Positions 1 through 64,000 of a stretch of 64,000 nucleotides of DNA are shown here, piece after piece. Within the stretch, counting starts at the first letter, position 1; every line of letters starts with the position of its first letter. Under the pieces are notes generated by a model. That model did no database searches and had not been told where the DNA came from. It saw nothing but the letters and a program-made list of their open reading frames with translations. A program made the translations under genes and the position numbers. The DNA comes from Bryoerythrophyllum caledonicum (taxonomy: Eukaryota > Streptophyta > Bryopsida > Pottiales > Pottiaceae). Where the stretch lies: assembly GCA_963971425.1 (NCBI GenBank), contig OZ020514.1, forward strand, positions 13,955,218 through 14,019,217, read 5' to 3'.

Positions 1-30
1 GTTGAAGAAGGCCAGCTCCGGCCTGATCAA

Positions 31-528
31 CTATAGCTCCATCCGAGCGACCTCCTTTATCTTTCTTCGATCGACCCAGTCCCGAGCGCTGTAGCGATCC
101 TCCAACACAGAAGTCGGCTGCTTTACGACTACCTTAGGATAAGGTAGTTTTTGCGATGGCCCTGATCGATTGAGACTGTGCTTGCACAATTTTGCGTGAT
201 CAGCCTCGGTCATGTTGCCGAAAAACTTGAAGAACTCGCGCGTCAGAACCCCATCCTTCTCAGGCACCCAAGACTTGGCGTCCTTGAACTTTGCCAAGGG
301 CGTTGGAGACGAATCGACGTTGATGAGGTCGCCATGCGTCGCCGAAGAGATGATATCCGACCAGAGTTTGAAGGTCTCATCGGTCGAGGTGATGATCTTC
401 ACCTCGTTCGTAATCGAGAGCTCTTTCACCTTTTCAGCTTTCTTGAGCGTTGCCTGGCTCTTTGCAACGTCGATCATTGCAAAGCGCTCACGAACCGCGT
501 TAAGAAATGGCCGCGCAGAAATTAACAA
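31..528 (-). CDS. Downstream exon of the element A ParB-like gene (unrecognised domain)
   Basis: An open frame of about 165 codons on the minus strand lies just downstream of the ParB-like exon at 736-2,166 and ends at a TAG at 31-33. The first ORF codon is TTG, so this is an exon and not a gene start. The intervening segment (about 529-735) starts with a good donor (GAG|GTAATA at 736/735) and holds two element A palindromes. The protein is rich in Lys, Asp and Glu and resembles no family I know. By position it corresponds to the exon at 56,087-57,535 of element B, but sequence similarity is weak by eye. Confidence 0.45.
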   Translation of the reverse strand: MLISARPFLNAVRERFAMIDVAKSQATLKKAEKVKELSITNEVKIITSTDETFKLWSDIISSATHGDLINVDSSPTPLAKFKDAKSWVPEKDGVLTREFFKFFGNMTEADHAKLCKHSLNRSGPSQKLPYPKVVVKQPTSVLEDRYSARDWVDRRKIKEVARMEL

Positions 529-585
529 TGTAAAATTAGATTATATTCTGAGCAGTTCATAATCGTGTTCAGCAGGATCTGGAGC

Positions 586-616
586 TGCAAGTTAGCTCGA
601 GTCGAGCTAACTTGCA
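586..616. repeat. Element A palindrome in ParB-gene intron (copy 1)
   Basis: A near-perfect 31-bp inverted repeat is centred on 601. Its core is TTAGCTCGAGTCGAGCTAA, extended on both sides by TGCAAG/CTTGCA. It lies in the intron between the ParB-like exon and the next exon. Confidence 0.9.
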
Positions 617-682
617 ACCTGCGAGTACACACTAAAAGTGATGAAATCCACATTTAATACTATACAGAAAATTAGTAAGCAC

Positions 683-712
683 GCAAGTTAGCTCGAGTCG
701 AGCTAACATGCA
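683..712. repeat. Element A palindrome in ParB-gene intron (copy 2)
   Basis: This is a second copy of the same palindrome, with arms GCAAG and CATGC (one mismatch). It lies in the same intron, 97 bp from the first copy centre to centre. Confidence 0.9.
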
Positions 713-735
713 GGACCTTGGTTTAGTAATATTAC

Positions 736-2166
736 CTCAAACTTCTTGTCATTTGCATTCTCAATTGCCGTTCTCCGACCTGATTTGTGAGACCCGCGAA
801 CGCCTGCGGCAGAGTGCTTTGGCATTGGTCTCCCAGCTTGGATCCACAAAGCCCGAGAGCCGAGGATATTGGTTGCCCACGTTGGCTTGAATTGGACCAA
901 ATGATTGACGCGATTATAATACGCGGAAATCTTCCTTAGCTTCTCTGGATCCTGCGTCCAGACAATATAACACTGCCATGTTCGGAAGTGCCTTCTCATC
1001 ACCTCCGGGACGTTGCCGTTAATCATCGCCTTTGATGCTGCAACACTGTGCTGACCGTTGATGATGTAGTACTCGCAGTCACTGAGCTCCTCAACGGTCG
1101 TAGGCATGACATCGAGCTTCGGCATGACGCAGAGAGTCTGCTTCTGTGTCTTGTCTGGCATTTGGAGGTAGTAATGCTTTAACTCCTCCATACCCCGAGG
1201 TTCAAATGCACGGATCGTCCACTCCGACGGTGCATTATGCAACCTCATCACGTCGAGCTCGATCTTCATCTCCCTGTCTCCTTGGAAGAAGCAGCTCTGA
1301 CACTCCGTCCAGAATTTCTGGTAAATCCGTTGGACGTTGTTGTAGTCGATTTCCTCTCCAAACCCGAGCGCATGTGGGAGATCGGAGAGTGCGGAGGCCA
1401 TCAAATTGGCCATCTCCTCCTTTGAATGGAGCTTCGTCTTCTTCCTGGAAGAGGTCTCAGGCTTCTTGGCAGCTGAGCGCTTCTTGACGGGGGAAGCAGA
1501 CAGCGTGTTGCGCAGGGTGCTTCGACTTGTTCTCGCGCCAGGTGTTCTAACCGGTACCGACGCTTGGCTCATATCCTGGCTACTGGTCACGGCCCCCGAA
1601 ACTATCGATATTTCTATCGGGCGTCTTACCGCGATATTTTTTGCCTTCTCTAGAGCGGCAAAGGTAGTCATTCTCGATAGAATGACGCGGAGTTTGTTCG
1701 CTACAGCCTTAGCTTTCAACGGTTGACCACTACTAGTCTCCCATTTTTTTTGGGAGATTTCGTGGTCAACCTGAGCCACTATTTCTTCAAATTTAGACGG
1801 CCTAAGAGAATCGACTAAATCCTTGATACAGAAGGGAGATGAATTATTGTTTACTAGAATAGTAAACAAATAAGGATCTACGGACGCAGTGGTTGTCTCA
1901 CACAACACCTTCATGTGATCTTTATCCTCGTGGATTACATCCGTAATTTTGGTCGTGAAGTCAATGTGCTGAGGTTCGACGATGTCACCAGCGAAGGTCT
2001 GACCGAAGACTAGATTATCAGTGAACGTGGCCCAAAGAAGCGTCCACTTCAACGTCATGGATGGGTCCTTGAGCTCCCAGCAATCCAAGTGGTTGTTGTC
2101 ATCTCCATCGTCATCATCATGGTCGACGAGCTTTGGTTGGAAGAAGTGCTGCAGCTGATTCACCAT
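736..2166 (-). CDS. ParB/DGQHR-like protein of element A
   Basis: The frame is open from 2,190 to 703. I start at the ATG at 2,166-2,164, because the upstream GTG lies across a probable acceptor (GTGCAG). I end at a donor, GAG|GTAATA, at 736. The protein has about 477 residues in this exon. An acidic N-terminus (Asp run near residue 16) is followed by a basic, NLS-like stretch near residues 225-250 (KKRSAAKK, RKKTK). A ParB/sulfiredoxin-like domain covers roughly residues 300-430. It reads as a beta strand with LDVMRLHNAP, then a GMEEL helix, then the signature YYIINGQHSVAA near residue 370. In the ParB/Srx and DGQHR families this loop reads GERRxRAA or GQHRxxA. Here the loop Arg is Ser, so CTP or ATP handling may be changed. 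The homologue in element B is at 54,558-55,905. A DNA-binding or partition-like role is inferred. Confidence 0.6.
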
Positions 2167-2253
2167 CCGGTCTCTCTCTGATCTGCACACACGAAATCGA
2201 GCACAAATATTAGATTGCGAAATTGATCATCCAATTAGGATAGAGAGATTACC

Positions 2254-2600
2254 CTTTAGCTCGAGTCGAGCTAAAGTGTAACCATATACAAGTATGTCAA
2301 TAATACTCATCAACAAAATATAGTTATTTGTAAAAAAATTCCTAGACCCTTTCAATCAATTCATGTCCTCTTCTTGTTCAACTCCCTTAAACCGCGGAAA
2401 AGCTTACGAACCAATCCAATCACTCACGAACCGCAGGATATGAGATTCTCAAGTGGTTGGAACGGGACTGAAGCTCATGCACGATTCAGGAGAGGTGAAC
2501 GAAAAGTAGACATGAGTTGAGATACTAGACTGCAATTACACGGTGATAACATTGTTGTATTTAAGCAAATGCTTTATCTTTAGCTCGACTCGAGCTAAAG
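2254..2600. repeat. Element A palindromes near the ParB-gene start
   Basis: Two perfect copies of CTTTAGCTCGA-C/G-TCGAGCTAAAG lie at 2,254-2,276 and 2,578-2,600. They fall in the presumed first intron of the ParB-like gene, upstream of its coding exon. The DNA between them, and on to about 2,930, also contains two related ~300-bp blocks (2,340-2,560 and 2,660-2,850, each with a motif like TCAAGTGGTTGGA), so this stretch is partly a degenerate direct repeat. Confidence 0.8.
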
Positions 2601-2936
2601 TGCTATTACATAGAATGTAAAACTGAACAGTTCTGACACTTACAATATTCATTCGGACGACTTTCCTAGACTTTTTTATTCAATTCATGGCTACTTCTCG
2701 TTCAACTCTCAAAACTATGGAAGAGCTTCAGTTCCGCTTTAATCACTCATGAACCTCACTCTTCGAGGTTCTCAAGTGGTTGGAGCGGGACTGAAGCTTT
2801 TGCACACTAGTGAAAGGTGAACGAGAAGTTGACATGAGTTAAGTCATAGATATCATTGGTAAACTTAGCTTTTGGAACGTTTTAAGTCCGAATGTAGTTG
2901 TGTTTGAGTTGTTGTTTAAGTTCATTGTTTTACAAT

Positions 2937-3413
2937 TTAGCTCAATTCGAGATAAAGTGTGTTGGCTTTACTCAAAGGCCATGACTTTTTTCAAACCCAG
3001 AGTTTGAGAGTATATATTAAGATTACACTTCTAGGAGCCGGCTTTAGCGCAACCGAAGACGTACTCAGTCGTACATTTTAGCTCGAGTCGAGCTATTATG
3101 TGACCTTTATAGTGCATTATAGTCCACACTTTAGCTCGAGTCGAGCTAAAGTAGGCCTTTACTGTGCACATTTGGCCACACTTAAGCTCAAGTCGCGCCA
3201 AAGTGCGCTCTCCAGTGTGCTTCATTGGTCACACTTTACATCGAGTCGAGTTAAAGTGCAGCCAAAAGAGCACACTTGAGAGCGCACTTTAGCTCGACTC
3301 GAGCTAAAGTGTGGCCAAATGTGCACAGTGGAGGCCCACTTTAGCTCGAGTCGAGCTAAAGTGTGGACAATAGTGCAATATGGATTTCCCACATTAGCTC
3401 GACTCGAGCTAAA
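2937..3413. repeat. Regular array of element A palindromes, ~52.7-bp spacing
   Basis: Palindrome centres lie at 3,087, 3,140, 3,192, 3,245, 3,298, 3,350 and 3,403, so the steps are 53, 52, 53, 53, 52 and 53 bp. A degenerate copy sits near 2,947. Copies at 3,192 and 3,245 are imperfect; the others keep the CTCGA-N-TCGAG core. Most arms extend to CACTTTAGC/GCTAAAGTG. Spacers are more diverged than the palindromes. The array lies in the presumed intron 1 of the ParB-like gene. Confidence 0.85.
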
Positions 3414-3994
3414 CTGTGTTCATTGAATAGCTTATTTATTGCAGATTGTACAGATTCGTCATTCGTTACATGATACTGAAGGCGTAGGATTTAGGGCTCC
3501 TAGGTGAGAGTATGGATTTTACCTTTCAGCCATTGGTTATGAACCTTAATCCCAGACAAATTCTGCTGGAACTAGACTTCCTACAACAACAATTACAAAC
3601 CCACACACAAAATCAATCGAAGTAGCACATGGAAACCAAAACATTGAAATCCTTCACATTGAAATCAACACTTTGAAATGAGCACATTGAAATTCAGCAC
3701 TTTGAAATAAACACATTGAATTCAGCACATTGAAACAATGACATTGAAACCAGTACATTCAAACTAAACAGAAAGTAGCACATTTACACCGGCACAAACC
3801 AACACATTTAAACTAGCACAGACCACCACAAACCACCACAAACCACCACATTTAAACCAGCACATTGAATACACACTCTCATCTACGTGCTCACACATAC
3901 ATCAAAAGCAATGCTACACATATATTATGTTTCAACAGATCATATCAAAAGCAAAACTAGACAAATATCAAAAGAAATGCAAGACTGAATGAGT
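3414..3994. repeat. Intron sequence with degenerate CACATTGAAA repeats
   Basis: About 15 loose copies of CACATTGAAA or CACTTTGAAA lie between 3,600 and 3,870, giving A/C-rich simple sequence with no ORF. The rest of this stretch is AT-rich with nothing recognisable. It lies between the palindrome array and the leader exon, within the presumed intron 1 of the ParB-like gene. Confidence 0.6.
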
Positions 3995-4002
3995 GCACTT
4001 AC

Positions 4003-4245
4003 CTTTAAAATTGAGAAATCCGACTAGAAAAGCTGGAAGTCTTGTTACTTTTTCACGTCAATCCTCCGCGCACGGCCGTTTCAGACTCTATGTGCTCACA
4101 GAAACTCACGGAAACTCACACACACTCACAGAAACTCACACACACTCACAGAAACTCACACACTCACAGAAACTCACAGATACTCACACAAACTCTCACA
4201 AACTCACACAATCTCACACAATTTCACGCAAACAGCCCTAAACTC
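4003..4245 (-). other. Presumed 5' leader exon of the element A ParB-like gene
   Basis: On the minus strand this is a GTGAGT/TTTCTGTGAGTG-repeat tract followed by a less repetitive part. It ends in a strong donor, AAAG|GTAAGT, at 4,003/4,002. Element B has a matching arrangement before its ParB-like gene: a GTGAGT-rich tract at 52,755-52,860, then a short GC-richer part and a donor GAG|GTAAGAA at 52,938. The shared architecture is the main evidence, and no protein start is claimed here. The transcription start is unknown. Confidence 0.4.
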
Positions 4246-5224
4246 TAGCGCTACTGTGTACACGAACTCACACAACAAAAAATCACACGTCCTACAAACC
4301 CTATCCGCAGGAAACCCTAGACTCCTGGAAAATTGTGCACGAAAGCCTAAACGCAGCACTACAGTGTACACAAACATAACAAACCCTGTAGATAACGAAA
4401 CTAACACAAACCAACGCATCAACTCACAAAACTCACAAAACAACGCCTGGAAGTACACAGAAAACCTGGACTGCAACGAAAAGAGTAGAAAAAAAGGCTC
4501 GCGCCACGATTTCGTGGGGTACTTAATGGGCCACCTAAAGCCGTGAGGGTCGAAACCCTGTGGCCGTTCGGTGCTCCCGAGATACCCTCGGGATACCCTT
4601 TGCGATATTGGGGTGTGACTCCCGGGTAGTAATGCCGGATGCACCACAAATCATTCACCTTCGTTACTGATACCCGGATTTTTAAGAAGCCAATTTAATT
4701 TTACCAGAATAAGTTCAAGATATTACACGCGTGTAGTATTTTCAGTACTTGTAAGTTTCCAACACAATTTTTCGGAGCCATTAACACTACAATTTTGCAT
4801 ATTTTGGGGCAACGAACAAGTAGCAAAAGAAAAGTGATTATTTCCAATTTCATTCGTATGATCTCAATTAAAACTTCTAAATTGACATTTTCTCAATAAT
4901 ACTCAAACTTGGATTGGACGAAAGTGAACGTTTATAGTGTTTAGTGTTTAGTTTTCTTTCATGGTTTTAGTGGATCGGTTGGCTTTCACTTCACTCGATT
5001 TCAATTTTTGCATTATACAAGGAGTATATTCATTACCATCGATATATATAAGTTCCTCCTACACCAATTATTAGGTGAAGCACACTTAAGAGAGTTTTAA
5101 AGCTACGATTTTAAGATTCTATTACTTTGAATTCAAGTTTTGCTTTTTTATGAGTTTGATATTATTTACTATGAGAATCGAACAGACAATAAGTATGTTA
5201 AGACCACATCTTGCAATTGTATAA
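4246..5224. other. Element A core, left part: no gene seen
   Basis: This is mixed AT-rich DNA without a convincing ORF. A GC-richer patch at 4,500-4,670 contains a B-box-like GGTCGAAACCC near 4,549 and a small inverted repeat GAGATACCCTCGGGATACC, but no cloverleaf can be drawn. It may be a remnant of a short element. Confidence 0.4.
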
Positions 5225-5345
5225 TTATAAAATAAATGCCGGTTCACACTTTAGCTCTATTGGAGCTAAAGTGTGCATATTTTCTTTTTAGTTCCCTACA
5301 TTTACTGATGGTGTACACTTTAGCTCTAATAGAGCTAAATTGTGA
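5225..5345. repeat. Variant palindromes in element A core
   Basis: Two inverted repeats of the form TTTAGCTCTA-N-GAGCTAAA, flanked by CACAC/GTGTG, lie near 5,249-5,275 and 5,320-5,343. Each is followed by a related stretch near TTTTTAGTTC..TGCATTTA. The same ~60-bp unit recurs at 6,970-7,125 and 12,425-12,600. Confidence 0.75.
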
Positions 5346-5399
5346 ATTTTTTCTGTACTTTTCACTTCATTTTGCTTTTACTGTAACGGTACAAATACA

Positions 5400-5770
5400 A
5401 TTGTTAGAGCATCTCCACCCCTGACGGAGAATTTTCCACCCCAACGGGAAGGTGCCCAAGTTTGAGATGAAGTGAGGGGGATTACCCTTTTCCCCCCGCA
5501 CCGTCCCCGAATTGGCCACTGTGAGTGCCAGCTCCCAGCACTAACGCCATAGTAGGCTAATTTTTTTGGAGGTTTTTATTGATTTCTTTTAATTCCCTCG
5601 TGTAATTTCATGCTCGAACACATGCTCCCGGGGAATTTTGGTGTCCCTTGTATTTTTTGTAAATTTATCGTTTAGAAGAACCGGCGCCGCCACTCCAGTG
5701 GGCCGGGACACCGGCCTAGGCCTCACGGAGTGGGCTTTACCGTGTTTATTCTTGCATTCCGGTCCCTTAG
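5400..5770. mobile_element. Possible MITE-like insert (GC-rich patch)
   Basis: A GC-rich island interrupts AT-rich DNA. It begins with GAGCATCTCCACCCCTGACG, which resembles the GAGCATCTCCA start of several plant hAT/Harbinger-type MITEs. I could not define a matching inverted end or target duplication, so the identification is tentative. Confidence 0.25.
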
Positions 5771-6969
5771 CCCCGGTGGAGATTCTTTTTTTCTAGTACA
5801 CTATTTGTCAACAAGTTGGCAACTAGTTTTAGCCACCATTGTCCTGAATATTATCCCTCATTCGTTCACCTACTATTGTTCATTTCGTAATAGCCCTCTA
5901 TCAAAACTCTTCCCTAGCACACAATTTTGATACTTGATAAATAGTATAAGCTCAAAATCTTCTGCCTACCGGTCGCCATGCATTTTTTCATCGTCTCATC
6001 TTCAACGTCAATTTCTTATCTTCTTATCCACAACTATTCTCATTCCCATCTCTTGCATTTTCTTTACATTTTTTAGTATTATCTAATGAATATTTAATGT
6101 GTAATCAAATATTTAGCCAATAACTAATGACTTTGTAATGATTTTTTATAGGATAATTCATGTATATTGGTATATCTGTAACTTTTATGCACAATTAAAG
6201 AATACTGAAATTTTATTTAATGAATGTTGGAAGTTTCAAAAGTATATTTATGATATTTTATTAATATTTATATATTTTATGATTATTTATAGAGTATTTA
6301 ATGTATTGTTAATGAATAGTTAATGAATAGTGCATAAATTTCTAATGTAAAATTAGTGTGTATTTGAATATTTAATGAGTATTAAATTAATATTTACTGA
6401 ATATGTAATGCACATTGAATGCATATTATGTGATGGATATCTAATGAGTATTTTAATTGTATTCCTATATTTATTGTATGCTAAAGTTTTTTCCTTTTCC
6501 AATATTCCTTTCTTTTCTCATTTTCGTTTCTAGAAGAATGTTCTTATATTTCCAATCTTCTACTTGTAGTTTCATTTTCCCTCCATATTTTACATTCTAC
6601 TTTGTCCAATTTTTTATATTTTCCTTTTGCTCCATACCTACGTCCGATTATTCCCAAGCTCTTTCTTGCAAATTCTTCCTTTTCTACATGCACTCAACCC
6701 TTCTTACTATGATGCTCAAGATGTAATCAAATCATGATTAAGGTTCCCTACAGTAACTGTCCACAAGTATAAAACTGCATGTTCAACTATTTACTAGGAT
6801 TGACATTTAGTGTAGTAGTTGGCATTTAATGTAATATAGTTTTGTCACTGCACTTATTGTAAATTTTACAATTACTGTATGGATTCCTATTTAGTGTCCA
6901 CTACAGTAGAAGCCATCTTCTGTATACTGGAGCTACATAGTGCATTTTTGCTTTCTAATCTACTCCATT
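5771..6969. other. AT-rich core sequence, no gene
   Basis: This is strongly AT-rich, with a degenerate TTTAATGAATA-type repetition at about 6,060-6,450 (many TAATGAATA/TATTTAATG words). The short ORFs here are chance readings of that simple sequence. Nothing else is recognisable. Confidence 0.5.
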
Positions 6970-7125
6970 TAGTGATGGTGCACAATTTAGCTCTAGTAGA
7001 GCTAATCTGTGCATATTATCTTTTTAGTTCACTGCACCTAGTGATGAGGCACACGTTAGCACCAGTGGAGCTAAAATGTGTGCACACACTCCTTTTAGTT
7101 CATTGCACGTAGTGATGGTGCACAC
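6970..7125. repeat. Variant palindromes in element A core (second set)
   Basis: There are two copies of the GTGCACA-TTTAGCTCTAGTAGAGCTAA-type unit, at about 6,980-7,012 and 7,048-7,082, and a truncated one at about 7,110. They share the TTTTTAGTTCACTGCA linker with the sets at 5,225 and 12,425. Confidence 0.75.
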
Positions 7126-8520
7126 CTCTGCTAAAAACCGATCTGATGTATGTGCAATGTGTATTTCCACTTCTACAAACAATCATTTTGAACTCCGTAC
7201 TTCTCTTTATGGATAAGTATTTCACAAGTGGAATAGTAATCTTTTGAATTTTAAAAGGATTTTCAAAATATGTGGATCTAAATCTCCAATAGTAATATTA
7301 AAAAGCAAACAAATATGACGATCCCCTAGTTTTTAGTGGATATGAAGTCTAAGTATTCTTGATACCTTAAATCAATAATATGTGACAATGTGCGAAAATG
7401 TATGAATTGGGATGTAATCTTATTTTTCACTAGAAAAATAACATATTCTTTCACAATATCATTTGTTCCAATATTACTTCTATGTATTGAAAATACCACA
7501 TTCCATACTGTGTCATAGCAAAAGGTTTTTTAGGTTGCTCGACGTGCCGGCAATCGAGAAGTTTCTCTTTTGGCTCGCATAACTTTAAATGAAGACGTTC
7601 ATTGAGAAAATAAATTACTTATAAATATGCCTCTCATTGAGAAAATACATTATTTATAAATATGCCTCATGACTTTTATCATCCTTCTACAAAATTTTGA
7701 GAATTTAAAATATAATTTGCGACCACTACAACGTGCTCAAAAACTAATTATTCCATTTTTGCATGTATAAATAAATTCAAAATTACTTACATTACGAACA
7801 TTAAATTATGCCTGATGCACTAAGTGATACACTTTGTATTAGTTATATTTTATATTTTGATTATCATTTTTTTGTCATGAGGAGGTCTCTCCGTTTCTTG
7901 TTTAAATCTTTTAGTATTGTTCCACTCTCTATGTTTTACAAATGACAAAGTCTTCAATTTCACGTCAAAACATGAAATAAATTGTGTATGGTCAAGAATT
8001 CTTCCATCTTTAATGTCATGCTTAGATTGCCACACCCTAAAGTCATGAAAATACAATGTGAACTCAAGAATAAGATATTTTAATCCAAATATTAGTTTGC
8101 GCACATTTCAAGTCTTTCACTACCTCTAAGTGGAAAGTAACCAATTTCAATTGCAAATCTAGACCATGGGGACATTGGGATTCTTGCCAAAGAATGCACA
8201 TTCTAAATTGATGACGAAATAGTTACATGATGCACATTTTTAAAACCCCAAAGAAATGATGTTCAAAGCATGTTTGAATACATACTTTTTTGCTAAAAAT
8301 ACACGTGCACATATAATATGTTTTTTTGTTTTTTTAAATGCTACTCGTTTGTTAAGGTCTTTGATTTCAACATAATAGATAAGTCCTATTTGGATTGTAA
8401 TAAAAATTATTTCTAATCATCTCAATATCTTCTCTACATTTCCCTATACCTTAGTTGAATTGTCAATATCATGAATCTTCAAAGTATTATTATATTGAAA
8501 TGAAATGACATCAGAAGATA
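7126..8520. other. AT-rich core sequence, no gene
   Basis: There is no ORF with coding character. A short direct repeat, CTCATTGAGAAAATA..TTATAAATATGCCT, occurs at about 7,597 and 7,631. Otherwise nothing is recognisable. Confidence 0.5.
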
Positions 8521-8660
8521 ACACCTAAACCAAGGACCCTAAACCCTGAATTCTAAACCTGAACCTAAATTCCAAATCCTAAACCCGAAACTTCAAACCC
8601 TAAACCCTAATCCTAAACCCTAAACCTAACCCTATCCAAAACCCTGAGCGTTACCCTAAA
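8521..8660. repeat. Degenerate plant telomere-like tract (CCCTAAA)
   Basis: Many imperfect CCCTAAAC words (for example AAACCCTAAACCCTAATCC) lie just upstream of the presumed leader exon of the DUF7869 gene. The tract is internal and degenerate, so it is not a chromosome end. Element B has related TTTAGGG-like tracts at the equivalent place in its core. Confidence 0.85.
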
Positions 8661-8739
8661 ACCGTGTATACAACTCGCATGTGCGAGTATATTCGAGGTA
8701 TGTACCCTTCCTTATTTTAGTCAACCGGGAAATAGTTGA

Positions 8740-9037
8740 TTCAGTTTCCCGCTAAGATTTCGAATTCGCACTTTTTAGGAGCTGTGGAAAAGTTCCCCCC
8801 CACCAATTCCGAAGTTTCCTCCCGCTTGTTCTGAAACGGTCGTGTGTCCGTGAGTGACCTCGCCCATCCTCGAAAACTTTCTTCATTTGTTTCCTTCTCA
8901 CTTTGGTTGCTGTGCAAGGTTGTTGTGGAGAGGCTTGGAGGTAGTACGACTGTCGGAGCTTGAAGAGGGCAACACCTATAGGTTGCGCTCGGTTGAGCAG
9001 GTGAGGCAACAACGCACCGGTTGTCTTTTTCATAAGG
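8740..9037 (+). other. Presumed 5' leader exon of the element A DUF7869 gene
   Basis: This GC-richer stretch lies between the telomere-like tract and the palindrome array. It ends with TTTCATAAG|GTACACAA at about 9,037, a plausible donor. In element B the equivalent position (minus strand, about 48,100 down to 47,742) has a similar stretch ending in CTACG|GTACTATC. Short ORFs occur but none is convincing. Leader status is inferred from the matching layout. Confidence 0.35.
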
Positions 9038-9270
9038 TACACAATGTATACTTCTTCTATTCTCTAGGCACAGTCTCTAGCAATTAGGATGTGACAGTGT
9101 GTAGGGTTATTGCGGTGGTTCAAGTTGCTACTGTGATTTTGAAGCATCAGTGAGAGTTTCTTGACGACGAACGAAAAGATTTGGGTTGTAGTATATAGAG
9201 AATCAGATTCATAGGCTGAAGAGTTTTCGCATACAAATCCCGAAAAAGGCGCCGAGAATCAAGGAAGGAC

Positions 9271-9610
9271 AGTTTAGCTCGACTCGAGCTAAACTATCGG
9301 TAAATATCATTATCGTCAATTTAGCTCGAGTCCAGATAAACTGTCCTTCGAAAGAAAGTATGATAATTTAGCTCGAGTCAAGCTAAACTGTCAATATCGT
9401 ATGACAGTGTAGCTCGTCTGTAGCTAAATTGTCCTACTATATTGTTTCGACAGTTTAGCTCGACTCAATCTAAACTGTCTTACCTTCTTTCGAAGGACAG
9501 TTTATCTCGACTTGAGCTAAACTGTTGTACCTTATTTTCTATGTCTTTTTAACTCGACTCGGGATAAAATGACATTGCGTCTTATAGTCATCAAATCAGG
9601 TCGGATCGGG
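9271..9610. repeat. Element A palindrome array, ~47-bp spacing, in DUF7869 intron 1
   Basis: Centres lie at about 9,283, 9,330, 9,377, 9,418, 9,464, 9,511, 9,558 and 9,604, mostly 46-47 bp apart with one 41-bp step. The first copy is perfect; the rest have 1-5 mismatches from TTAGCTCGACTCGAGCTAA. Arms often extend to ACAGTTTAGC/GCTAAACTGT. Spacers differ from one another. Further degenerate copies lie at about 9,705-9,725 and 9,780-9,800. Confidence 0.85.
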
Positions 9611-9902
9611 CTAAATTGTCACTGTCAAGGGTGAGATAATTTCATATTCGGATTAAAACTAATCGCATGAAATATTATTCTAGTCATATAATATCCCATG
9701 TGTTTACCTCGAGTTGAGCTAAATTTGCTTGTTCTACAATGTCAATTCACTTGAATCATATGTATTTTCAAGCGCCAAACTTTACCTCGATTCGAGCATA
9801 ATTACCCTCTTCATATGCTTCTTCATTGATGTCTATTCCTACAAGGTATTCACCCATTCTTATTTCGCGGGGTTATTTAATGTTTACCTCATTGGAATGC
9901 AG

Positions 9903-12112
9903 AATGTTGTCTTCGGAGGGCGACAATGTTCATGTTGACGCTCCCGTGAACCCAGACCTTCCTGAGTTTGATGTTATTCCTCGCCGTCTCTGGGTCGGGA
10001 TGACTGTTTTGCTTCACAATGGTTCGGGTGTTCGCGTTAAGGAGGGGTTGGTTCGCAATGTCCGGTCCAGTGCAATTCTAAGTTCCTCTGGCCCTCTTGG
10101 GGATTCGAATGTTGTAGTACAGGTGTCCAGTACTTTTGTTCTGGACGAAGCTCCTGATGAATGGAGGTACTCGTTTAAGTCCTGGCCAATTCAACAAGTC
10201 TTCTTAAACGGTGTGAGTCTCTTCCATCATTGCCTTAGGGACGTTTACAATGTTTGGTTGGTTGAGCGTAACAGACCTCTAAGTGGGAGCTCCCGTTCGT
10301 ACGACAATTCCTGAAGGAATACACGTCAAACAGTGTCCAGGAATGTTGAATTTCTCATGACCCCTCTTTCCATTAACACAGTTGTAAGCAATAGTTGTTG
10401 CAGTCAGAACTGTGTACAACAATACCCTAGAGGGTGTGGACGTTTGTGCCCATGCTTGGATGAAAATCATGGGTGTAAGTTTGAGTATTTTCTATTGGAA
10501 TGCGAAGGACGCTGCCGCTGGTCATGCCGCTCAACACCATGGGAATATCGATTTGCGTAAGCCTAGAGGTCATACGGTTGTAGCTATTGCCGCTCTTGGA
10601 GCCACTCTCGATAGACATGCGGACCACATGCCTCACAAGTCCCGTGTTCTCCCATCTTGCGAGAACCTTCTCACATCGATTGTGCCTTCTCACATCGGGA
10701 CTTGTACTACCTCAACCGATTTCGATCAAAGTCGTCGCCCCAGGAGGTTCTTACCATCATGCATGATAAGATGGATTACTCAAAGACCGCCTCCCCGGTT
10801 TTTTCACATAAAACAAAGCACTTAGATGGGCTTATGAAGTTGCCTCTTGCAATCACAGGCATGCTTGTCCATGGTCATGTGGACCAGCGTTACGCCCATT
10901 ACGGCCTTGATTTATACTCCCATGATGCCAATTATACGGTAGGGTCGTTCGCAAAACTATTGCGTGACTTGGAGGCGCCTCCGAAGTCATCGTCTCGGCA
11001 ACTCTTTCCAGAATCTTGCTCTCATCCATTGTATGCGGCGGTGTTACGAGGTGCAGAGATGTGTTTGGATCCATTAGGGCAGATTCCCGATATCCTAGTT
11101 CCTGGAAGGCCTTTGCCACCAATATTGAACGTGCAAATGAACAATGCTGTTGGTGATAACAAAAATAGATTTTTTTTCTGATTTTGGTCTCTCCTTGTTG
11201 CAAAACGCATCTTCCGCGAGGTGTATGTTAATTTTATGCTAGTTGGTCATACACATGATGATATAGATGCATTATTTGGACGTTGGAGTATGACACTGAG
11301 GAAGGAGAGTTTTGCAACCATTCCTTTGCTCATGAGGTCATTCATGAAAAATGAGAGTGTTCCCACAATCTCGCATCTCATCCAAGAGGTTCCTGACTTT
11401 AAGAAGTTCATTGGGGATATAATTGCAGACGGTGATGAAGCTTTCAGGATTCATCGATCACTGGGAGCAATCATCGCGGGAGTCTCTTGAAGCCCGTTTG
11501 CGTTTTGAGCCGCTATCGTATTATTCGCGTTATGTTAGTGATGCTCTGGCCCTTCCAATGGATACACCGATATCATTGGAAGACGGCTTTTGGCCAACGA
11601 CGCGAATTGCCCATGCCATTGAAGATGAGTTCTCAGCGGAGGGTGAGGTTCGCGAGGAGTACCGTGAAGATGAGCATTTTGTTGGCCAGAAATGCGATCG
11701 TCCACCTCCTTCTTTTAGAGTTGGCCGTGATCTTTTTGCTGGCTATTTTGTTGCATTGAGGCCTTGTGATGGGGACGAGCGCCCATTTTGGATTGCTCAA
11801 GCAGTTTCAGATCCTAATTCTAATCCGGATATGCCAAACACCGTGCGTATCCAATTCTACCGCCCTATATCGCGTGATCAGGATGTTCTGAAGTTCTACA
11901 AAGGTTTGGATACTGATAGCAACCTTCGTTGGACAATTGAAAAGGGGATAGCCATAACGTGGGAGAGTATCGATTCAATCTTGACAACATGGAAACCTAG
12001 GTCTTCAAAGAGGGATGGCGGTCATGTGCAAGATTCAACTACAAAAATTCTGAAGGGGCAAGTAGCGATTATCAAGGCCTCCTTGGAAGCACTTGCCAGG
12101 TCCGAGTTGTAG
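9903..12112 (+). pseudogene. DUF7869-type transposase-like gene of element A, decayed
   Basis: The coding exon starts after an acceptor at TGCAG|A ATG (ATG at 9,904). It aligns by eye with the element B gene over its whole length: LWVGMTVLLHNGSG against EWVGKVVKLFNGDG, then RGHTVVAIAALGAT against RLGTVQALGTITAI with DHMP following in both. Later blocks are IMHDKMDYSKTASP against IIHDKMDTAKTAIP, and MLVGHTHDDIDALF against LLVGHTHEDIDAYF. The frame changes at least three times (around 10,310-10,410, 10,690 and 11,450), and a TGA interrupts it at 11,179. The conserved Asp of the QLDN motif is Asn (AAT/AAC class change; codon 11,140-11,142). About 100 residues present in B, including the CTLCDTL motif, are missing near 10,690. 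The final part (11,423-12,112) ends at a normal TAG. The gene is not functional as read. Confidence 0.75.
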
Positions 12113-13098
12113 TGGACCTAGATCAATGGACTTTCCTTTTCCTAGATTTTGGATTCTGATGCGTAATACTTCATGTAGTATGGTTAGATCCATTGGTGCT
12201 GAGATTATAGACATTTGTATTTGTTTACACTCTGTATGACTATAATATGTGATGCCAATGATTGCTATGAAATATTCTCTCCATTGTTTTTGCGTATCGG
12301 TGATAAGTTGCGGTATATTTTATTTTCTTTTTAAAATAACAATATGGTAAATTGCTTCTATTCTTGAAACCAATAATACCAATAATTGTCTTCATGGTGA
12401 ATATTAAGAAAGTAAATGTTGAGTCGCACTTTAGCTCTAGTGGAGCTAAAGTGTAAGCAAATCTTCTTATTTAGTTCACTGTACTTAGTAATGGTGCGCA
12501 CTTTAGGTCAAGTGGAGCTAAAGTGTGTGGAATTGCCTTCTAGAGTTCATTGCACCTCTAAGTGATGGGGACACTTTAGTTCGAAGAGAGGTAGTGTGTG
12601 TGCAATTTTTTTCTCACTTCTGAGCACCATCATTTGAAACTCGTTATATATATTTTTAGCCAATGTGTATTCCACAAGGAGAATTGAAATTATTTTAAAT
12701 AAAAAAAGGCTCATCAAAATGTATTTAGCTAATTCTCTTACAAGTGGATATTTGTTCGTCATTAAGCTCACTTTTAGCTAAATTGGAGCATGGTGTTAAT
12801 CCGGATTAGTAGGATCGAGTGTGAATATTTAGCTATTCATATTCAATGAACACATGTGGTATAAAAGAAGTGTCGACTAATGTGTTCTTCTTTTCAATAT
12901 TATAGTTAGATTCGTAATGCAATGTTATCCTTAGAACTTGTTTTTCTAGGGGTTTTTGTAGAAAACATTACCTCCCAATTTAATGGAAACTCATATCCCT
13001 CCATATTGTAGAGATTAGATGTACACTTTAGCTCTTATGATCTACACGTGTTAATTTGGGAGTTGCTAAATCTCCCAATATAACGAATATGGTGTTCA
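12113..13098. other. 3' flank of element A DUF7869 gene with variant palindromes
   Basis: There is no gene. At 12,425-12,600 three copies of the TTTAGCTCTAGTGGAGCTAAA-type unit recur with the TTTAGTTCACTGCAC linker, and a lone half-palindrome lies at about 13,024. This should be the approach to the right terminus of element A, but no terminus is visible before the LTR begins at 13,099. Confidence 0.5.
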
Positions 13099-14020
13099 TG
13101 AAAAAATCATTAAAAAAGCGTAAGCTGTTATTAACACATTATAAAGTTGATGATTTCCACCAAGAATTTGATTGCCAGGCTATGCTAATTCCATACAAAT
13201 TAGTACTGAGAAGCATGTACCCATGACTCCGGCAATGGCACCAAAAATGCAATAGAGAGTCCGTATATCTTTGTGGTTCGTAGAAAACAGCCATCTTCGT
13301 GCAAAATTGTTCATTTCAGAACTCCATCTTTCAATTAAATCAAGCTAAAGAAAAAGAGATTGTTTGTATGTGTCATGAGATTGACGACATAAAACAAGAC
13401 CATTTGCCATGAGGAAGTATTAGTGAGAGAACACATAGATCTGATAGCAAAGGGTTATCAATAACAACAATTATACCGAGAGTGAGATATAATTGTTGTC
13501 CGGTGTTTCTTTGAATGGAAAGTTTTGCAGGTATGATGAAATGCTTAACTTAAGGCGGACCAGTGGAGCGAAAGTGGGAAGCCATGATAGAATTCTATAC
13601 CCCAAAGCTCTTGGCAAAATAGAATAGCTAGCATAGTTGTCAATTCTAATAAAAAGGAATTAGCAATGGAATTGGTTATGATGCATTGATTATGAACAAG
13701 ACAAATTGTATCACTCACTAAAACACTTAAAGACTATTTGTGTCCTTTAGTGAGAGGATCCCACACAATCACAAATGCATGTTTAACCACTAATTGACTG
13801 TAAGAGTGTAGAGTGCACTCACGGGAAAAGCACAAGGGTTAATTAACACACCTATAATAGATAATTTGTTATCTTAAGCAATTTGTTAAACAAAAGACAT
13901 TCCTATCTAACATGTGGCCTTAGTTATTCAAACGATGAACTGAATTAAGCCTCCCTAAGACCCTCCACTAGGAAATTATCTTGGATTTATTTATATTTAC
14001 AAGACAAATTTTCCCCTACA
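13099..14020 (+). repeat. 5' LTR
   Basis: It starts TGAAAAAATC and ends CCCTACA, so it has TG...CA ends. It is repeated almost exactly at 28,748-29,669. It is immediately followed by the PBS. Confidence 0.92.
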
Positions 14021-14023
14021 TTT

Positions 14024-14041
14024 TGGCGCCGCTGCTAGGGA
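14024..14041 (+). promoter_or_regulatory. Primer binding site (tRNA-Asp type)
   Basis: TGGCGCCGCTGCTAGGGA lies 3 bp after the LTR. It matches 15 of 18 positions of the complement of the plant tRNA-Asp 3' end (TGGCGCCGTTGCCGGGGA), the primer site known for Athila/Tat Ty3 elements. The mismatches are at positions 9, 13 and 14. Confidence 0.85.
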
Positions 14042-14983
14042 GGCTTTTTGGCTAACGGTAGCTAAGATGTAGACAGACGAGGTTTTTTAATGTCAAAACA
14101 AATTGTAGGTGTAATGATATGTTATTAAGTGGCATTCTAGTACAGCTCTTTGATAATACTTGATTGGTTACAAAGATAATACATATGCATGTCTAAAATT
14201 ACAATCCTATAAACTGTTAAACGATTGGTGTTGTTCACATCAAACAAATTCCCGTTACAAATAGACACTCACAATGTATGTGACTGTAGACTGAGACCTT
14301 GACAAATCGTCTAGATCATGACTGTATAAGGAAACGCAGTCCTGTGACAGTCGACAAATGGTCTTTGTTTGGCATCACATCATTGCCTTGCAGTAAACAA
14401 AAAATCAAAAATTTTATGTTCTCCAAGTCTGAAAAAGAAATTCGATAAAAATATATAGCAAAGATTTAAATTATGGGATTGTTAAAATGTTTCCTTGGGA
14501 ATTAAAACCATCTCAAATTAATAATATCTTTAAAGGACCTTATTTATTTTCCTCACTTTATCGAGTATTTAGAGGAGCCTATTTTTGTAAAGGTTTTACC
14601 TTAAGTTGAAGACCTCTACATTTTGGTAAAGATTTTCAAAATTTTTTGATAATTTACCTTTAGAAATTAAAGGAATAATATTATCAAAAATTTGGAATGG
14701 AGGACAACACATAGGGACTTTGATGGTAGATAAAGGGTCATTGTTACTACCAATCAAATTACACTTTATATTTGCCCAATACGGTAAGCTAAAACAATGA
14801 ACCCAACCCATAATTTCATGTGGATGTGGTACTTGGAACGGATATCCAACTACTAAACCATCTACCTATTTGTTCAATTGCGACCCTCCTATCAAAGATT
14901 CAAGGTGTTTAATGCCGGACTTTTTGAGTAGAGAAATTGTACACACAAATGTACATGCGTTTGGGTTGCTTCGCTTATGAGAA
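14042..14983 (+). other. Retrotransposon 5' untranslated region
   Basis: This is AT-rich DNA between the PBS and the first ORF. No coding frame is convincing, although a minus-strand ORF at 14,596-14,811 is open. No other feature is recognised. Confidence 0.55.
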
Positions 14984-15566
14984 ATGGGGGTAAAACCGGA
15001 AACCCTTAGAGAAATATTAATAAGATTGAGACGCTTATTAGTATTATACCAAAGAGCTAAAAAGAACGAAACTAATTTAATCCATTTACTAGCGAAGGAA
15101 ATTGAACAAATTAGCAAGGAAAATCTTGAGGATAATCATAGAAGTCAATTTGTTGAAAGATTAATCTTCGAACATAATTATCCAAGAAATTTTGAAGAGG
15201 AACAAGACGAAGAATCTTTTGACGTTGATCCTTTTACACTTAGCTCATGGTTTAATTATAAAAGACCAAAGCAATAGAGTAATGGGAACAAATTGGTTGA
15301 AATACGACCTGATCGTCACCTCTTATTGCAATTTGATAGATTACCTTTATATCTATTCAACCATAAATAGAAAAGAGAAAAAATTAATTAAATTTCTAAC
15401 CAAGAAAATTGATGAGCTTTTATTTACACTAAGCCATTCTTATGAGGCAAAGTCGGTTCCGGATATCTTGAGATCTTGGAAATATCCCCATAATTTTAAA
15501 CAAGAAGTTTATGATTTACAAGCCTTGGAACAATCTATGAAATTATATTTGGCACCTCGGGATTAG
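14984..15566 (+). pseudogene. 5' ORF of the retrotransposon (gag upstream region), broken
   Basis: Two overlapping open frames (14,984-15,277 and 15,192-15,566) are related to each other in composition: Leu/Lys/Glu-rich helices with LVLYQRAKKNETNLIHLLAKE in the first and YSTINRKEKKLIKFLTKKID in the second. They look like a tandemly repeated helical module, or the N-terminal part of gag now out of frame with the rest. I recognise no family. Confidence 0.4.
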
Positions 15567-15642
15567 TTGGAAAATGATTTTAGAAAGTTTATATCATTAA
15601 AAATTTCAAAAAATAATAATTCCAAACCACCATGTTCAAGAT

Positions 15643-17229
15643 GTGCGAAACATCATTCAATGTCTGACAAGGATAAGGATAAAACAGAAAAATCAAAATA
15701 AAGCAGGAGATAAAAGAGCCGAAAAACGTGCTAAACCAGAATTATTAGCCGTAGCTACAAATTCGTACTTTAACGCTACACCATCACCATTAATTAATCA
15801 AGGTTTAAGATTATCACCTGAACCTTGTGGTGCACCAAATTCTCCCGAAAATATTTTAGTATCGAATTAATTATTGACTTCACCACCATCTCCTAATTCA
15901 AAGCATTCAAACATACTACCTCCAAATGCGGAACAAATTAGAGAGTCATTAAGGACCTATAAATTGAGAAAAAAGCATCAACAACAATTTCTTAAATTGT
16001 TGACTGATTCTTCACAATTTAAGAATCCTATTATAGAAACTTCTACTGAGCAAGATTCTACTAAAGTCAATTCATGAGGAACTGAAAATACAAATGATGA
16101 TGGATCTATTAGTCCTTCTGCCGTAGAATTTTTATTTCGAACCCCAAGTGTAAGCCCATCAATTATCGAGGGGACTTTCAATAGTCCTGACGAAAATACC
16201 TTATTAAAAAATTTACAATTTGAAACTCCTTTATCTTATTTGGATTTGGCAGTCCAAACTTTTCCGATCGGTTTGGATAAACCCGAAGGACAAGAAGTTA
16301 AAGAAATTCCTGAAGGAGAAATTTGTAAAGAATCAAAAAATAAACAAAAATCTTTAGAGGAAATATTAGAATATTCAAGTGAGGAAGAAGACGATACACT
16401 ACCTCAAAAACGACTTGACTATAATATCAAAAAAAAATTGGGTGAAAGTTCCTCAAGTAAGGATATTCCTTATAATGATATATCGATTAAAGAACAAAAT
16501 TTAGAGTTTACTACACCTGCACCTGAACCATCATATAGTTCAAGTAGTAGTGACAGTTCAAGTAGTAGAGAAAGTTCAATAGGAGCGGAAGAAGGATTAC
16601 CTGGAACTTCTCCTCCACCAATTGATCCTTTAGAACCTCCATCTCCTCCCCACTTTGAACCGGTTGAACCAATAAACATGGCTCAACCAAGAATTCTAAA
16701 TATAGCCCCATATCCTATTTATTATGGTTTTCTGGGATCTGATCCTGATCGCCATATAGATAGATTTAAAATTGTGGCTCAGTCATTTCAACTACCTCTA
16801 AATTTTGATTTAAGTACTTTTCCAAGTACTTTATTGGATGATGCCTATGAATGGTACATACAATTACCGGCACCATTTCCTACTTGGAATGAGATGAAAG
16901 AAGCATTTTTGGCACGCTTTAGGCCAAGATCATTTATACCCGGATTAATAGATAGATTTCGTACTATATGAATGGCAACCAATGAGGGTATCGACTTCTA
17001 CTATACAAGGGTAAATGCATTATTAAGAAAATGGAACAATCATGGGCTGAATAATGAGGTCCTAGCATGTACCTTTGTGGGTGGAGTGTGGCCAGAAGAA
17101 TTAAGAATTTACCTAAAAGAAAGGAGTCCTCCTGATATTGATACAGCTTATAGTTTAGCTAAAACCTAGGAAGAGGCTCAGGTAAATACGGATTATGCCC
17201 AATATGCCGAACCATATCCTCCTTGAAAG
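15643..17229 (+). pseudogene. gag region with in-frame stops
   Basis: A single frame runs from 15,643 and continues into the polyprotein at 17,230. It is interrupted only by stops at 15,868 (TAA), 16,075 (TGA), 16,969 (TGA), 17,167 (TAG) and 17,224 (TGA), with no frameshift. The N-terminal part is acidic and Ser/Pro-rich. A Retrotrans_gag-like block follows at about 16,700-17,170, with LLDDAYEWYIQLPAPFPTW and FLARFRPRSF, which is the usual A..W...L-P......W......F...F.P pattern. In the family this is the capsid. The stops make it inactive unless they are read through. Confidence 0.7.
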
Positions 17230-20178
17230 ATGGGATATGATCACTTACAAGGCATGGATGCTAAAGGACAAGATTATTATCCTACTCGAGTTAGTCCTAA
17301 ATTATGGTTAGAACCACCATTAAACATCCAACCTCGTTCCCTTAATGTGCAACCTTTAGCAATAAGAGCACCCCCAAGTGATCCGGTCATGGATAGTGTC
17401 TCTAAATTGGAGAAAAAATTAAATGAATTATCTATTCAAGTAACCAATGGTAGAGAAAAACATCCTAAACCTACAAACCAAAGGACAAATATATGGTGCT
17501 CTAATTGTAAAAGACATGGACACTTGTCCAATGAATGCCCTACACCAATAGAAGATAATATTAGGGGAGGTTGTACCTTTTGTGGAGGAAAACATGATGT
17601 ATCTAAATGTTGGAATTTGGGAAAAGTGGTAGCGGCGGTTAGTTACAATCTTCAGGATGAAAATGCAAAAAATAATAACAATCCAAGTAATTCTCCTAAA
17701 CAACCGTATAGCTATACTTCCAAACGACCCTTTACACGACCAAATTCTAACATTCCATATAGAAATGGTGATAATAGACCTAGATGGAATGATAATTATA
17801 ATGGCCCTCCGGTTTGGAATGGACCACCCTCAAATCCTAATACACACCAGTATGGTCCTCCTCAACAAGGGAAAATAACGGTATGTTTCAATTGTCAGGA
17901 ATTGGGTCACATGAGTAGAGATTGTCCTAATCCAAGGAAACAAGTTGGATATGTATCACTTTGTGGAAGGTGCAAGACTAGTGGTCATACGGCAAATGAT
18001 TCCACTGCACCTAACCCGGTGAAACATGTTCAATTTAGTTCTTCGGATAACATCCGAAATGTCAACCAAGTTAGTAAGGCAAAAACTGAGGAAGTTTATA
18101 TCACTAGATCTCAGGCTAAACATGCAATAACTGAGAGTAAGGAGGCGAGTAGCTCCGATAGTGAATCCTCGGATGTTATAATTAAAAACAAAAATCAAAA
18201 TAAATTAAAAACACTTCCAAAATCTAATGACTTTCCTTTTCAACAACCTAAAATAATTGATCTTTCCGGAGAAAAAATTATTTTACCGAGTAAGGAGGTT
18301 GAGGAAGTAGAAGAGGAAGTAGTAAAAAATAACATCCCTTTAATTATTGAGGAAACCATTGTACCAGATTCTATGGTAAATAAAATACCTGTAGAATCAA
18401 AAGCTCCTTTGGAAAGGCCAACTTTTTATAAGACCCCTAAAAAGGTACAAAAAGAAACAATCGTGGGGATTAAAAAACGAAAACATAATAGAATCATGAA
18501 ATTGGCCGAGGGAATGGATCCTTATAATGTTATAGCTAACATGGACAATATTCAATCTCAAATTTCTTTGAGGCAATTGTTGGCTATAGCACCTAAGTGT
18601 CGAAGTGAATTAAGTTCTTCCCTTGTTAGGAAAAGACCTAAACTAGTGGAAATTAATGATATATCTTTGGACCTTGGAGCTCCCACCGTAGATGTGATGA
18701 TCGACGATACACTTATAGATGGTGTACAAGTTGACAATGGGGCTAGTGTTAATCTAATGAACAAAGATACAATGGAAGAACTTGATATGAAAGGAATGGT
18801 TTCAACCTCTATTATATTAAGGATGGCCGATCAAAGCCAAGTCGTACCTTTAGGAAAGTTGTACAACATAACAACTTCTATTGGGGGTCTTGACTTTAAA
18901 TTAAATTATATAGTTTTTAAGGTTACCGAATCCGTGCCTTCTTATCCTATTTTGTTAGGACGACCTTGGCTTAGATTGTCTAAAGCTCGAGAAGATTGGG
19001 GTAAAGGGACCTTAACTATAGAAAAAGACAACAAAAAAGTAGTCCTACCAATGTTTCCTACTCAATACCATGGAGAGACACAAAAAGATGACACTGATGT
19101 CACTTCTCAAGACTCTTATGATTCGGGGACAGAAACAACAAATTTGATAAAAAAGGACATGCCTAAATTAATTCCATTGGGAATGGGAGAATATGATATT
19201 CCGTTACATCAGATAGAAAAATCTCATGATGAAATAATAGCTTGGGAAAATTTCCTTATTTATAATGTTTCAATAATTGATTCTGGATTAGAATTGGAAC
19301 CTTCGTATGAAACCGATTCCGAAGAATTAGTTGATAATTTAATGAATTTGGAACGCCCCAAATTACCACCACCTAAAAGTACTTGCATAGACATGAATTT
19401 GGGAACTTCCAAAATTCCACAATGTATTAAAGTTTATGATAAAATGTCTCTTCAAGAGTTTGATAATTGGTATGATTTTTTTATGGGAAATAAAGACACA
19501 TTTGCTTGGACGTACAAGGATTTAAAGGGAATCCCTCCGGAAGTGTGTCAACATAAAATTATCTTAGAACCTAACACTAAACCCATAAGACAAAGACAAT
19601 ATCGTATGAATCCCAAATATTCTTTAATGGTTAAAGAAGAAATAGACAAATTGATAGAGTGTGGATTTATATATCCCGTCCCTCATAGTGAGTGCGTCTC
19701 ACCAATTGTCGTAGTACCAAAGAAAAATGGAAAATTACGCATTTGTCAAGATTTCAGAAAGTTGAATAGTGCCACTAAAAAGGACTATTTTCCACTTCCG
19801 TTTACCGATGCCATCCTCGATGGGGTAGCCGGTCATATATGCTATTCATTTTTGGATGGGTTCTCGGGCTATAACCAAGTTGAAATAGCCCCGGAAGATC
19901 GTCCTTTAACCACATTCACAACCGATTGGGGGACATATGCTTATAAAGTAATGCCTTTTGGTTTGTGCAATGCACCGGCTACTTTTCAAAGAGCCATGAC
20001 ACATGCTTTCCAAGAGTATTTAAGGAAATTCATAGAAATATTTTTAGATGATTTTTGCATCTTTAGTTCTAAAGCTAAACACCAAGAATATCTAAAAAAG
20101 TGTTTTGAAAAATGTAAAATGAATGGTATTTCCATAAATGCACTTAAATCTGAATTTATTTTACCATGTGGTAGGTAA
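17230..20178 (+). CDS. Retrotransposon polyprotein: zinc knuckles, protease, reverse transcriptase
   Basis: An open frame of 982 codons starts at ATG 17,230, but the frame is continuous with gag upstream, so the start is formal. Zinc knuckles lie near residue 88 (CSNCKRHGHLSNEC), 115 (CTFCGGKHDVSKC) and 217 (CFNCQELGHMSRDC). A fourth near 244 has lost its last Cys. The retropepsin active site VDNGASVNLM is near residue 501, with LLGRPWLR about 75 residues later. The reverse transcriptase runs from about residue 770 to the end. It has VVVPKKNGKLRICQDFRKLN, the MPFGLCNAPATFQRAM block and the catalytic FLDD near 938. A TAA at 20,176 ends the ORF inside the thumb; the same frame goes on. Confidence 0.88.
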   Translation: MGYDHLQGMDAKGQDYYPTRVSPKLWLEPPLNIQPRSLNVQPLAIRAPPSDPVMDSVSKLEKKLNELSIQVTNGREKHPKPTNQRTNIWCSNCKRHGHLSNECPTPIEDNIRGGCTFCGGKHDVSKCWNLGKVVAAVSYNLQDENAKNNNNPSNSPKQPYSYTSKRPFTRPNSNIPYRNGDNRPRWNDNYNGPPVWNGPPSNPNTHQYGPPQQGKITVCFNCQELGHMSRDCPNPRKQVGYVSLCGRCKTSGHTANDSTAPNPVKHVQFSSSDNIRNVNQVSKAKTEEVYITRSQAKHAITESKEASSSDSESSDVIIKNKNQNKLKTLPKSNDFPFQQPKIIDLSGEKIILPSKEVEEVEEEVVKNNIPLIIEETIVPDSMVNKIPVESKAPLERPTFYKTPKKVQKETIVGIKKRKHNRIMKLAEGMDPYNVIANMDNIQSQISLRQLLAIAPKCRSELSSSLVRKRPKLVEINDISLDLGAPTVDVMIDDTLIDGVQVDNGASVNLMNKDTMEELDMKGMVSTSIILRMADQSQVVPLGKLYNITTSIGGLDFKLNYIVFKVTESVPSYPILLGRPWLRLSKAREDWGKGTLTIEKDNKKVVLPMFPTQYHGETQKDDTDVTSQDSYDSGTETTNLIKKDMPKLIPLGMGEYDIPLHQIEKSHDEIIAWENFLIYNVSIIDSGLELEPSYETDSEELVDNLMNLERPKLPPPKSTCIDMNLGTSKIPQCIKVYDKMSLQEFDNWYDFFMGNKDTFAWTYKDLKGIPPEVCQHKIILEPNTKPIRQRQYRMNPKYSLMVKEEIDKLIECGFIYPVPHSECVSPIVVVPKKNGKLRICQDFRKLNSATKKDYFPLPFTDAILDGVAGHICYSFLDGFSGYNQVEIAPEDRPLTTFTTDWGTYAYKVMPFGLCNAPATFQRAMTHAFQEYLRKFIEIFLDDFCIFSSKAKHQEYLKKCFEKCKMNGISINALKSEFILPCGR

Positions 20179-20823
20179 GTGGGTCATATAGTATCCCAAG
20201 CAGGAATTGCTGTAGATCCTCATAAAGTGGCCGCTATTTTGAAATATCCTACACCAGTCCATATGACCGCCCTAAAGAGATTTTTGGGTACAATTAATTA
20301 CTATAGACGATTTATCTATATGTGTGCCCAAATAGCTGCTCCTTTAACCCACTTAATCAAACAAACCGATCCATCGAGAGTTTGGACTCCCGAATGTAGT
20401 AAAGCATTTAATAAACTTAAAAAACGTTTAAGTACTGCCCCAATATTAATTCCTCCTAATTGAAAAAAACCTTTTGAAGTTTATGTGGATGCGTCAAATT
20501 ATGCCATTGGTAGCGTCTTGAGTCAGAAGAATGAAAAATGACATGATCAACCTATTTACTTTGCAAGTAGGCAACTAAGTGCCGCGGAAAAAAATTATTC
20601 CGTTACCGAAAGGGAAGAGCTTGGAATGATTTTCTCCGTTCAAAAATATAGACACTATCTTTTGGGTTATAAATTTACCTTTCACGTTGACCATGATGCC
20701 TTGAAGTACATGGTTAACAAACCTAAATTGAGTGGACGAATAGGGTATTACTACTTCAAGAATTTGATTTTGTTGTTAATGTAAGACCGGGAAAAAAGCA
20801 TGGGAATGCTGATTTTTTTTCTT
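20179..20823 (+). pseudogene. Reverse transcriptase thumb and RNase H, broken
   Basis: This is the same frame as the polyprotein up to about 20,745. It has stops at 20,461 (TGA, at a position that is usually Trp before EKPFEVYVDAS-type sequence) and 20,539 (TGA). RNase H begins with PFEVYVDASNYAIG and continues through TEREELGMIFSVQKYRHYLLG. A small indel near 20,745-20,760 shifts the frame after LSGRI, and a TGA at 20,824 precedes the integrase part. In the family this enzyme degrades the RNA strand of the hybrid during reverse transcription. Confidence 0.8.
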
Positions 20824-20825
20824 GA

Positions 20826-21752
20826 ATGAGCATGGAAACCAATCCTACATCTATTGATGATACTTTACCGGATGCTCATATTTTTCATGTGGATGTCATT
20901 CCTTCCGAATATGCGGATATAATACATTACCTTAATACCAACACATTTCCGTTAGAATATACGGATAAACAAAAACATCGATTAATTCATAAATCACGAC
21001 CTTATTCCATTATTTCTCATATGTTGTATAAACAAGGCAAAGATGGTATTTTGAGAAGGTGTGTTAATCCTTGTAAGGTACCCCTTATTCTTCAAGGGTG
21101 TCATGATGATGCATGTGGGGGTCATTTTGCCGGTTTGGTAACCGCACAAAAGGCACTCCAATTCGGATATTGGTGGCCAACTTTGTTTTTTGATGCCGTC
21201 CAACATGCTAAAAGATGTGATCCTTGTCAAAGGGTGAGAAAACCTACTACCTCAAAAGCCATGCCTTTAAATCCAATATTAGCACAAGTATCCTTTGAAA
21301 AATGGGGCATCAATTTTGTGGGACCAATTAAACCCCCAAGTCGTAATGGTCAAAAACGATATATTTTAGTGGCCACCGATTATGTGACTAAATGGGCGGA
21401 AGCCTTAGCCACTAAAACGGATGATGCACATATTGTTGCTAAATTTATTTATGAGAATATAATTACACGTTTTGGGTGCCCTAAAGAGCTTGTTAGTGAT
21501 AGAGGTACACATTTTCTAAATGAGACTATTCAATTATTAACTACTAATTATCTCATTAAACATAGAAAATCTTCACTTTATCATCCTCGGGCTAATGGGC
21601 AAACCGAAAAAACCAATGGGATTTTGTGTAAAATCATAACTAAAACAGTTCAAGGTGCTAATGTTGATTGGGATGCTAAGTTTAAAAGCATATCCAAATG
21701 GTTCGGTAGATTTACAAGATTTTGCCGGCACTATGCACGCTACACGTTATAA
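20826..21752 (+). CDS. Retrotransposon integrase, with first catalytic Asp changed
   Basis: The zinc-binding part shows CHDDACGGHFAG followed by KRCDPCQR (HHCC type). The rve core follows: INFVGPI, then LVSDRGTHF and HPRANGQTEKTNG. The second Asp and the Glu of the D-D-E triad are present. The first reads Asn (AAT at 21,312-21,314) where the family has Asp in the (M/I)DFxGP motif, so strand transfer should fail. The frame ends soon after the core, about 45 codons past the Glu, with no chromodomain or long C-terminal tail. Confidence 0.85.
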   Translation: MSMETNPTSIDDTLPDAHIFHVDVIPSEYADIIHYLNTNTFPLEYTDKQKHRLIHKSRPYSIISHMLYKQGKDGILRRCVNPCKVPLILQGCHDDACGGHFAGLVTAQKALQFGYWWPTLFFDAVQHAKRCDPCQRVRKPTTSKAMPLNPILAQVSFEKWGINFVGPIKPPSRNGQKRYILVATDYVTKWAEALATKTDDAHIVAKFIYENIITRFGCPKELVSDRGTHFLNETIQLLTTNYLIKHRKSSLYHPRANGQTEKTNGILCKIITKTVQGANVDWDAKFKSISKWFGRFTRFCRHYARYTL

Positions 21753-23432
21753 TAGCTACCGTCTCAAACATTACATAACTTGAGGGCAAGTTATTGGATT
21801 AGGAGAGGGCAAAGTAGCTAAATTGTATAGAATATTATGGAATTTTTTTGAAATATTTTCAATATTTTTTGAATTTTTTTCAAAAAATTATATCAAACAA
21901 CAAATTTGAATAAATTGAATAAACTAACATTTATAGAATTAGAAATTCTAAAATTATCAAAAATTTTGAAAATTGAAAAATAAAATTTGAATGTACCATT
22001 AATCATAAAAAAAGAGCAAAGGGGTAGTGAGTGGAAAAGGGACGAGTGAACTTAACACCACTACTTTAGGCATTAATGGGAATTATTGAGAGGACTGTTG
22101 CTAAAGGACTATTAGTCGAAACTGACGCCACAGATCCATCAAGACAAGACAACAAGAAGCCAAAGTTAATCATTTCAGCATCAACCACTAAACTTGCAAT
22201 CACGAAGTCACTAATGACAATTAGTCTCGGTGAGTATGCACTAGCACTGTAGTCTTGAGAGAAGGTTTGCACAGATTGCACAAATGACCAATTGTGAGCT
22301 CAGCACAATACATTGCGTGTAAGTGAGATCTGAGACTAATCTGAGTGTATATGCCGAGAGAATTGGAAGGCAAAGTGGTAGAGGGAGGAGATAATTGGTC
22401 GTTCGAGTGGAGAAATGACGGAGAAGAGAGACACTGTGGCAAATTGTCTTGAGGTATGACGATACCTCTGTTATGGTCATTGCCGAGTGTGAATTGTTAG
22501 TTGGATGCAAAAGAAGGTATTAGGGTAAGGTATGTTTTCCACATTGTGTTGACGAGTGATCTGAGAGTCACGTTGATAGTAAAGGTGTCAAGGTGTGTCA
22601 CTGTTAGGATTAGCCATTGCCAAGAGATTTGGTCAATTTGTCATCACTAAACGGAAGCAAGGTCATTGATTTTTCTTTTATTCAGTACCAATTGTCGATA
22701 GAGTTGTTCTAATGCAGTCACTGGCCATGACTAAGTTGTACAAGAGAAGTTGAAGGGAGTATTGAAGCAAGAAGAAGAAACGAAAGAGCTCAAGGTGAAG
22801 TAGACAAATTATTGAGAGAAACAGGACTGATTCTAAGGTAAGGGTACTATCATACGTTGTTACGAGAAGGAGTTGAGGATGTTAATAACCAAATTACCAA
22901 TTGTCTTAAAAAACTCAACTCTTAAGAAACTGACGATAGAACCCTCTATAGTCTAATCATCTTGCAAAAGTGCAAAAAACTAGGTATGAGAGAGGTTCAT
23001 GACTGTCCCTTTTGAGAGAATTCAGGACAAGTAGTCGAGACCTTAATAAAGGTATAAAAAATACAAGAAGAAAAACCTTTGAAAGGGATGAAAAAATATA
23101 TAAAATAAAAAAAATAAAAAAATAAAAAAAATGTTGTTGAAGACAAGGTGCTGTTATTCTGCGGACGAATTGTATCATGGAATTGTATACGAATGAAGAG
23201 ATACAAGTTGTCAAAGAGGAATGAACCACAGTTAAAAACAGTGTTCAAATAATCAAATGCGATGGTGATATCAATGAACTGATAAGAAGATATTACAAAT
23301 CATCTTCGTAAGCTATTCAAGTATGACATATCCATGATGAACAAATTTTTGAAGACTAAAGAAGAAGACGAGTCGTCAGAAAAGGAAAAAATTATGAAAA
23401 AAAAAAAAACTAATGTGGAATGTTAAACAGAG
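21753..23432 (+). other. Non-coding spacer between integrase and extra ORF
   Basis: The first part is very AT-rich, with a TTTTTTGAA-type stretch at 21,840-21,900. After that it is mixed sequence without a coding frame; the minus-strand ORFs at 22,066-22,510 and 22,957-23,248 have no protein character. A spacer followed by an additional ORF also occurs in Tat/Ogre and Athila elements. Confidence 0.55.
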
Positions 23433-26400
23433 ATGGCGGAAGAAATACCTCTGTGGTGTAAGGCCATCCCCTTTCGAGAGCTACCACCTAGATCAAAGAT
23501 GGCGGTAGACAAGAACATGGCGAATCTGCAGAAGGCTGGTCTTTGGGACTACATTCAAAAGGATTGGCACGACTGCAAGAGCGGAGACCTACCCATTGTT
23601 GCAGAATTTGTGAGAGCTTCGCGATATGGCCAGAAATCTTCGGCCACAGTGGATGGAGTGAAGATACCATTCACCAAGGAAGCTATTGGTGAATTACTCA
23701 CCGTGCCTTTTGAAGGATCAATCGTCGAGGCTGAACCTCTAACTATGGAGGAGTTGGCGTTGCTGCTTGGCCCAGAAAGAGCAAGACCGAAGGGAGACAG
23801 TTGGTACATTGGAAGTATCAGAGGTCCGATTGGTCAGTGGTTGGAATACATCAATCAATGATTCTTCCTTGACTTGCAGAAGGCAATGAAGGATCAGGAG
23901 CTCGCCATGACATTTAGAGCATGGTAGGGAAAAGAGTACAATTGGGCTAGAGTTCTCATGAAGGCCATGAGAAGGGAGCTGTTCATCAATAGTATACGCA
24001 ACCCGATGAGCTTGCTGCAAGCAGGATACTTGAGTGTTCTTTGCGAAGAATGCCATGTAGCTCTGGGATTTACGGGACAGCAGACTCACGTACTAGTAGT
24101 CCTAACGCAGGTACGAGCGACACTAAAGAGAAGGTTCAAGTGGTAGAAATACCACCCAGACCATTAGTCGCTAAGGCAGGACCGACGGTGGGCAGCCCAA
24201 GAGTTGAGCTCTTGAAGGCCAAGGAAGAAGATCACGACAATTCGTCTTCACCTCATTCAAGTATTCAGCAGGGCGAAGCTAGCAGCAGAATGAAGAAACG
24301 CCCAAGGCACCAACTAGTGGATTTGGAAGAGGAGGAGGTCGATGTGGTTTCTGAGCCTGAAGAGGAAGACTACACTTCGTCAGAAGCGGAGGAGGATGAG
24401 CTCCTTGGAAGGAGGTTGGAGATTCTTAACGGGAAGATCCAACAAAAAGACCAAGAACTTGCACGACTCACTCTGGAGTTGGCGCAGGCGCAAGAGACGA
24501 GTGGTCAGAACGAGGAAAGGGCAAGGTCTTTGACAATTCGGCTCAAGGATCATGAACGAGCGCATGTGGCCGCCATCACCATTTCCAAAGTTCAAGTGGA
24601 GCACCTCAGGCTACAAGGTACAAATCAGCAGAAGACTATTAGTATCTTGCAAGGGGAGCGTGATCAAGCGAGGGCTGAGTCGAGCACCGAAGACATGCGT
24701 TTCAAGGCCCACTCTTATGACAAGTTGCAAAAGGAGTTCGTACGTCAGGAGCGAGAGTTTACCAGAGTGACGACGCTGCTGCAGGATACCAAGGATGCGG
24801 CAGCCATACACCTGAAGGATAAGACTCAGATGGAGAAGCAAATCCAAGAATTGCAGCTTTGTTTGACAAATAGTTCAGGTGTACCAAGGTTGGCAGTAAT
24901 TGATAAGGGCGGAAGCAGCAGCTACCAACCTATGGAGATGGACGTCATGAAGGAAGACCTTCGAGAGCTGACGGCATGCAATGACGACTTGTATAGCCAA
25001 GTCGACATGATGAAGGCCCAGATTGCACAACTCCATGAGAGATTATGGAAGTTGGATGCAAAGAACCCCCCTTCTCACTCTCTATACCGGACTTATGAGT
25101 TACAACGCAACCTCTTTCTCGTGATGGTGGAAATGGAGCAAGGAACCACCTTGACTCCTACAAAATTTGAAGAGGTATGGGAAGCTGCGGTGAAGATGGG
25201 AAGACCGAATCTGATGGCTGAGGTGATAGCTCGTTGTGACCTACTAGTAGAAGACATCAAGCAGGTACTAATAGTCATGGGCAATGGAGAGCCCGAGCAC
25301 TCCTTTACTATCTGGACCTGGAGCTTCAGATTGAGAGGAAGAGGCAGTTGGACCATGCCATGGAGGATACACGCCATATTGATATGGCGGTGTATCAAAA
25401 CATGTCGAAGCAAATTCGCACCAAGGACGTACCACCTGAAGATTACGCGATTTGGCTCGCAGGAGTTGAAGAACTACTGATCAAGATCAAGGATCAGCAG
25501 TTGTTACGCAGCTCTTTAGGATGTGTGCTGGAGCGTAAGAGCTGGGCGAAGAGGAGCGAATTATCTGCCAATCACTATGTCTATACGGCAGACAAGGCGA
25601 TAAATCGTTTGCAGCAGACGGCTCAATCCCTGAGGACGAATAGTCTTCCACGACTGATGCTTCAGAGTGCAACAACATTCTACTATGCACCAAGAGTATA
25701 TCAATCGATGGTGGCGCAGGGACTAATTGTCGACCTCCCAAAGGCGGGATCAGTGCTCAAGGTACGATATCATGGACACATGAATGAGTTATTCGATACG
25801 CCGGAGGCAAAGACAGAGTACATTGCGAGCAGGAAGGCGTTGGAGTGGATTCTAGAGGACTATGGTCTTTCAACTATCAACACCATCTCTGCAGACATTG
25901 TGTATTGCGAGGTTTCCAAGGATTAGGACCCTAAGTTGCTCCCCGCGACAATACACATGGATCCTCGATTTTGCAATTGTCCAAGGCGTTGCAAGTCGGA
26001 TCCAGAGGCAACGATCGACTCCATCGAGTACAACTGGCCTACTATCGGTGGCAGTTTCAAGAGTTGGCAAGAATGTGCCTATTCGTATCAAGTATTCCAC
26101 GAGCTACACAAGGGTCATCAAGATCCTGTCTGCTATAGAGCAGCCTATTTCTGTGGAGTTCTAGCGAGATGGTACACCTAGTTCAAGCTGCGGGTGGATG
26201 TCAACACGTACGATCCAGCACGTCCGGAGTTTCTTCTGTTATTCAAGCTACAGTATCGCGGAGCCAGGTGGAAACGAATAGTCGAGGTAATGTCCATCAC
26301 TCATTTCATTTCAGGTGTACACCTGAGTCTTATCAATGAGATGGGCGCGACAAAGAAGAATCCGTTTGCGCGGTGCCTGAGGTATCAAGCGACGAATAAT

Positions 26401-26520
26401 CCGACACTAATTCAAGAGGACGAAGACATACGCAAGGCGGTCAACAAGCAGCAGATTGAGGACGCTCGGCGCGGATCGCAACAACAAGATCCACGATGCA
26501 ATCTCAATCAGCAGCGCTAG
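23433..26520 (+). pseudogene. Extra coiled-coil ORF downstream of pol, broken
   Basis: About 1,000 codons are spread over a few frame blocks: 23,433-24,146 (TGA at 23,859, TAG at 23,925), 24,041-25,300, then a frame change near 25,290 and 25,348-26,520 (TAG at 25,924 and 26,179). The N-terminal ~150 residues are globular (PLWCKAIPFRELPPRSKM). An acidic hinge follows, then a long Gln/Glu/Leu-rich coiled coil at about 24,400-25,080 (LNGKIQQKDQELARLTLELA). A Cys-containing C-terminal domain has CNCPRRCKSDPEAT and SWQECAYSYQVFHEL. I recognise no family. By position it corresponds to the env-like or aORF of plant Athila/Tat elements, but it shows no signal peptide or membrane segment. Codon use is richer in G/C than gag-pol, suggesting a separate origin. 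Confidence 0.6.
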
Positions 26521-26716
26521 GATTACAACTTGTCAAGCAAGACGGCGCAGACAACATCAACCAAGAAGACAAGTTGTAAATGAACCAAGACAGAACCCTA
26601 GTTTAGATTTTGACGCGGGCGTCAAAAAGCTTAGGAGAGGGCTATGCAGTGCAAAAATTTTACTTTTTGAACACTATTCGTCTTTATAGTGTGAATAGGG
26701 ATCATAAGTAGCACTA

Positions 26717-27553
26717 CAGTCTAACCTTGATAATATCACACCCTCCGTTTCACCCAAAAATGTGATATTATCAAAGTGTGACAATTTTGATACTATCACG
26801 TTTGGAAATTTTAGGCAAAAATGTGATATTATAAAAAAAGAAGGCCCCAAAAAATTCAAAATAAATAAAAATAAATCAGAAAATCAAATTAAATTACAAA
26901 CTGTCATACACTTGATTTTCCAACGCGAATCAATCACCATCAGATGTTATAAATCACAAAAATCAAATAAACAAATTAGTGAAATCTCATATTGAGACTT
27001 AACAAACTAGTAAATCCATTGAAACCTAACATATGATTTATCTCACTACATGTCAAATGGTCATTGAGAAATAACACTTGACAAGGTGTAACTGGTTCAC
27101 ATTACTCATATAGTATCATCAATTAATCGCCATTCTAGCAATGAACTTACACCCCAACGACCTGTACTATACTAAATCTGTAAAGAAACCAACCGCAAGT
27201 ACTTGTCCTCTCCCAAGTCTCAATGCTTTTGGAGCTTAGAACCCTTGCTCTTCCTAGAACCCTCGTCTTCACCAAAATCTATGATTTGCGCACATTTTTC
27301 ATTCAGGAATCACCCCCAATCATAGATACAGTAAAACATTCCGACAAGATATGCCATCATCCACACTTATTCATCCATCCAATTTTTATATTGTCACACT
27401 TACACTACAAATTTTGAAAAAAAAATGTGATATTATCAAGGGTGATAGTGATATTAACAAGGTAGTTTTACACTAAGAAAATATATTTAAAGGTTTTGGA
27501 TGACAATATCAAGGTATTATATTAACAAGTGTGATATTATCAAGGTTAGACTG
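26717..27553. mobile_element. Pogo-like Tc1/mariner MITE
   Basis: Perfect terminal inverted repeats start CAGTCTAACCTTGATAATAT at 26,717 and mirror at 27,553, and TA dinucleotides flank both ends (26,715-26,716 and 27,554-27,555). The CAGT..AACCT..ATAAT start is typical of pogo/Tigger-type TIRs. There is no transposase inside. The words GTGATATTATC or GATAATATCAC recur at both ends (26,730, 26,761, 26,821, 27,426 and 27,530), forming subterminal repeats. It inserted into the 3' part of the retrotransposon. Confidence 0.8.
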
Positions 27554-28747
27554 TAGTTTACAAATAGTATGAAATAATGTGAACATTTACCCTAATTTTT
27601 TGGAACAGTGTAAAAAAGACGAATAGGCGGTTAAGTAAGTTAATAAAAGTAGTTATCAGGGAGAAGTTATCAAGAGTATGTTAGACGAGTGGTTATGGAA
27701 GTTGAGAGAGAAGATCATTGGTCTAGGTCGAGAAACCAATAGTCACAAGAGGGATATAAAGAAACTGAATCCTACTTTGGATACACCACATTTTTCTCAC
27801 TTTGAATGTGTGTCCTAGGCTGGTGATTGTAAACTCTCAAACTTTTATGGAATACAAGCCTAGTTTTATGATTTCTGATCTGTTGGTGTAATTTCTGCAT
27901 TACCAATAGTCTACAGTACATCAGAGTTGTAGATTAGAGGTTAGAGGATGACAAAGTCAGAAACCTTGGAATTTGAAAGGCTGATTGCAGAAGACCAGTA
28001 GTCGTTGATTGAGTCTATTTTCACAAAACACTGATTTGTGATAATGGCGCACAATTAATGGCTCAGGAATTGTATCTTGGATACAATTAATCTATGCTGC
28101 AGTCCATTCTCAATCACCACTTTGAGATTGTTGTAATATAAAATTTGTCTTGAATACTACCAGTATCTGTAACTAAATTGTGTATCATAAATGGAGAAGC
28201 TGTGAAGCACTGTAGTAATTGAGTCCTTTTATTATATTACCATTTGTCAAATCCTTTCCGATGGTAAACACCGAGTGATGTGACGAATTATAAAAAACCA
28301 TAAAGTGATAATTACAAATAGTCCTATATGACTATTATAATTCCCCCAAGTCTAAACTGAGATGAATGGATAGCGGGTGAGGTAAAAATGCATACAATTA
28401 AACTATTTGTCTGATAGAATTGCCGAGTGAAATTACGTCCATAATGTGTGAAATAAGGATTGATCACCCTTAGTCAGTAAGTCATAAGACCATAATAAAT
28501 TTCCCAAAAGCAATTTATGTCATTGTAGTATGAATTGAAGCATAAAAAGATCATGTGGATGAAGCATGACAATTAGTGAAGGTAAATTGAGAAGAAAAGA
28601 ATTGCTAAAAGAGAGAGCAATGGAGAAAATGAAAGAGTAAGACTACAGAGCCAAGAGTGGGCCGAGAGAGTCTTGAGAATGACCATGTTGTCATAAGTTG
28701 GGCTAGATGCCTTTTATATGAAATTTTGATCATCGCAGGCATAACCA
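27554..28747 (+). other. Retrotransposon 3' untranslated region
   Basis: No ORF has coding character. A purine-rich run lies at about 28,590-28,640, roughly 110 bp before the 3' LTR, but there is no clear polypurine tract next to the LTR. Confidence 0.5.
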
Positions 28748-29669
28748 TGAAAAAAATCATTAAAAAAGCGTGAGTTGTTATTAACACATTATAAAGTTGA
28801 TGATTTCCACCAAGAATTTGATTGCCAAGCTATGCTAATTCCATACGAATTAGTACTGAGAAGCATGTATCCATGACTCCGGCAATGGCACCAAAAATGC
28901 AATAGAGAGTTCGTATATCTTTGTGGTTCGTAGAAAACAGCCATCTTCGTGCAAAATTGTTCATTTCAGAACTCCATCTTTCAATTAAATCAAGCTAAAG
29001 AAAAAGAGATTGTTTGTATGTGTCATGAGATTGACGACATAAAACAAGACCATTTGCCATGAGGAAGTATTAGTGAGAGAACACATAGATCTGATAGCAA
29101 AGGGTTATCAATAACAACAATTATACCGAGAGTGAGATATAATTGTTGTCCGGTGTTTCTTTGAATGGAAAGTTTTGCAGGTATGATGAAATGCTTAACT
29201 TAAGGCGGACCAGTGGAGCGAAAGTGGGAAGCCATGATAGAATTCTATACTCAAAAGCTCTTGGCAAAATAGAATAGCTAGCATAGTTGTCAATTCTAAT
29301 AAAAAGGAATTAGCAATGGAATTGGTTATGATGCATTGATTATGAACAAGACAAATTGTATCACTCACTAAAACACTTAAAGACTATTTGTGTCCTTTAG
29401 TGAGAGGATCCCACACAATCACAAATGCATGTTTAACCACTAATTGACTGTAAGAGTGTAGAGTGCACTCACGGGAAAAGCACAAGGGTTAATTAACACA
29501 CCTATAATAGATAATTTGTTATCTTAAGCAATTTGTTAAACAAAAGACATTCCTATCTAACATGTGGCCTTAGTTATTCAAACGATGAACTGAATTAAGC
29601 CTCCCTAAGACCCTCCACTAGGAAATTATCTTGGATTTATTTATATTTACAAGACAAATTTTCCTCTAC
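28748..29669 (+). repeat. 3' LTR
   Basis: It is nearly identical to 13,099-14,020. Differences by eye: one extra A in the first A-run, about 9 substitutions (nearly all transitions), and a last base T in place of A. It ends exactly where the integrase of a minus-strand gypsy element breaks off. Confidence 0.92.
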
Positions 29670-29670
29670 T

Positions 29671-29925
29671 GTATCCTAGCCCTAAAATAGAGAAAGGTTG
29701 CAATTGAGGTGATAGGGTATTGAATTTGGATTTGACCCAATCATACACTTCACACCAAGAAACATACGTGGCGACTTGCTGATACATGTCGGTCCACGTG
29801 TATTGGCTTTGCAACATCAAATGAGTCCATTGCACACCAAAATGTCCTAGGTCTTTGTGTGCTTGCCGTACCAACGAAGCCTTTTGATATGGCTTGGGGA
29901 CTATGCTCCTAGTCCCATCTATCAA
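29671..29925 (-). pseudogene. Integrase zinc-binding domain, truncated
   Basis: The frame has AHKDLGHFGVQWTHLML and SWCEVYDWVKSKFN. This is the HHCC region (H...H, then C-x2-C with the second Cys changed to Tyr), followed by LSPQLQPFSILGLGY, which in related elements leads directly into the catalytic core. The core is absent because the LTR retrotransposon begins here. Confidence 0.7.
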
Positions 29926-29993
29926 ACTTCATGAGCCACTTCAAAGGCTCATGGTTGATTACCAACGTAAAACGTTGCCCATACAAATAGGGC

Positions 29994-30270
29994 TTAAAAT
30001 GGACTTTGGCCCAAACTTGGGCCAAAACCTCTCCTCATAGGATGAATAGTTGGACTTTGCATTGTTGTTGCTCCTAGAGCAAACACTACAATGTACTCTT
30101 GTCCTTCATCATCCTTTTGAGTCAACATAGATCCCAATCCTACAACACTCCACTTTGTGTGCAACTGAAAGGATTGTGTATCATCTAGGCGCCGCAACAT
30201 AGGCGCAAAACCAAGCTTCAGCTTCAAAGTAGCAAACGCTTGCTGCTGCTCCCGTCTTGGAGTCCATGGT
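29994..30270 (-). pseudogene. RNase H fragment of the second gypsy element
   Basis: FQLHTKWSVVGLGSMLTQKDDEGQEYIVVFA matches the start of a Ty3-type RNase H. The catalytic Asp of the first motif (usually HTDWS) is Lys here, so it is inactive. The frame ends early near the C-terminus. Confidence 0.75.
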
Positions 30271-30669
30271 TGATTCTATTATGTGAGAATAGTCAACGGC
30301 TTAGCAATCAAGCTCAAGTTCTTGACAATCTGCGATAGTATTTTGCCAAGCTAAGAAAAGCACAAAGCCTTGACACATTGGTTGGGGTACAAATCTTTAG
30401 CAAGGCATCCACCTTGGCCTAATGTACGCCAAGACCCACTAGATCAATCGTATGTTCCAAATATGGTAACCAGCCGTGGAAGAATTTCTACTTACCATGG
30501 TGGAAGCGCAATCCCCACCGTTGTACCCTCTTAAACACAGTCTGAAGATGCCTTACATGCTCTTAAAGACTACGACCAAAAATGATAACATCATTAATAT
30601 TACATCGGGCATACGGTAAACCGATCAACATCCGATTTATCACTCTTTGAAACTAAGCTGGGGGTGATC
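30271..30669 (-). pseudogene. Reverse transcriptase C-terminal half, with stops
   Basis: Read on the minus strand from about 30,665, the sequence gives a FQRVINRML block, then ARCNINDVIIFGRSL and EHVRHLQTVFKRVQRWGLRFHHG. The catalytic YxDD motif reads INDV, so one Asp has become Asn. Stops interrupt the frame, for example after PPA and after GRSL. It joins the N-terminal half across the insertion at 30,670-31,358. Confidence 0.7.
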
Positions 30670-31358
30670 GCACACTACAGTCACCTCCTTGGCTGTTGTA
30701 CAAATTGTACAACAAGTACAATTTGTACAAATCGTAGAATCTCCAAATTTCTGACGGACTTACGGATGACTTTTCAATTGTGCACAGGGTGGATTTGTTG
30801 TATCTATTCATATCTTATTACAATGCACACATTGAGGATTTAAAAAAAACTATGGCAAAATAGGGAGGATAATCTTCAATGCAAGAAAAGAAGAAAAAAA
30901 ATTATTTTTGTGAAAATTCAGTTGTTGGCCCATCTGCACCAATAGTCCTTGTATCTAATTCCAAAAACAACTAGATATAATTACTTTAAACTCATGTTTT
31001 GGGACTTTCCAAAAAATCACATTTGCTACTTTATTGGTCAATTGGCTATCGGTTAACATATTTAAATAGTGGAATAAAGTAGCCAAAGATAACAAAATCA
31101 TATATGGATCTTTAAAACGTAAAATTGATGTCAATAAGTTCACATAATGGATACAAACATGTGAACTTTGCATTGCATTATAAGGTTTTTTTTTTAAATA
31201 TTTATTTCGATTTTTAATCTCCAATATGTGCAAGATGTAGGGGTATACCTACTAATTTTTCCTCCAAAATATCAAATAATCTAGTCTAAAATTGAGTCCA
31301 AACTTGCACCCAGCCTTGAATTGTGCCTAGGACAGATAATTGTACAAGCGTAGTGTGC
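30670..31358. mobile_element. Small TIR element inserted in reverse transcriptase
   Basis: The ends GCACACTAC (30,670-30,678) and GTAGTGTGC (31,350-31,358) are inverted repeats, and each is followed inward by TTGTACAA-type palindromic words (30,696-30,737 and 31,339-31,347). Its position interrupts the reverse transcriptase between FGLKN and the FQRV block. It is 689 bp long. An ORF inside on the minus strand (30,955-31,233) is AT-rich and unrecognised. The target duplication is unclear. Confidence 0.45.
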
Positions 31359-31805
31359 TTTCATCCCAAGTATGTTCTTGAGGCCAAATGAGAGAAACTT
31401 CCATCGATAGAGTTGAATTCTCTCATCTTGATCAACTCCACATAATGCAGTCTTCACCTGGTCATCCACCATCAATGGTAACTAGTGGTAACCTGACCAC
31501 AAATCTAGAATACTAAATACTCTAGCGTGGCCCACCACATCAAACAACTCCTCTGGCGTGTGCATGGGATACCGGTCTCACTTGGTCTTGCCATTGATCA
31601 GCCTAAAATCTCCACACATCCACTTCTTTGTCCTGATCCCAAAGATATCCTTCTTTGATGGCATAAGCATGGCACAAGCGTACTTGTCGTTGCGGAGCTC
31701 AATAAAATTGGCGGCCAACAACTCCTGACAACGAGTCTGAATCCCAATTTTCTCTAGAAGACGGAGCTTATACGGTCGTCGGAAGATCAAGTGGTCGTCC
31801 TCCAA
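31359..31805 (-). pseudogene. Reverse transcriptase N-terminal half
   Basis: The sequence reads RPYKLRLLEKIGIQTRCQELLAANFIELRN, then KKWMCGDFRLINGKTK, then (after a TGA) DRYPMHTPEELFDVVGHARVFSILDLWSGYH, then (after a TAG) LPLMVDDQVKTALCGVDQDE. These are the usual Ty3/gypsy palm and fingers blocks. Both stops sit in an unbroken frame. Confidence 0.8.
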
Positions 31806-34800
31806 CTAAATGTGAATGAACTTGCCTCTTAACCCTTCTAAACCATGGAGACCGAAGGCAAAATAGCTATGATACGAATGTATAAACAATCGTACCTTCT
31901 GTGCCTTGGCACCGGTAAGATGTGGCTCCAAATCCAAAGGCCAATCATCAAACTCCATGGTCTCCTTCTCTACAATAGAAGACACTCCAAATAGCGGCAC
32001 AACTCGTAATTGCTACTTGGTAGCAGAGAGGGCATTGATGCCCGTTGACTCCTCACTTACGAGATCCATAGAAAATCCCATCTCATGATGATAAAATCGG
32101 GAAAAGATATCTCGGGCATCCTCTTAGTCAAAGCCCTCGGCCAAGGCTGCAAAGACACCTTGAGCACGAAGCTCTTCAGCTGCGTGCTTCTCCAAACCAA
32201 AAAAGCTCTACTTCTTCGATCTATGTGAGATGTAGCTCCGCTCCCCCTTGACCATCAGTTTCAGCCCCCAGCACGGGTGGACGATCAAGCAAATGGCACT
32301 GAATGGAAAATTGAGGCCACAAACCCAAATAAGAGTACTGAAGTCATTGGCTTGACGCCATAAATAACAACTTTGGCTTGCTGAGAGATTCGGTGCGGCG
32401 GTGGTGCCTGTCAAATAGCCCATTGCCCGCTCTCTTTCTCATGAGCAAAAGGCTCCTCATAAGTTTGGAAAGTAGAATTGTGAATCATACCTGGACCGCG
32501 TGTCCTAAAGGTAAAAGACCTTATGAGGCACATTAACATGGGAAATGCCCCCAGACTAAAACCAACACGGTTCACCAACGCAAATGGTGGCTCATTATCA
32601 TTGAAAGCCTCCGTAGAAACACGATGATTGACCAAGATGTCATAATCTCTCGTCGCACAGGCCATTGCACTTGAGCAAGTGCAGAGGTGAGCGTAGTCAA
32701 TGATGCCATGTTGGTCCACATCCAACGTGTCCGATGGGCGTAAGATCCCAACGCCGCAACATCTACAAACGTGGAGGGACCAAGAAGGTGATGGATGTAT
32801 GTCCCATCCTCACACACCTTTGTCCCTGTATCTTTTAATGGTGGTATATTTTCAAAATGTACTCCGGTGGCGTGGATTGGTCGGTAATCCACCACTAGAT
32901 GAGCTTGAGCAAATTCCCAAAGGGACAAGATCAAGGATCATTTCAGCCACATCCAGTGTCTGCTTGTAAATGGCCTTGGCAAGGCCATCTGGCAATCACC
33001 AAGTCCACGTGACCTAACTGGCGCAGATCATCCTCACTGATCTATGTCACATCACGCGGGAGTTTGCCAAAACATCCTCGAATGGCAGAAGGTGGTAAGT
33101 GCTCCGGATACAATGCCAAAAGACATTGAATGTGATAATTGGTGGCACGGTTGGTTGCAGAGCCACTATCCATGTGGATACATGAGAGTACCTTATGCAC
33201 GGCCTCCAATTCAGCCTCGAGCCTCGTACCGATTTTGACAAATAGCTCCAAGAGAGTAATACCTTCAGTCGGTGGTTGCCACTGAATAGTCCAAGCTACT
33301 AACGAAGAGGAGGAGTTGACTAAGAATTGTGGAGCGTCAATAGCGTCTGCAATCTCCCAACTGCGATGTGTGATCTTCAACTAGGTCGTCCAAGGAGGAA
33401 GTAGATCCTTCCAATGACGTGCAAGGATCTCCACTAATTTGTGCTAGCATGATTTAGCTACCTTTGACATAAAAGCATATGTCTCCTCCAAAAGCATAGA
33501 ACCACATGGCAAATAGGATGCCAAGGAACTACACCCAAACATAGCCACGGCCATGGAAGTCACCGCGCTAGCTCCAATTACAACCAGAATGAGCTTTTTT
33601 CTGTCCTCACAAGCAAACCACCCAAGCCTAATCCAGGTCTTCTCCATCTTGTTACCCACCTTGAAACCTAGCAGATAAAGCTCTTGCTGACCCACCAAAA
33701 TATCGTTGTTGATAACGCCAGTCACAACGCACTCGAAAGATAGGTGGGACAACAATGTACTCGATCCCTTGCCAAACATCAGTTGCAACGGATGTCAAGT
33801 GTAGCCCATGGCCTTCTCCAAGCCCCCAACACATGTGACAATTAGATAAGGCTAAAGGTGTAGAGCACCTAGACCCAAATCCTAGGCTAGCTGCTTGCCA
33901 ATCATCATTGGCTGAGCCCTAGAGCCCAACATAACACGAATGAGGGTAGCTTAAGCGAGGTTGATGTCCATATGAACAACCACCATAACTCCGTTCTAAT
34001 CTACCGAGCATACCACCTCTGGAAGCACATTGCGTCGCTCCCGTGCTGACCGGGACACGTTCGATAAATAAGCCACTACAGATATCAATGATTGATCCCT
34101 AGGACTCCATAGGTGTCAAAGTGGTATTGAAAATTGCTCAGAAATTGCATCGGAAATTGCATCGGAAATTGCTCCTGCTCCCAACTTGGCCAGCATTGCC
34201 ACTAAGTCCTTCTTAGTAGGTAGAGCCGTCACTGCCTACAACACCTCCTAGGATTGCATGGGCACCTTGCACTCCAACATACAGCCCGCCAAATGCAATA
34301 CATCAATTGGTTGAAACCCGGTGTCAAAAACTGCACACCGGCAAACACTGGCATTTGTGTCACCTTACAAGCCAAGGTGACTGCAGCATCTCTAGGACTA
34401 GGAGAAATCAATGCGTCCGTGGTTGGAGTGGAAGTGGCAATAGAAGTTGCCGCATCCGCAATGCTGAATGAAAGAGGTAGCTAGGAATGACCAATGTGGT
34501 CGCAAACCCATGTCTCATGTACGGCCACTACTACTTGACATAAAGGGAAACTGTGCGGTAGTCTGAGGATGAGTGGCAACTACTGCCACCACCTCCCCTA
34601 AAGCGCCATATAAGTAGCATTCCCGAGATGAAGATGATCCATGTCCCCTCACCAGCAATCGTGGGTCTACCACTTGTCCCAAACAAGCCATCGTACTCAT
34701 CTACTTCTTCAACTTTGTGAATTCGGCTTGAAGTGTCATCACCACACCTGATCCAGCATATGAAGACCCTAGGCGCTTCTACTGGTGAAGAGAAAATCAA

Positions 34801-34900
34801 TTCTCATCACTATGGCAAGATTTGCCAAAGTAGAAGTTGGTCATACTCTTTTTTCCCTTGCACCCAACCTTCTCGCTAGACTTGGCCACCTCGATCTTGA
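31806..34900 (-). pseudogene. Gag/protease region of the second gypsy element
   Basis: Several short open frames (31,806-32,000, 32,208-32,423, 32,411-32,934, 33,042-33,380, 33,444-33,834 and 34,515-34,800) are separated by stops. Recognisable bits are weak: an aspartic-protease-like LVNHRVSTEAFNDNEPPF and a LGQVVDPRLLV-type stretch. I assign this region mainly from its place upstream of the reverse transcriptase on the same strand. No zinc knuckle was identified. Confidence 0.45.
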
Positions 34901-35471
34901 ACTTGGCCTTCACCATGCTTAGCCCTTTTTTTAGGATGTTGGAACCTAGTTTTGTAATAATTGTTGCTCTATTATCGTTTCTATATTAAAAGGATGATCT
35001 TTTTCGAAAAATGAGGATACATCCTTTTCATGTTGGTAGTTTTATTAAAACTACCGAAACTCTTTGTTAACCAAAATCTTAATTCATAAAATTGTTAAGA
35101 AGTGATCCGGGCATTGGAAACCGAAATCGGGTCCTAACGGTCATAACTCTAACCGAAACAAGATGCAACAGTCAAAACCGTATCCGGAACGGAGTAATGG
35201 TTACCAAATGACTAATAAATAGCTAGTCAAGAGAGCCTTACCTCATCTTCTTTTAAGCACAATTTTATGAGGGTTAGCAACAAGAGGAGAAAGAAAGAGA
35301 GAGCAACGAATAGAATTCTGCGGTTGAGCTTGGGAAAATCCGCGGATAGGGTTTCAACCGGATTTGGATTATGGTTAGGATTTGGTCTTAGGATTTGGTC
35401 TTAGGATTTTGGGAGCGAATGAGGAATCTACTGTGGGATCCGGGTGAGGAATTCCATTTGCAGATGCAGCC
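34901..35471. other. Spacer without recognised feature
   Basis: The sequence TGTTGGAACCTAG at about 34,937 could be the start of an old LTR, but no matching end or second copy was found. There is a short direct repeat, TTAGGATTTGGTC, at 35,371-35,405. No gene is visible. Confidence 0.35.
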
Positions 35472-36070
35472 ATGGAGAAGGGGTTGAGTAGTAAGGCAAT
35501 TGTGGAGGTTGTCGTCAACCTCAAGACAATGATAGCCATAGTGCCGAAATCCGAGAGGGACCAGAAGGCGTTGGAGGCAAACCTGAAGCGGATGGGCTGC
35601 ATGGGACTGACAACGCAGCCGTAGAGTTTTTGCGACGCCGTCATGGTGCGGGAGCTAATGGTAAGGTGGTCAAACTAATGGGATCACACTTTGCAAATCT
35701 GGAGAAGTGGACGGCGGAAGTCTAGAGCGTTGTCTAGAGGTTTTAATGAAGAAGGAAGGTATGTGTTCACGGCGAGAGTCATTCATAGATGGGAAGTTTG
35801 CGCGGAAAGCCGATCCTAAGGATGGACTCATTGTGGCGGATTGTAAGGATCCCGCGGTGAGAAATGTGATGGAGTTCTTACTCCTCAATTTGTATTCGGA
35901 TTGTCCTTCTAAGATCACCACTACGCTGGCAAACACCATCAACGGATCTTACACAGATGAGTGATGGGTAGTGTCGGGAGAGATCGTAGGGGAGTTAGAC
36001 GGGAAACTGACAATCGAGTTAGGAAAGGCCCAACCCACCCCAATCTTCTCATTTTCGTACCACCACTACG
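35472..36070 (+). pseudogene. Unrecognised coding fragment, broken
   Basis: An ATG at 35,472 opens 50 codons (MEKGLSSKAIVEVVVNLKTM) ending at a TAG (35,622). Coding character continues through 35,640-35,740 in another frame (ANGKVVKLMGSHFANLEKW) and 35,707-35,964 (DPKDGLIVADCKDPAVRN, ending in ITTTLANTINGSYTDE), up to FVYHHY at about 36,053. Frames change at least twice. GC content is higher than in the flanks. I do not recognise the family; it could be a host-gene fragment or part of an element. Confidence 0.4.
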
Positions 36071-36943
36071 GGAAATCGGCCTATAAATGACTACGGTACA
36101 AATGACTAGCCAGAAAACAATTATTACATAATTACTCACGATCTGCAGACGCTGCTCGAATCTAGCTAGTTAGCTGGCCTAGTCATTTTACAGTAATTTA
36201 AGTTTTTGCGGGTAGAGAGGTGATGAAAACCATGTGACGGCCAACAGCGTTCATATCGTCATTCTAGTATTTTCATCCATGCTTCATCCGGTAGTGTTGA
36301 CGTGGCAAGAATGTGGCTGACTAGGGTTGTGCCTTAGTGATTCATTAGTCATACGTTTGAAAAGAATTACTCTCTCACTAGAAAATAAGTAGCTAAAGTA
36401 AAAAGTGGCATACAGCTCTATGCGGGACAGATCTACACCCAAAGTCACACAGTAAGCAACAACAGAAGACATGGAGCGATCCCCAAACGAGACCTACACG
36501 TCTACACGCCTACAAAAAACCCTGCAGCCATACAAAGCAGAGGCATCACAACGTGCTCTACACCAAAAACAGGAGCACTGAAGAGCCACTCAACTCCCAA
36601 GAATTGCCGGAACCAGATAAACCTTACCTTAACCCTCTCTCACAATTAATTTTTCACAGCTATGTTATATCTTCCATCCAAAGATTTACACCTTGTTCAC
36701 TGTCGTATCATATTTCGTTACACACCTACAAGCACAGTCTAAACCCACAAACCAAAAAAATACTAGTGCCAAAAAAGAAAAAAACCTAAACACTCACCTT
36801 CTTGAGGAAGATCAACGTCACCTTGTGCAGGCTTAAACAGGAGACCACACTGAAGCACACAGGAGCTACACACGTAGAAAGCACTACCCGCCCAAGCGCC
36901 GCCCCTTCCTGCAAGAGAACATTGACGACAAACCAGGGCCCAG
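36071..36943. other. Spacer / start of the non-LTR element
   Basis: There is no convincing ORF. From about 36,480 the plus strand becomes G-poor and A/C-rich, a bias that continues through the LINE, so the 5' end of that element may lie near 36,450-36,500. Confidence 0.35.
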
Positions 36944-39041
36944 GTGCAACGTTGCGCACTCCAGACCTCGAAGGAAACGCCGCTCAACCAAGTGTCGCCC
37001 CCCCTGAAGCAGCAGAACACCGCCGAAAACCCTCGCCTAAGGAGCACAGCCGAACACTCAAACCCAAGAGAGAAACGTTGCCCGCCGCAACAACACTACG
37101 CGGTGCAGCAAGGAGCCCACTCTCAAAAGAAAGCGCCAAGCATCGGAACAACCAAACTGCCTGCAGAAAAGACGCAGCAAGTGCATGCGGAGAGTGGTGC
37201 TGAAATCTCGTTGCGCCCTACCTCAACCTCAGCCCAAGGCCGGCAAGCTACAGAGAGCAGAAGAAGCCAACGACCCTGCATTGCGGAACGGCTCATTGGT
37301 GAAAGGCCTATTTTCCACGACCGCCCCAACCTACAGCCCGACAACGACGCTCCCCACTCCAAGACACAACGCCTCCTATTCCTAGCCCAGGAAAATCCAC
37401 GGAAGACTTCAGAGATCATGCCCAGAAGAGACATGGAGAACCCGGACACCGACATAGAGATGGAGTTCCAAGAAAGAAGCCCGGACAAGACACCCAGTTC
37501 AAAAACAACAAGGAGGGAAGGCGCACCAACCAGCAGCAGCAAGAAGAAAAGAACCTCTTCAGCTGAAAAAGGTAAGTCACTCTAAACGCCTGAACTTTCA
37601 AAGTTTAAATTTTGGCTAAGATTCCCGGCTATGGAGGCCATGGCGATAGAGGAAGGGGCTGAAGAATTGTTTGGTGGAGAAACGGCAAAGGACATGATCA
37701 CGAGAGGACTCAAAGAAGAGGAAGCCATAGAGGCGTCCAAAGCAAGAGTGGCCTTCCCCCGCATCCCCCAAGTGCTATAGCCCATGGCAAGAACGGGAGT
37801 TGAAGGACAACATTACAACCTCATACAAAAACCTTTTGACATCAAAACAAGTAAGAATTCAGGGCTATCCATTGATTTCCATGTTGCCATCTTCTTTGAA
37901 ACCCCTAAAATCTCTCTCATGCATGATGATGTTAAGAATATGGTTAAGGCAAGGCTAAAAAAGATGGACATTATTCTAGGCATAGAACTCATTGATCCAA
38001 TTGCAATCCAAGGCTTAAGCATAAAAAACGAGAGAACCAAAGGGATTTGGGCAGGATGCATTATATTGCACCTCCTCAAACCGGAAATTGATGGATTGAT
38101 GCTACTCAAGGGCCTAAGGCCCTTCATTCTAACAATTGATGGAGAATGTGTAGTGGGCAAAGTATGTAAAACCTACCATGGGATTGCCAATGGCTCTAAC
38201 TTATCCGTGAAGATCAAGAGCGAAGCCTTGGTGGGAATCTCCGCGTAAGCACTCTTCAAAGAAGCACTTGGAAATACCTTCCACCGAGGACATGAGTTTG
38301 AAATATCGGGAGTACAAAAGGCCACTAATGACTCACATGCCTTCATCATTGCCACGACTCCGCAACAAGTGAAGAAGATACTATTGCACCATATCACCTT
38401 GCGTGGAGAAGTCTTGCAAGCAAGACAGGTCCTTGATATAAAAGGACCCAAAGGTACTATCAAAACTAAAGCTAAAAAGGATGCATTGACTCTTGCCCTC
38501 TGACCACTCCCCATCTTACTTTATGTGGAGAGCACTACTCGTGAAATTTATAGTCATCGGTGGAGCTAATGTAAGATCAATTTGGTTCCACCAGGACAAT
38601 AGCACCAACCACAATGGTAGTGCCAACGTCGTATGTTCTAACGCCATTGTCTATAGAACTTTTGTGAAGAAAACACATGTACTTGGTAGGAACTATGTGG
38701 ACTTCTCACCCCACCGAAGGAGCTTGGAAGGAATCGAACCACCAATCAATGAACAAGTGAAAACTTTTGGCTTTGACGACATCAACACCACAATTGTGAA
38801 CACTATATCCACCTTCAACATGCAAGAGAAGAGTGACAACATTACCAGGAGAGATATGGTGGAACTATTGGAAGAAAACAACAAGAAGATGAGGCAAGAG
38901 AATAGGGAATACACTGACAAACTATATGATGAATTGAAGATACAAATGGAAGAAATTCAAGAATCTATGCTTGCCACACTTGAAGGCATGAGAGCCTTCG
39001 CGGGCAAAGTCAACAAACCAAGACTCGAACCAAACATGTGA
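36944..39041 (+). pseudogene. Probable ORF1 of the non-LTR retrotransposon
   Basis: A basic, Pro/Ser/Lys-rich N-terminus (36,944-37,585) is followed by an unbroken-frame domain at about 37,630-38,503. This has in-frame stops at 37,778 (TAG) and 38,246 (TAA) and contains FDIKTSKNSGLSIDFHVAIF and VVGKVCKTYHGIANGSNL. The C-terminal part (38,600-39,041, shifted frame) has RNYVDFSPHRRSLEG and then a clear coiled coil, RRDMVELLEENNKKMRQENR. A basic part, a middle domain and a coiled coil would suit an RNA-binding ORF1, but I recognise no domain. Membership of the same element as ORF2 is inferred from order and strand. Confidence 0.4.
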
Positions 39042-40704
39042 CCTTCAAAGACGACATAGCAATACGTACCTACTCCTTAGTATTCTATACTACCCAATAT
39101 AATATAGACTCTCTATACAAAACTAATATGGACTATGTAGCAATATACAAGTATATAAATATCATTAATGTACACCGTATTAAAACATATACTCAATACC
39201 AAAATACATACCGCAATTAACACCTTACTCCATACTGTATTCTACAACACAAAAAATACATATACTTCCTTAAAAACACAAAATACAAACACCACATCAT
39301 ATATCAACAAAGAATAAATCATAATGCTCAATATACCAAATACCATACCAAATACCATACCAAATACCGTACAAAAAATAATCATTACATACACTATCTC
39401 CAACCTAAACATCACACAAAATATATACCAAGATGCACTTATTACTATACCCCATATATTTACAAAAACCTCACCATCAAATATATACTAAAAAGCAAAC
39501 GCACCATATGCCCAACCTACAAACACACACAAACACATTTACAAAAACATTACACTCAGAAGAATCTAAAAAAACACACAAAAACAACCACCAAAATACC
39601 CAATATTTCCTACACTTCAACTACCACTACATACATCACAAATACAAACAAAAACAAAATCACAACAAATACCATAAACAAAAACATACATACACCCATA
39701 AAGAAAAACATAATAATAATAAATAATTAAACCAAAAACATAAAAACAATCCATCCAAAAAATATATATAAACCAAAAAATAATTTAAAACAACTCACTA
39801 AAACATTGCACTACAAAAATACCCTAGATAAATACCTCCTTCTCATTAGTATTATACACGTAGTAGTTCTCATAGACATCCAACTCACTAATTCCCTGTC
39901 CGGTGGACTTGGTCTTAGTAGTGGAATGAACGGACACTTTATTCACGCCGGCCTCCTTTGGAGACCGGTGTTCTTCTTCTTCTTCTCATACACTTTAAAA
40001 CCATACATGGTACGGTCTATTATACTAATACCAAATACATTTTACACTACAAATACATTCAAAAAATACCCAATAATTATACCGTCTACCAAACATGATA
40101 TTAAAACACTTCTTCTATACAAAATACAAGTACTATACCAAATACTACTCTAACTATTATACCAAATACCAAATACCTAACACAAAAATTTATACATTTA
40201 CACACATATATATACATACACACACACATGTACACAATACTAAAATACACATACAAATACACTAAAAATATACACATACATACACAAACAAATAAAAAAA
40301 CAAATAACAAACAAACATACAAAAAAATACAAAATAAATCACATACACACATGCAGAATCCATCAAAAAAACAAACAAACACGAACAAAAAAATACAAAG
40401 AAAAATATGCGAATACATACTTAAACAAATAACCACACAAAAAACACACAACAAAAATAGAAATAAAATTAACACCATATCCACAAAAAAGAATACAATC
40501 CCACACACCAACCAAAAAACAAAAACATCCAATATGCATTATAAATTAATCAAACATACATGCACCACAAAAACAACTACAAACAAAACAACCCACCCAA
40601 ACAAAGACACACACACACCTCCAAACAAACATAACCTCAAAAACATCAAAAAACCCCAAAAAATCACACAAAAAACAAGCAACCTAAAACACGAATAAAA
40701 AGAC
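39042..40704 (+). other. A/C-rich, G-poor inter-ORF region
   Basis: The plus strand is nearly devoid of G over most of 39,200-41,200, with ACACAAAAATAC-type simple sequence. One G-containing island lies at 39,890-39,975. Long ORFs on either strand here reflect composition only. This may be an inter-ORF or 5' leader segment of the LINE. Confidence 0.5.
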
Positions 40705-40758
40705 ATGAAACCACTACTAATTTTAGGTGGAGACTTAGAAACTGACCCTTATACAAAT
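40705..40758 (+). other. Degenerate 2A-like motif
   Basis: The frame from ATG 40,705 reads LLILGGDLETDPY. It mirrors the intact LLLLGGDIETNPGP found 540 bp downstream, but the NPGP end is lost. It may be a remnant of a nested or duplicated ORF2 start. Confidence 0.5.
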
Positions 40759-41235
40759 TCGAATACGAGTATAAACACCAGTATAGATATTGAAATATAT
40801 ACTAATATAAACATAAAAAAAACACTAGTATAAATACCAACATATATACTAACACAACTACATATAAACACAACTTAAATACCCCCTTAGATACCAACAT
40901 AAATCCATATACAAATATTCTTACATATAATAATCACATACACACATGGCCAAACACAACCACAAAAATATACAAACAAACATACACACTCCTACACACC
41001 ACTAATAAAACAAAAATACCTACACAAATAAACACATGGACACATAAAAAGTTAATGACAAATACAATTACACCCACTAAAAAAATAAATAACAAAAAAA
41101 TCACTACCCATATACAAAACACAAACACCCGCCTCCCTCCAAACAAAAAAGACTTTAATAACATAACAAAGCCTCAAAAAAATATACAATGAACAAAAAC
41201 TTTAAAATACAACACTAAACATACATATCACAAAC

Positions 41236-41279
41236 TTCTTCTACTCCTAGGAGGAGACATAGAAACCAACCCGGGACCC
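41236..41279 (+). other. 2A ribosome-skipping motif at the start of LINE ORF2
   Basis: The frame reads LLLLLGGDIETNPGP and goes straight into ORF2. The core D-(V/I)-E-x-N-P-G-P is the full 2A consensus, and the Leu-rich, Gly-containing upstream part is also typical. 2A motifs make the ribosome skip the last Gly-Pro bond and are known at the N-termini of some non-LTR retrotransposon ORF2 proteins. A TGA lies in frame further upstream (about 41,187), so the present copy may not be translated through. Confidence 0.8.
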
Positions 41280-41810
41280 ATGCCTAACATACTAAAAAGA
41301 CATCCTACATCACATAAGAAAAATGCCAAAATATACTTCATACCTAATACCATAAAATTACAACCGGAATATGGACACATTGCAAAATCCTTCGCACCCT
41401 TTTTTAAAAGGACACATACATTCCACCACACACATAACACTACACACCCAAACATTGCCCAATACATACAACAAAAAAATACGCATCCACCACCCCACGT
41501 TTTATATGCCCTAGTAGTCACTACTCATCCACACACAAATGAATGAAACCATCTCCTAAATCCACAAAACTTGAACACAATTACCTGGACCAATGCACTT
41601 CTACAAACTCTACTAAACTTACAAAACCCACCAGAACAACACATTCACATTCTGCACCCTTACACAAAGTTTCTTGAAGACAACCAAAATATTATAAACC
41701 ATGAAAACTCAATACATAAGGAACTCTATGACTTTTTACATAGTCAAACTATACCTCCCTCGAATGAAACAATAAAACTAAAATTCCCTTATCTCCCTAA
41801 CAACCTCTGA
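41280..41810 (+). pseudogene. LINE ORF2, N-terminal part before element B insertion
   Basis: The frame continues from the 2A motif: KNAKIYFIPNTIKLQPEYGH, then a TGA at 41,544, then FLEDNQNIINHENS and KLKFPYLPNN. It ends at the TGA (41,808-41,810) that touches the terminus of element B. This linker region precedes the endonuclease, which is found intact in order on the other side of element B at 62,061 in the same frame. Confidence 0.7.
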
Positions 41811-42542
41811 GCGACATTTAAGTAAATGTGGACTTTAAGATGAATTCTGGACTTAGGATCAATTCTTGATATAGGAAGCAAGATCATGAGATCATACGGT
41901 CTTACCATTGGCATCAGGAATAATTTCAATAACTATAGGATTGAGCCTACTCATTACGGGTAACTGCAACATTCACTTAGGGATGAAGTTTAAAAAGGCA
42001 TCAAACAATGTAGTGGGATCTGGCGATCAAAGATACATCGCTTACATAGTGGGATCCTACAATCTAACAACACATGTAGGGCAATCAATGTAGTACACGT
42101 CAAACAAAGAAGCATTCAATTAGGCGCGGAGAATGGGGGTATGAACCACTGACAACTTTACTTATAGAGTATACTGAACAAAAGTAAGCCGCTGAAGAAC
42201 TGAATGTAGGGAAGCGGCTACATACTTTGTATTACTCGCTCAAGATACATAGCGTACATAGTAAGATCCTACGGTCTAACAATACATGTAGGGCAATCAA
42301 TGTAGTACACATCAAAAAAATAAGCATCTGGCGTGGAGAATGGGGGTAATGACTATCAAAAATATATATTCATAGAATAAACTGGATGAAATCGAACGCC
42401 AAGTTACAGAACTCAATGTAGGGAACCGACTACGTACTTCGTAACACTCGCTCAAAGTGCCACGGTTCAAGCAGTCTACGATTAAACTTTACATCCATTG
42501 GGTGCCCCCGCAGATACTCCTTCACCGAGGCGTAAGATCGCA
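41811..42542 (+). repeat. Left terminal inverted repeat of element B
   Basis: It begins GCGACATTTAAGTAAATGTG and matches the reverse complement of 61,327-62,058 nearly base for base; in the outer 96 bp I count one difference. It contains degenerate copies of the element B palindrome (42,045-42,062 and 42,258-42,276). It also holds a 61-codon ORF (41,908-42,093) present in both TIRs, which is probably not a gene. Its inner end carries a reversed copy of the 3' coding end of the second HAD domain. Confidence 0.92.
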
Positions 42543-43434
42543 AATGCCACATTTAAGTAAATCTGGACTTTTGAAAGTCTAGATTGGTCAAAGTCCAGAT
42601 TTATTGAAGGAAAATCTAACGAAATATGATATAGAGGTGCTTCGTAAGATCCTATGATCTAACAAAGATGGTCAATAAATTTTGAAAGTTAGGGTTCTAA
42701 CAAGAGAAACAATTAATAAATTGTAGGAATGTGTGATGTAGCAAGTGACCTTGCAAGGATAGGAGAATCATAGTAGAACTGACCTTGCATCACAGGTTAG
42801 GAAGATCCTACCATCACCATTTATTAGTAGTGGTAGAAGTGAGAAGAATAATGTATTTATTGCATCTACAGTGAGAAACAAACGTAGCATGTAAGCAGTT
42901 CCAGTAGAAACAGAAGTATTTGAGGGGTAATACATTATAAAGAAATTATGACATCGCCTAGGTTTATGTATAAAAGTTATCAAACAGGTGAGCATCTACA
43001 TAGGCACCTAGAAGAAGTAGGACCGTAAGATCCTGCTATCTCGCTGGAAGAGTTTTAAGGAAATTACCAGATAATTGTACTGCTTAAATTGCATCAAATG
43101 GCAGGAAAGAAACGCACCAGACTAGCAATTAACGGTAGGATCAAAAGTATCTGAAGAGAGCGCATACATTGTCGACAATTAATGCCAATGTCGAATTCAA
43201 TGCATTATAATTAAAATAGATGTAAACATTTATCATAGACAGCAAGGAGCAGTAGGATCATAGGATCCTACTATCTTGCTGGAAGAGTTCAAGAAAAAGA
43301 CGAGCGATGAGAAAACTGTGCTATCTTGCTGGAAAACTTCTACGACATCATAAGTCGTATTGTGCAAAGACATAGGATTTCGAGGAGGTGAAGGTCGCAG
43401 GATTCTATGATATTGTTGGAGGACCCTAATACCA
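42543..43434. repeat. Sub-terminal region of element B
   Basis: At 42,548 the outer terminal sequence is repeated in short form (ACATTTAAGTAAATCTGGAC), followed by a small inverted repeat, TCTGGACTTTTGAAAGTCTAGA. Palindrome relatives occur at about 42,645, 42,806, 43,022 and 43,245-43,275. There is no gene. This is the 3' flank of the DUF7869 gene. Confidence 0.6.
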
Positions 43435-46400
43435 TCAAGGGTCCGCCACATTTGCAGCTTCAAGGTTAGCCAATGCTGCAATTCGGTCCCTCTTTGGAAT
43501 CGTCCGAGTCTTAGGGTTCGTTCTACCTGACGCGGAGGCAAATACGACGGCATTAACATGAACTTGAAGTGGACGTCGTTTTTCCGGAACCCACGTTGCT
43601 GCCCAACAATCCTCATACTTCTTCTTGTGGTTTTTGAATTGATTTCTTGGCTCCCAGAATTGGATAATGAACTTCCCATATTCCGCATGCCCTCTTTCAC
43701 AATTGACTGCTGAACATGCTCTCCCTAACTAGACGGGATATATTTCGGGGTCTGAAGGACGGAGTAGGATCCATGATCCCGCTCCGACATCTCGCCATGG
43801 ATTCAAGGCGTCCTTCGGTCTCTCTTTCCTTGGGCCACAATAAAGTTCAGGTTCGTCATCTTCCGGTGTGACATCTCCACTGGTAATGAGGCACAATGGA
43901 GCTGGATCTGTGGCTCTCCAATCATGAATTGGCGAGAAGCCTTCTACCAAGGCCGCAGGAGTGGGAGGAAGAGGTTTCTCTAGTTCTGCAAGTATTCCAT
44001 TCCAGTATTCGATATAAGGTGGAAAATCCTTACGAAAGCCTATACTTTCAAGCATCCCGCGTTCCCAGAATTCTATATAACCTCGAATTCCACACTTGAT
44101 GAACGACCTCTTATCAAGGGCTTTGGAAACCTTCTCTCTTGCCTTCTCTGGATTGCCTGTGGAAGAAGGAACTTCATCGCCCCACAACCGCTTGAAAGGT
44201 ACAGGATTTGGGAGCCCGGAAGGTAGCATCGGTTTTCCGTCAGCATCCTCTTTCCAAAGACGGATAGCAGGCTTGTCTCTGCGTAGCCAGTGCGCATGAA
44301 CTCCAAGTTCCTTAAATCGCATGACGAGCCACCCTTCTTCATCTACGTAGAATTTAAAGAGGTGCATCTCTCCTAAGCCAACAAGTTTGTCAGCACCATC
44401 ACGAATATAACCATGGACGAAAGATTTGAAATCAGCAACCTCTTGAACAAACTCGGGCATAAAACCCAAGTCCGGCGACTGCATGAAGGACATCATCAAA
44501 TCCGCAACAATATAAGTATTCTGGCTCTTCAAGGTCTTGGATAAGTGGCTAAAGTAAGCATCAATATCCTCATGTGTGTGCCCGACTAATAAGAAACCAA
44601 CTTGGATTTCTTTGAATACCCTTCGATAAGTCAACATCGATAAGAACGCCATGAGAAATTGGTTCTTATTGTCCTTTGCAGAGTTGTCAAGCTGCAAATA
44701 TAACTTTTTTGGAAGGGGGACGGGTACAATCGAGTTATTCGTTACCGGAGGTAAAAGCTGAATACATCTGGACTTTCCTCTGAGCATAGCTTCAAAGAAA
44801 GAATTGGCCGGCTCATGGGGAAAAATTCTACCTGATTCACGAATGGGTGGTTCCTCGAGACGCCGAAGCAATCTCGCAAGGGAAGAGATAGTGTAATTAG
44901 AGTCTCCTGGCCACAAGTCAGTGGAATAGTGAGCATAGGCACCATCTCCATGATCGTGCGTGACCATACCGGTGACGTTCATAGGGAACTGACCCAAGGG
45001 TGATGTGAGTTTGGTAGAAACTCGCATACGAGGAATAGCTGTCTTGGCTGTATCCATTTTATCGTGGATAATACAAAGAATATCGCCCTTCTGCCGCTTC
45101 GACTCCTCTCTCCAGGTATGGTACACACGCCTACACGAAGCTTGGAGGTTGCGGTGGGTTTGTTTCTGCTTCACGAACGAATTATATTCGGCGGAACCCT
45201 TGACTGATCTGTCGATGTACTGCAATAGAGTGTCACAGAGGGTGCACTTTGCAAATGAACTCCCAACGGGTTTAACCGCAACATTGTTGAAGTGCTCCCT
45301 CCTGATTCTACTAACAGCAGATTGCGAAACCGTCGGCAACCCGCATTGTAGATTCGACTGCAAAAGACTCAAAACATTAAGTGCGTCAGGTGAGTGCCTA
45401 GTGAGAATTGAACTAAAATCAGATTGAGGGTAACCACAGAATGGGAGGACTGTATGATTGTAGCATACCCTTGGCGATCGTAGGATCCTACCATGAACTA
45501 GATGTACAGAGCAAAGATAGAGGGTCTTTTTTGACATTATCATAACCATGAGGTTCTTAAAGTACACGTGAATGCAGATAAGTGGTTCATGTGGTGTACT
45601 ATGTGGAGTAATACCTCTGTGGCGTCAACCTGGATCTTCTTCCAACTATGTCCAGAGGGCAGAAACTTTAGAGTGTCCATCCGCCCTGGTACTGTCAACC
45701 TCATCTGATTGGGCATGTGATCAACACTCTCATTGATAATAGCCGTAATCGTACCAAGTGCTTGCACGGTTCCAAGGCGGGGTCGTTTGACATCTTTGTT
45801 CCCGTGCGTAGAGGAAACGATACCCTTCTTGTACTGGTCCATATATTCGTGAAACGTTGATTTCGGTATGCCATGGATTTTGTACCACGCTGTAGCGCAG
45901 ATATCCTGACCTAGTAAAGTGACATACTTTCGTTTCCGATTGTTGCCCATATAGCGTAGTTGTCCACCCACAGACCTTGCATAATCCCGACGTTCGTCAA
46001 AGTCCTTCAGCCAAAACTTCTGGCGAATGAAAAGGGTATCATGGGGCCTGATTAAGCGCACACATTCGTCAGAACAACATGATTGCGAACTCACTGCTTG
46101 AATCTCTTCCGGCATTGTCTTCTTTGCGAACGCGTTGAGCTTCTCGACAGTCCGCTTTTTGCGACGAACAAATCGGTATGGTGCTTTTGGGCGGCCACCA
46201 AGGTGCGCATTCGCGTCTGGTGCGTCAGGAAGACAATTGAAATGTTCGAGCGTATCGCTAAGACTATGTCCTCCTTCGAATGTGCAGTCGGAAATGAGCC
46301 ACCTTCGATGACTGATAATATCACTAGGATCTCCGATAAAAACGTTGAATACTGTGACGCCAATGTTCCCCTCCCCCAGAGTACTGTTTTCGAACGGCTC

Positions 46401-46901
46401 ATCCGGACATACGCAATTAATGCGACCAGAGGCCATAAGATCCCCATCACCGTTAAACAGCTTCACAACCTTCCCCACCCACTCTGCCTCAGGTACAAAA
46501 GGAGGAGTGTTTGTCGACCCAGACGTTTCGCCTAAGTCCGAAGTCAGGACAAGGCTTGCTGTCTCCCAGAGAATTGTTCTACAAATCGATTCAGCCAAGA
46601 CAGAGATGCCCTCCTGCATTGGATGAATGAGTAGACTTAGCGCCCGTGCATGTATCTCAACAGGTCGAAGAAGAGTCAATTCCGCGTACATGAGATCAAT
46701 GTCGACGCCAAACCAACACCCAGTAGGAATGGCTTCAATGACAATGGCATGTCCAACGACGCCATGTCCAGGGTAGCAAAGTAAAGCAGTCATGCCCGAT
46801 TCATATCGGTTACGCTCGTCATTGGCTTCACCATCAGGGTTAACGCTCGCAGAATCAGTAAACTCATCGTCCGGTCCGCAACTTGAAGACATCGAAGGCA
46901 A
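43435..46901 (-). pseudogene. DUF7869-type transposase-like gene of element B (one premature stop)
   Basis: The start is ATG 46,901 (MPSMSSSCGPDDEF). Exon 1 reads to a donor near 45,615 (ACAGAG|GTATTA). A short intron with a palindrome follows, and exon 2 starts near 45,412. The frame is open to a TAG at 43,729, but protein similarity to the element A gene (FWIAQA against V*LGRA) shows that this TAG replaces a Trp codon. The same frame runs on 98 codons to a TGA at 43,435. Motifs in order: CTLCDTL (zinc-like pair), HDKMDTAKT, MVTHDHGDGAYAHY, LQLDNSAKDNKNQF (44,684-44,700), and LLVGHTHEDIDAYFS (about 44,560-44,590). The conserved Asp and His residues fit an RNase H-like metal-binding nuclease, and DUF7869 proteins are widespread in plant and animal transposons. 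A transposase role is inferred. The exact exon junction is uncertain because the frames need one alternative splice site. Confidence 0.72.
45476..45495. repeat. Element B palindrome in DUF7869 intron
   Basis: GATCGTAGGATCCTACCATG lies in the intron between the two coding exons (about 45,413-45,614). Confidence 0.85.
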
Positions 46902-47008
46902 CCGGAAAGAAAAGGATCAAATAAACCTTCGATCAGCCCTAGTCTTCGATCTCCTGATGAATAAAAATTCGAAAGAGACAAATGTTCAGATCAAGCCTGA
47001 TGACACAA

Positions 47009-47400
47009 GATCGTAAGATCCTATGATGAACCATGATTTCAAGCTCACCCCTGATTTCCAGGTTCTGCGATCACCCCAGAGTATCAACAAATCGATCGTA
47101 AGATCCTACGATTGTTCGGTAACTCCTAAACGATCCTAGGCGATAGTAAGATCCTACGATCATCCGAGAATATCTACAACATCCACATTCCTCGTTAGAT
47201 AACGAACCAAACACATCGTAAGATCCTACGATCATTCCAGAACCCGAGTTCGATCCTCGGTGATAGTAAGATCCTACGATCTTCCAGATTACACGGCTCC
47301 CCTCAAAGCCCGTTTTCATCCACCACGAAATAGATCGTAGGATCATACGATCTTAACATGACCCCTGACCAATCATCAAGGATAGTACTATCCTACGATC
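47009..47400. repeat. Element B palindrome array with 48/72-bp alternation
   Basis: Twenty-base palindromes start at 47,009, 47,094, 47,142, 47,214, 47,262, 47,333 and 47,381. From the second on the steps are 48, 72, 48, 71 and 48 bp, a ~120-bp unit with two palindromes each. The consensus is GAT(C/A)GTAAGATCCTACGATC. It lies just upstream of the DUF7869 ATG, in its presumed intron 1. Confidence 0.88.
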
Positions 47401-47741
47401 ATCCGATATTATCATAGGACCACCCAAGATCGTACAATCATCATGACTGTACGGAAAGTACGTTTACGAACACAGTAATAGCTACTGAACTAGTTCATTT
47501 AAGCAATGGCAAAAGTTGAATCTACCACAACTATGAGTAGTTTACTGAATATGATATAGACTAATTTAAAACAGCAAATACTTTACAAACCACCGCAGCA
47601 CTTTCACGATTAGAATTAGTTTAGAATCTATGATACTGACTCACTTACAACAGTATCAACTCTAAAAACCATCGCGGCACTTGCATTTCCAAAATATTTG
47701 AAAACCCTAATGTGTAGAAAGTGGAGGAAGGAGATAGTACC

Positions 47742-48100
47742 GTAGATTGTGATGAAACCGTTGAGAGATGGATCAATACAGGCAGCGGGGTAGCAATGAA
47801 GCGCTCGATCAACTTGAAAAGCTCAGATCGACGTGACTGTGACGCTCACATTGACTTGAAAGTTAAGATGAGCTTACAGCTTAAAGCTCGCTACCTAAAC
47901 TTGACAGAACATGACGAAGAGGTGTCGAAGTAGGTTAAGCCCAAGCTCGACTAAACACAAAGACGATACCGCATTTCTGACGCTCTCAAACTCCAAGTAT
48001 CTTCAAAACAAACACAAAGCTCTCAGTTCTTGGGCAAATACAACTCTCTCAGACTCTAACTCTGCTGGAAATGAACTCATAATGCTTGAACACTAAAACC
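47742..48100 (-). other. Presumed 5' leader exon of the element B DUF7869 gene
   Basis: On the minus strand this ends with CAATCTACG|GTACTATC, a plausible donor at 47,742/47,741, and lies upstream of the palindrome array and the coding exon. Plus-strand ORFs here (47,721-48,096) have no protein character. The role is inferred from symmetry with element A at 8,740-9,037. The stretch 47,401-47,741 in between holds nothing recognisable. Confidence 0.35.
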
Positions 48101-48399
48101 AGAGCAACCTATTCTTGATCTAAAGAGAGCGGGAAGTTCATCAAGAACAGGTTGAATCCTTGGCGGGAATAGAATCACAATCATTTTCAAGGACGTGGAG
48201 AGCTCTACGAGTGCCACTTCGAATGTAATTATTTCCAAGACGGAAAATGACAACAACGGAGACAAAATAAAATATTTTAGGGAAATTGTTCTTGAATTGT
48301 AGGAACGTCTAGTGATCATGAAGAACACACGTGTTTCAGTAGTAATCATGAACATACGACAATTCGTCATGGTTACAATCATTCACCTATTAGACTAGG

Positions 48400-48810
48400 T
48401 AAATAGTTCAGGGTTCTAGGTTCAGGGTTTAGGGTACAAGATAACAGACTAAAGCTTCCAGGTTTAGAGTTGGAGAATTAGGGTTTAGGTTCGGGATCTT
48501 AGCTTCAGTGCTTGGGGTTCAGGTTTCGAGGATTAGAGATTTAGGTTTAGGGTTTTTAGCCTGAGGGTTGAGGGTTCATGGTGGTTAGGTTGGGGTCCTA
48601 GGGTTTAGGGTCCTAGGTTTTAGGGTCCTAGGATTTAGGGTCCTAGGGTTTGGGGTCCTAGGGTTCAGGGTCCTGGGGTTAAGGGTCCTAGGGTTCAGGG
48701 TCCTGGGGTTAAGGGTCCTAGGGTTTAGGGTTTAGGGTTTAGGATTCAAGTTTAGGGTTTAGGGTTCAGTTTTTGAGGTTCCACGTTAAAATTCAGGGTT
48801 TAGGGTAATC
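48400..48810 (+). repeat. Degenerate telomere-like tract, copy 1
   Basis: This is TTTAGGG/TCCTAGGG/TTCAGGG-type repetition, for example GGGTTTAGGGTTTAGG at about 48,722. It is interspersed with a GGTCCTAGGGTTTA unit of 14-15 bp between 48,590 and 48,725. Confidence 0.88.
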
Positions 48811-49245
48811 CTAGAAATCCTTGTATAAATGATTCGTTGAGCTTGGATACGACATTCACGTATTTTACACTAAATATACAATAAATGTACTAGAATATAG
48901 CAAGACATACACCTTTGCATTGGAGATTCAACTAAAATCTTTCATTTGGGGGTCATTTCAATATCTAAAGCTTATCATGCTTAAATATGACACCATACAT
49001 GTAAATAACATGACCATTTTGCAATTTCTCAACCCTAAACCTAGGTTCACTAATGATCTAAAATAAAACTGTCATGTGTCCGTGGATCAAGCTCAACACA
49101 ATTATAGAGAATTATAACTATTGTACACATCAATTCCTAGACCATGAATGTGAAATTTGATTTAACAATGATCATGTTGAATTTAGCCTTCAATAACAAT
49201 AAATTTCAACACAAAGTAAATGTCTGTATTGCCAATTCCTTGAGT

Positions 49246-50050
49246 GCTAATGAAAGATTGAATAGAAAGAAGTGGAATCAAAAAATAGAATAAAGAAATA
49301 GAATGAATGATTGAATAGAAAGAAGTGGAAAAAGAGAATAGAATAAAGAAATAGAATGAAAGACTGAATAGAAAGAAGTGGAATAAGAAAATAGAATAAA
49401 GAAATAGAATGATGAAAGATTGAATAGAAAGAAGTGGAATAAGAAAATGGAATAAAGAAATAGAATGAAAGATTGAATAGAAAGAAGTGGAATAAGAAAA
49501 TAGAATAAAAAATCAGTCTAATAAAAGATTGAATAGAAAGAAGTGGAATCAAAAAATAGAATAAAGAAATAGAATGAATGATTGAATAGAAAGAAGTGGA
49601 AAAAGAGAATAGAATAAAGAAATAGAATGAAAGATTGAATAGAAAGAAGTGGAATAAGAAAATAGAATAAAGAAATAGAATGATGAAAGATTGAATAGAA
49701 AGAAGTGGAATAAGAAAATGGAATAAAGAAATAGAATGAAAGATTGAATAGAAAGAAGTAGAATAAGAAAATAGAATAAAAAATCAGTCTAATGAAAGAT
49801 TGAATAGAAAGAAGTGGAATCAAAAAATAGAATAAAGAAATAGAATGAATGATTGAATAGAAAGAAGTGGAAAAAGAGAATAGAATAAAGAAATAGAATG
49901 AAAGATTAAATACAAAGAAGTGGAATAAGAAAATCGAATAAAGAAATAGAATGATGAAAGATTGAATAGAAAGAAGTGGAATAAGGAAATAGAATAAAGA
50001 AATAGAATGAAAGATTGAATAGAAAGAAGTGGAATAAGAAAATAGAATTA
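49246..50050 (+). repeat. ~53-bp minisatellite, block 1
   Basis: The tandem units start GAATAGAAAGAAGTGG and continue with AATAAGAAAATAGAATAAAG, then AAATAGAATGAAAGATT. Unit length is 50-56 bp owing to small variants. Purines predominate on the plus strand. The long minus-strand ORFs rich in Phe, Ser and Ile are translations of this repeat. Confidence 0.9.
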
Positions 50051-50202
50051 AGAACAACGGAGACAAGATAAAATATTTTAGTGAAATTGTTCTTGAATTG
50101 TAGGAACGTCTAGTGATCATGAAGAACACACGTGTTTCAGTAGTAATCATGAACATACGACAATTCGTCATGGTTACAATCATTCACCTATTAGACTAGG
50201 TA

Positions 50203-50590
50203 AATAGTTCAGGGTTCTAGGTTCAGGGTTTAGGGTACAAGATAACAGACTAAAGCTTCCAGGTTTAGAGTTGGAGAATTAGGGTTTAGGTTCAGGGTCT
50301 TAGCTTCAGTGTTTGGGGTTCAGGTTTCGAGGATTAGAGATTTAGGTTTAGGGTTTTTAGCCTGAGGAATTGGGGTTCATGGTGGTTAGGTTGGGGTCCT
50401 AGGGTTTAGGGTCCTAGGTTTTAGGGTCCTAGGATTTAGGGTCCTAGGGTTTGGGGTCCTAGGGTTCAGGGTCCTGGGGTTAAGGATCCTAGGGTTTAGG
50501 GTTTAGGGTTTAGGATTCAAGTTTAGGGTTTAGGGTTCAGTTTTTGAGGTTCCACGTTAAAATTCAGGGTTTAGGGTAATCCTAGAAATC
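50203..50590 (+). repeat. Degenerate telomere-like tract, copy 2
   Basis: This is the duplicate of 48,400-48,810, with a few substitutions and a deletion of two GGGTTCAGGGTCCTGG-type units. Confidence 0.88.
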
Positions 50591-51014
50591 CTTGTATAAA
50601 TGATTCGTTGAGCTTGGATAAGACATTCACGTATTTTACACTAAATATACAATAAATGTACTAGAATATAGCAAGACATACACCTTTGCATTGGAGATTC
50701 AACTAAAATCTTTCATTTGGGGGTCATTTCAATATCTAAAGCTTATCATGCTTAAATATGACACCATACATATAAATAACATGACCATTTTGCAATTTCT
50801 CAACCCTAAACCTAGGTTCACTAATGATCTAAAATAAAACTGTCATGTGTCCGTGGATCAAGCTCAACACAATTATAGAGAATTATAACTATTGAATACA
50901 TCAATTCCTAGACCATGAATGTGAAATTTGATTTAACAATGATCATGTTGAATTTAGCCTTCAATAACAATAAATTTCAACACAAAGTAAATGTCTGTAT
51001 TGCCAATTCCTTGA

Positions 51015-52400
51015 GTGCTAATGAAAGATTGAATAGAAAGAAGTGGAATCAAAAAATAGAATAAAGAAATAGAATGAATGATTGAATAGAAAGAAGTGGA
51101 AAAAGAAAATAGAATAAAGAAATAGAATGAAAGATTGAATAGAAAGAAGTGGAATAAGAAAATAGAATAAAGAAATAGAATGATGAAAGATTAAATAGAA
51201 AGAAGTGGAATAAGAAAATGGAATAAAGAAATAGAATGAAAGATTAAATAGAAAGAAGTGGAATAAGAAAATAGAATAAAGAATCAGTCTAATGAAAGAT
51301 TGAATAGAAAGAAGTGGAATCAAAAAATAGAATAAAGAAATAGAATGAATGATTGAATAGAAAGAAGTGGAATAAGAAAATCGAATAAAGAATTAGAATG
51401 AAAGATTGAATTGAAAGAAGTGAAATCAGAAAATAGATTAAAGAATGAGTCTAATGAACGATTGAATAGAAAGAAGTTGAATAAGGAAATAGAATAAACA
51501 AATTGAATGAAAGATTGAATAGAAAGAAGTGGAATAAGAAAATAGAATAAAGAAACAGTCTAATGAAAGATTGAATAGAAAGAAGTGGAATAAGAAAATG
51601 GAATAAAGAAATAGAATGAATGATTGAATAGAAAGAAGTGGAATAAGAAAATAGAATAAAGAAATAGAATGAAAGATTGAATAGAAAGAAGTGGAATAAG
51701 AAAATAGAATAAAGAAATAGAATGATGAAAGATTGAATAGAAAGAAGTGGAATAAGAAAATGGAATAAAGAAATAGAATGAAAGATTGAATAGAAAGAAG
51801 TGGAATAAGAAAATAGAATAAAGAATCAGTCTAATGAAAGATTGAATAGAAAGAAGTGGAATCAAAAAATAGAATAAAGAAATAGAATGAATGATTGAAT
51901 AGAAAGAAGTGGAATAAGAAAATAGAATAAAGAAATAGAATGAAAGATTGAATAGAAAGAAGTGGAATAAGAAAATAGAATAAAGAAATAGAATGATGAA
52001 AGATTGAATAGAAAGAAGTGGAATAAGAAAATGGAATAAAGAAATAGAATGAAAGATTGAATAGAAAGAAGTGGGATAAGGAAATAGAATAAAGAAATTG
52101 AATGAAGGATTGAATAGAAAGAAGTGGAATAAGAAAATAGAATAAAGAAATAGAATGAAAGATTGAATAGAAAGAAGTGAAATCAAAAAACAGATTAAAG
52201 AATGAGTCTAATGAAAGATTGAATAGAAAGAAGTGGAATAAGAAAATAGAATATAGAAATAGTATGAAAGATTGAATAGAAAGAAGTGGAATAGGAAAAT
52301 AGAATATAGAATCTGTCTAATGATAGATTGAATAGAAAGAAGTGGAATCAAAGAATAGAACAAAGAAATAGAATGAAAGATTGATTAGAAAGAAGTGGAA
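51015..52400 (+). repeat. ~53-bp minisatellite, block 2
   Basis: The same unit as in block 1 is present in roughly 25 copies. Higher-order patterns (the order of GATGAAAG, CAGTCTAATG and TCAAAAAATAG variants) recur every five or six units. Confidence 0.9.
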
Positions 52401-52690
52401 TCAAATAAATTGGTGTGTTGGGAACTAATCTCATGCTTAAGACAATGGTAAGAGATTTAGAGCTTGTGTAGTGCAAGAATATCATACGAAGTGAAGTCTA
52501 AAGAACTTGTCATTTAATTTAATTTCAGCTCCAAACTCTGAATTAAAATTGAATTTCTTATTAGACGTATTAGTCTTCACCGTATAGTAATGATGAGTCG
52601 AAGCATCATTAGAGCTTGATGTAGACAGCAACTCAGCCGTCGTGGAGGAGTTGTCTGACCATCAATTACACTTCTCGATGTCTCTCCCCC
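52401..52690. other. Unique spacer at the right of the core
   Basis: This is AT-rich, without ORF or repeat. It probably contains the promoter of the ParB-like gene, but no confident TATA or start site can be named. Confidence 0.35.
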
Positions 52691-52938
52691 TCCCTCCTCT
52701 TCCTTGAGGTTCTTGTTTTCATCTCACTTTCGGTTTCTTCCTTCAGGTTCTTGTTTTGTTTTTCGTGAGTTGTTGTGAGTATTGTTTTGTGATTTTTTGT
52801 GAGTGTTATTACCGTGACTGTATGCGCGTGTGTGAGCGGTGTGAGCGGTGTGAAAGTAGTTTCAACTTCAAACCGGTGCGATTGGCGGACGCGACGTTAC
52901 GAAAGAGTGCGGCGCATTGCAAGAAACAATACTTCGAG
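52691..52938 (+). other. Presumed 5' leader exon of the element B ParB-like gene
   Basis: A pyrimidine-rich stretch (CTCCCCCTCCCTCCTC at 52,685) leads into GTGAGTTGTTGTGAGT-type repetition and a GC-richer end. It closes with a strong donor, TTCGAG|GTAAGAA, at 52,938. The matching element A exon (4,245-4,003, minus) also has GTGAGT repetition and a strong donor. Whether the protein starts here is unclear. Confidence 0.4.
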
Positions 52939-54006
52939 GTAAGAATTTCTTCAAAGAAACTCTGGTCAGTTGATATGTATTAGAAATTCGGTGTTTTTAG
53001 GTCTTTGTCCAGCTCAGGATGTTCGGAAGGAGAATGTAGTTGTTTGGAGTTCTTCAACTGTCGATGTTTTTTAGACATTGAATAGGTGGTATTGTTGTGA
53101 CTCACGAGCTTCTAACACGACGTCTTGTGTAGCGTGTAGGGCAACCAATTCACGAGGATGACAGGCCGATCAGGCAATGCAAGCGACAGGAGTGACCCGT
53201 TAGTTTTTAATCCTTTCAATGAACTAAGTTTTTCTTTTTCACGTTCTGGTTTAGATGATTTGTAGTATGATATGAATAATGTCAAATGATTGTCTGATTC
53301 TGGTTTTCATGTTAGTTTTACAAGCTGCGTAGTATGTGATGAATGATTGTCAGATTCAGGTGTTTGTGTTAGGTTTACAAGGTGCGTTGTATGTTATGAA
53401 TGATTGTCTGAGTGAGATTATTATGTTAGGTTTAAACTGTACAAGGTGTGTAGTATGTTATGAATGGTTGTTAGATTCTGGTTTTCATGTTCGGTTTTTT
53501 CAGTGAGTAGTATGTTATGAATGATAATTAGATTCAGGTGTTCGTGTTAGGTTTACAAGGTGCGTTGAATGTTATGAATGATTGTCAGATTCAGGTTTTC
53601 ATGTTAGGTTTAAAAGGTGCGTAGTGTGTGCTGAATGTTTCAGCTTTAGGATTCAGGTAAAGATTGCTAGATCTGTACAATCTTTTCAATGACTTTCTAC
53701 TAAGGCTTTCCATGCTCTGGTATACAAGCTCTGTTAAATGATGTGAATGGTATTCTAGCTTTGGTACTCATCCTCAGATTATCAAGCCTTGTAGTATGGC
53801 ATGAATGTCATAACACTCATCGAATTTTATTGATACGTATGTTAATCCCTTGTAGTCTTATATGCAATTTAGGGTTATGTGTATGGTATGCAAACTTTTC
53901 ACAATTGATACAATGTAGATCTATTGTACATGTAAATGCACATAAACTTATCATAAGTTGTACATTGCTGCTGAGGTGCACCTGAAGTTCATTCGATCCT
54001 CATGGG
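52939..54006 (+). other. Presumed intron 1 of the ParB-like gene, left part
   Basis: About six degenerate copies of a ~65-bp unit (GTAGTATGTTATGAATGATTG followed by TTCAGGTGTTCGTGTTAGGT-type sequence) lie between 53,260 and 53,640. A short open stretch after ATG 53,159 (MTGRSGNASDRSDPLV) could be a further small exon. Nothing else is recognised. Confidence 0.45.
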
Positions 54007-54460
54007 GATCGTAAGATCCTACCATCGTCATGAGGATGGTAGGATCTTACGATCCCCATAAGGATCGTGAGATCATACGATCCCTTTCGAGATCATAAGA
54101 TCTTACGACACCCTTGAGGACCGTAAGATCTTACGATCCCCATGCGGATCGTTAGATTATACGATCCATTTCAGGATCGTAAGATCTTACGATCCCAGTC
54201 AGGATCGTTAGATTATACAATCCCGTTCCGGATCGTATTATCTTACGGTCCCCTGGAGGGATCATATGATCTTTTGCAATCCCTCAGCTCTGCTTGAACC
54301 AAAGGTCCCCTCGGAGATAGTAAGATCCTACGATCCATTTCACAGTGTACTCTAGTTATCACAACTTCTTCTGTATCCATTGTTGAATGGGATAGTAAGA
54401 TCTTACGATCCCCCTAAGTTCTGTATGAACTATCCATTCCTTTTAGAATGGTAGGATCTT
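54007..54460. repeat. Element B palindrome array with exact 28-bp period
   Basis: Twenty-base palindromes start at 54,007, 54,035, 54,063, 54,091, 54,119, 54,147, 54,175, 54,203 and 54,231, with every step 28 bp (20-bp palindrome and 8-bp spacer). A more degenerate one follows at about 54,260. Three further copies lie at about 54,318, 54,391 and 54,443. The consensus is GATCGTAAGATCTTACGATC. The array is about 100 bp before the ParB coding exon. Confidence 0.92.
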
Positions 54461-54557
54461 ACGATCCTCGGTTAGATGCTTGCCCGTGATTTGAAAGCAA
54501 ACCGTTGACACCTGAGTTTCTTTTCTGACTACTAAATTTCTGCATTGGTTTGGTTAG

Positions 54558-55905
54558 GGAAAATATCATCGAACTCCAAGACGTGAACCCCAACTGGTGT
54601 CCTGTGAACCTCTATGATGCTGTTTCGTGTGGGCTGAGGAACATAGAATGTAATCTACTTAGTGATCCTGAGCCCACCGCTTTCTTTATGGCCGACAAAG
54701 TTGTGGAATGGGGTCTTCATTGGACGCTTGATCGCAAGCAAAAAAACATTCTGATTGCGCCAGTGTTAGCTATTACAAATGCCGCAGCTCCTGGAGGTCC
54801 TTCATACAAATTATCAACGATGAACATGGAAGTACTAGAGTTAGTGCACCTGACCGCCACCATTTTTGTAATTGTCATCTCCGAGTTTGTGGCGAGTTCG
54901 GGCTGTTCCAGGGTGTATGGCTTAGTCATTGACAAAGTAGGTTTGGTTCCTGCACTAAACGAATCGGTCAAGGACTGGGGATTCACTATATCGAATTTTA
55001 ATCCCGATGTCAGAAGGATTGTGCAAGGTTGGAAGGAGCTGCAGGCGAATCGAGATTCGTACAATAGAGACCGACAGAAAGCAGCTCCGCCTACACCTCC
55101 TAAGAAGAAGTGGTTGTCTTCACTTCTTGCGGTGGAGGGGCCGCCAAAGAAGAAGTCACAGAGGAAGAAGTCGGATCCGAAGGTGGACGAGCTGACACTA
55201 GCGAAGGCAGTGGGGATGACGAGCAAGACCGTCGCAGGGAAAACCGCAAAAGAGCTGCAGCTTGTGAGGACTCTGTACGAAAGAGAGTTCTCGAAACTCC
55301 ATATTTTTGGTAAGAAGCCAATGAAGGTGTCCCCGCAGGACCCCGCTGATCTGGTAGTAGACATTGACCGTCTTCACCGAGCTCCTGCCGGTACTGTTGT
55401 TTATCGACCACTGGATAAAAAGCGAGTATTACAGTTCATAGACCAGAAGTGCACGATGCCATTTCAGGCATCACTGCAGCATCTGTACATGATGCCAGTG
55501 AAGGGACATTATCCAGTCCGGAAAGAAGATTTCAAGGACGTGCCACACGATGCATACGAGTTTTTCAAGGAGCAACCAACATTGAAGGACATCGGCCCAA
55601 ACACACACTATGTGGTTATAGGCGGACAGCATTGCGTGGCTGCGCACAGAGTCCTCATTGAGGAGGGTAGTCTCTCGGAAGAAGATGAAAGAGATGCCAA
55701 GAGCTTCATCATAACAATCGTCTGGCAGGATCCCAAGGACTGGAACTCAATGCTATACTATTCAAGGGTCCTCAACCAAGATCTTGCTGGCGTTAGATCA
55801 GAGGGCAACTATCTTACCCTTCTAGGTCTAGCACGTAAGAGCTGGGTTTCAGCCGGCAGTCCAGCTCCATCCAAGAATGGATTGGCGCACTCCAATGAGT
55901 TCAAG
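54558..55905 (+). CDS. ParB/DGQHR-like protein of element B
   Basis: The exon starts at an acceptor (TTGGTTAG|G) and ends at a donor (TTCAAG|GTGAGT). The first Met is unknown because the open frame begins with a non-ATG codon. It has about 449 residues here. An N-terminal globular part ends with FNPDVRRIVQGWKEL. A basic NLS-like segment follows near residues 180-210 (PKKKW, PPKKKSQRKK). The ParB/Srx-like domain covers about residues 270-400: LVVDIDRLHRAPAGTVVYRP, LQHLYMMPV, then HYVVIGGQHCVAAHRVLI near residue 355, VWQDPKDWNSMLYYSRVLNQD and a helical tail. The element A homologue has the same order (NGQHSVAA, VWTQDPEKLRKISAYYNRVN) and ends at the same splice position. The loop Arg of GQHR/GERR is Cys here. 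Confidence 0.62.
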
Positions 55906-55974
55906 GTGAGTCACTTTATACATTACCCATCACTTTAATGTGTGACTTACCGATTCATATATAAGGTATAAACT

Positions 55975-56042
55975 GATCGTAGGATCTTACGATCCCAACT
56001 CAGTTAACCACATGGTAGTCAGGATCGTAGGATCCTATTATC
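55975..56042. repeat. Two element B palindromes in the ParB-gene intron
   Basis: Copies at 55,975-55,994 (GATCGTAGGATCTTACGATC) and 56,023-56,042 lie 48 bp apart, in the intron 55,906-56,086. Element A has two copies of its own palindrome in the corresponding intron (586-616 and 683-712). Confidence 0.9.
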
Positions 56043-56086
56043 TCCAAATTATTGTGTTTCACTTCTCACTCCCGATATCCTTGCAG

Positions 56087-57535
56087 GCTTGGTCTGACAA
56101 ACTTCCGGCACTGTTTTCCAACTCGGATTCAAAGGTCATTGAAGACAGCAACACATGAATCCCGAAATATCCGCTTCTGTTTGTTTCGGAGCCAATTTTC
56201 CAGATTTGATTACAGATCCAGGAGAGCTGGGTACTTGGACTTCTTCCCAACGCATTCGGGATTACTTCGAGCTTTGTCTCAGGTGTTGACGAGGACTTTG
56301 CAGATGACGTTGAGGACAACGAGGATAGGTCCAGGAAGGAGCGTTTGAAGTAGAAGCGATACCAGGCGAGGGCTCTAAAGCAGAACGACTTGATGCCACT
56401 TTATTTCATGTGGGATAGTGACATCGAGAAGATGGCGAAGTTGGTGATGGCGAAGAAAGTCTCGGTGAAGTCGACGAAGTCGGCTAAGATGGTACCCGTT
56501 CTTCAGGGCCTTGAGAAGGCGTGTCAGACTGAGAAGAAGCATAGACTCATCAAGAACGAGTTTATGCACTACTTCTGTAAGAAGCCCCTGAGGTGTAAGA
56601 CACTGAAGGAAGCCTCATATTCTGAGGATGATTATGTCAGGGTAGCAGCGGAGTACAAGGTCACCGAAGCCACCATCGAAACGTGGTTTGAGAAGGTTAT
56701 TAAAGACCCTGCTGGAGAGTGCTTCTTTTTGAAGCGAGGATCCGCTTTAGCCCCCTCAAACAAGGAGGATGACTTTCCGACTATTCTGAAGATGCTCTTC
56801 GATCACTAGAAGGCCATCAAGGAGAATTGAGCTGAGAGCGCTCCAACATCTTCCGGATTGTCGCTCTCTGCGAAATATAAATCCGTCTGGATGAACAGGA
56901 AATCGGGAGACCTGGCGAAGATTCTACTGTTGGGCAGTGACCAGATGCTGCAATGGACAAAGAAGGACGCAACGGTGGTTATGGTGTACTGCTTTGTCAA
57001 TCGCAAAGAGAAAGGAAAACCTGATTTTTCAATCATGGAACAGGTTTTGCGTACGCTGCAGGCCATGGAGCATAAGGATGATAACCAGTTCAGGAGGGTC
57101 CGTTATCCAGGTGTGTTTATCACAGATCGGGCTGGAATGGTGGATGTTGCCAACGCTGTAGCTGAGAGGGGCGCGGTCGCTACACAAACGCTACCCTGGT
57201 TTCATACCCCCACTTTATATATTACCCAGGGGACGGAGGGCTTCGTGAGTCCTTCATCTCCGGAACCAACGTTGCCCTTATACTTCAACTTTGTGTACGG
57301 GAACGACTTCAATTCTACTGAAGCAGTGTGCTTCCGATCTGCTTTTGGGAATGAGATGCCGTTCCAGACAGTGATATCCGCAGCAGATTTCGAGGATGCT
57401 CCCAAACAATGGGCCCAACATTCTTATGCCAATTTCAATATCGACGCGGTTAGCAAGTTGATTGGCACATTGGGGGCTCCTAACAATCTTATTGTCAACA
57501 TCGGTGGGGGTCCTTCGATTACCTGGATTGGCCTG
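56087..57535 (+). pseudogene. Continuation of the ParB-like gene, five in-frame stops
   Basis: From an acceptor (CCTTGCAG|G) to a donor (GGCCTG|GTAAG), 483 codons lie in one frame. They are interrupted only by TGA 56,156, TGA 56,207, TAG 56,351, TAG 56,807 and TGA 56,828. Blocks between the stops look like protein: a basic region (KKVSVKSTKSAKMVPVL), a helical part with ATIETWFEKVIKDPAGE, and a compact domain at 56,858-57,535 with RYPGVFITDRAGMVDVANAV and NNLIVNIGGGPSITWIGL. The last motif vaguely recalls a nucleotide- or SAM-binding glycine loop, but I would not assign it. Some stops could lie in unrecognised introns. Confidence 0.5.
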
Positions 57536-57542
57536 GTAAGAT

Positions 57543-57562
57543 GACCGTAGGATCCTACGATC
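57543..57562. repeat. Element B palindrome, 3' of the splice donor
   Basis: GACCGTAGGATCCTACGATC begins 8 bp after the exon end at 57,535, inside the intron 57,536-57,668. Confidence 0.85.
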
Positions 57563-57668
57563 TCTTTATCTCATCTCTCAGTTTGTTCAAGTTCTCTATC
57601 CACGCTATCCTTACATTGTATGAATCTGTTTCCTGTCATCTAATACAGCCTACCACTCTGTGTTGCAG

Positions 57669-58076
57669 ACTAAAGGAGCACAAGTCATCGAAGTCGTCTT
57701 CTCCAGGGATGAAGTGATGAGAGCCGATGAGACAGCGAAGGATATCTCGGAAAGTGCTCAGACGCTGGCAATAGCAGTACCTCCCATGGCAGCCTTGACT
57801 GTGAGCGAGAGGAAGAAAAAGACGATCGCAAGAGGCAAGAAGAAGGTCATACCCGTATCCAGCTCCGAGAGTGATTCCTCCAGCGACTCGGACAAGGCAC
57901 CCTCCGAGAAGGCCATTGATGTGGAGGCGGAGGACACCGAAGAGGAGGATCCACCTTTGGACGACAGGCGTTCGGGCAGGTCCAAGTCTCATCGAAGATT
58001 GCAGCTGCAAAACCAAGAGCAGATCAACTTGACTCCGCCCTCTTCTACACAAACCGGTGCCCATGAGGCAACCATT
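57669..58076 (+). CDS. Exon with acidic Ser-rich linker
   Basis: The exon lies between GTTGCAG|A and ACCATT|GTATG. It encodes TKGAQVIEVVFSRDEVMRAD, then a basic patch (RKKKTIARGKKK) and an acidic Ser-rich run (SSSESDSSSDSD, DTEEEDPP). It is low-complexity and probably disordered. The basic-then-acidic pattern is common in nuclear proteins. It follows the previous exon in phase. Confidence 0.55.
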
Positions 58077-58235
58077 GTATGATACACACCCTTATTTTTA
58101 TCTCTCTCAGCGGACAAACTATTTCTAGGACAATTGTATATAACAATAACCATGTAAACTAATCAGCTATGTACTGTGGTTAATTTTCTGTTTGCATATT
58201 CGTTGTATTCATCATCATATCCCAACTCCATGCAG

Positions 58236-59285
58236 GGAACTGAGGAAGTTCATGATCGGCATCTACGTACTTCATCTTCAGAGCGGCCGGTATGAATAAC
58301 ATTGCTCCACTTGTAGTTTATAGAACTTGGAATACATGTATCGATGGATCCATTTTACGCGATATAGTCATCAGTTACTACTCGGAGAGTGCTTTAGGAT
58401 CGTAAGATCCTACTATCCCTGCTCGTCTTTCGTTGTAGAGATTTATTCTTACCAGGTTCTGATCGTTGTAGTTATGCATAGATGCTTCTACGTGCACAAC
58501 GCACTTTGTCCTACACCCCCTTTCAGCCATTTTGATGTTTAGGTTTTCGTTTGTAGTTGCCAACTGGGACAAGAGCTTGACTGACCTTATTTAATGGCCG
58601 CAGCTTTTCCAAATTTCTCATGACGATCATGTGCGGTCTACTTCAGCAGCGGTGGAGCATGTTTACGGTCATGGCGATTCTCTTATGCATGATATCGACC
58701 AAGTCAATGCCAGCACAATATATGAAGCGGAGGATATCAGCCTTCAGGTTCTACTTAACGACTGTCCAATGAGTGCCATGAGGTCCTGAGTTGTCGAGGA
58801 GGTGAACTTCTGGAGGTGAGTTCAGTTCCAGATCAAGAAAGGACAAGAAGAGAAGAGGAGGCGTCGTTGCTTGCGGACGAAGAGTTACTTGCTCCTCGAA
58901 CCAGGATGACCGTCACGAATGTACCACCATTAAAGCTGAGAAGATCGGACGTGCTTCATCCCCCGTCGTCCGAACCTACACCGATGGAGTTAGAACCATC
59001 GTCTAATCCTTCTGTTTCACCCCCAGTAAGTAAAGCGCCGTTCGATAGGGACCTTATCATAGGCATATTTGAGGAGGCTAGTCAGTCACTACAGGCCTTC
59101 AGCCCTCCTAGGAATGTTTCGAATACACCTATTGTTGAGGACTACTTGGATGACCCTTTGAATTTCAGTCAAGAAATTCAGCCAACAACCTTTAGGGTCG
59201 TCCCAATACCTGATGTTGAGGCTGATGCTGCTGAAAAGGGTCCTCCATCCGCACAACATACCGATGCAGGAACCTCTGCAGAAGG
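58236..59285 (+). CDS. Small linker exons between ParB-like and HAD parts
   Basis: Likely exons are 58,236-58,289 (CATGCAG|G ... CGGCCG|GTATG), 58,604 to about 58,746 (GCCGCAG|C ... CTTCAG|GTTCT), and about 58,816-59,285 (open frame SVPDQERTRREEEASLLADE to QHTDAGTSAEG|GTATGAG). All are Ser/Pro/Glu-rich without a recognised domain. One palindrome lies in the intron at 58,398-58,417. The joins are provisional. Confidence 0.45.
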
Positions 59286-59390
59286 TATGAGCTACTAAAT
59301 TCAACAATCTTAGTGTTTTCTGTGTATCTCTTATGTTCTATGTTCACACTATTATCCTCAGGGGATATTAGGATCGGCGATCCTTACGGC

Positions 59391-59492
59391 CATCGTAGGA
59401 TCTTACGATCGCTTTGGGGAGTGTAGTATTTTTTGTTCCTATTGAGATGGTAGGATCCTACCATTCCGATGGGATGGTAGGATCCTACTATC
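59391..59492. repeat. Three element B palindromes in intron
   Basis: Copies at 59,391-59,410, 59,446-59,465 and 59,473-59,492 (the last two 27 bp apart, reading GATGGTAGGATCCTACCATT and GATGGTAGGATCCTACTATC) lie in the intron 59,286-59,590. Confidence 0.88.
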
Positions 59493-59590
59493 CTCCAGCA
59501 CTGTTGTCTCGAATGCTGGTAATGTATATGCATTCTGAATGGCTTTTTTGTCGTGTATTCTTCACTAATTACCTCCTTTTTTTGGGCAGT

Positions 59591-60439
59591 TGAGATGTTG
59601 GGGACTGCTCAACGTCGTGAAAAGGTTCCATTATCGGTGGCACATAAGGGCTCTGGTTCCTCTAGAGAAGGTATGATTCTAGACAACTCTACTACTTATT
59701 ATTTGTTTTTTGTACTGGAGACTCATTCTTGCAACATTTGTTTTCTGCAGGAAAACTCAGTGCACCAGCCATTAAATCAGCCCCTAGATCAGCAAAGGTA
59801 AGGCAACCTTGGTACACTGTTGTGCTGGACTTGAATGGATTTCTGATTCACAGATCGTACGATAAGGGGCGTAAAACTGTCGCTAGACCTGAGTGTGCAA
59901 ATTTTCTGAAGGTGCTCACAAATAAGGCTACTGTCGTGGTATGGAGTTGCGCCATGAGGAAAAATGTCGATAGCATGTTACAGGTGGGTTTGGGTAGTTC
60001 TACTGTTAAGCTAGTTGACCTAAGAGTTATGTCACAATCTGATATTACGGAGTCGAGCTTTCCGAGAGCGGGGAACAATGTTGAGAAGAAGTACATGCTC
60101 AAGGACCTCAAAAACGTTAGGAAATATGTTGACCACGTAGACCTCAGTCTGACATTGCTCATTGACGACAGCCCGGAGAAGAACCTCCTCAACGATGAAT
60201 TCAGTGCGATTCATCCTCAAACGTGGACAGGTGACCTGAAGGACAAGTTCCTCATGAACACTATGCTTCCATGGCTCGAAAATATGTTTTCCTCAAATCT
60301 CTCTGTGGCCGAATATGTCCGTAACCATCCCCTTCCTGGATGTCCGGTTCCTAGAGAATTTAGGTCCACTGCGTTGGCTCAGAACATCGTAATTGGGTGT
60401 TCTCGAAAATGGAATTCCAAAGTCGGGGCATTTCAATGA
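59591..60439 (+). CDS. FCP1/NLI-interacting-factor-like HAD domain 1
   Basis: Small exon 59,591-59,670 (TTGGGCAG|T ... AGAGAAG|GTATG) is followed by exon 59,751-60,439 (TTCTGCAG|G, stop TGA). The domain begins WYTVVLDLNGFLIHR. The HAD nucleophile Asp is present (D-L-N-G-F), but the second Asp of DxDG(T/V) is Asn. Motif II is TVVVWSCAM and the metal-binding acidic pair is LLIDDSPEKNLL. NHPLPGCPVP follows near the C-terminus. FCP1/SCP phosphatases act on phosphoserine, for example in the RNA polymerase II C-terminal domain; with DxN the activity is doubtful. The domain is about 200 residues, normal for the family. Its place in the transposon is unusual. Confidence 0.72.
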
Positions 60440-60597
60440 CTACTCACTCGTATCGGTGATGTGTATATTTTGTATACTTTGTTTCAATATAAACTTGTAG
60501 GATGTACCTCTACTCTATCAAACACTCTTCAGTATTGAGGCCATCATCTTATTTTGAATATTATCAATCTCAATATCTCCCATGAATTATCGTTAGG

Positions 60598-60770
60598 GTG
60601 GTAGGATCCTACGACCCTGAGGAATGTAGTAGTTAAGGATACTATATGATTTTTGTGATGCGGATAGCAGTGTGGTAGGATCCTACGACCCTCATGGATG
60701 GAGTAGTTAAGGATCTTGTATGGATGATTTGTTTGTAGTATGGATGGCACTGTGGTGGGATCCTACGATC
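60598..60770. repeat. Element B palindromes between the HAD domains
   Basis: Three copies of a GGTAGGATCCTACGACC-type palindrome (about 60,598, 60,672 and 60,753) fall in three ~78-bp degenerate direct repeats (GTAGTTAAGGAT..TATG..TTTG..GTATGGAT). Confidence 0.85.
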
Positions 60771-60812
60771 CATGATGTTGTTTATAACTTCTATCTTTCT
60801 CTATGATCACAG

Positions 60813-61439
60813 CGACGCGACGACTCGACAAAAGTTATCGTGTTGTCTGTCAACGGATTGCTTTGTTTCGAGCAATACGATAACTGCTCTCCGCGACTCT
60901 TCAATCGGAACAACATCATTGTTCGGCCTGGTCTCCTAGAGTTCTTCAGTATTCTTCTGAGGTCGTTCCAAGTTGGTATATGGTCGTCCATGGTCCCCGC
61001 GCGCCTGAAGAAGGTCCTTGAAGTCCTCCTCCCCGAAGACATAAGGTCAAGACTTCTTTTTTGTTATGGACGAAACAAGTGTTCCAGGCCACAATTGTAT
61101 CCTTTCTGTGACAAGGTTCTTCAGAGACTCTCAACGGACCGGAAGACGAAGCAGTTTTGTCTTCTTGACAAAATATTGATGGTTGATGACCAGCCAATGC
61201 GTCATGTCTTCAACGGAGACCTCGCTTGCTACTTTCCGAAGTCATGGCATGGTGAAATGACCTTACCCAACACATCCAATGTAATACCTAATATTGGCAC
61301 AGCGTTGCTTCCGTTCATCCTTCCACTGCGATCTTACGCCTCGGTGAAGGAGTATCTGCGAGGGCACCCAATGGATGTAAAGTTTAATTGTAGACTGCTT
61401 GAACCGTGGCACTTTGAGCGAGTGTTACGAAGTACGTAG
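60813..61439 (+). CDS. FCP1-like HAD domain 2, nucleophile lost, ending inside the TIR
   Basis: The exon starts after GATCACAG|C and reads STKVIVLSVNGLLCFEQYD, then VGIWSSMVPARLKKVLEVLL, FCLLDKILMVDDQPMRHVFN, and a C-terminus ending HFERVLRST before a TAG at 61,437. It is homologous to domain 1 (the WS-M, (I/V)DD-P and N-G-(F/L)-L positions match). The DxDx nucleophile reads S-x-N, so it cannot form the phospho-aspartate. The last ~37 codons (from 61,327) lie within the right TIR. It may be a second gene or a second domain of the same transcript. Confidence 0.65.
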   Translation, partial: RRDDSTKVIVLSVNGLLCFEQYDNCSPRLFNRNNIIVRPGLLEFFSILLRSFQVGIWSSMVPARLKKVLEVLLPEDIRSRLLFCYGRNKCSRPQLYPFCDKVLQRLSTDRKTKQFCLLDKILMVDDQPMRHVFNGDLACYFPKSWHGEMTLPNTSNVIPNIGTALLPFILPLRSYASVKEYLRGHPMDVKFNCRLLEPWHFERVLRST

Positions 61440-62058
61440 TCGGTTCCCTACATTGAGTTCTGTAACTTGGCGTTCGATTTCATCCAGTTTATTCTATGAA
61501 TATATATTTTTGATAGTCATTACCCCCATTCTCCACGCCAGATACTTATTTTTTTGATGTGTACTACATTGATTGCCCTACATGTATTGTTAGACCGTAA
61601 GATCTTACTATGTACGCTATGTATCTTGAGCGAGTAATACAAAGTATGTAGCCGCTTCCCTACATTCAGTTCTTCAGCGGCTTACTTTTGTTCAGTATAC
61701 TCTATAAGTAAAGTTGTCAGTGGTTCATACCCCCATTCTCCGCGCCTAATTGAATGCTTCTTTGTTTGACGTGTACTACATTGATTGCCCTACATGTGTT
61801 GTTAGATTGTAGGATCCCACTATGTAAGCGATGTATCTTTGATCGCCAGATCCCACTACATTGTTTGATGCCTTTTTAAACTTCATCCCTAAGTGAATGT
61901 TGCAGTTACCCGTAATGAGTAGGCTCAATCCTATAGTTATTGAAATTATTCCTGATGCCAATGGTAAGACCGAATGATCTCATGATCTTGCTTCCTATAT
62001 CAAGAATTGATCCTAAGTCCAGAATTCATCTTAAAGTCCACATTTACTTAAATGTCGC
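61327..62058 (-). repeat. Right terminal inverted repeat of element B
   Basis: This is the inverted copy of 41,811-42,542. It ends AAATGTCGC; two further bases (AT) precede the presumed TGA target duplication. It contains the coding end of HAD domain 2 and its polyadenylation region. Confidence 0.92.
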
Positions 62059-62060
62059 AT

Positions 62061-64000
62061 TGAGTCATCAATGAATCACTAAAATGTTTAGACCCTATAC
62101 CAGAATACACCCACCCACCTCCACCACCTCCCTACATCCCACCACAAAATCAAAACATTAGATCCAATCAAGAAAATACATACATAATCACATGGAATGC
62201 CTCCTTTCTAAACACTGCCCTTCCTAGCCTACAAACGTTAATCACGCACACAGACACACCACCAGCCGTCATAGTTATACAAGAAACAAAATTATCTGCC
62301 ACAAAATCTACAAAATATATTCAAAATGTATTCCAAGACTATAAACTCATCTTTAACAATACACATGCACTTACAAGATGCATTCAACAACGGAGACCAT
62401 ACACACCGGGCCGCGGTGGCCTCCTTTCACTAATACACAAAAAATATGCCTTCCCGGCCAACATCAACAAAATTCCTATCCCAATGCACATATCACTTTA
62501 CATTCAAATGATCAAAATTACTAATCACCCACTACAACCATGGTTAATCTTTCACATCTATATGCCATCTCATCCCGAAGATACTAGATCTATTATAGAC
62601 ATACAAATCACTATTACATCTCAAATTAATAATAACCCCAATCACGCATACCTATTATGTGGAGACTTCAACAGAGACATAGCATTAATCGGTCGCCAAA
62701 ATGGAAATCATAACACCCCCCCAAACCATTTATTACGAATGGCGCTGCTTCACAGAAAACTTAAACTTTGCCTACATCAATACCGATACACAATTCTCTG
62801 GACAAGGTGGACATAATTATAGTGATTGGAGTCTAATAGATGGATTCTATATAAATACAAACAACAATACACAATACACCTCTACAATAAACAAGGATGT
62901 TATTCTCAACTCAGACCACTCACCTATACGATTGTACATCCCAAATAACACATTAATTAATAGAACTCCTACAATCCTAAACAATGAGACTATACGCATT
63001 CTCAACCCCATCCCAAAAGACAATATAGAAAAATTCAACACAAAAGTCTTTGAATAAAACTCCACACGAATAGACTCCCTCATAAACACTCTTGAAAATA
63101 ATAATCAACTATCACAAGGACAATAGCAAGAAGCATGCCACACCCTAGACGAACTCATTAATGAAATCTTTGATACACTAGAACAAACCTGTAGAGCCCA
63201 TCTAATACCTCAAATGACAAACATAACTTCTCAACAAGGCGGCTATTTACCCCGCAAACTTTCTAAAACTTGGAAACAACACCTAACTACATACCATGTT
63301 ATACGAAAAACCATTAGAATCGTAAAAAACAACCCTCAATGGCGTAACACCCCATATGCAATGAACTACTAACTCTACAACACACCGAAATCCCTACCCC
63401 GCCGCCTCCGGATTTATCCCACGATACATGGATAAAAGATATTGCACTAATTGCCAAAAATGCCAACATACAAGCCCGGAAAGTAACCTCAAAATACGCC
63501 AAAGATAACATTAAAAAAGCCATCTCAAAATACAGACATATATATAAAATTAGCTCCAAAAAAATCAATTGAAAAGTCTTTTAAAACCTTGAATCTCCGC
63601 CGATAGACTGTATCACAAGTCAATTTAATAATATCCTAACTAGCCCCGAAGACATTGTGAATGAAATATTCAACCAACAAATAAAAATCAATAGACCAAC
63701 AATACCAACATGTAATTACCAACCACAACATCCAATTGAATGTACATGTGCAGTACGCCAATACCCATGGCATGACCTTGATGGATTTACCCTTAATAAA
63801 CAAGGCAAACCAAAAATTCCACTACATAAATACTTTAACAGAGCCACATACGACACATGCCTTCAAAATCTTGGTAACAACAAAGCCCCAGGCCCAGATT
63901 GCATACCAAATTCAATACTCAAAAACATGCCTCCAAGATTTCTTATTCTTCTACCACTGCTATAAACAAAAACAAATACCGACCTCATGGAAATCAAGTG
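62061..64000 (+). pseudogene. LINE ORF2: APE endonuclease and start of reverse transcriptase
   Basis: The frame continues the left part across element B. The endonuclease reads YIITWNASFLNTALPSLQTL, then VIVIQETKLS, LLCGDFNRDIA and NSDHSPIRLY, which are the N, E, D-N and SDH catalytic motifs of AP-type endonucleases. There is one frameshift at about 62,700-62,740 near a C-run. After stops at 63,055 and 63,124 a linker leads to the reverse transcriptase start, NNKAPGPDCIPNSILKNMP, at 63,870-63,930. The window ends there. In the family the endonuclease nicks the target and the reverse transcriptase primes from the nick. Confidence 0.82.

Follow-up and report, generated by a model that had tools for sequence, protein, structure and literature searches.

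A giant DUF7869 transposon whose ParB-like protein may read the palindromes of its own lineage

Introduction

The VANC proteins of Arabidopsis VANDAL elements (PMC5735166, PMC10398659) are the worked example for an open problem: how a transposon escapes silencing without releasing all the others from it. According to passages on VANC21 in PMC5735166, the protein binds motifs that are dense in non-coding regions, tandem repeats of the motif also occur in introns, and related VANDAL elements differ in motif while the transposase is more conserved. VANC itself has the domains DUF1985 and DUF287.

Clustered palindromic sites are a feature of bacterial ParB/parS and of VirB, which belongs to the ParB family. 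VirB offsets silencing (PMC10653881). ParB-like genes have also been described in eukaryotic transposons: passages of PMC12477816 present a 21.5-kb Sola-1 transposon of Ectocarpus (Sola1-1_Ec32) with a ParB-like and methyltransferase gene opposite the transposase, and cite green and red algal cases.

The element presented here lies in a 64,000-nucleotide stretch of DNA (the window). An initial annotation of this stretch knew of no described eukaryotic transposon combining a ParB-like protein, a DUF7869 protein and HAD phosphatase-like domains, a claim of novelty that is weakened by the ParB-like genes already published for giant algal transposons (PMC12477816). A literature search of limited depth on ParB, Sola and VANDAL topics turned up no description of palindromes matched to lineage in elements of this sort, and the term 'DUF7869' was not found in the literature searched.

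Results

Structure and insertion of the element

The element is a member of a large DNA-transposon family in a 437-Mb eukaryotic genome, and its extent was set by comparing 20 left and 16 right ends.

42544..62060: element proper, bounded by the true left end of the family (ATGCCACATTTAAG) and its right end (CTTAAATGTCGCAT)
61327..62058, plus strand: right-end 732 bp, in which the last FCP1-like exon ends (frame open to 61439)
41811..42542, minus strand: inverted duplicate of 61327-62058 (5 mismatches), located beyond the element's true left terminus

In the 16 other copies with both ends, the first bases on the left are ATGCCACAT, corresponding to window 42544, and the last on the right are ...CTTAAATGTCGC, so the terminal inverted repeats (TIRs) of the family are short. 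The 732-bp TIRs reported in the initial annotation do exist as inverted arms, but they are not those of the family: the left extra arm is unique to the window copy among the 20 loci fetched with the 732-bp sequence, and in the other 19 the inward continuation is the FCP1-like exon. Target duplications of 4 bp were present in 15 of 16 copies checked, a length that Sola1 elements make and that is also stated for Sola2 in PMC3627910. At the window copy, the junctions (CTC-TGAG-CGACATT...TGTCGC-AT-TGAG-TCATC) fit a TGAG duplication of 4 bp, the outer left AT(G) being absent, which makes the proposed clean insertion into a LINE plausible; LINE-like frames in the flanks were seen by eye, and no second copy of the flanks was found inside the window. 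The element is a giant DNA transposon of the cut-and-paste type, with short TIRs and a 4-bp target duplication.

Genes of the element

Two divergent gene units are present, as first proposed. On the minus strand is a DUF7869 gene, for which splice sites are provisional.

43729..46892, minus strand: DUF7869 gene in two open frames, one at 45540-46892 for the N-terminal part, the other from 43729 to about 45405
44305-44721, minus strand: DUF7869 domain, Pfam PF25273, E 3.5e-42

The domain match, which bears out the DUF7869 assignment, scores 144.6 bits against a Pfam cut-off of 26, while the N-terminal part has no Pfam match. The gene has at least 72 match rows in its own genome, and its relatives share the conserved blocks HDKMD, QLDN..DNKN and GHTHEDID. 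Its product is most likely the transposase of the element.

The opposite unit carries the ParB-like exon and, further on, two FCP1-like domains.

54558..55904, plus strand: ParB-like exon, motif VVIGGQHCVAAH at 55612-55647; ParB by motif only
56086..57532, plus strand: second coding block of the ParB-like gene, with stops and frame changes in the window copy
59813..60286, plus strand: first FCP1/NIF-like domain, PF03031, E 5e-16, 59.2 bits; DLNG at the catalytic DxD position
60834..61253, plus strand: second FCP1/NIF-like domain, PF03031, E 3.5e-8, 33.7 bits; SVNG at the catalytic DxD position

Both FCP1-like HAD domains of the initial annotation were recovered above the curated PF03031 cut-off of 21.8 bits. 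The catalytic motif of FCP1/NIF phosphatases is DxDx(T/V). The domains share the PF03031 match with NLI/FCP1-type HAD proteins but lack this motif, reading VLDLNGFL and VLSVNGLL in its place, and since DLNG and SVNG replace it they are probably not phosphatases.

The ParB-like exon has at least 94 match rows in its own genome at 45-100% identity. Compared with seven members of the ~94% subfamily its pN/pS is 0.11-0.19, and compared with the nearest copies, on few changes, 0.23-0.71; as judged from substitutions, purifying selection acts on this exon. The window copy of the gene looks damaged beyond the first exon, and in a relative (L059) a 514-aa open frame spans the second coding block, for which there was no significant Pfam match (best E 0.13).

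The GGQHCVAAH motif that had suggested ParB is present in the exon, but assignment to the ParB/Srx fold found no backing at profile level. The exon had no ParB/Srx profile match (PF02195, DGQHR) in Pfam, NCBIfam or PHROGs, the protein gave nothing meaningful against the PDB, and hhalign of its alignments, which are shallow (Neff 1.7-1.9), against 14 Bacillota ParB proteins returned probabilities of 0.7% and 0.5%, compared with 0.06-0.64% for 20 controls with shuffled columns. Single-sequence AlphaFold models reached a pLDDT of 33 and 39, too poor to judge the fold, and a search of viral and prokaryotic contigs for relatives confirmed none. Matches to 4f7u (E 0.61), 4zza (E 0.69), 4zs9 (E 0.76), 6gxr (E 0.005) and 4eqf (E 0.76) were judged to be chance. 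What likeness there is was seen by eye: the G-x-Q/E-H/R core, in which GGQH resembles the GERR of ParB, and a possible helix-turn-helix in the next block, whose alignment (A3) gave 0.3% against ParB. GGQH is kept in four of the five rows of one alignment (A6), with NGQH in the distant row, and becomes GGQL in one of seven rows (L055) of another (A1), from which L056, L057 and L058 were omitted owing to stops.

The ParB-like and DUF7869 genes do travel together, so that the initial annotation escapes its own refuting condition, that they never do. A ParB-like match lies within 30 kb of 44 of the 70 DUF7869 matches listed (72 rows minus two small exon fragments), all 44 pairs being divergent; 26 of these 70 and 49 of the 94 ParB-like matches listed have no listed partner at that distance. 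In linked pairs outside the subfamily (n=13), DUF7869 is 75-80% identical compared with 45-66% for the ParB-like protein.

Palindromes in the non-coding DNA of the element

The non-coding DNA of the element contains clustered palindromes, a feature that the initial annotation missed, with 31 copies of CGTARGATCYTACG at a match of at least 12/14.

42643..43272: three sites at 42643, 43024 and 43259, in the stretch from the left end to the DUF7869 gene
45479..45492: one palindrome in the presumed DUF7869 intron; frame open there
47012..47349: cluster of 6 sites (12/14 or better) directly upstream of the DUF7869 gene
54010..54463: array of 10 sites upstream of the ParB-like exon, most of them at 28-bp steps
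55978..56039: two sites in the intron that follows the ParB-like exon, at the same place in most other copies
57546..60767: eight more sites spread over the introns, with one or a few in each (57546, 58401, 59394, 59449, 59476, 60600, 60674, 60754)
61596..61609: one palindrome in the right end, at 12/14 or better

None of the 31 falls in an exon, although exons, as set by hand, make up 42% of the element's length (binomial 5e-8), and at the same threshold there is none in the 43.7 kb outside 41811..62060. Mononucleotide shuffles (n=20) gave 0-1 palindromes. DUF7869 matches from other lineages mostly start downstream of the palindrome at 45479..45492, at about residue 70-100.

The palindromes are lineage-specific. 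Each of the 30 loci fetched around ParB-like exons of this subfamily, one of them being that of the window, has 5-16 sites, and those of the array 5' of the ParB-like exon stand at matching places in loci L022-L050. Between copies the sites differ by 0.047 compared with 0.075 in surrounding DNA, and are the less divergent in 27 of 29 copies. Of the loci from other lineages (45-67% identity), 13 of 18 have different palindromes at corresponding places, and in ten loci fetched later the palindrome type matched the nearest protein clade every time (10/10). Several of the palindromes have the frame CGnnRGATCYnnCG in common. The L051 palindrome differs from the window motif by one base per half-site, and for this reason seven of its sites also score for the window motif at 12/14 or better, with none at 13 or better. 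The L052-type lineage has an unrelated motif, and its ParB-like protein retains about 50% identity. Window-type and L056-type proteins are only 45% identical, yet have nearly the same palindrome. Sites and gene are inherited together, so the agreement within clades is partly common descent.

A second, distant element in the window

The window also contains, at 1-13 kb, a distantly related element of this kind, which the initial annotation missed.

703..2226, minus strand: ParB-like exon, YYIINGQHSVAASKAMI; 25% identical over 207 aa to that of the first element, blastp E 3e-11
31-540: probable next ParB-like exon
9802..12112, plus strand: DUF7869 gene; tblastn 40% identity, E 5e-58; Pfam E 1.8e-11
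2255..3413: site array 5' of the ParB-like frame, TTTAGCTC-N5-GAGCTAAA, about 53-bp step at 3077-3393
9273..9801: site array 5' of the DUF7869 gene, TTTAGCTC-N5-GAGCTAAA, about 47-bp step at 9273-9548

The two genes are again divergent, and there is a stop inside the DUF7869 domain. A weak Pfam match to HTH_Tnp_Tc3_2 (E 0.0092, below cut-off) precedes the core of the ParB-like protein. The element has the same layout as the first with a site unrelated to CGTARGATCYTACG: there are 28 copies of TTTAGCTC-N5-GAGCTAAA in the element, none of them in its frames, and one in the rest of the window.

Discussion

The element resembles VANDAL/VANC, as described in passages of PMC5735166 and PMC10398659, in pairing a fast-evolving protein with a more conserved transposase, and it carries family-specific short motifs that are dense in non-coding regions and introns, often in tandem, and differ between related elements, as PMC5735166 reports for VANDALs. 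However, the ParB-like blocks have no Pfam match to either VANC domain, and the VANC21 motif is described there as non-palindromic and in one orientation, whereas the sites here are palindromic. The probable transposase here is a DUF7869 protein, and a loss of methylation like that known for VANC would be a prediction. A VANC-like sequence signature, with longer, palindromic sites, is displayed by a different protein. With Sola1-1_Ec32 and the algal ParB-methyltransferase transposons, as described in PMC12477816, the element shares its giant size of about 20 kb and a ParB-like gene opposite the transposase strand, but in place of the methyltransferase domain, of which Pfam detected none here, it has two FCP1-like domains, and the account of Sola1-1_Ec32 given there mentions no lineage-specific palindromes. 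With bacterial ParB/parS and VirB it has in common palindromic sites clustered on the same DNA, presumably for binding; by eye GGQH-x2-AA recalls the GERR-x-RAA of ParB. No profile-level similarity to the 14 Bacillota ParB proteins was detected.

The divergent ParB-like gene most likely encodes a fast-diverging protein that would bind DNA sequence-specifically. We infer that it is the palindrome reader, next to a DUF7869 transposase, and that it acts by anti-silencing, although the reader could also be some other protein encoded by the element. In the reading we favour, with somewhat better than an even chance of being right, the ParB-like protein would recognise the palindromes near genes and in introns of its own element, marking would be limited to copies of its own lineage, and transcription of the marked copies would be protected or activated, giving self-specific anti-silencing, as with VANC, or autoregulation. 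The clustered, lineage-specific palindromes give good support to the idea, put forward in the initial annotation, of a site-binding module supplied by the transposon itself; nothing was found for calling the module 'partition-like'. More tentatively, and slightly on the doubtful side, the large eukaryotic DUF7869 transposon superfamily may have a private address code in which every lineage has a ParB-like protein for its own palindrome, and this protein and dozens of sites change together, a self-recognition or anti-silencing system independent of VANC and built on a prokaryotic-type palindrome binder that possibly spreads along the element like ParB. That related elements of the genome mostly carry other palindromes, in step with their version of the ParB-like gene, suggests that the DNA of every element family is marked and recognised by that family itself. 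The several natural specificity variants in one genome form a natural set of matched proteins and sites, and binding of ParB-like accessory proteins to their own transposon, so far suggested for algae (PMC12477816), becomes directly testable.

The palindromes might instead be binding sites of the DUF7869 transposase, with another role for the ParB-like gene, which we consider unlikely. Such an arrangement has precedent in CACTA elements, where TNPA binds subterminal repeats; palindromic sites are common for transposase-type binders, and the sites are co-inherited with both genes. However, they are not subterminal: 4 of the 31 lie within 1 kb of an element end, where about 3 are expected by length, and 16 stand no more than 600 bp upstream of the DUF7869 start or of the ParB-like exon. 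Moreover, the motif of the L052-type lineage is unrelated, although DUF7869 keeps 75-80% identity in linked pairs outside the subfamily, against about 50% for the ParB-like protein. We give a similarly small chance to a chromatin-modifying system in which the ParB-like protein would bind its own element and modify it epigenetically, with the block at 56.8-58.1 kb as a degenerate methyltransferase-like or other effector domain. Such a function has been suggested for the Ectocarpus Sola1-1 protein, ParB-like with a DNA methyltransferase and encoded opposite the transposase (passages of PMC12477816), and VNIGGGPSITW followed by QVIEVV in the block recalls methyltransferase motifs. This likeness is by eye, no DPPY motif was seen in the block, and neither Pfam nor the PDB gave it a meaningful match, leaving the methyltransferase reading unsupported.

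Clusters 5' of both the DUF7869 gene and the ParB-like exon, seen in both window elements, would also be placed well for operators of autorepression or copy-number control, through which the ParB-like protein limits transposase expression, but sites deep in several introns are not needed by an operator and we regard this explanation as improbable. The least probable is that the palindromes are structural or mutational by-products of tandem-repeat spread or hairpins with no protein reader: although some sites follow 28-, 47- or 53-bp tandem steps, isolated sites are found in separate introns and none in exons, the sites diverge more slowly, and the whole set is replaced between lineages.

Results

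Palindromes in non-coding DNA and their match to protein lineage

The first element contains 31 sites of the palindrome CGTARGATCYTACG at a match of at least 12 of 14 positions, none of them in exons, which make up 8195 of its 19517 bp (binomial 5e-8). Exons were set by hand from open frames and their conservation, and the site at 45479 lies inside an open frame; this was counted as intron, since most matches in other lineages start further downstream. At this threshold, 20 mononucleotide shuffles gave 0 or 1 sites. The initially annotated interval, 41811-62060, holds 32 sites and the rest of the window 0; at 11 of 14 or better the figures are 40 and 3. The ParB-like exon is preceded on its 5' side by an array with a mostly 28-bp step and the DUF7869 gene by a cluster; introns hold isolated sites or small groups. 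Across 30 loci around the subfamily's ParB-like exons, the window's own included, 5 to 16 palindromes were found per locus. Furthermore, divergence was lower at the sites (181 of 3813 positions) than in surrounding DNA (952 of 12659), and this held for 27 of 29 copies.

Eight loci of the same genome, encoding ParB-like proteins of 45-52% identity, have clustered palindromes at the corresponding places.

Palindromes at loci of other protein lineages
L051: CGGAGGATCCTCCG
L052, L054, L055: GGAATATATTCC and GGAAGATCTTCC
L058, weakly L053: CGATGGATCCATCG
L056, L057: CGTAGGATCCTACG, nearly the window's own

Most types share the frame CGnnRGATCYnnCG and differ by one or two bases per half-site, while the L052 type is unrelated to it. 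Seven L051 sites also pass as the window motif at 12 of 14 or better, and none do at 13 of 14 or better. Clusters comprised 3-16 palindromes in 22 fetched loci; in shuffles the largest cluster had 3, a size reached a single time, for L050. In ten further loci the motifs were found without use of protein sequence; nine encode proteins of known clades (six L052-type, one L051-type and two L056-type), each with its clade's motif, and the tenth, whose protein is 67% identical to the window type, gave a window-type motif result. Thus, among 18 loci of other lineages, 13 have a palindrome that is not the window's. The correspondence is not strictly one-to-one, since the window-type and L056-type proteins are 45% identical and yet have almost the same site.

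A distant second element, cut by the window start (1-13000), has its own motif.

Frames of the second element
703-2226, minus strand: ParB-like exon with YYIINGQHSVAASKAMI, 25% identity to the first over 207 aa (E 3e-11)
9802-12112, plus strand: DUF7869 gene with a stop inside, 40% identity to the first

The motif TTTAGCTC-N5-GAGCTAAA was first read off the inverted-repeat list and then counted; with at most 3 of 16 mismatches, 28 sites lie between and around these two frames and one elsewhere in the window, with none in the frames themselves (set by hand) and none in 10 shuffles. Site arrays stand directly 5' of both frames, as in the first element. Gag-pol frames of a Ty3-type LTR retrotransposon, of plant type by eye, are present at 16078-21752.

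A candidate reader of the palindromes

VANC proteins are described as binding motifs that are dense in non-coding regions of their own family and as removing silencing from these regions; motifs and protein differ from family to family, and the transposase is more conserved (available text of PMC5735166). VANC is the closest working model, and the element reported here has the same sequence-level features. By analogy, the ParB-like protein would bind the palindromes in its own family's non-coding DNA and lift silencing. The transposase could instead be their reader, but the positions of the 31 sites argue against it: only 4 are found in the outermost 1 kb at either end, and 16 fall in the 600 bp immediately 5' of the DUF7869 start or of the ParB-like exon.

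The VANC-like reading concerns a protein initially described as ParB-like, a name that no profile method supported, the query alignments being shallow; single-sequence AlphaFold models were too poor to use. By eye its motif order resembles ParB (helix, MPFQASLQHLYVMP strand, YVIIGGQHCVAAHK, IVW strand, YYSRVLNQDLAG helix), and "ParB-like" is used here as a putative label, for motif and association with palindromes and not for family membership. ParB-like genes in giant transposons are already published: the available text of PMC12477816 describes Ectocarpus Sola1-1, a giant transposon with a ParB-like gene and a methyltransferase, and cites further algal cases. No report of a match between protein lineage and palindrome was found in the available texts on ParB-like transposon genes, Sola and VANDAL/VANC, and this match is, as far as searched, what is new relative to published ParB-like transposon genes.

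Gene content and linkage

Relatives were sought in 437 Mb of genome (894 contigs). The DUF7869 and ParB-like genes, initially proposed to belong to one transposon, do travel together: 44 of 70 listed DUF7869 matches lie no more than 30 kb from a listed ParB-like match (39 of them no more than 15 kb away), and all 44 pairs are divergent, with 0 convergent and 0 same-strand. Among the matches listed, 26 of 70 DUF7869 and 49 of 94 ParB-like matches have no listed partner within 30 kb; this does not mean an absent partner, since both lists hold just the top matches out of far more candidates (1337 and 4324). For 13 linked pairs that do not belong to the window's subfamily, identity to the window is 75-80% for DUF7869 and 45-66% for the ParB-like protein, over matched spans that differ in length. 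By hand count, 55 of the 94 listed ParB-like match rows fall on C1, the contig with the window and ~15% of the genome, which may be repeat-rich or a sex chromosome.

The minus-strand DUF7869 gene was recovered as annotated (E 3.5e-42), with blocks HDKMD, QLDN/DNKN and GHTHEDID conserved in copies of 73-76% identity; in the second element QMNN replaces QLDN and GHTHDDID replaces GHTHEDID. The first established exon of the plus-strand gene is that with GGQHCVAAH, a small upstream exon being possible; after it come a block that matches no database entry, a stretch of acidic low-complexity sequence and a pair of FCP1-like domains. Both HAD domains of the initial annotation are present, but the catalytic aspartates are replaced in each. 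Downstream of the ParB-like exon, block order is the same in L059, L060 and L062 (the fifth block of L062 without match); for L061 and L063 the 5 kb retrieved contain just the first blocks. The second block is covered by a single 514-aa open frame in L059 and is interrupted in the window. Of 30 copies, 13 have an open first ParB-like exon; its pN/pS is 0.11-0.19 when the window is compared with seven copies of the ~94% subfamily and 0.21-0.71 for ten other copies, the nearest of which have few changes. Purifying selection has therefore acted on the ParB-like gene between the lineages that have spread.

Between the two genes (48245-52400) lie a 1.8-kb duplication, long AG-rich arrays (53/56-bp steps) and TTTAGGGTCC-type repeats. 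A tRNA-Tyr reported by ARAGORN at 60697-60775, between the two FCP1-like frames and overlapping a palindrome, is probably a false call.

Element ends and insertion

The inverted arms 41811-42542 and 61327-62058 exist, with 5 mismatches in 732 bp, but they are not the family's TIRs, as first read: at the other loci fetched the arm is a right end and the true left ends differ. Of 20 loci fetched after a search with the arm (best 40 scored matches of 138 candidates), 19 have it as the element's right end, running inward into the FCP1-like exon, and the sole exception is the window's own left arm. True left ends came from a search with the sequence inside that arm (best 40 places and one fragment, of 263 candidates); 17 of 20 fetched start with GCCACATTTAAG after a terminal AT and 3 with variants of it. 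Among 16 copies with both ends, the 4 bp immediately beyond the terminal AT match between left and right in 15, compared with a mean of 1.2 and at most 6 of 16 for random pairing of flank sides; in one of the 16 the right terminus is AG instead of AT. The family thus has short TIRs and makes 4-bp target duplications.

The window copy has an extra inverted right end (41811-42542) on its left side, beyond the true left end. TGAG is common to both outer flanks, bracketing the whole, extra arm included. The clean insertion into a LINE that had been described is plausible from these flanks, which fit entry of the whole unit into the LINE with the outermost AT(G) of the left arm missing. The arrangement suggests transposition of a unit that carries two right ends. 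A LINE-like frame at 41193-41546 has a 2A-like GDIETNPGP motif.
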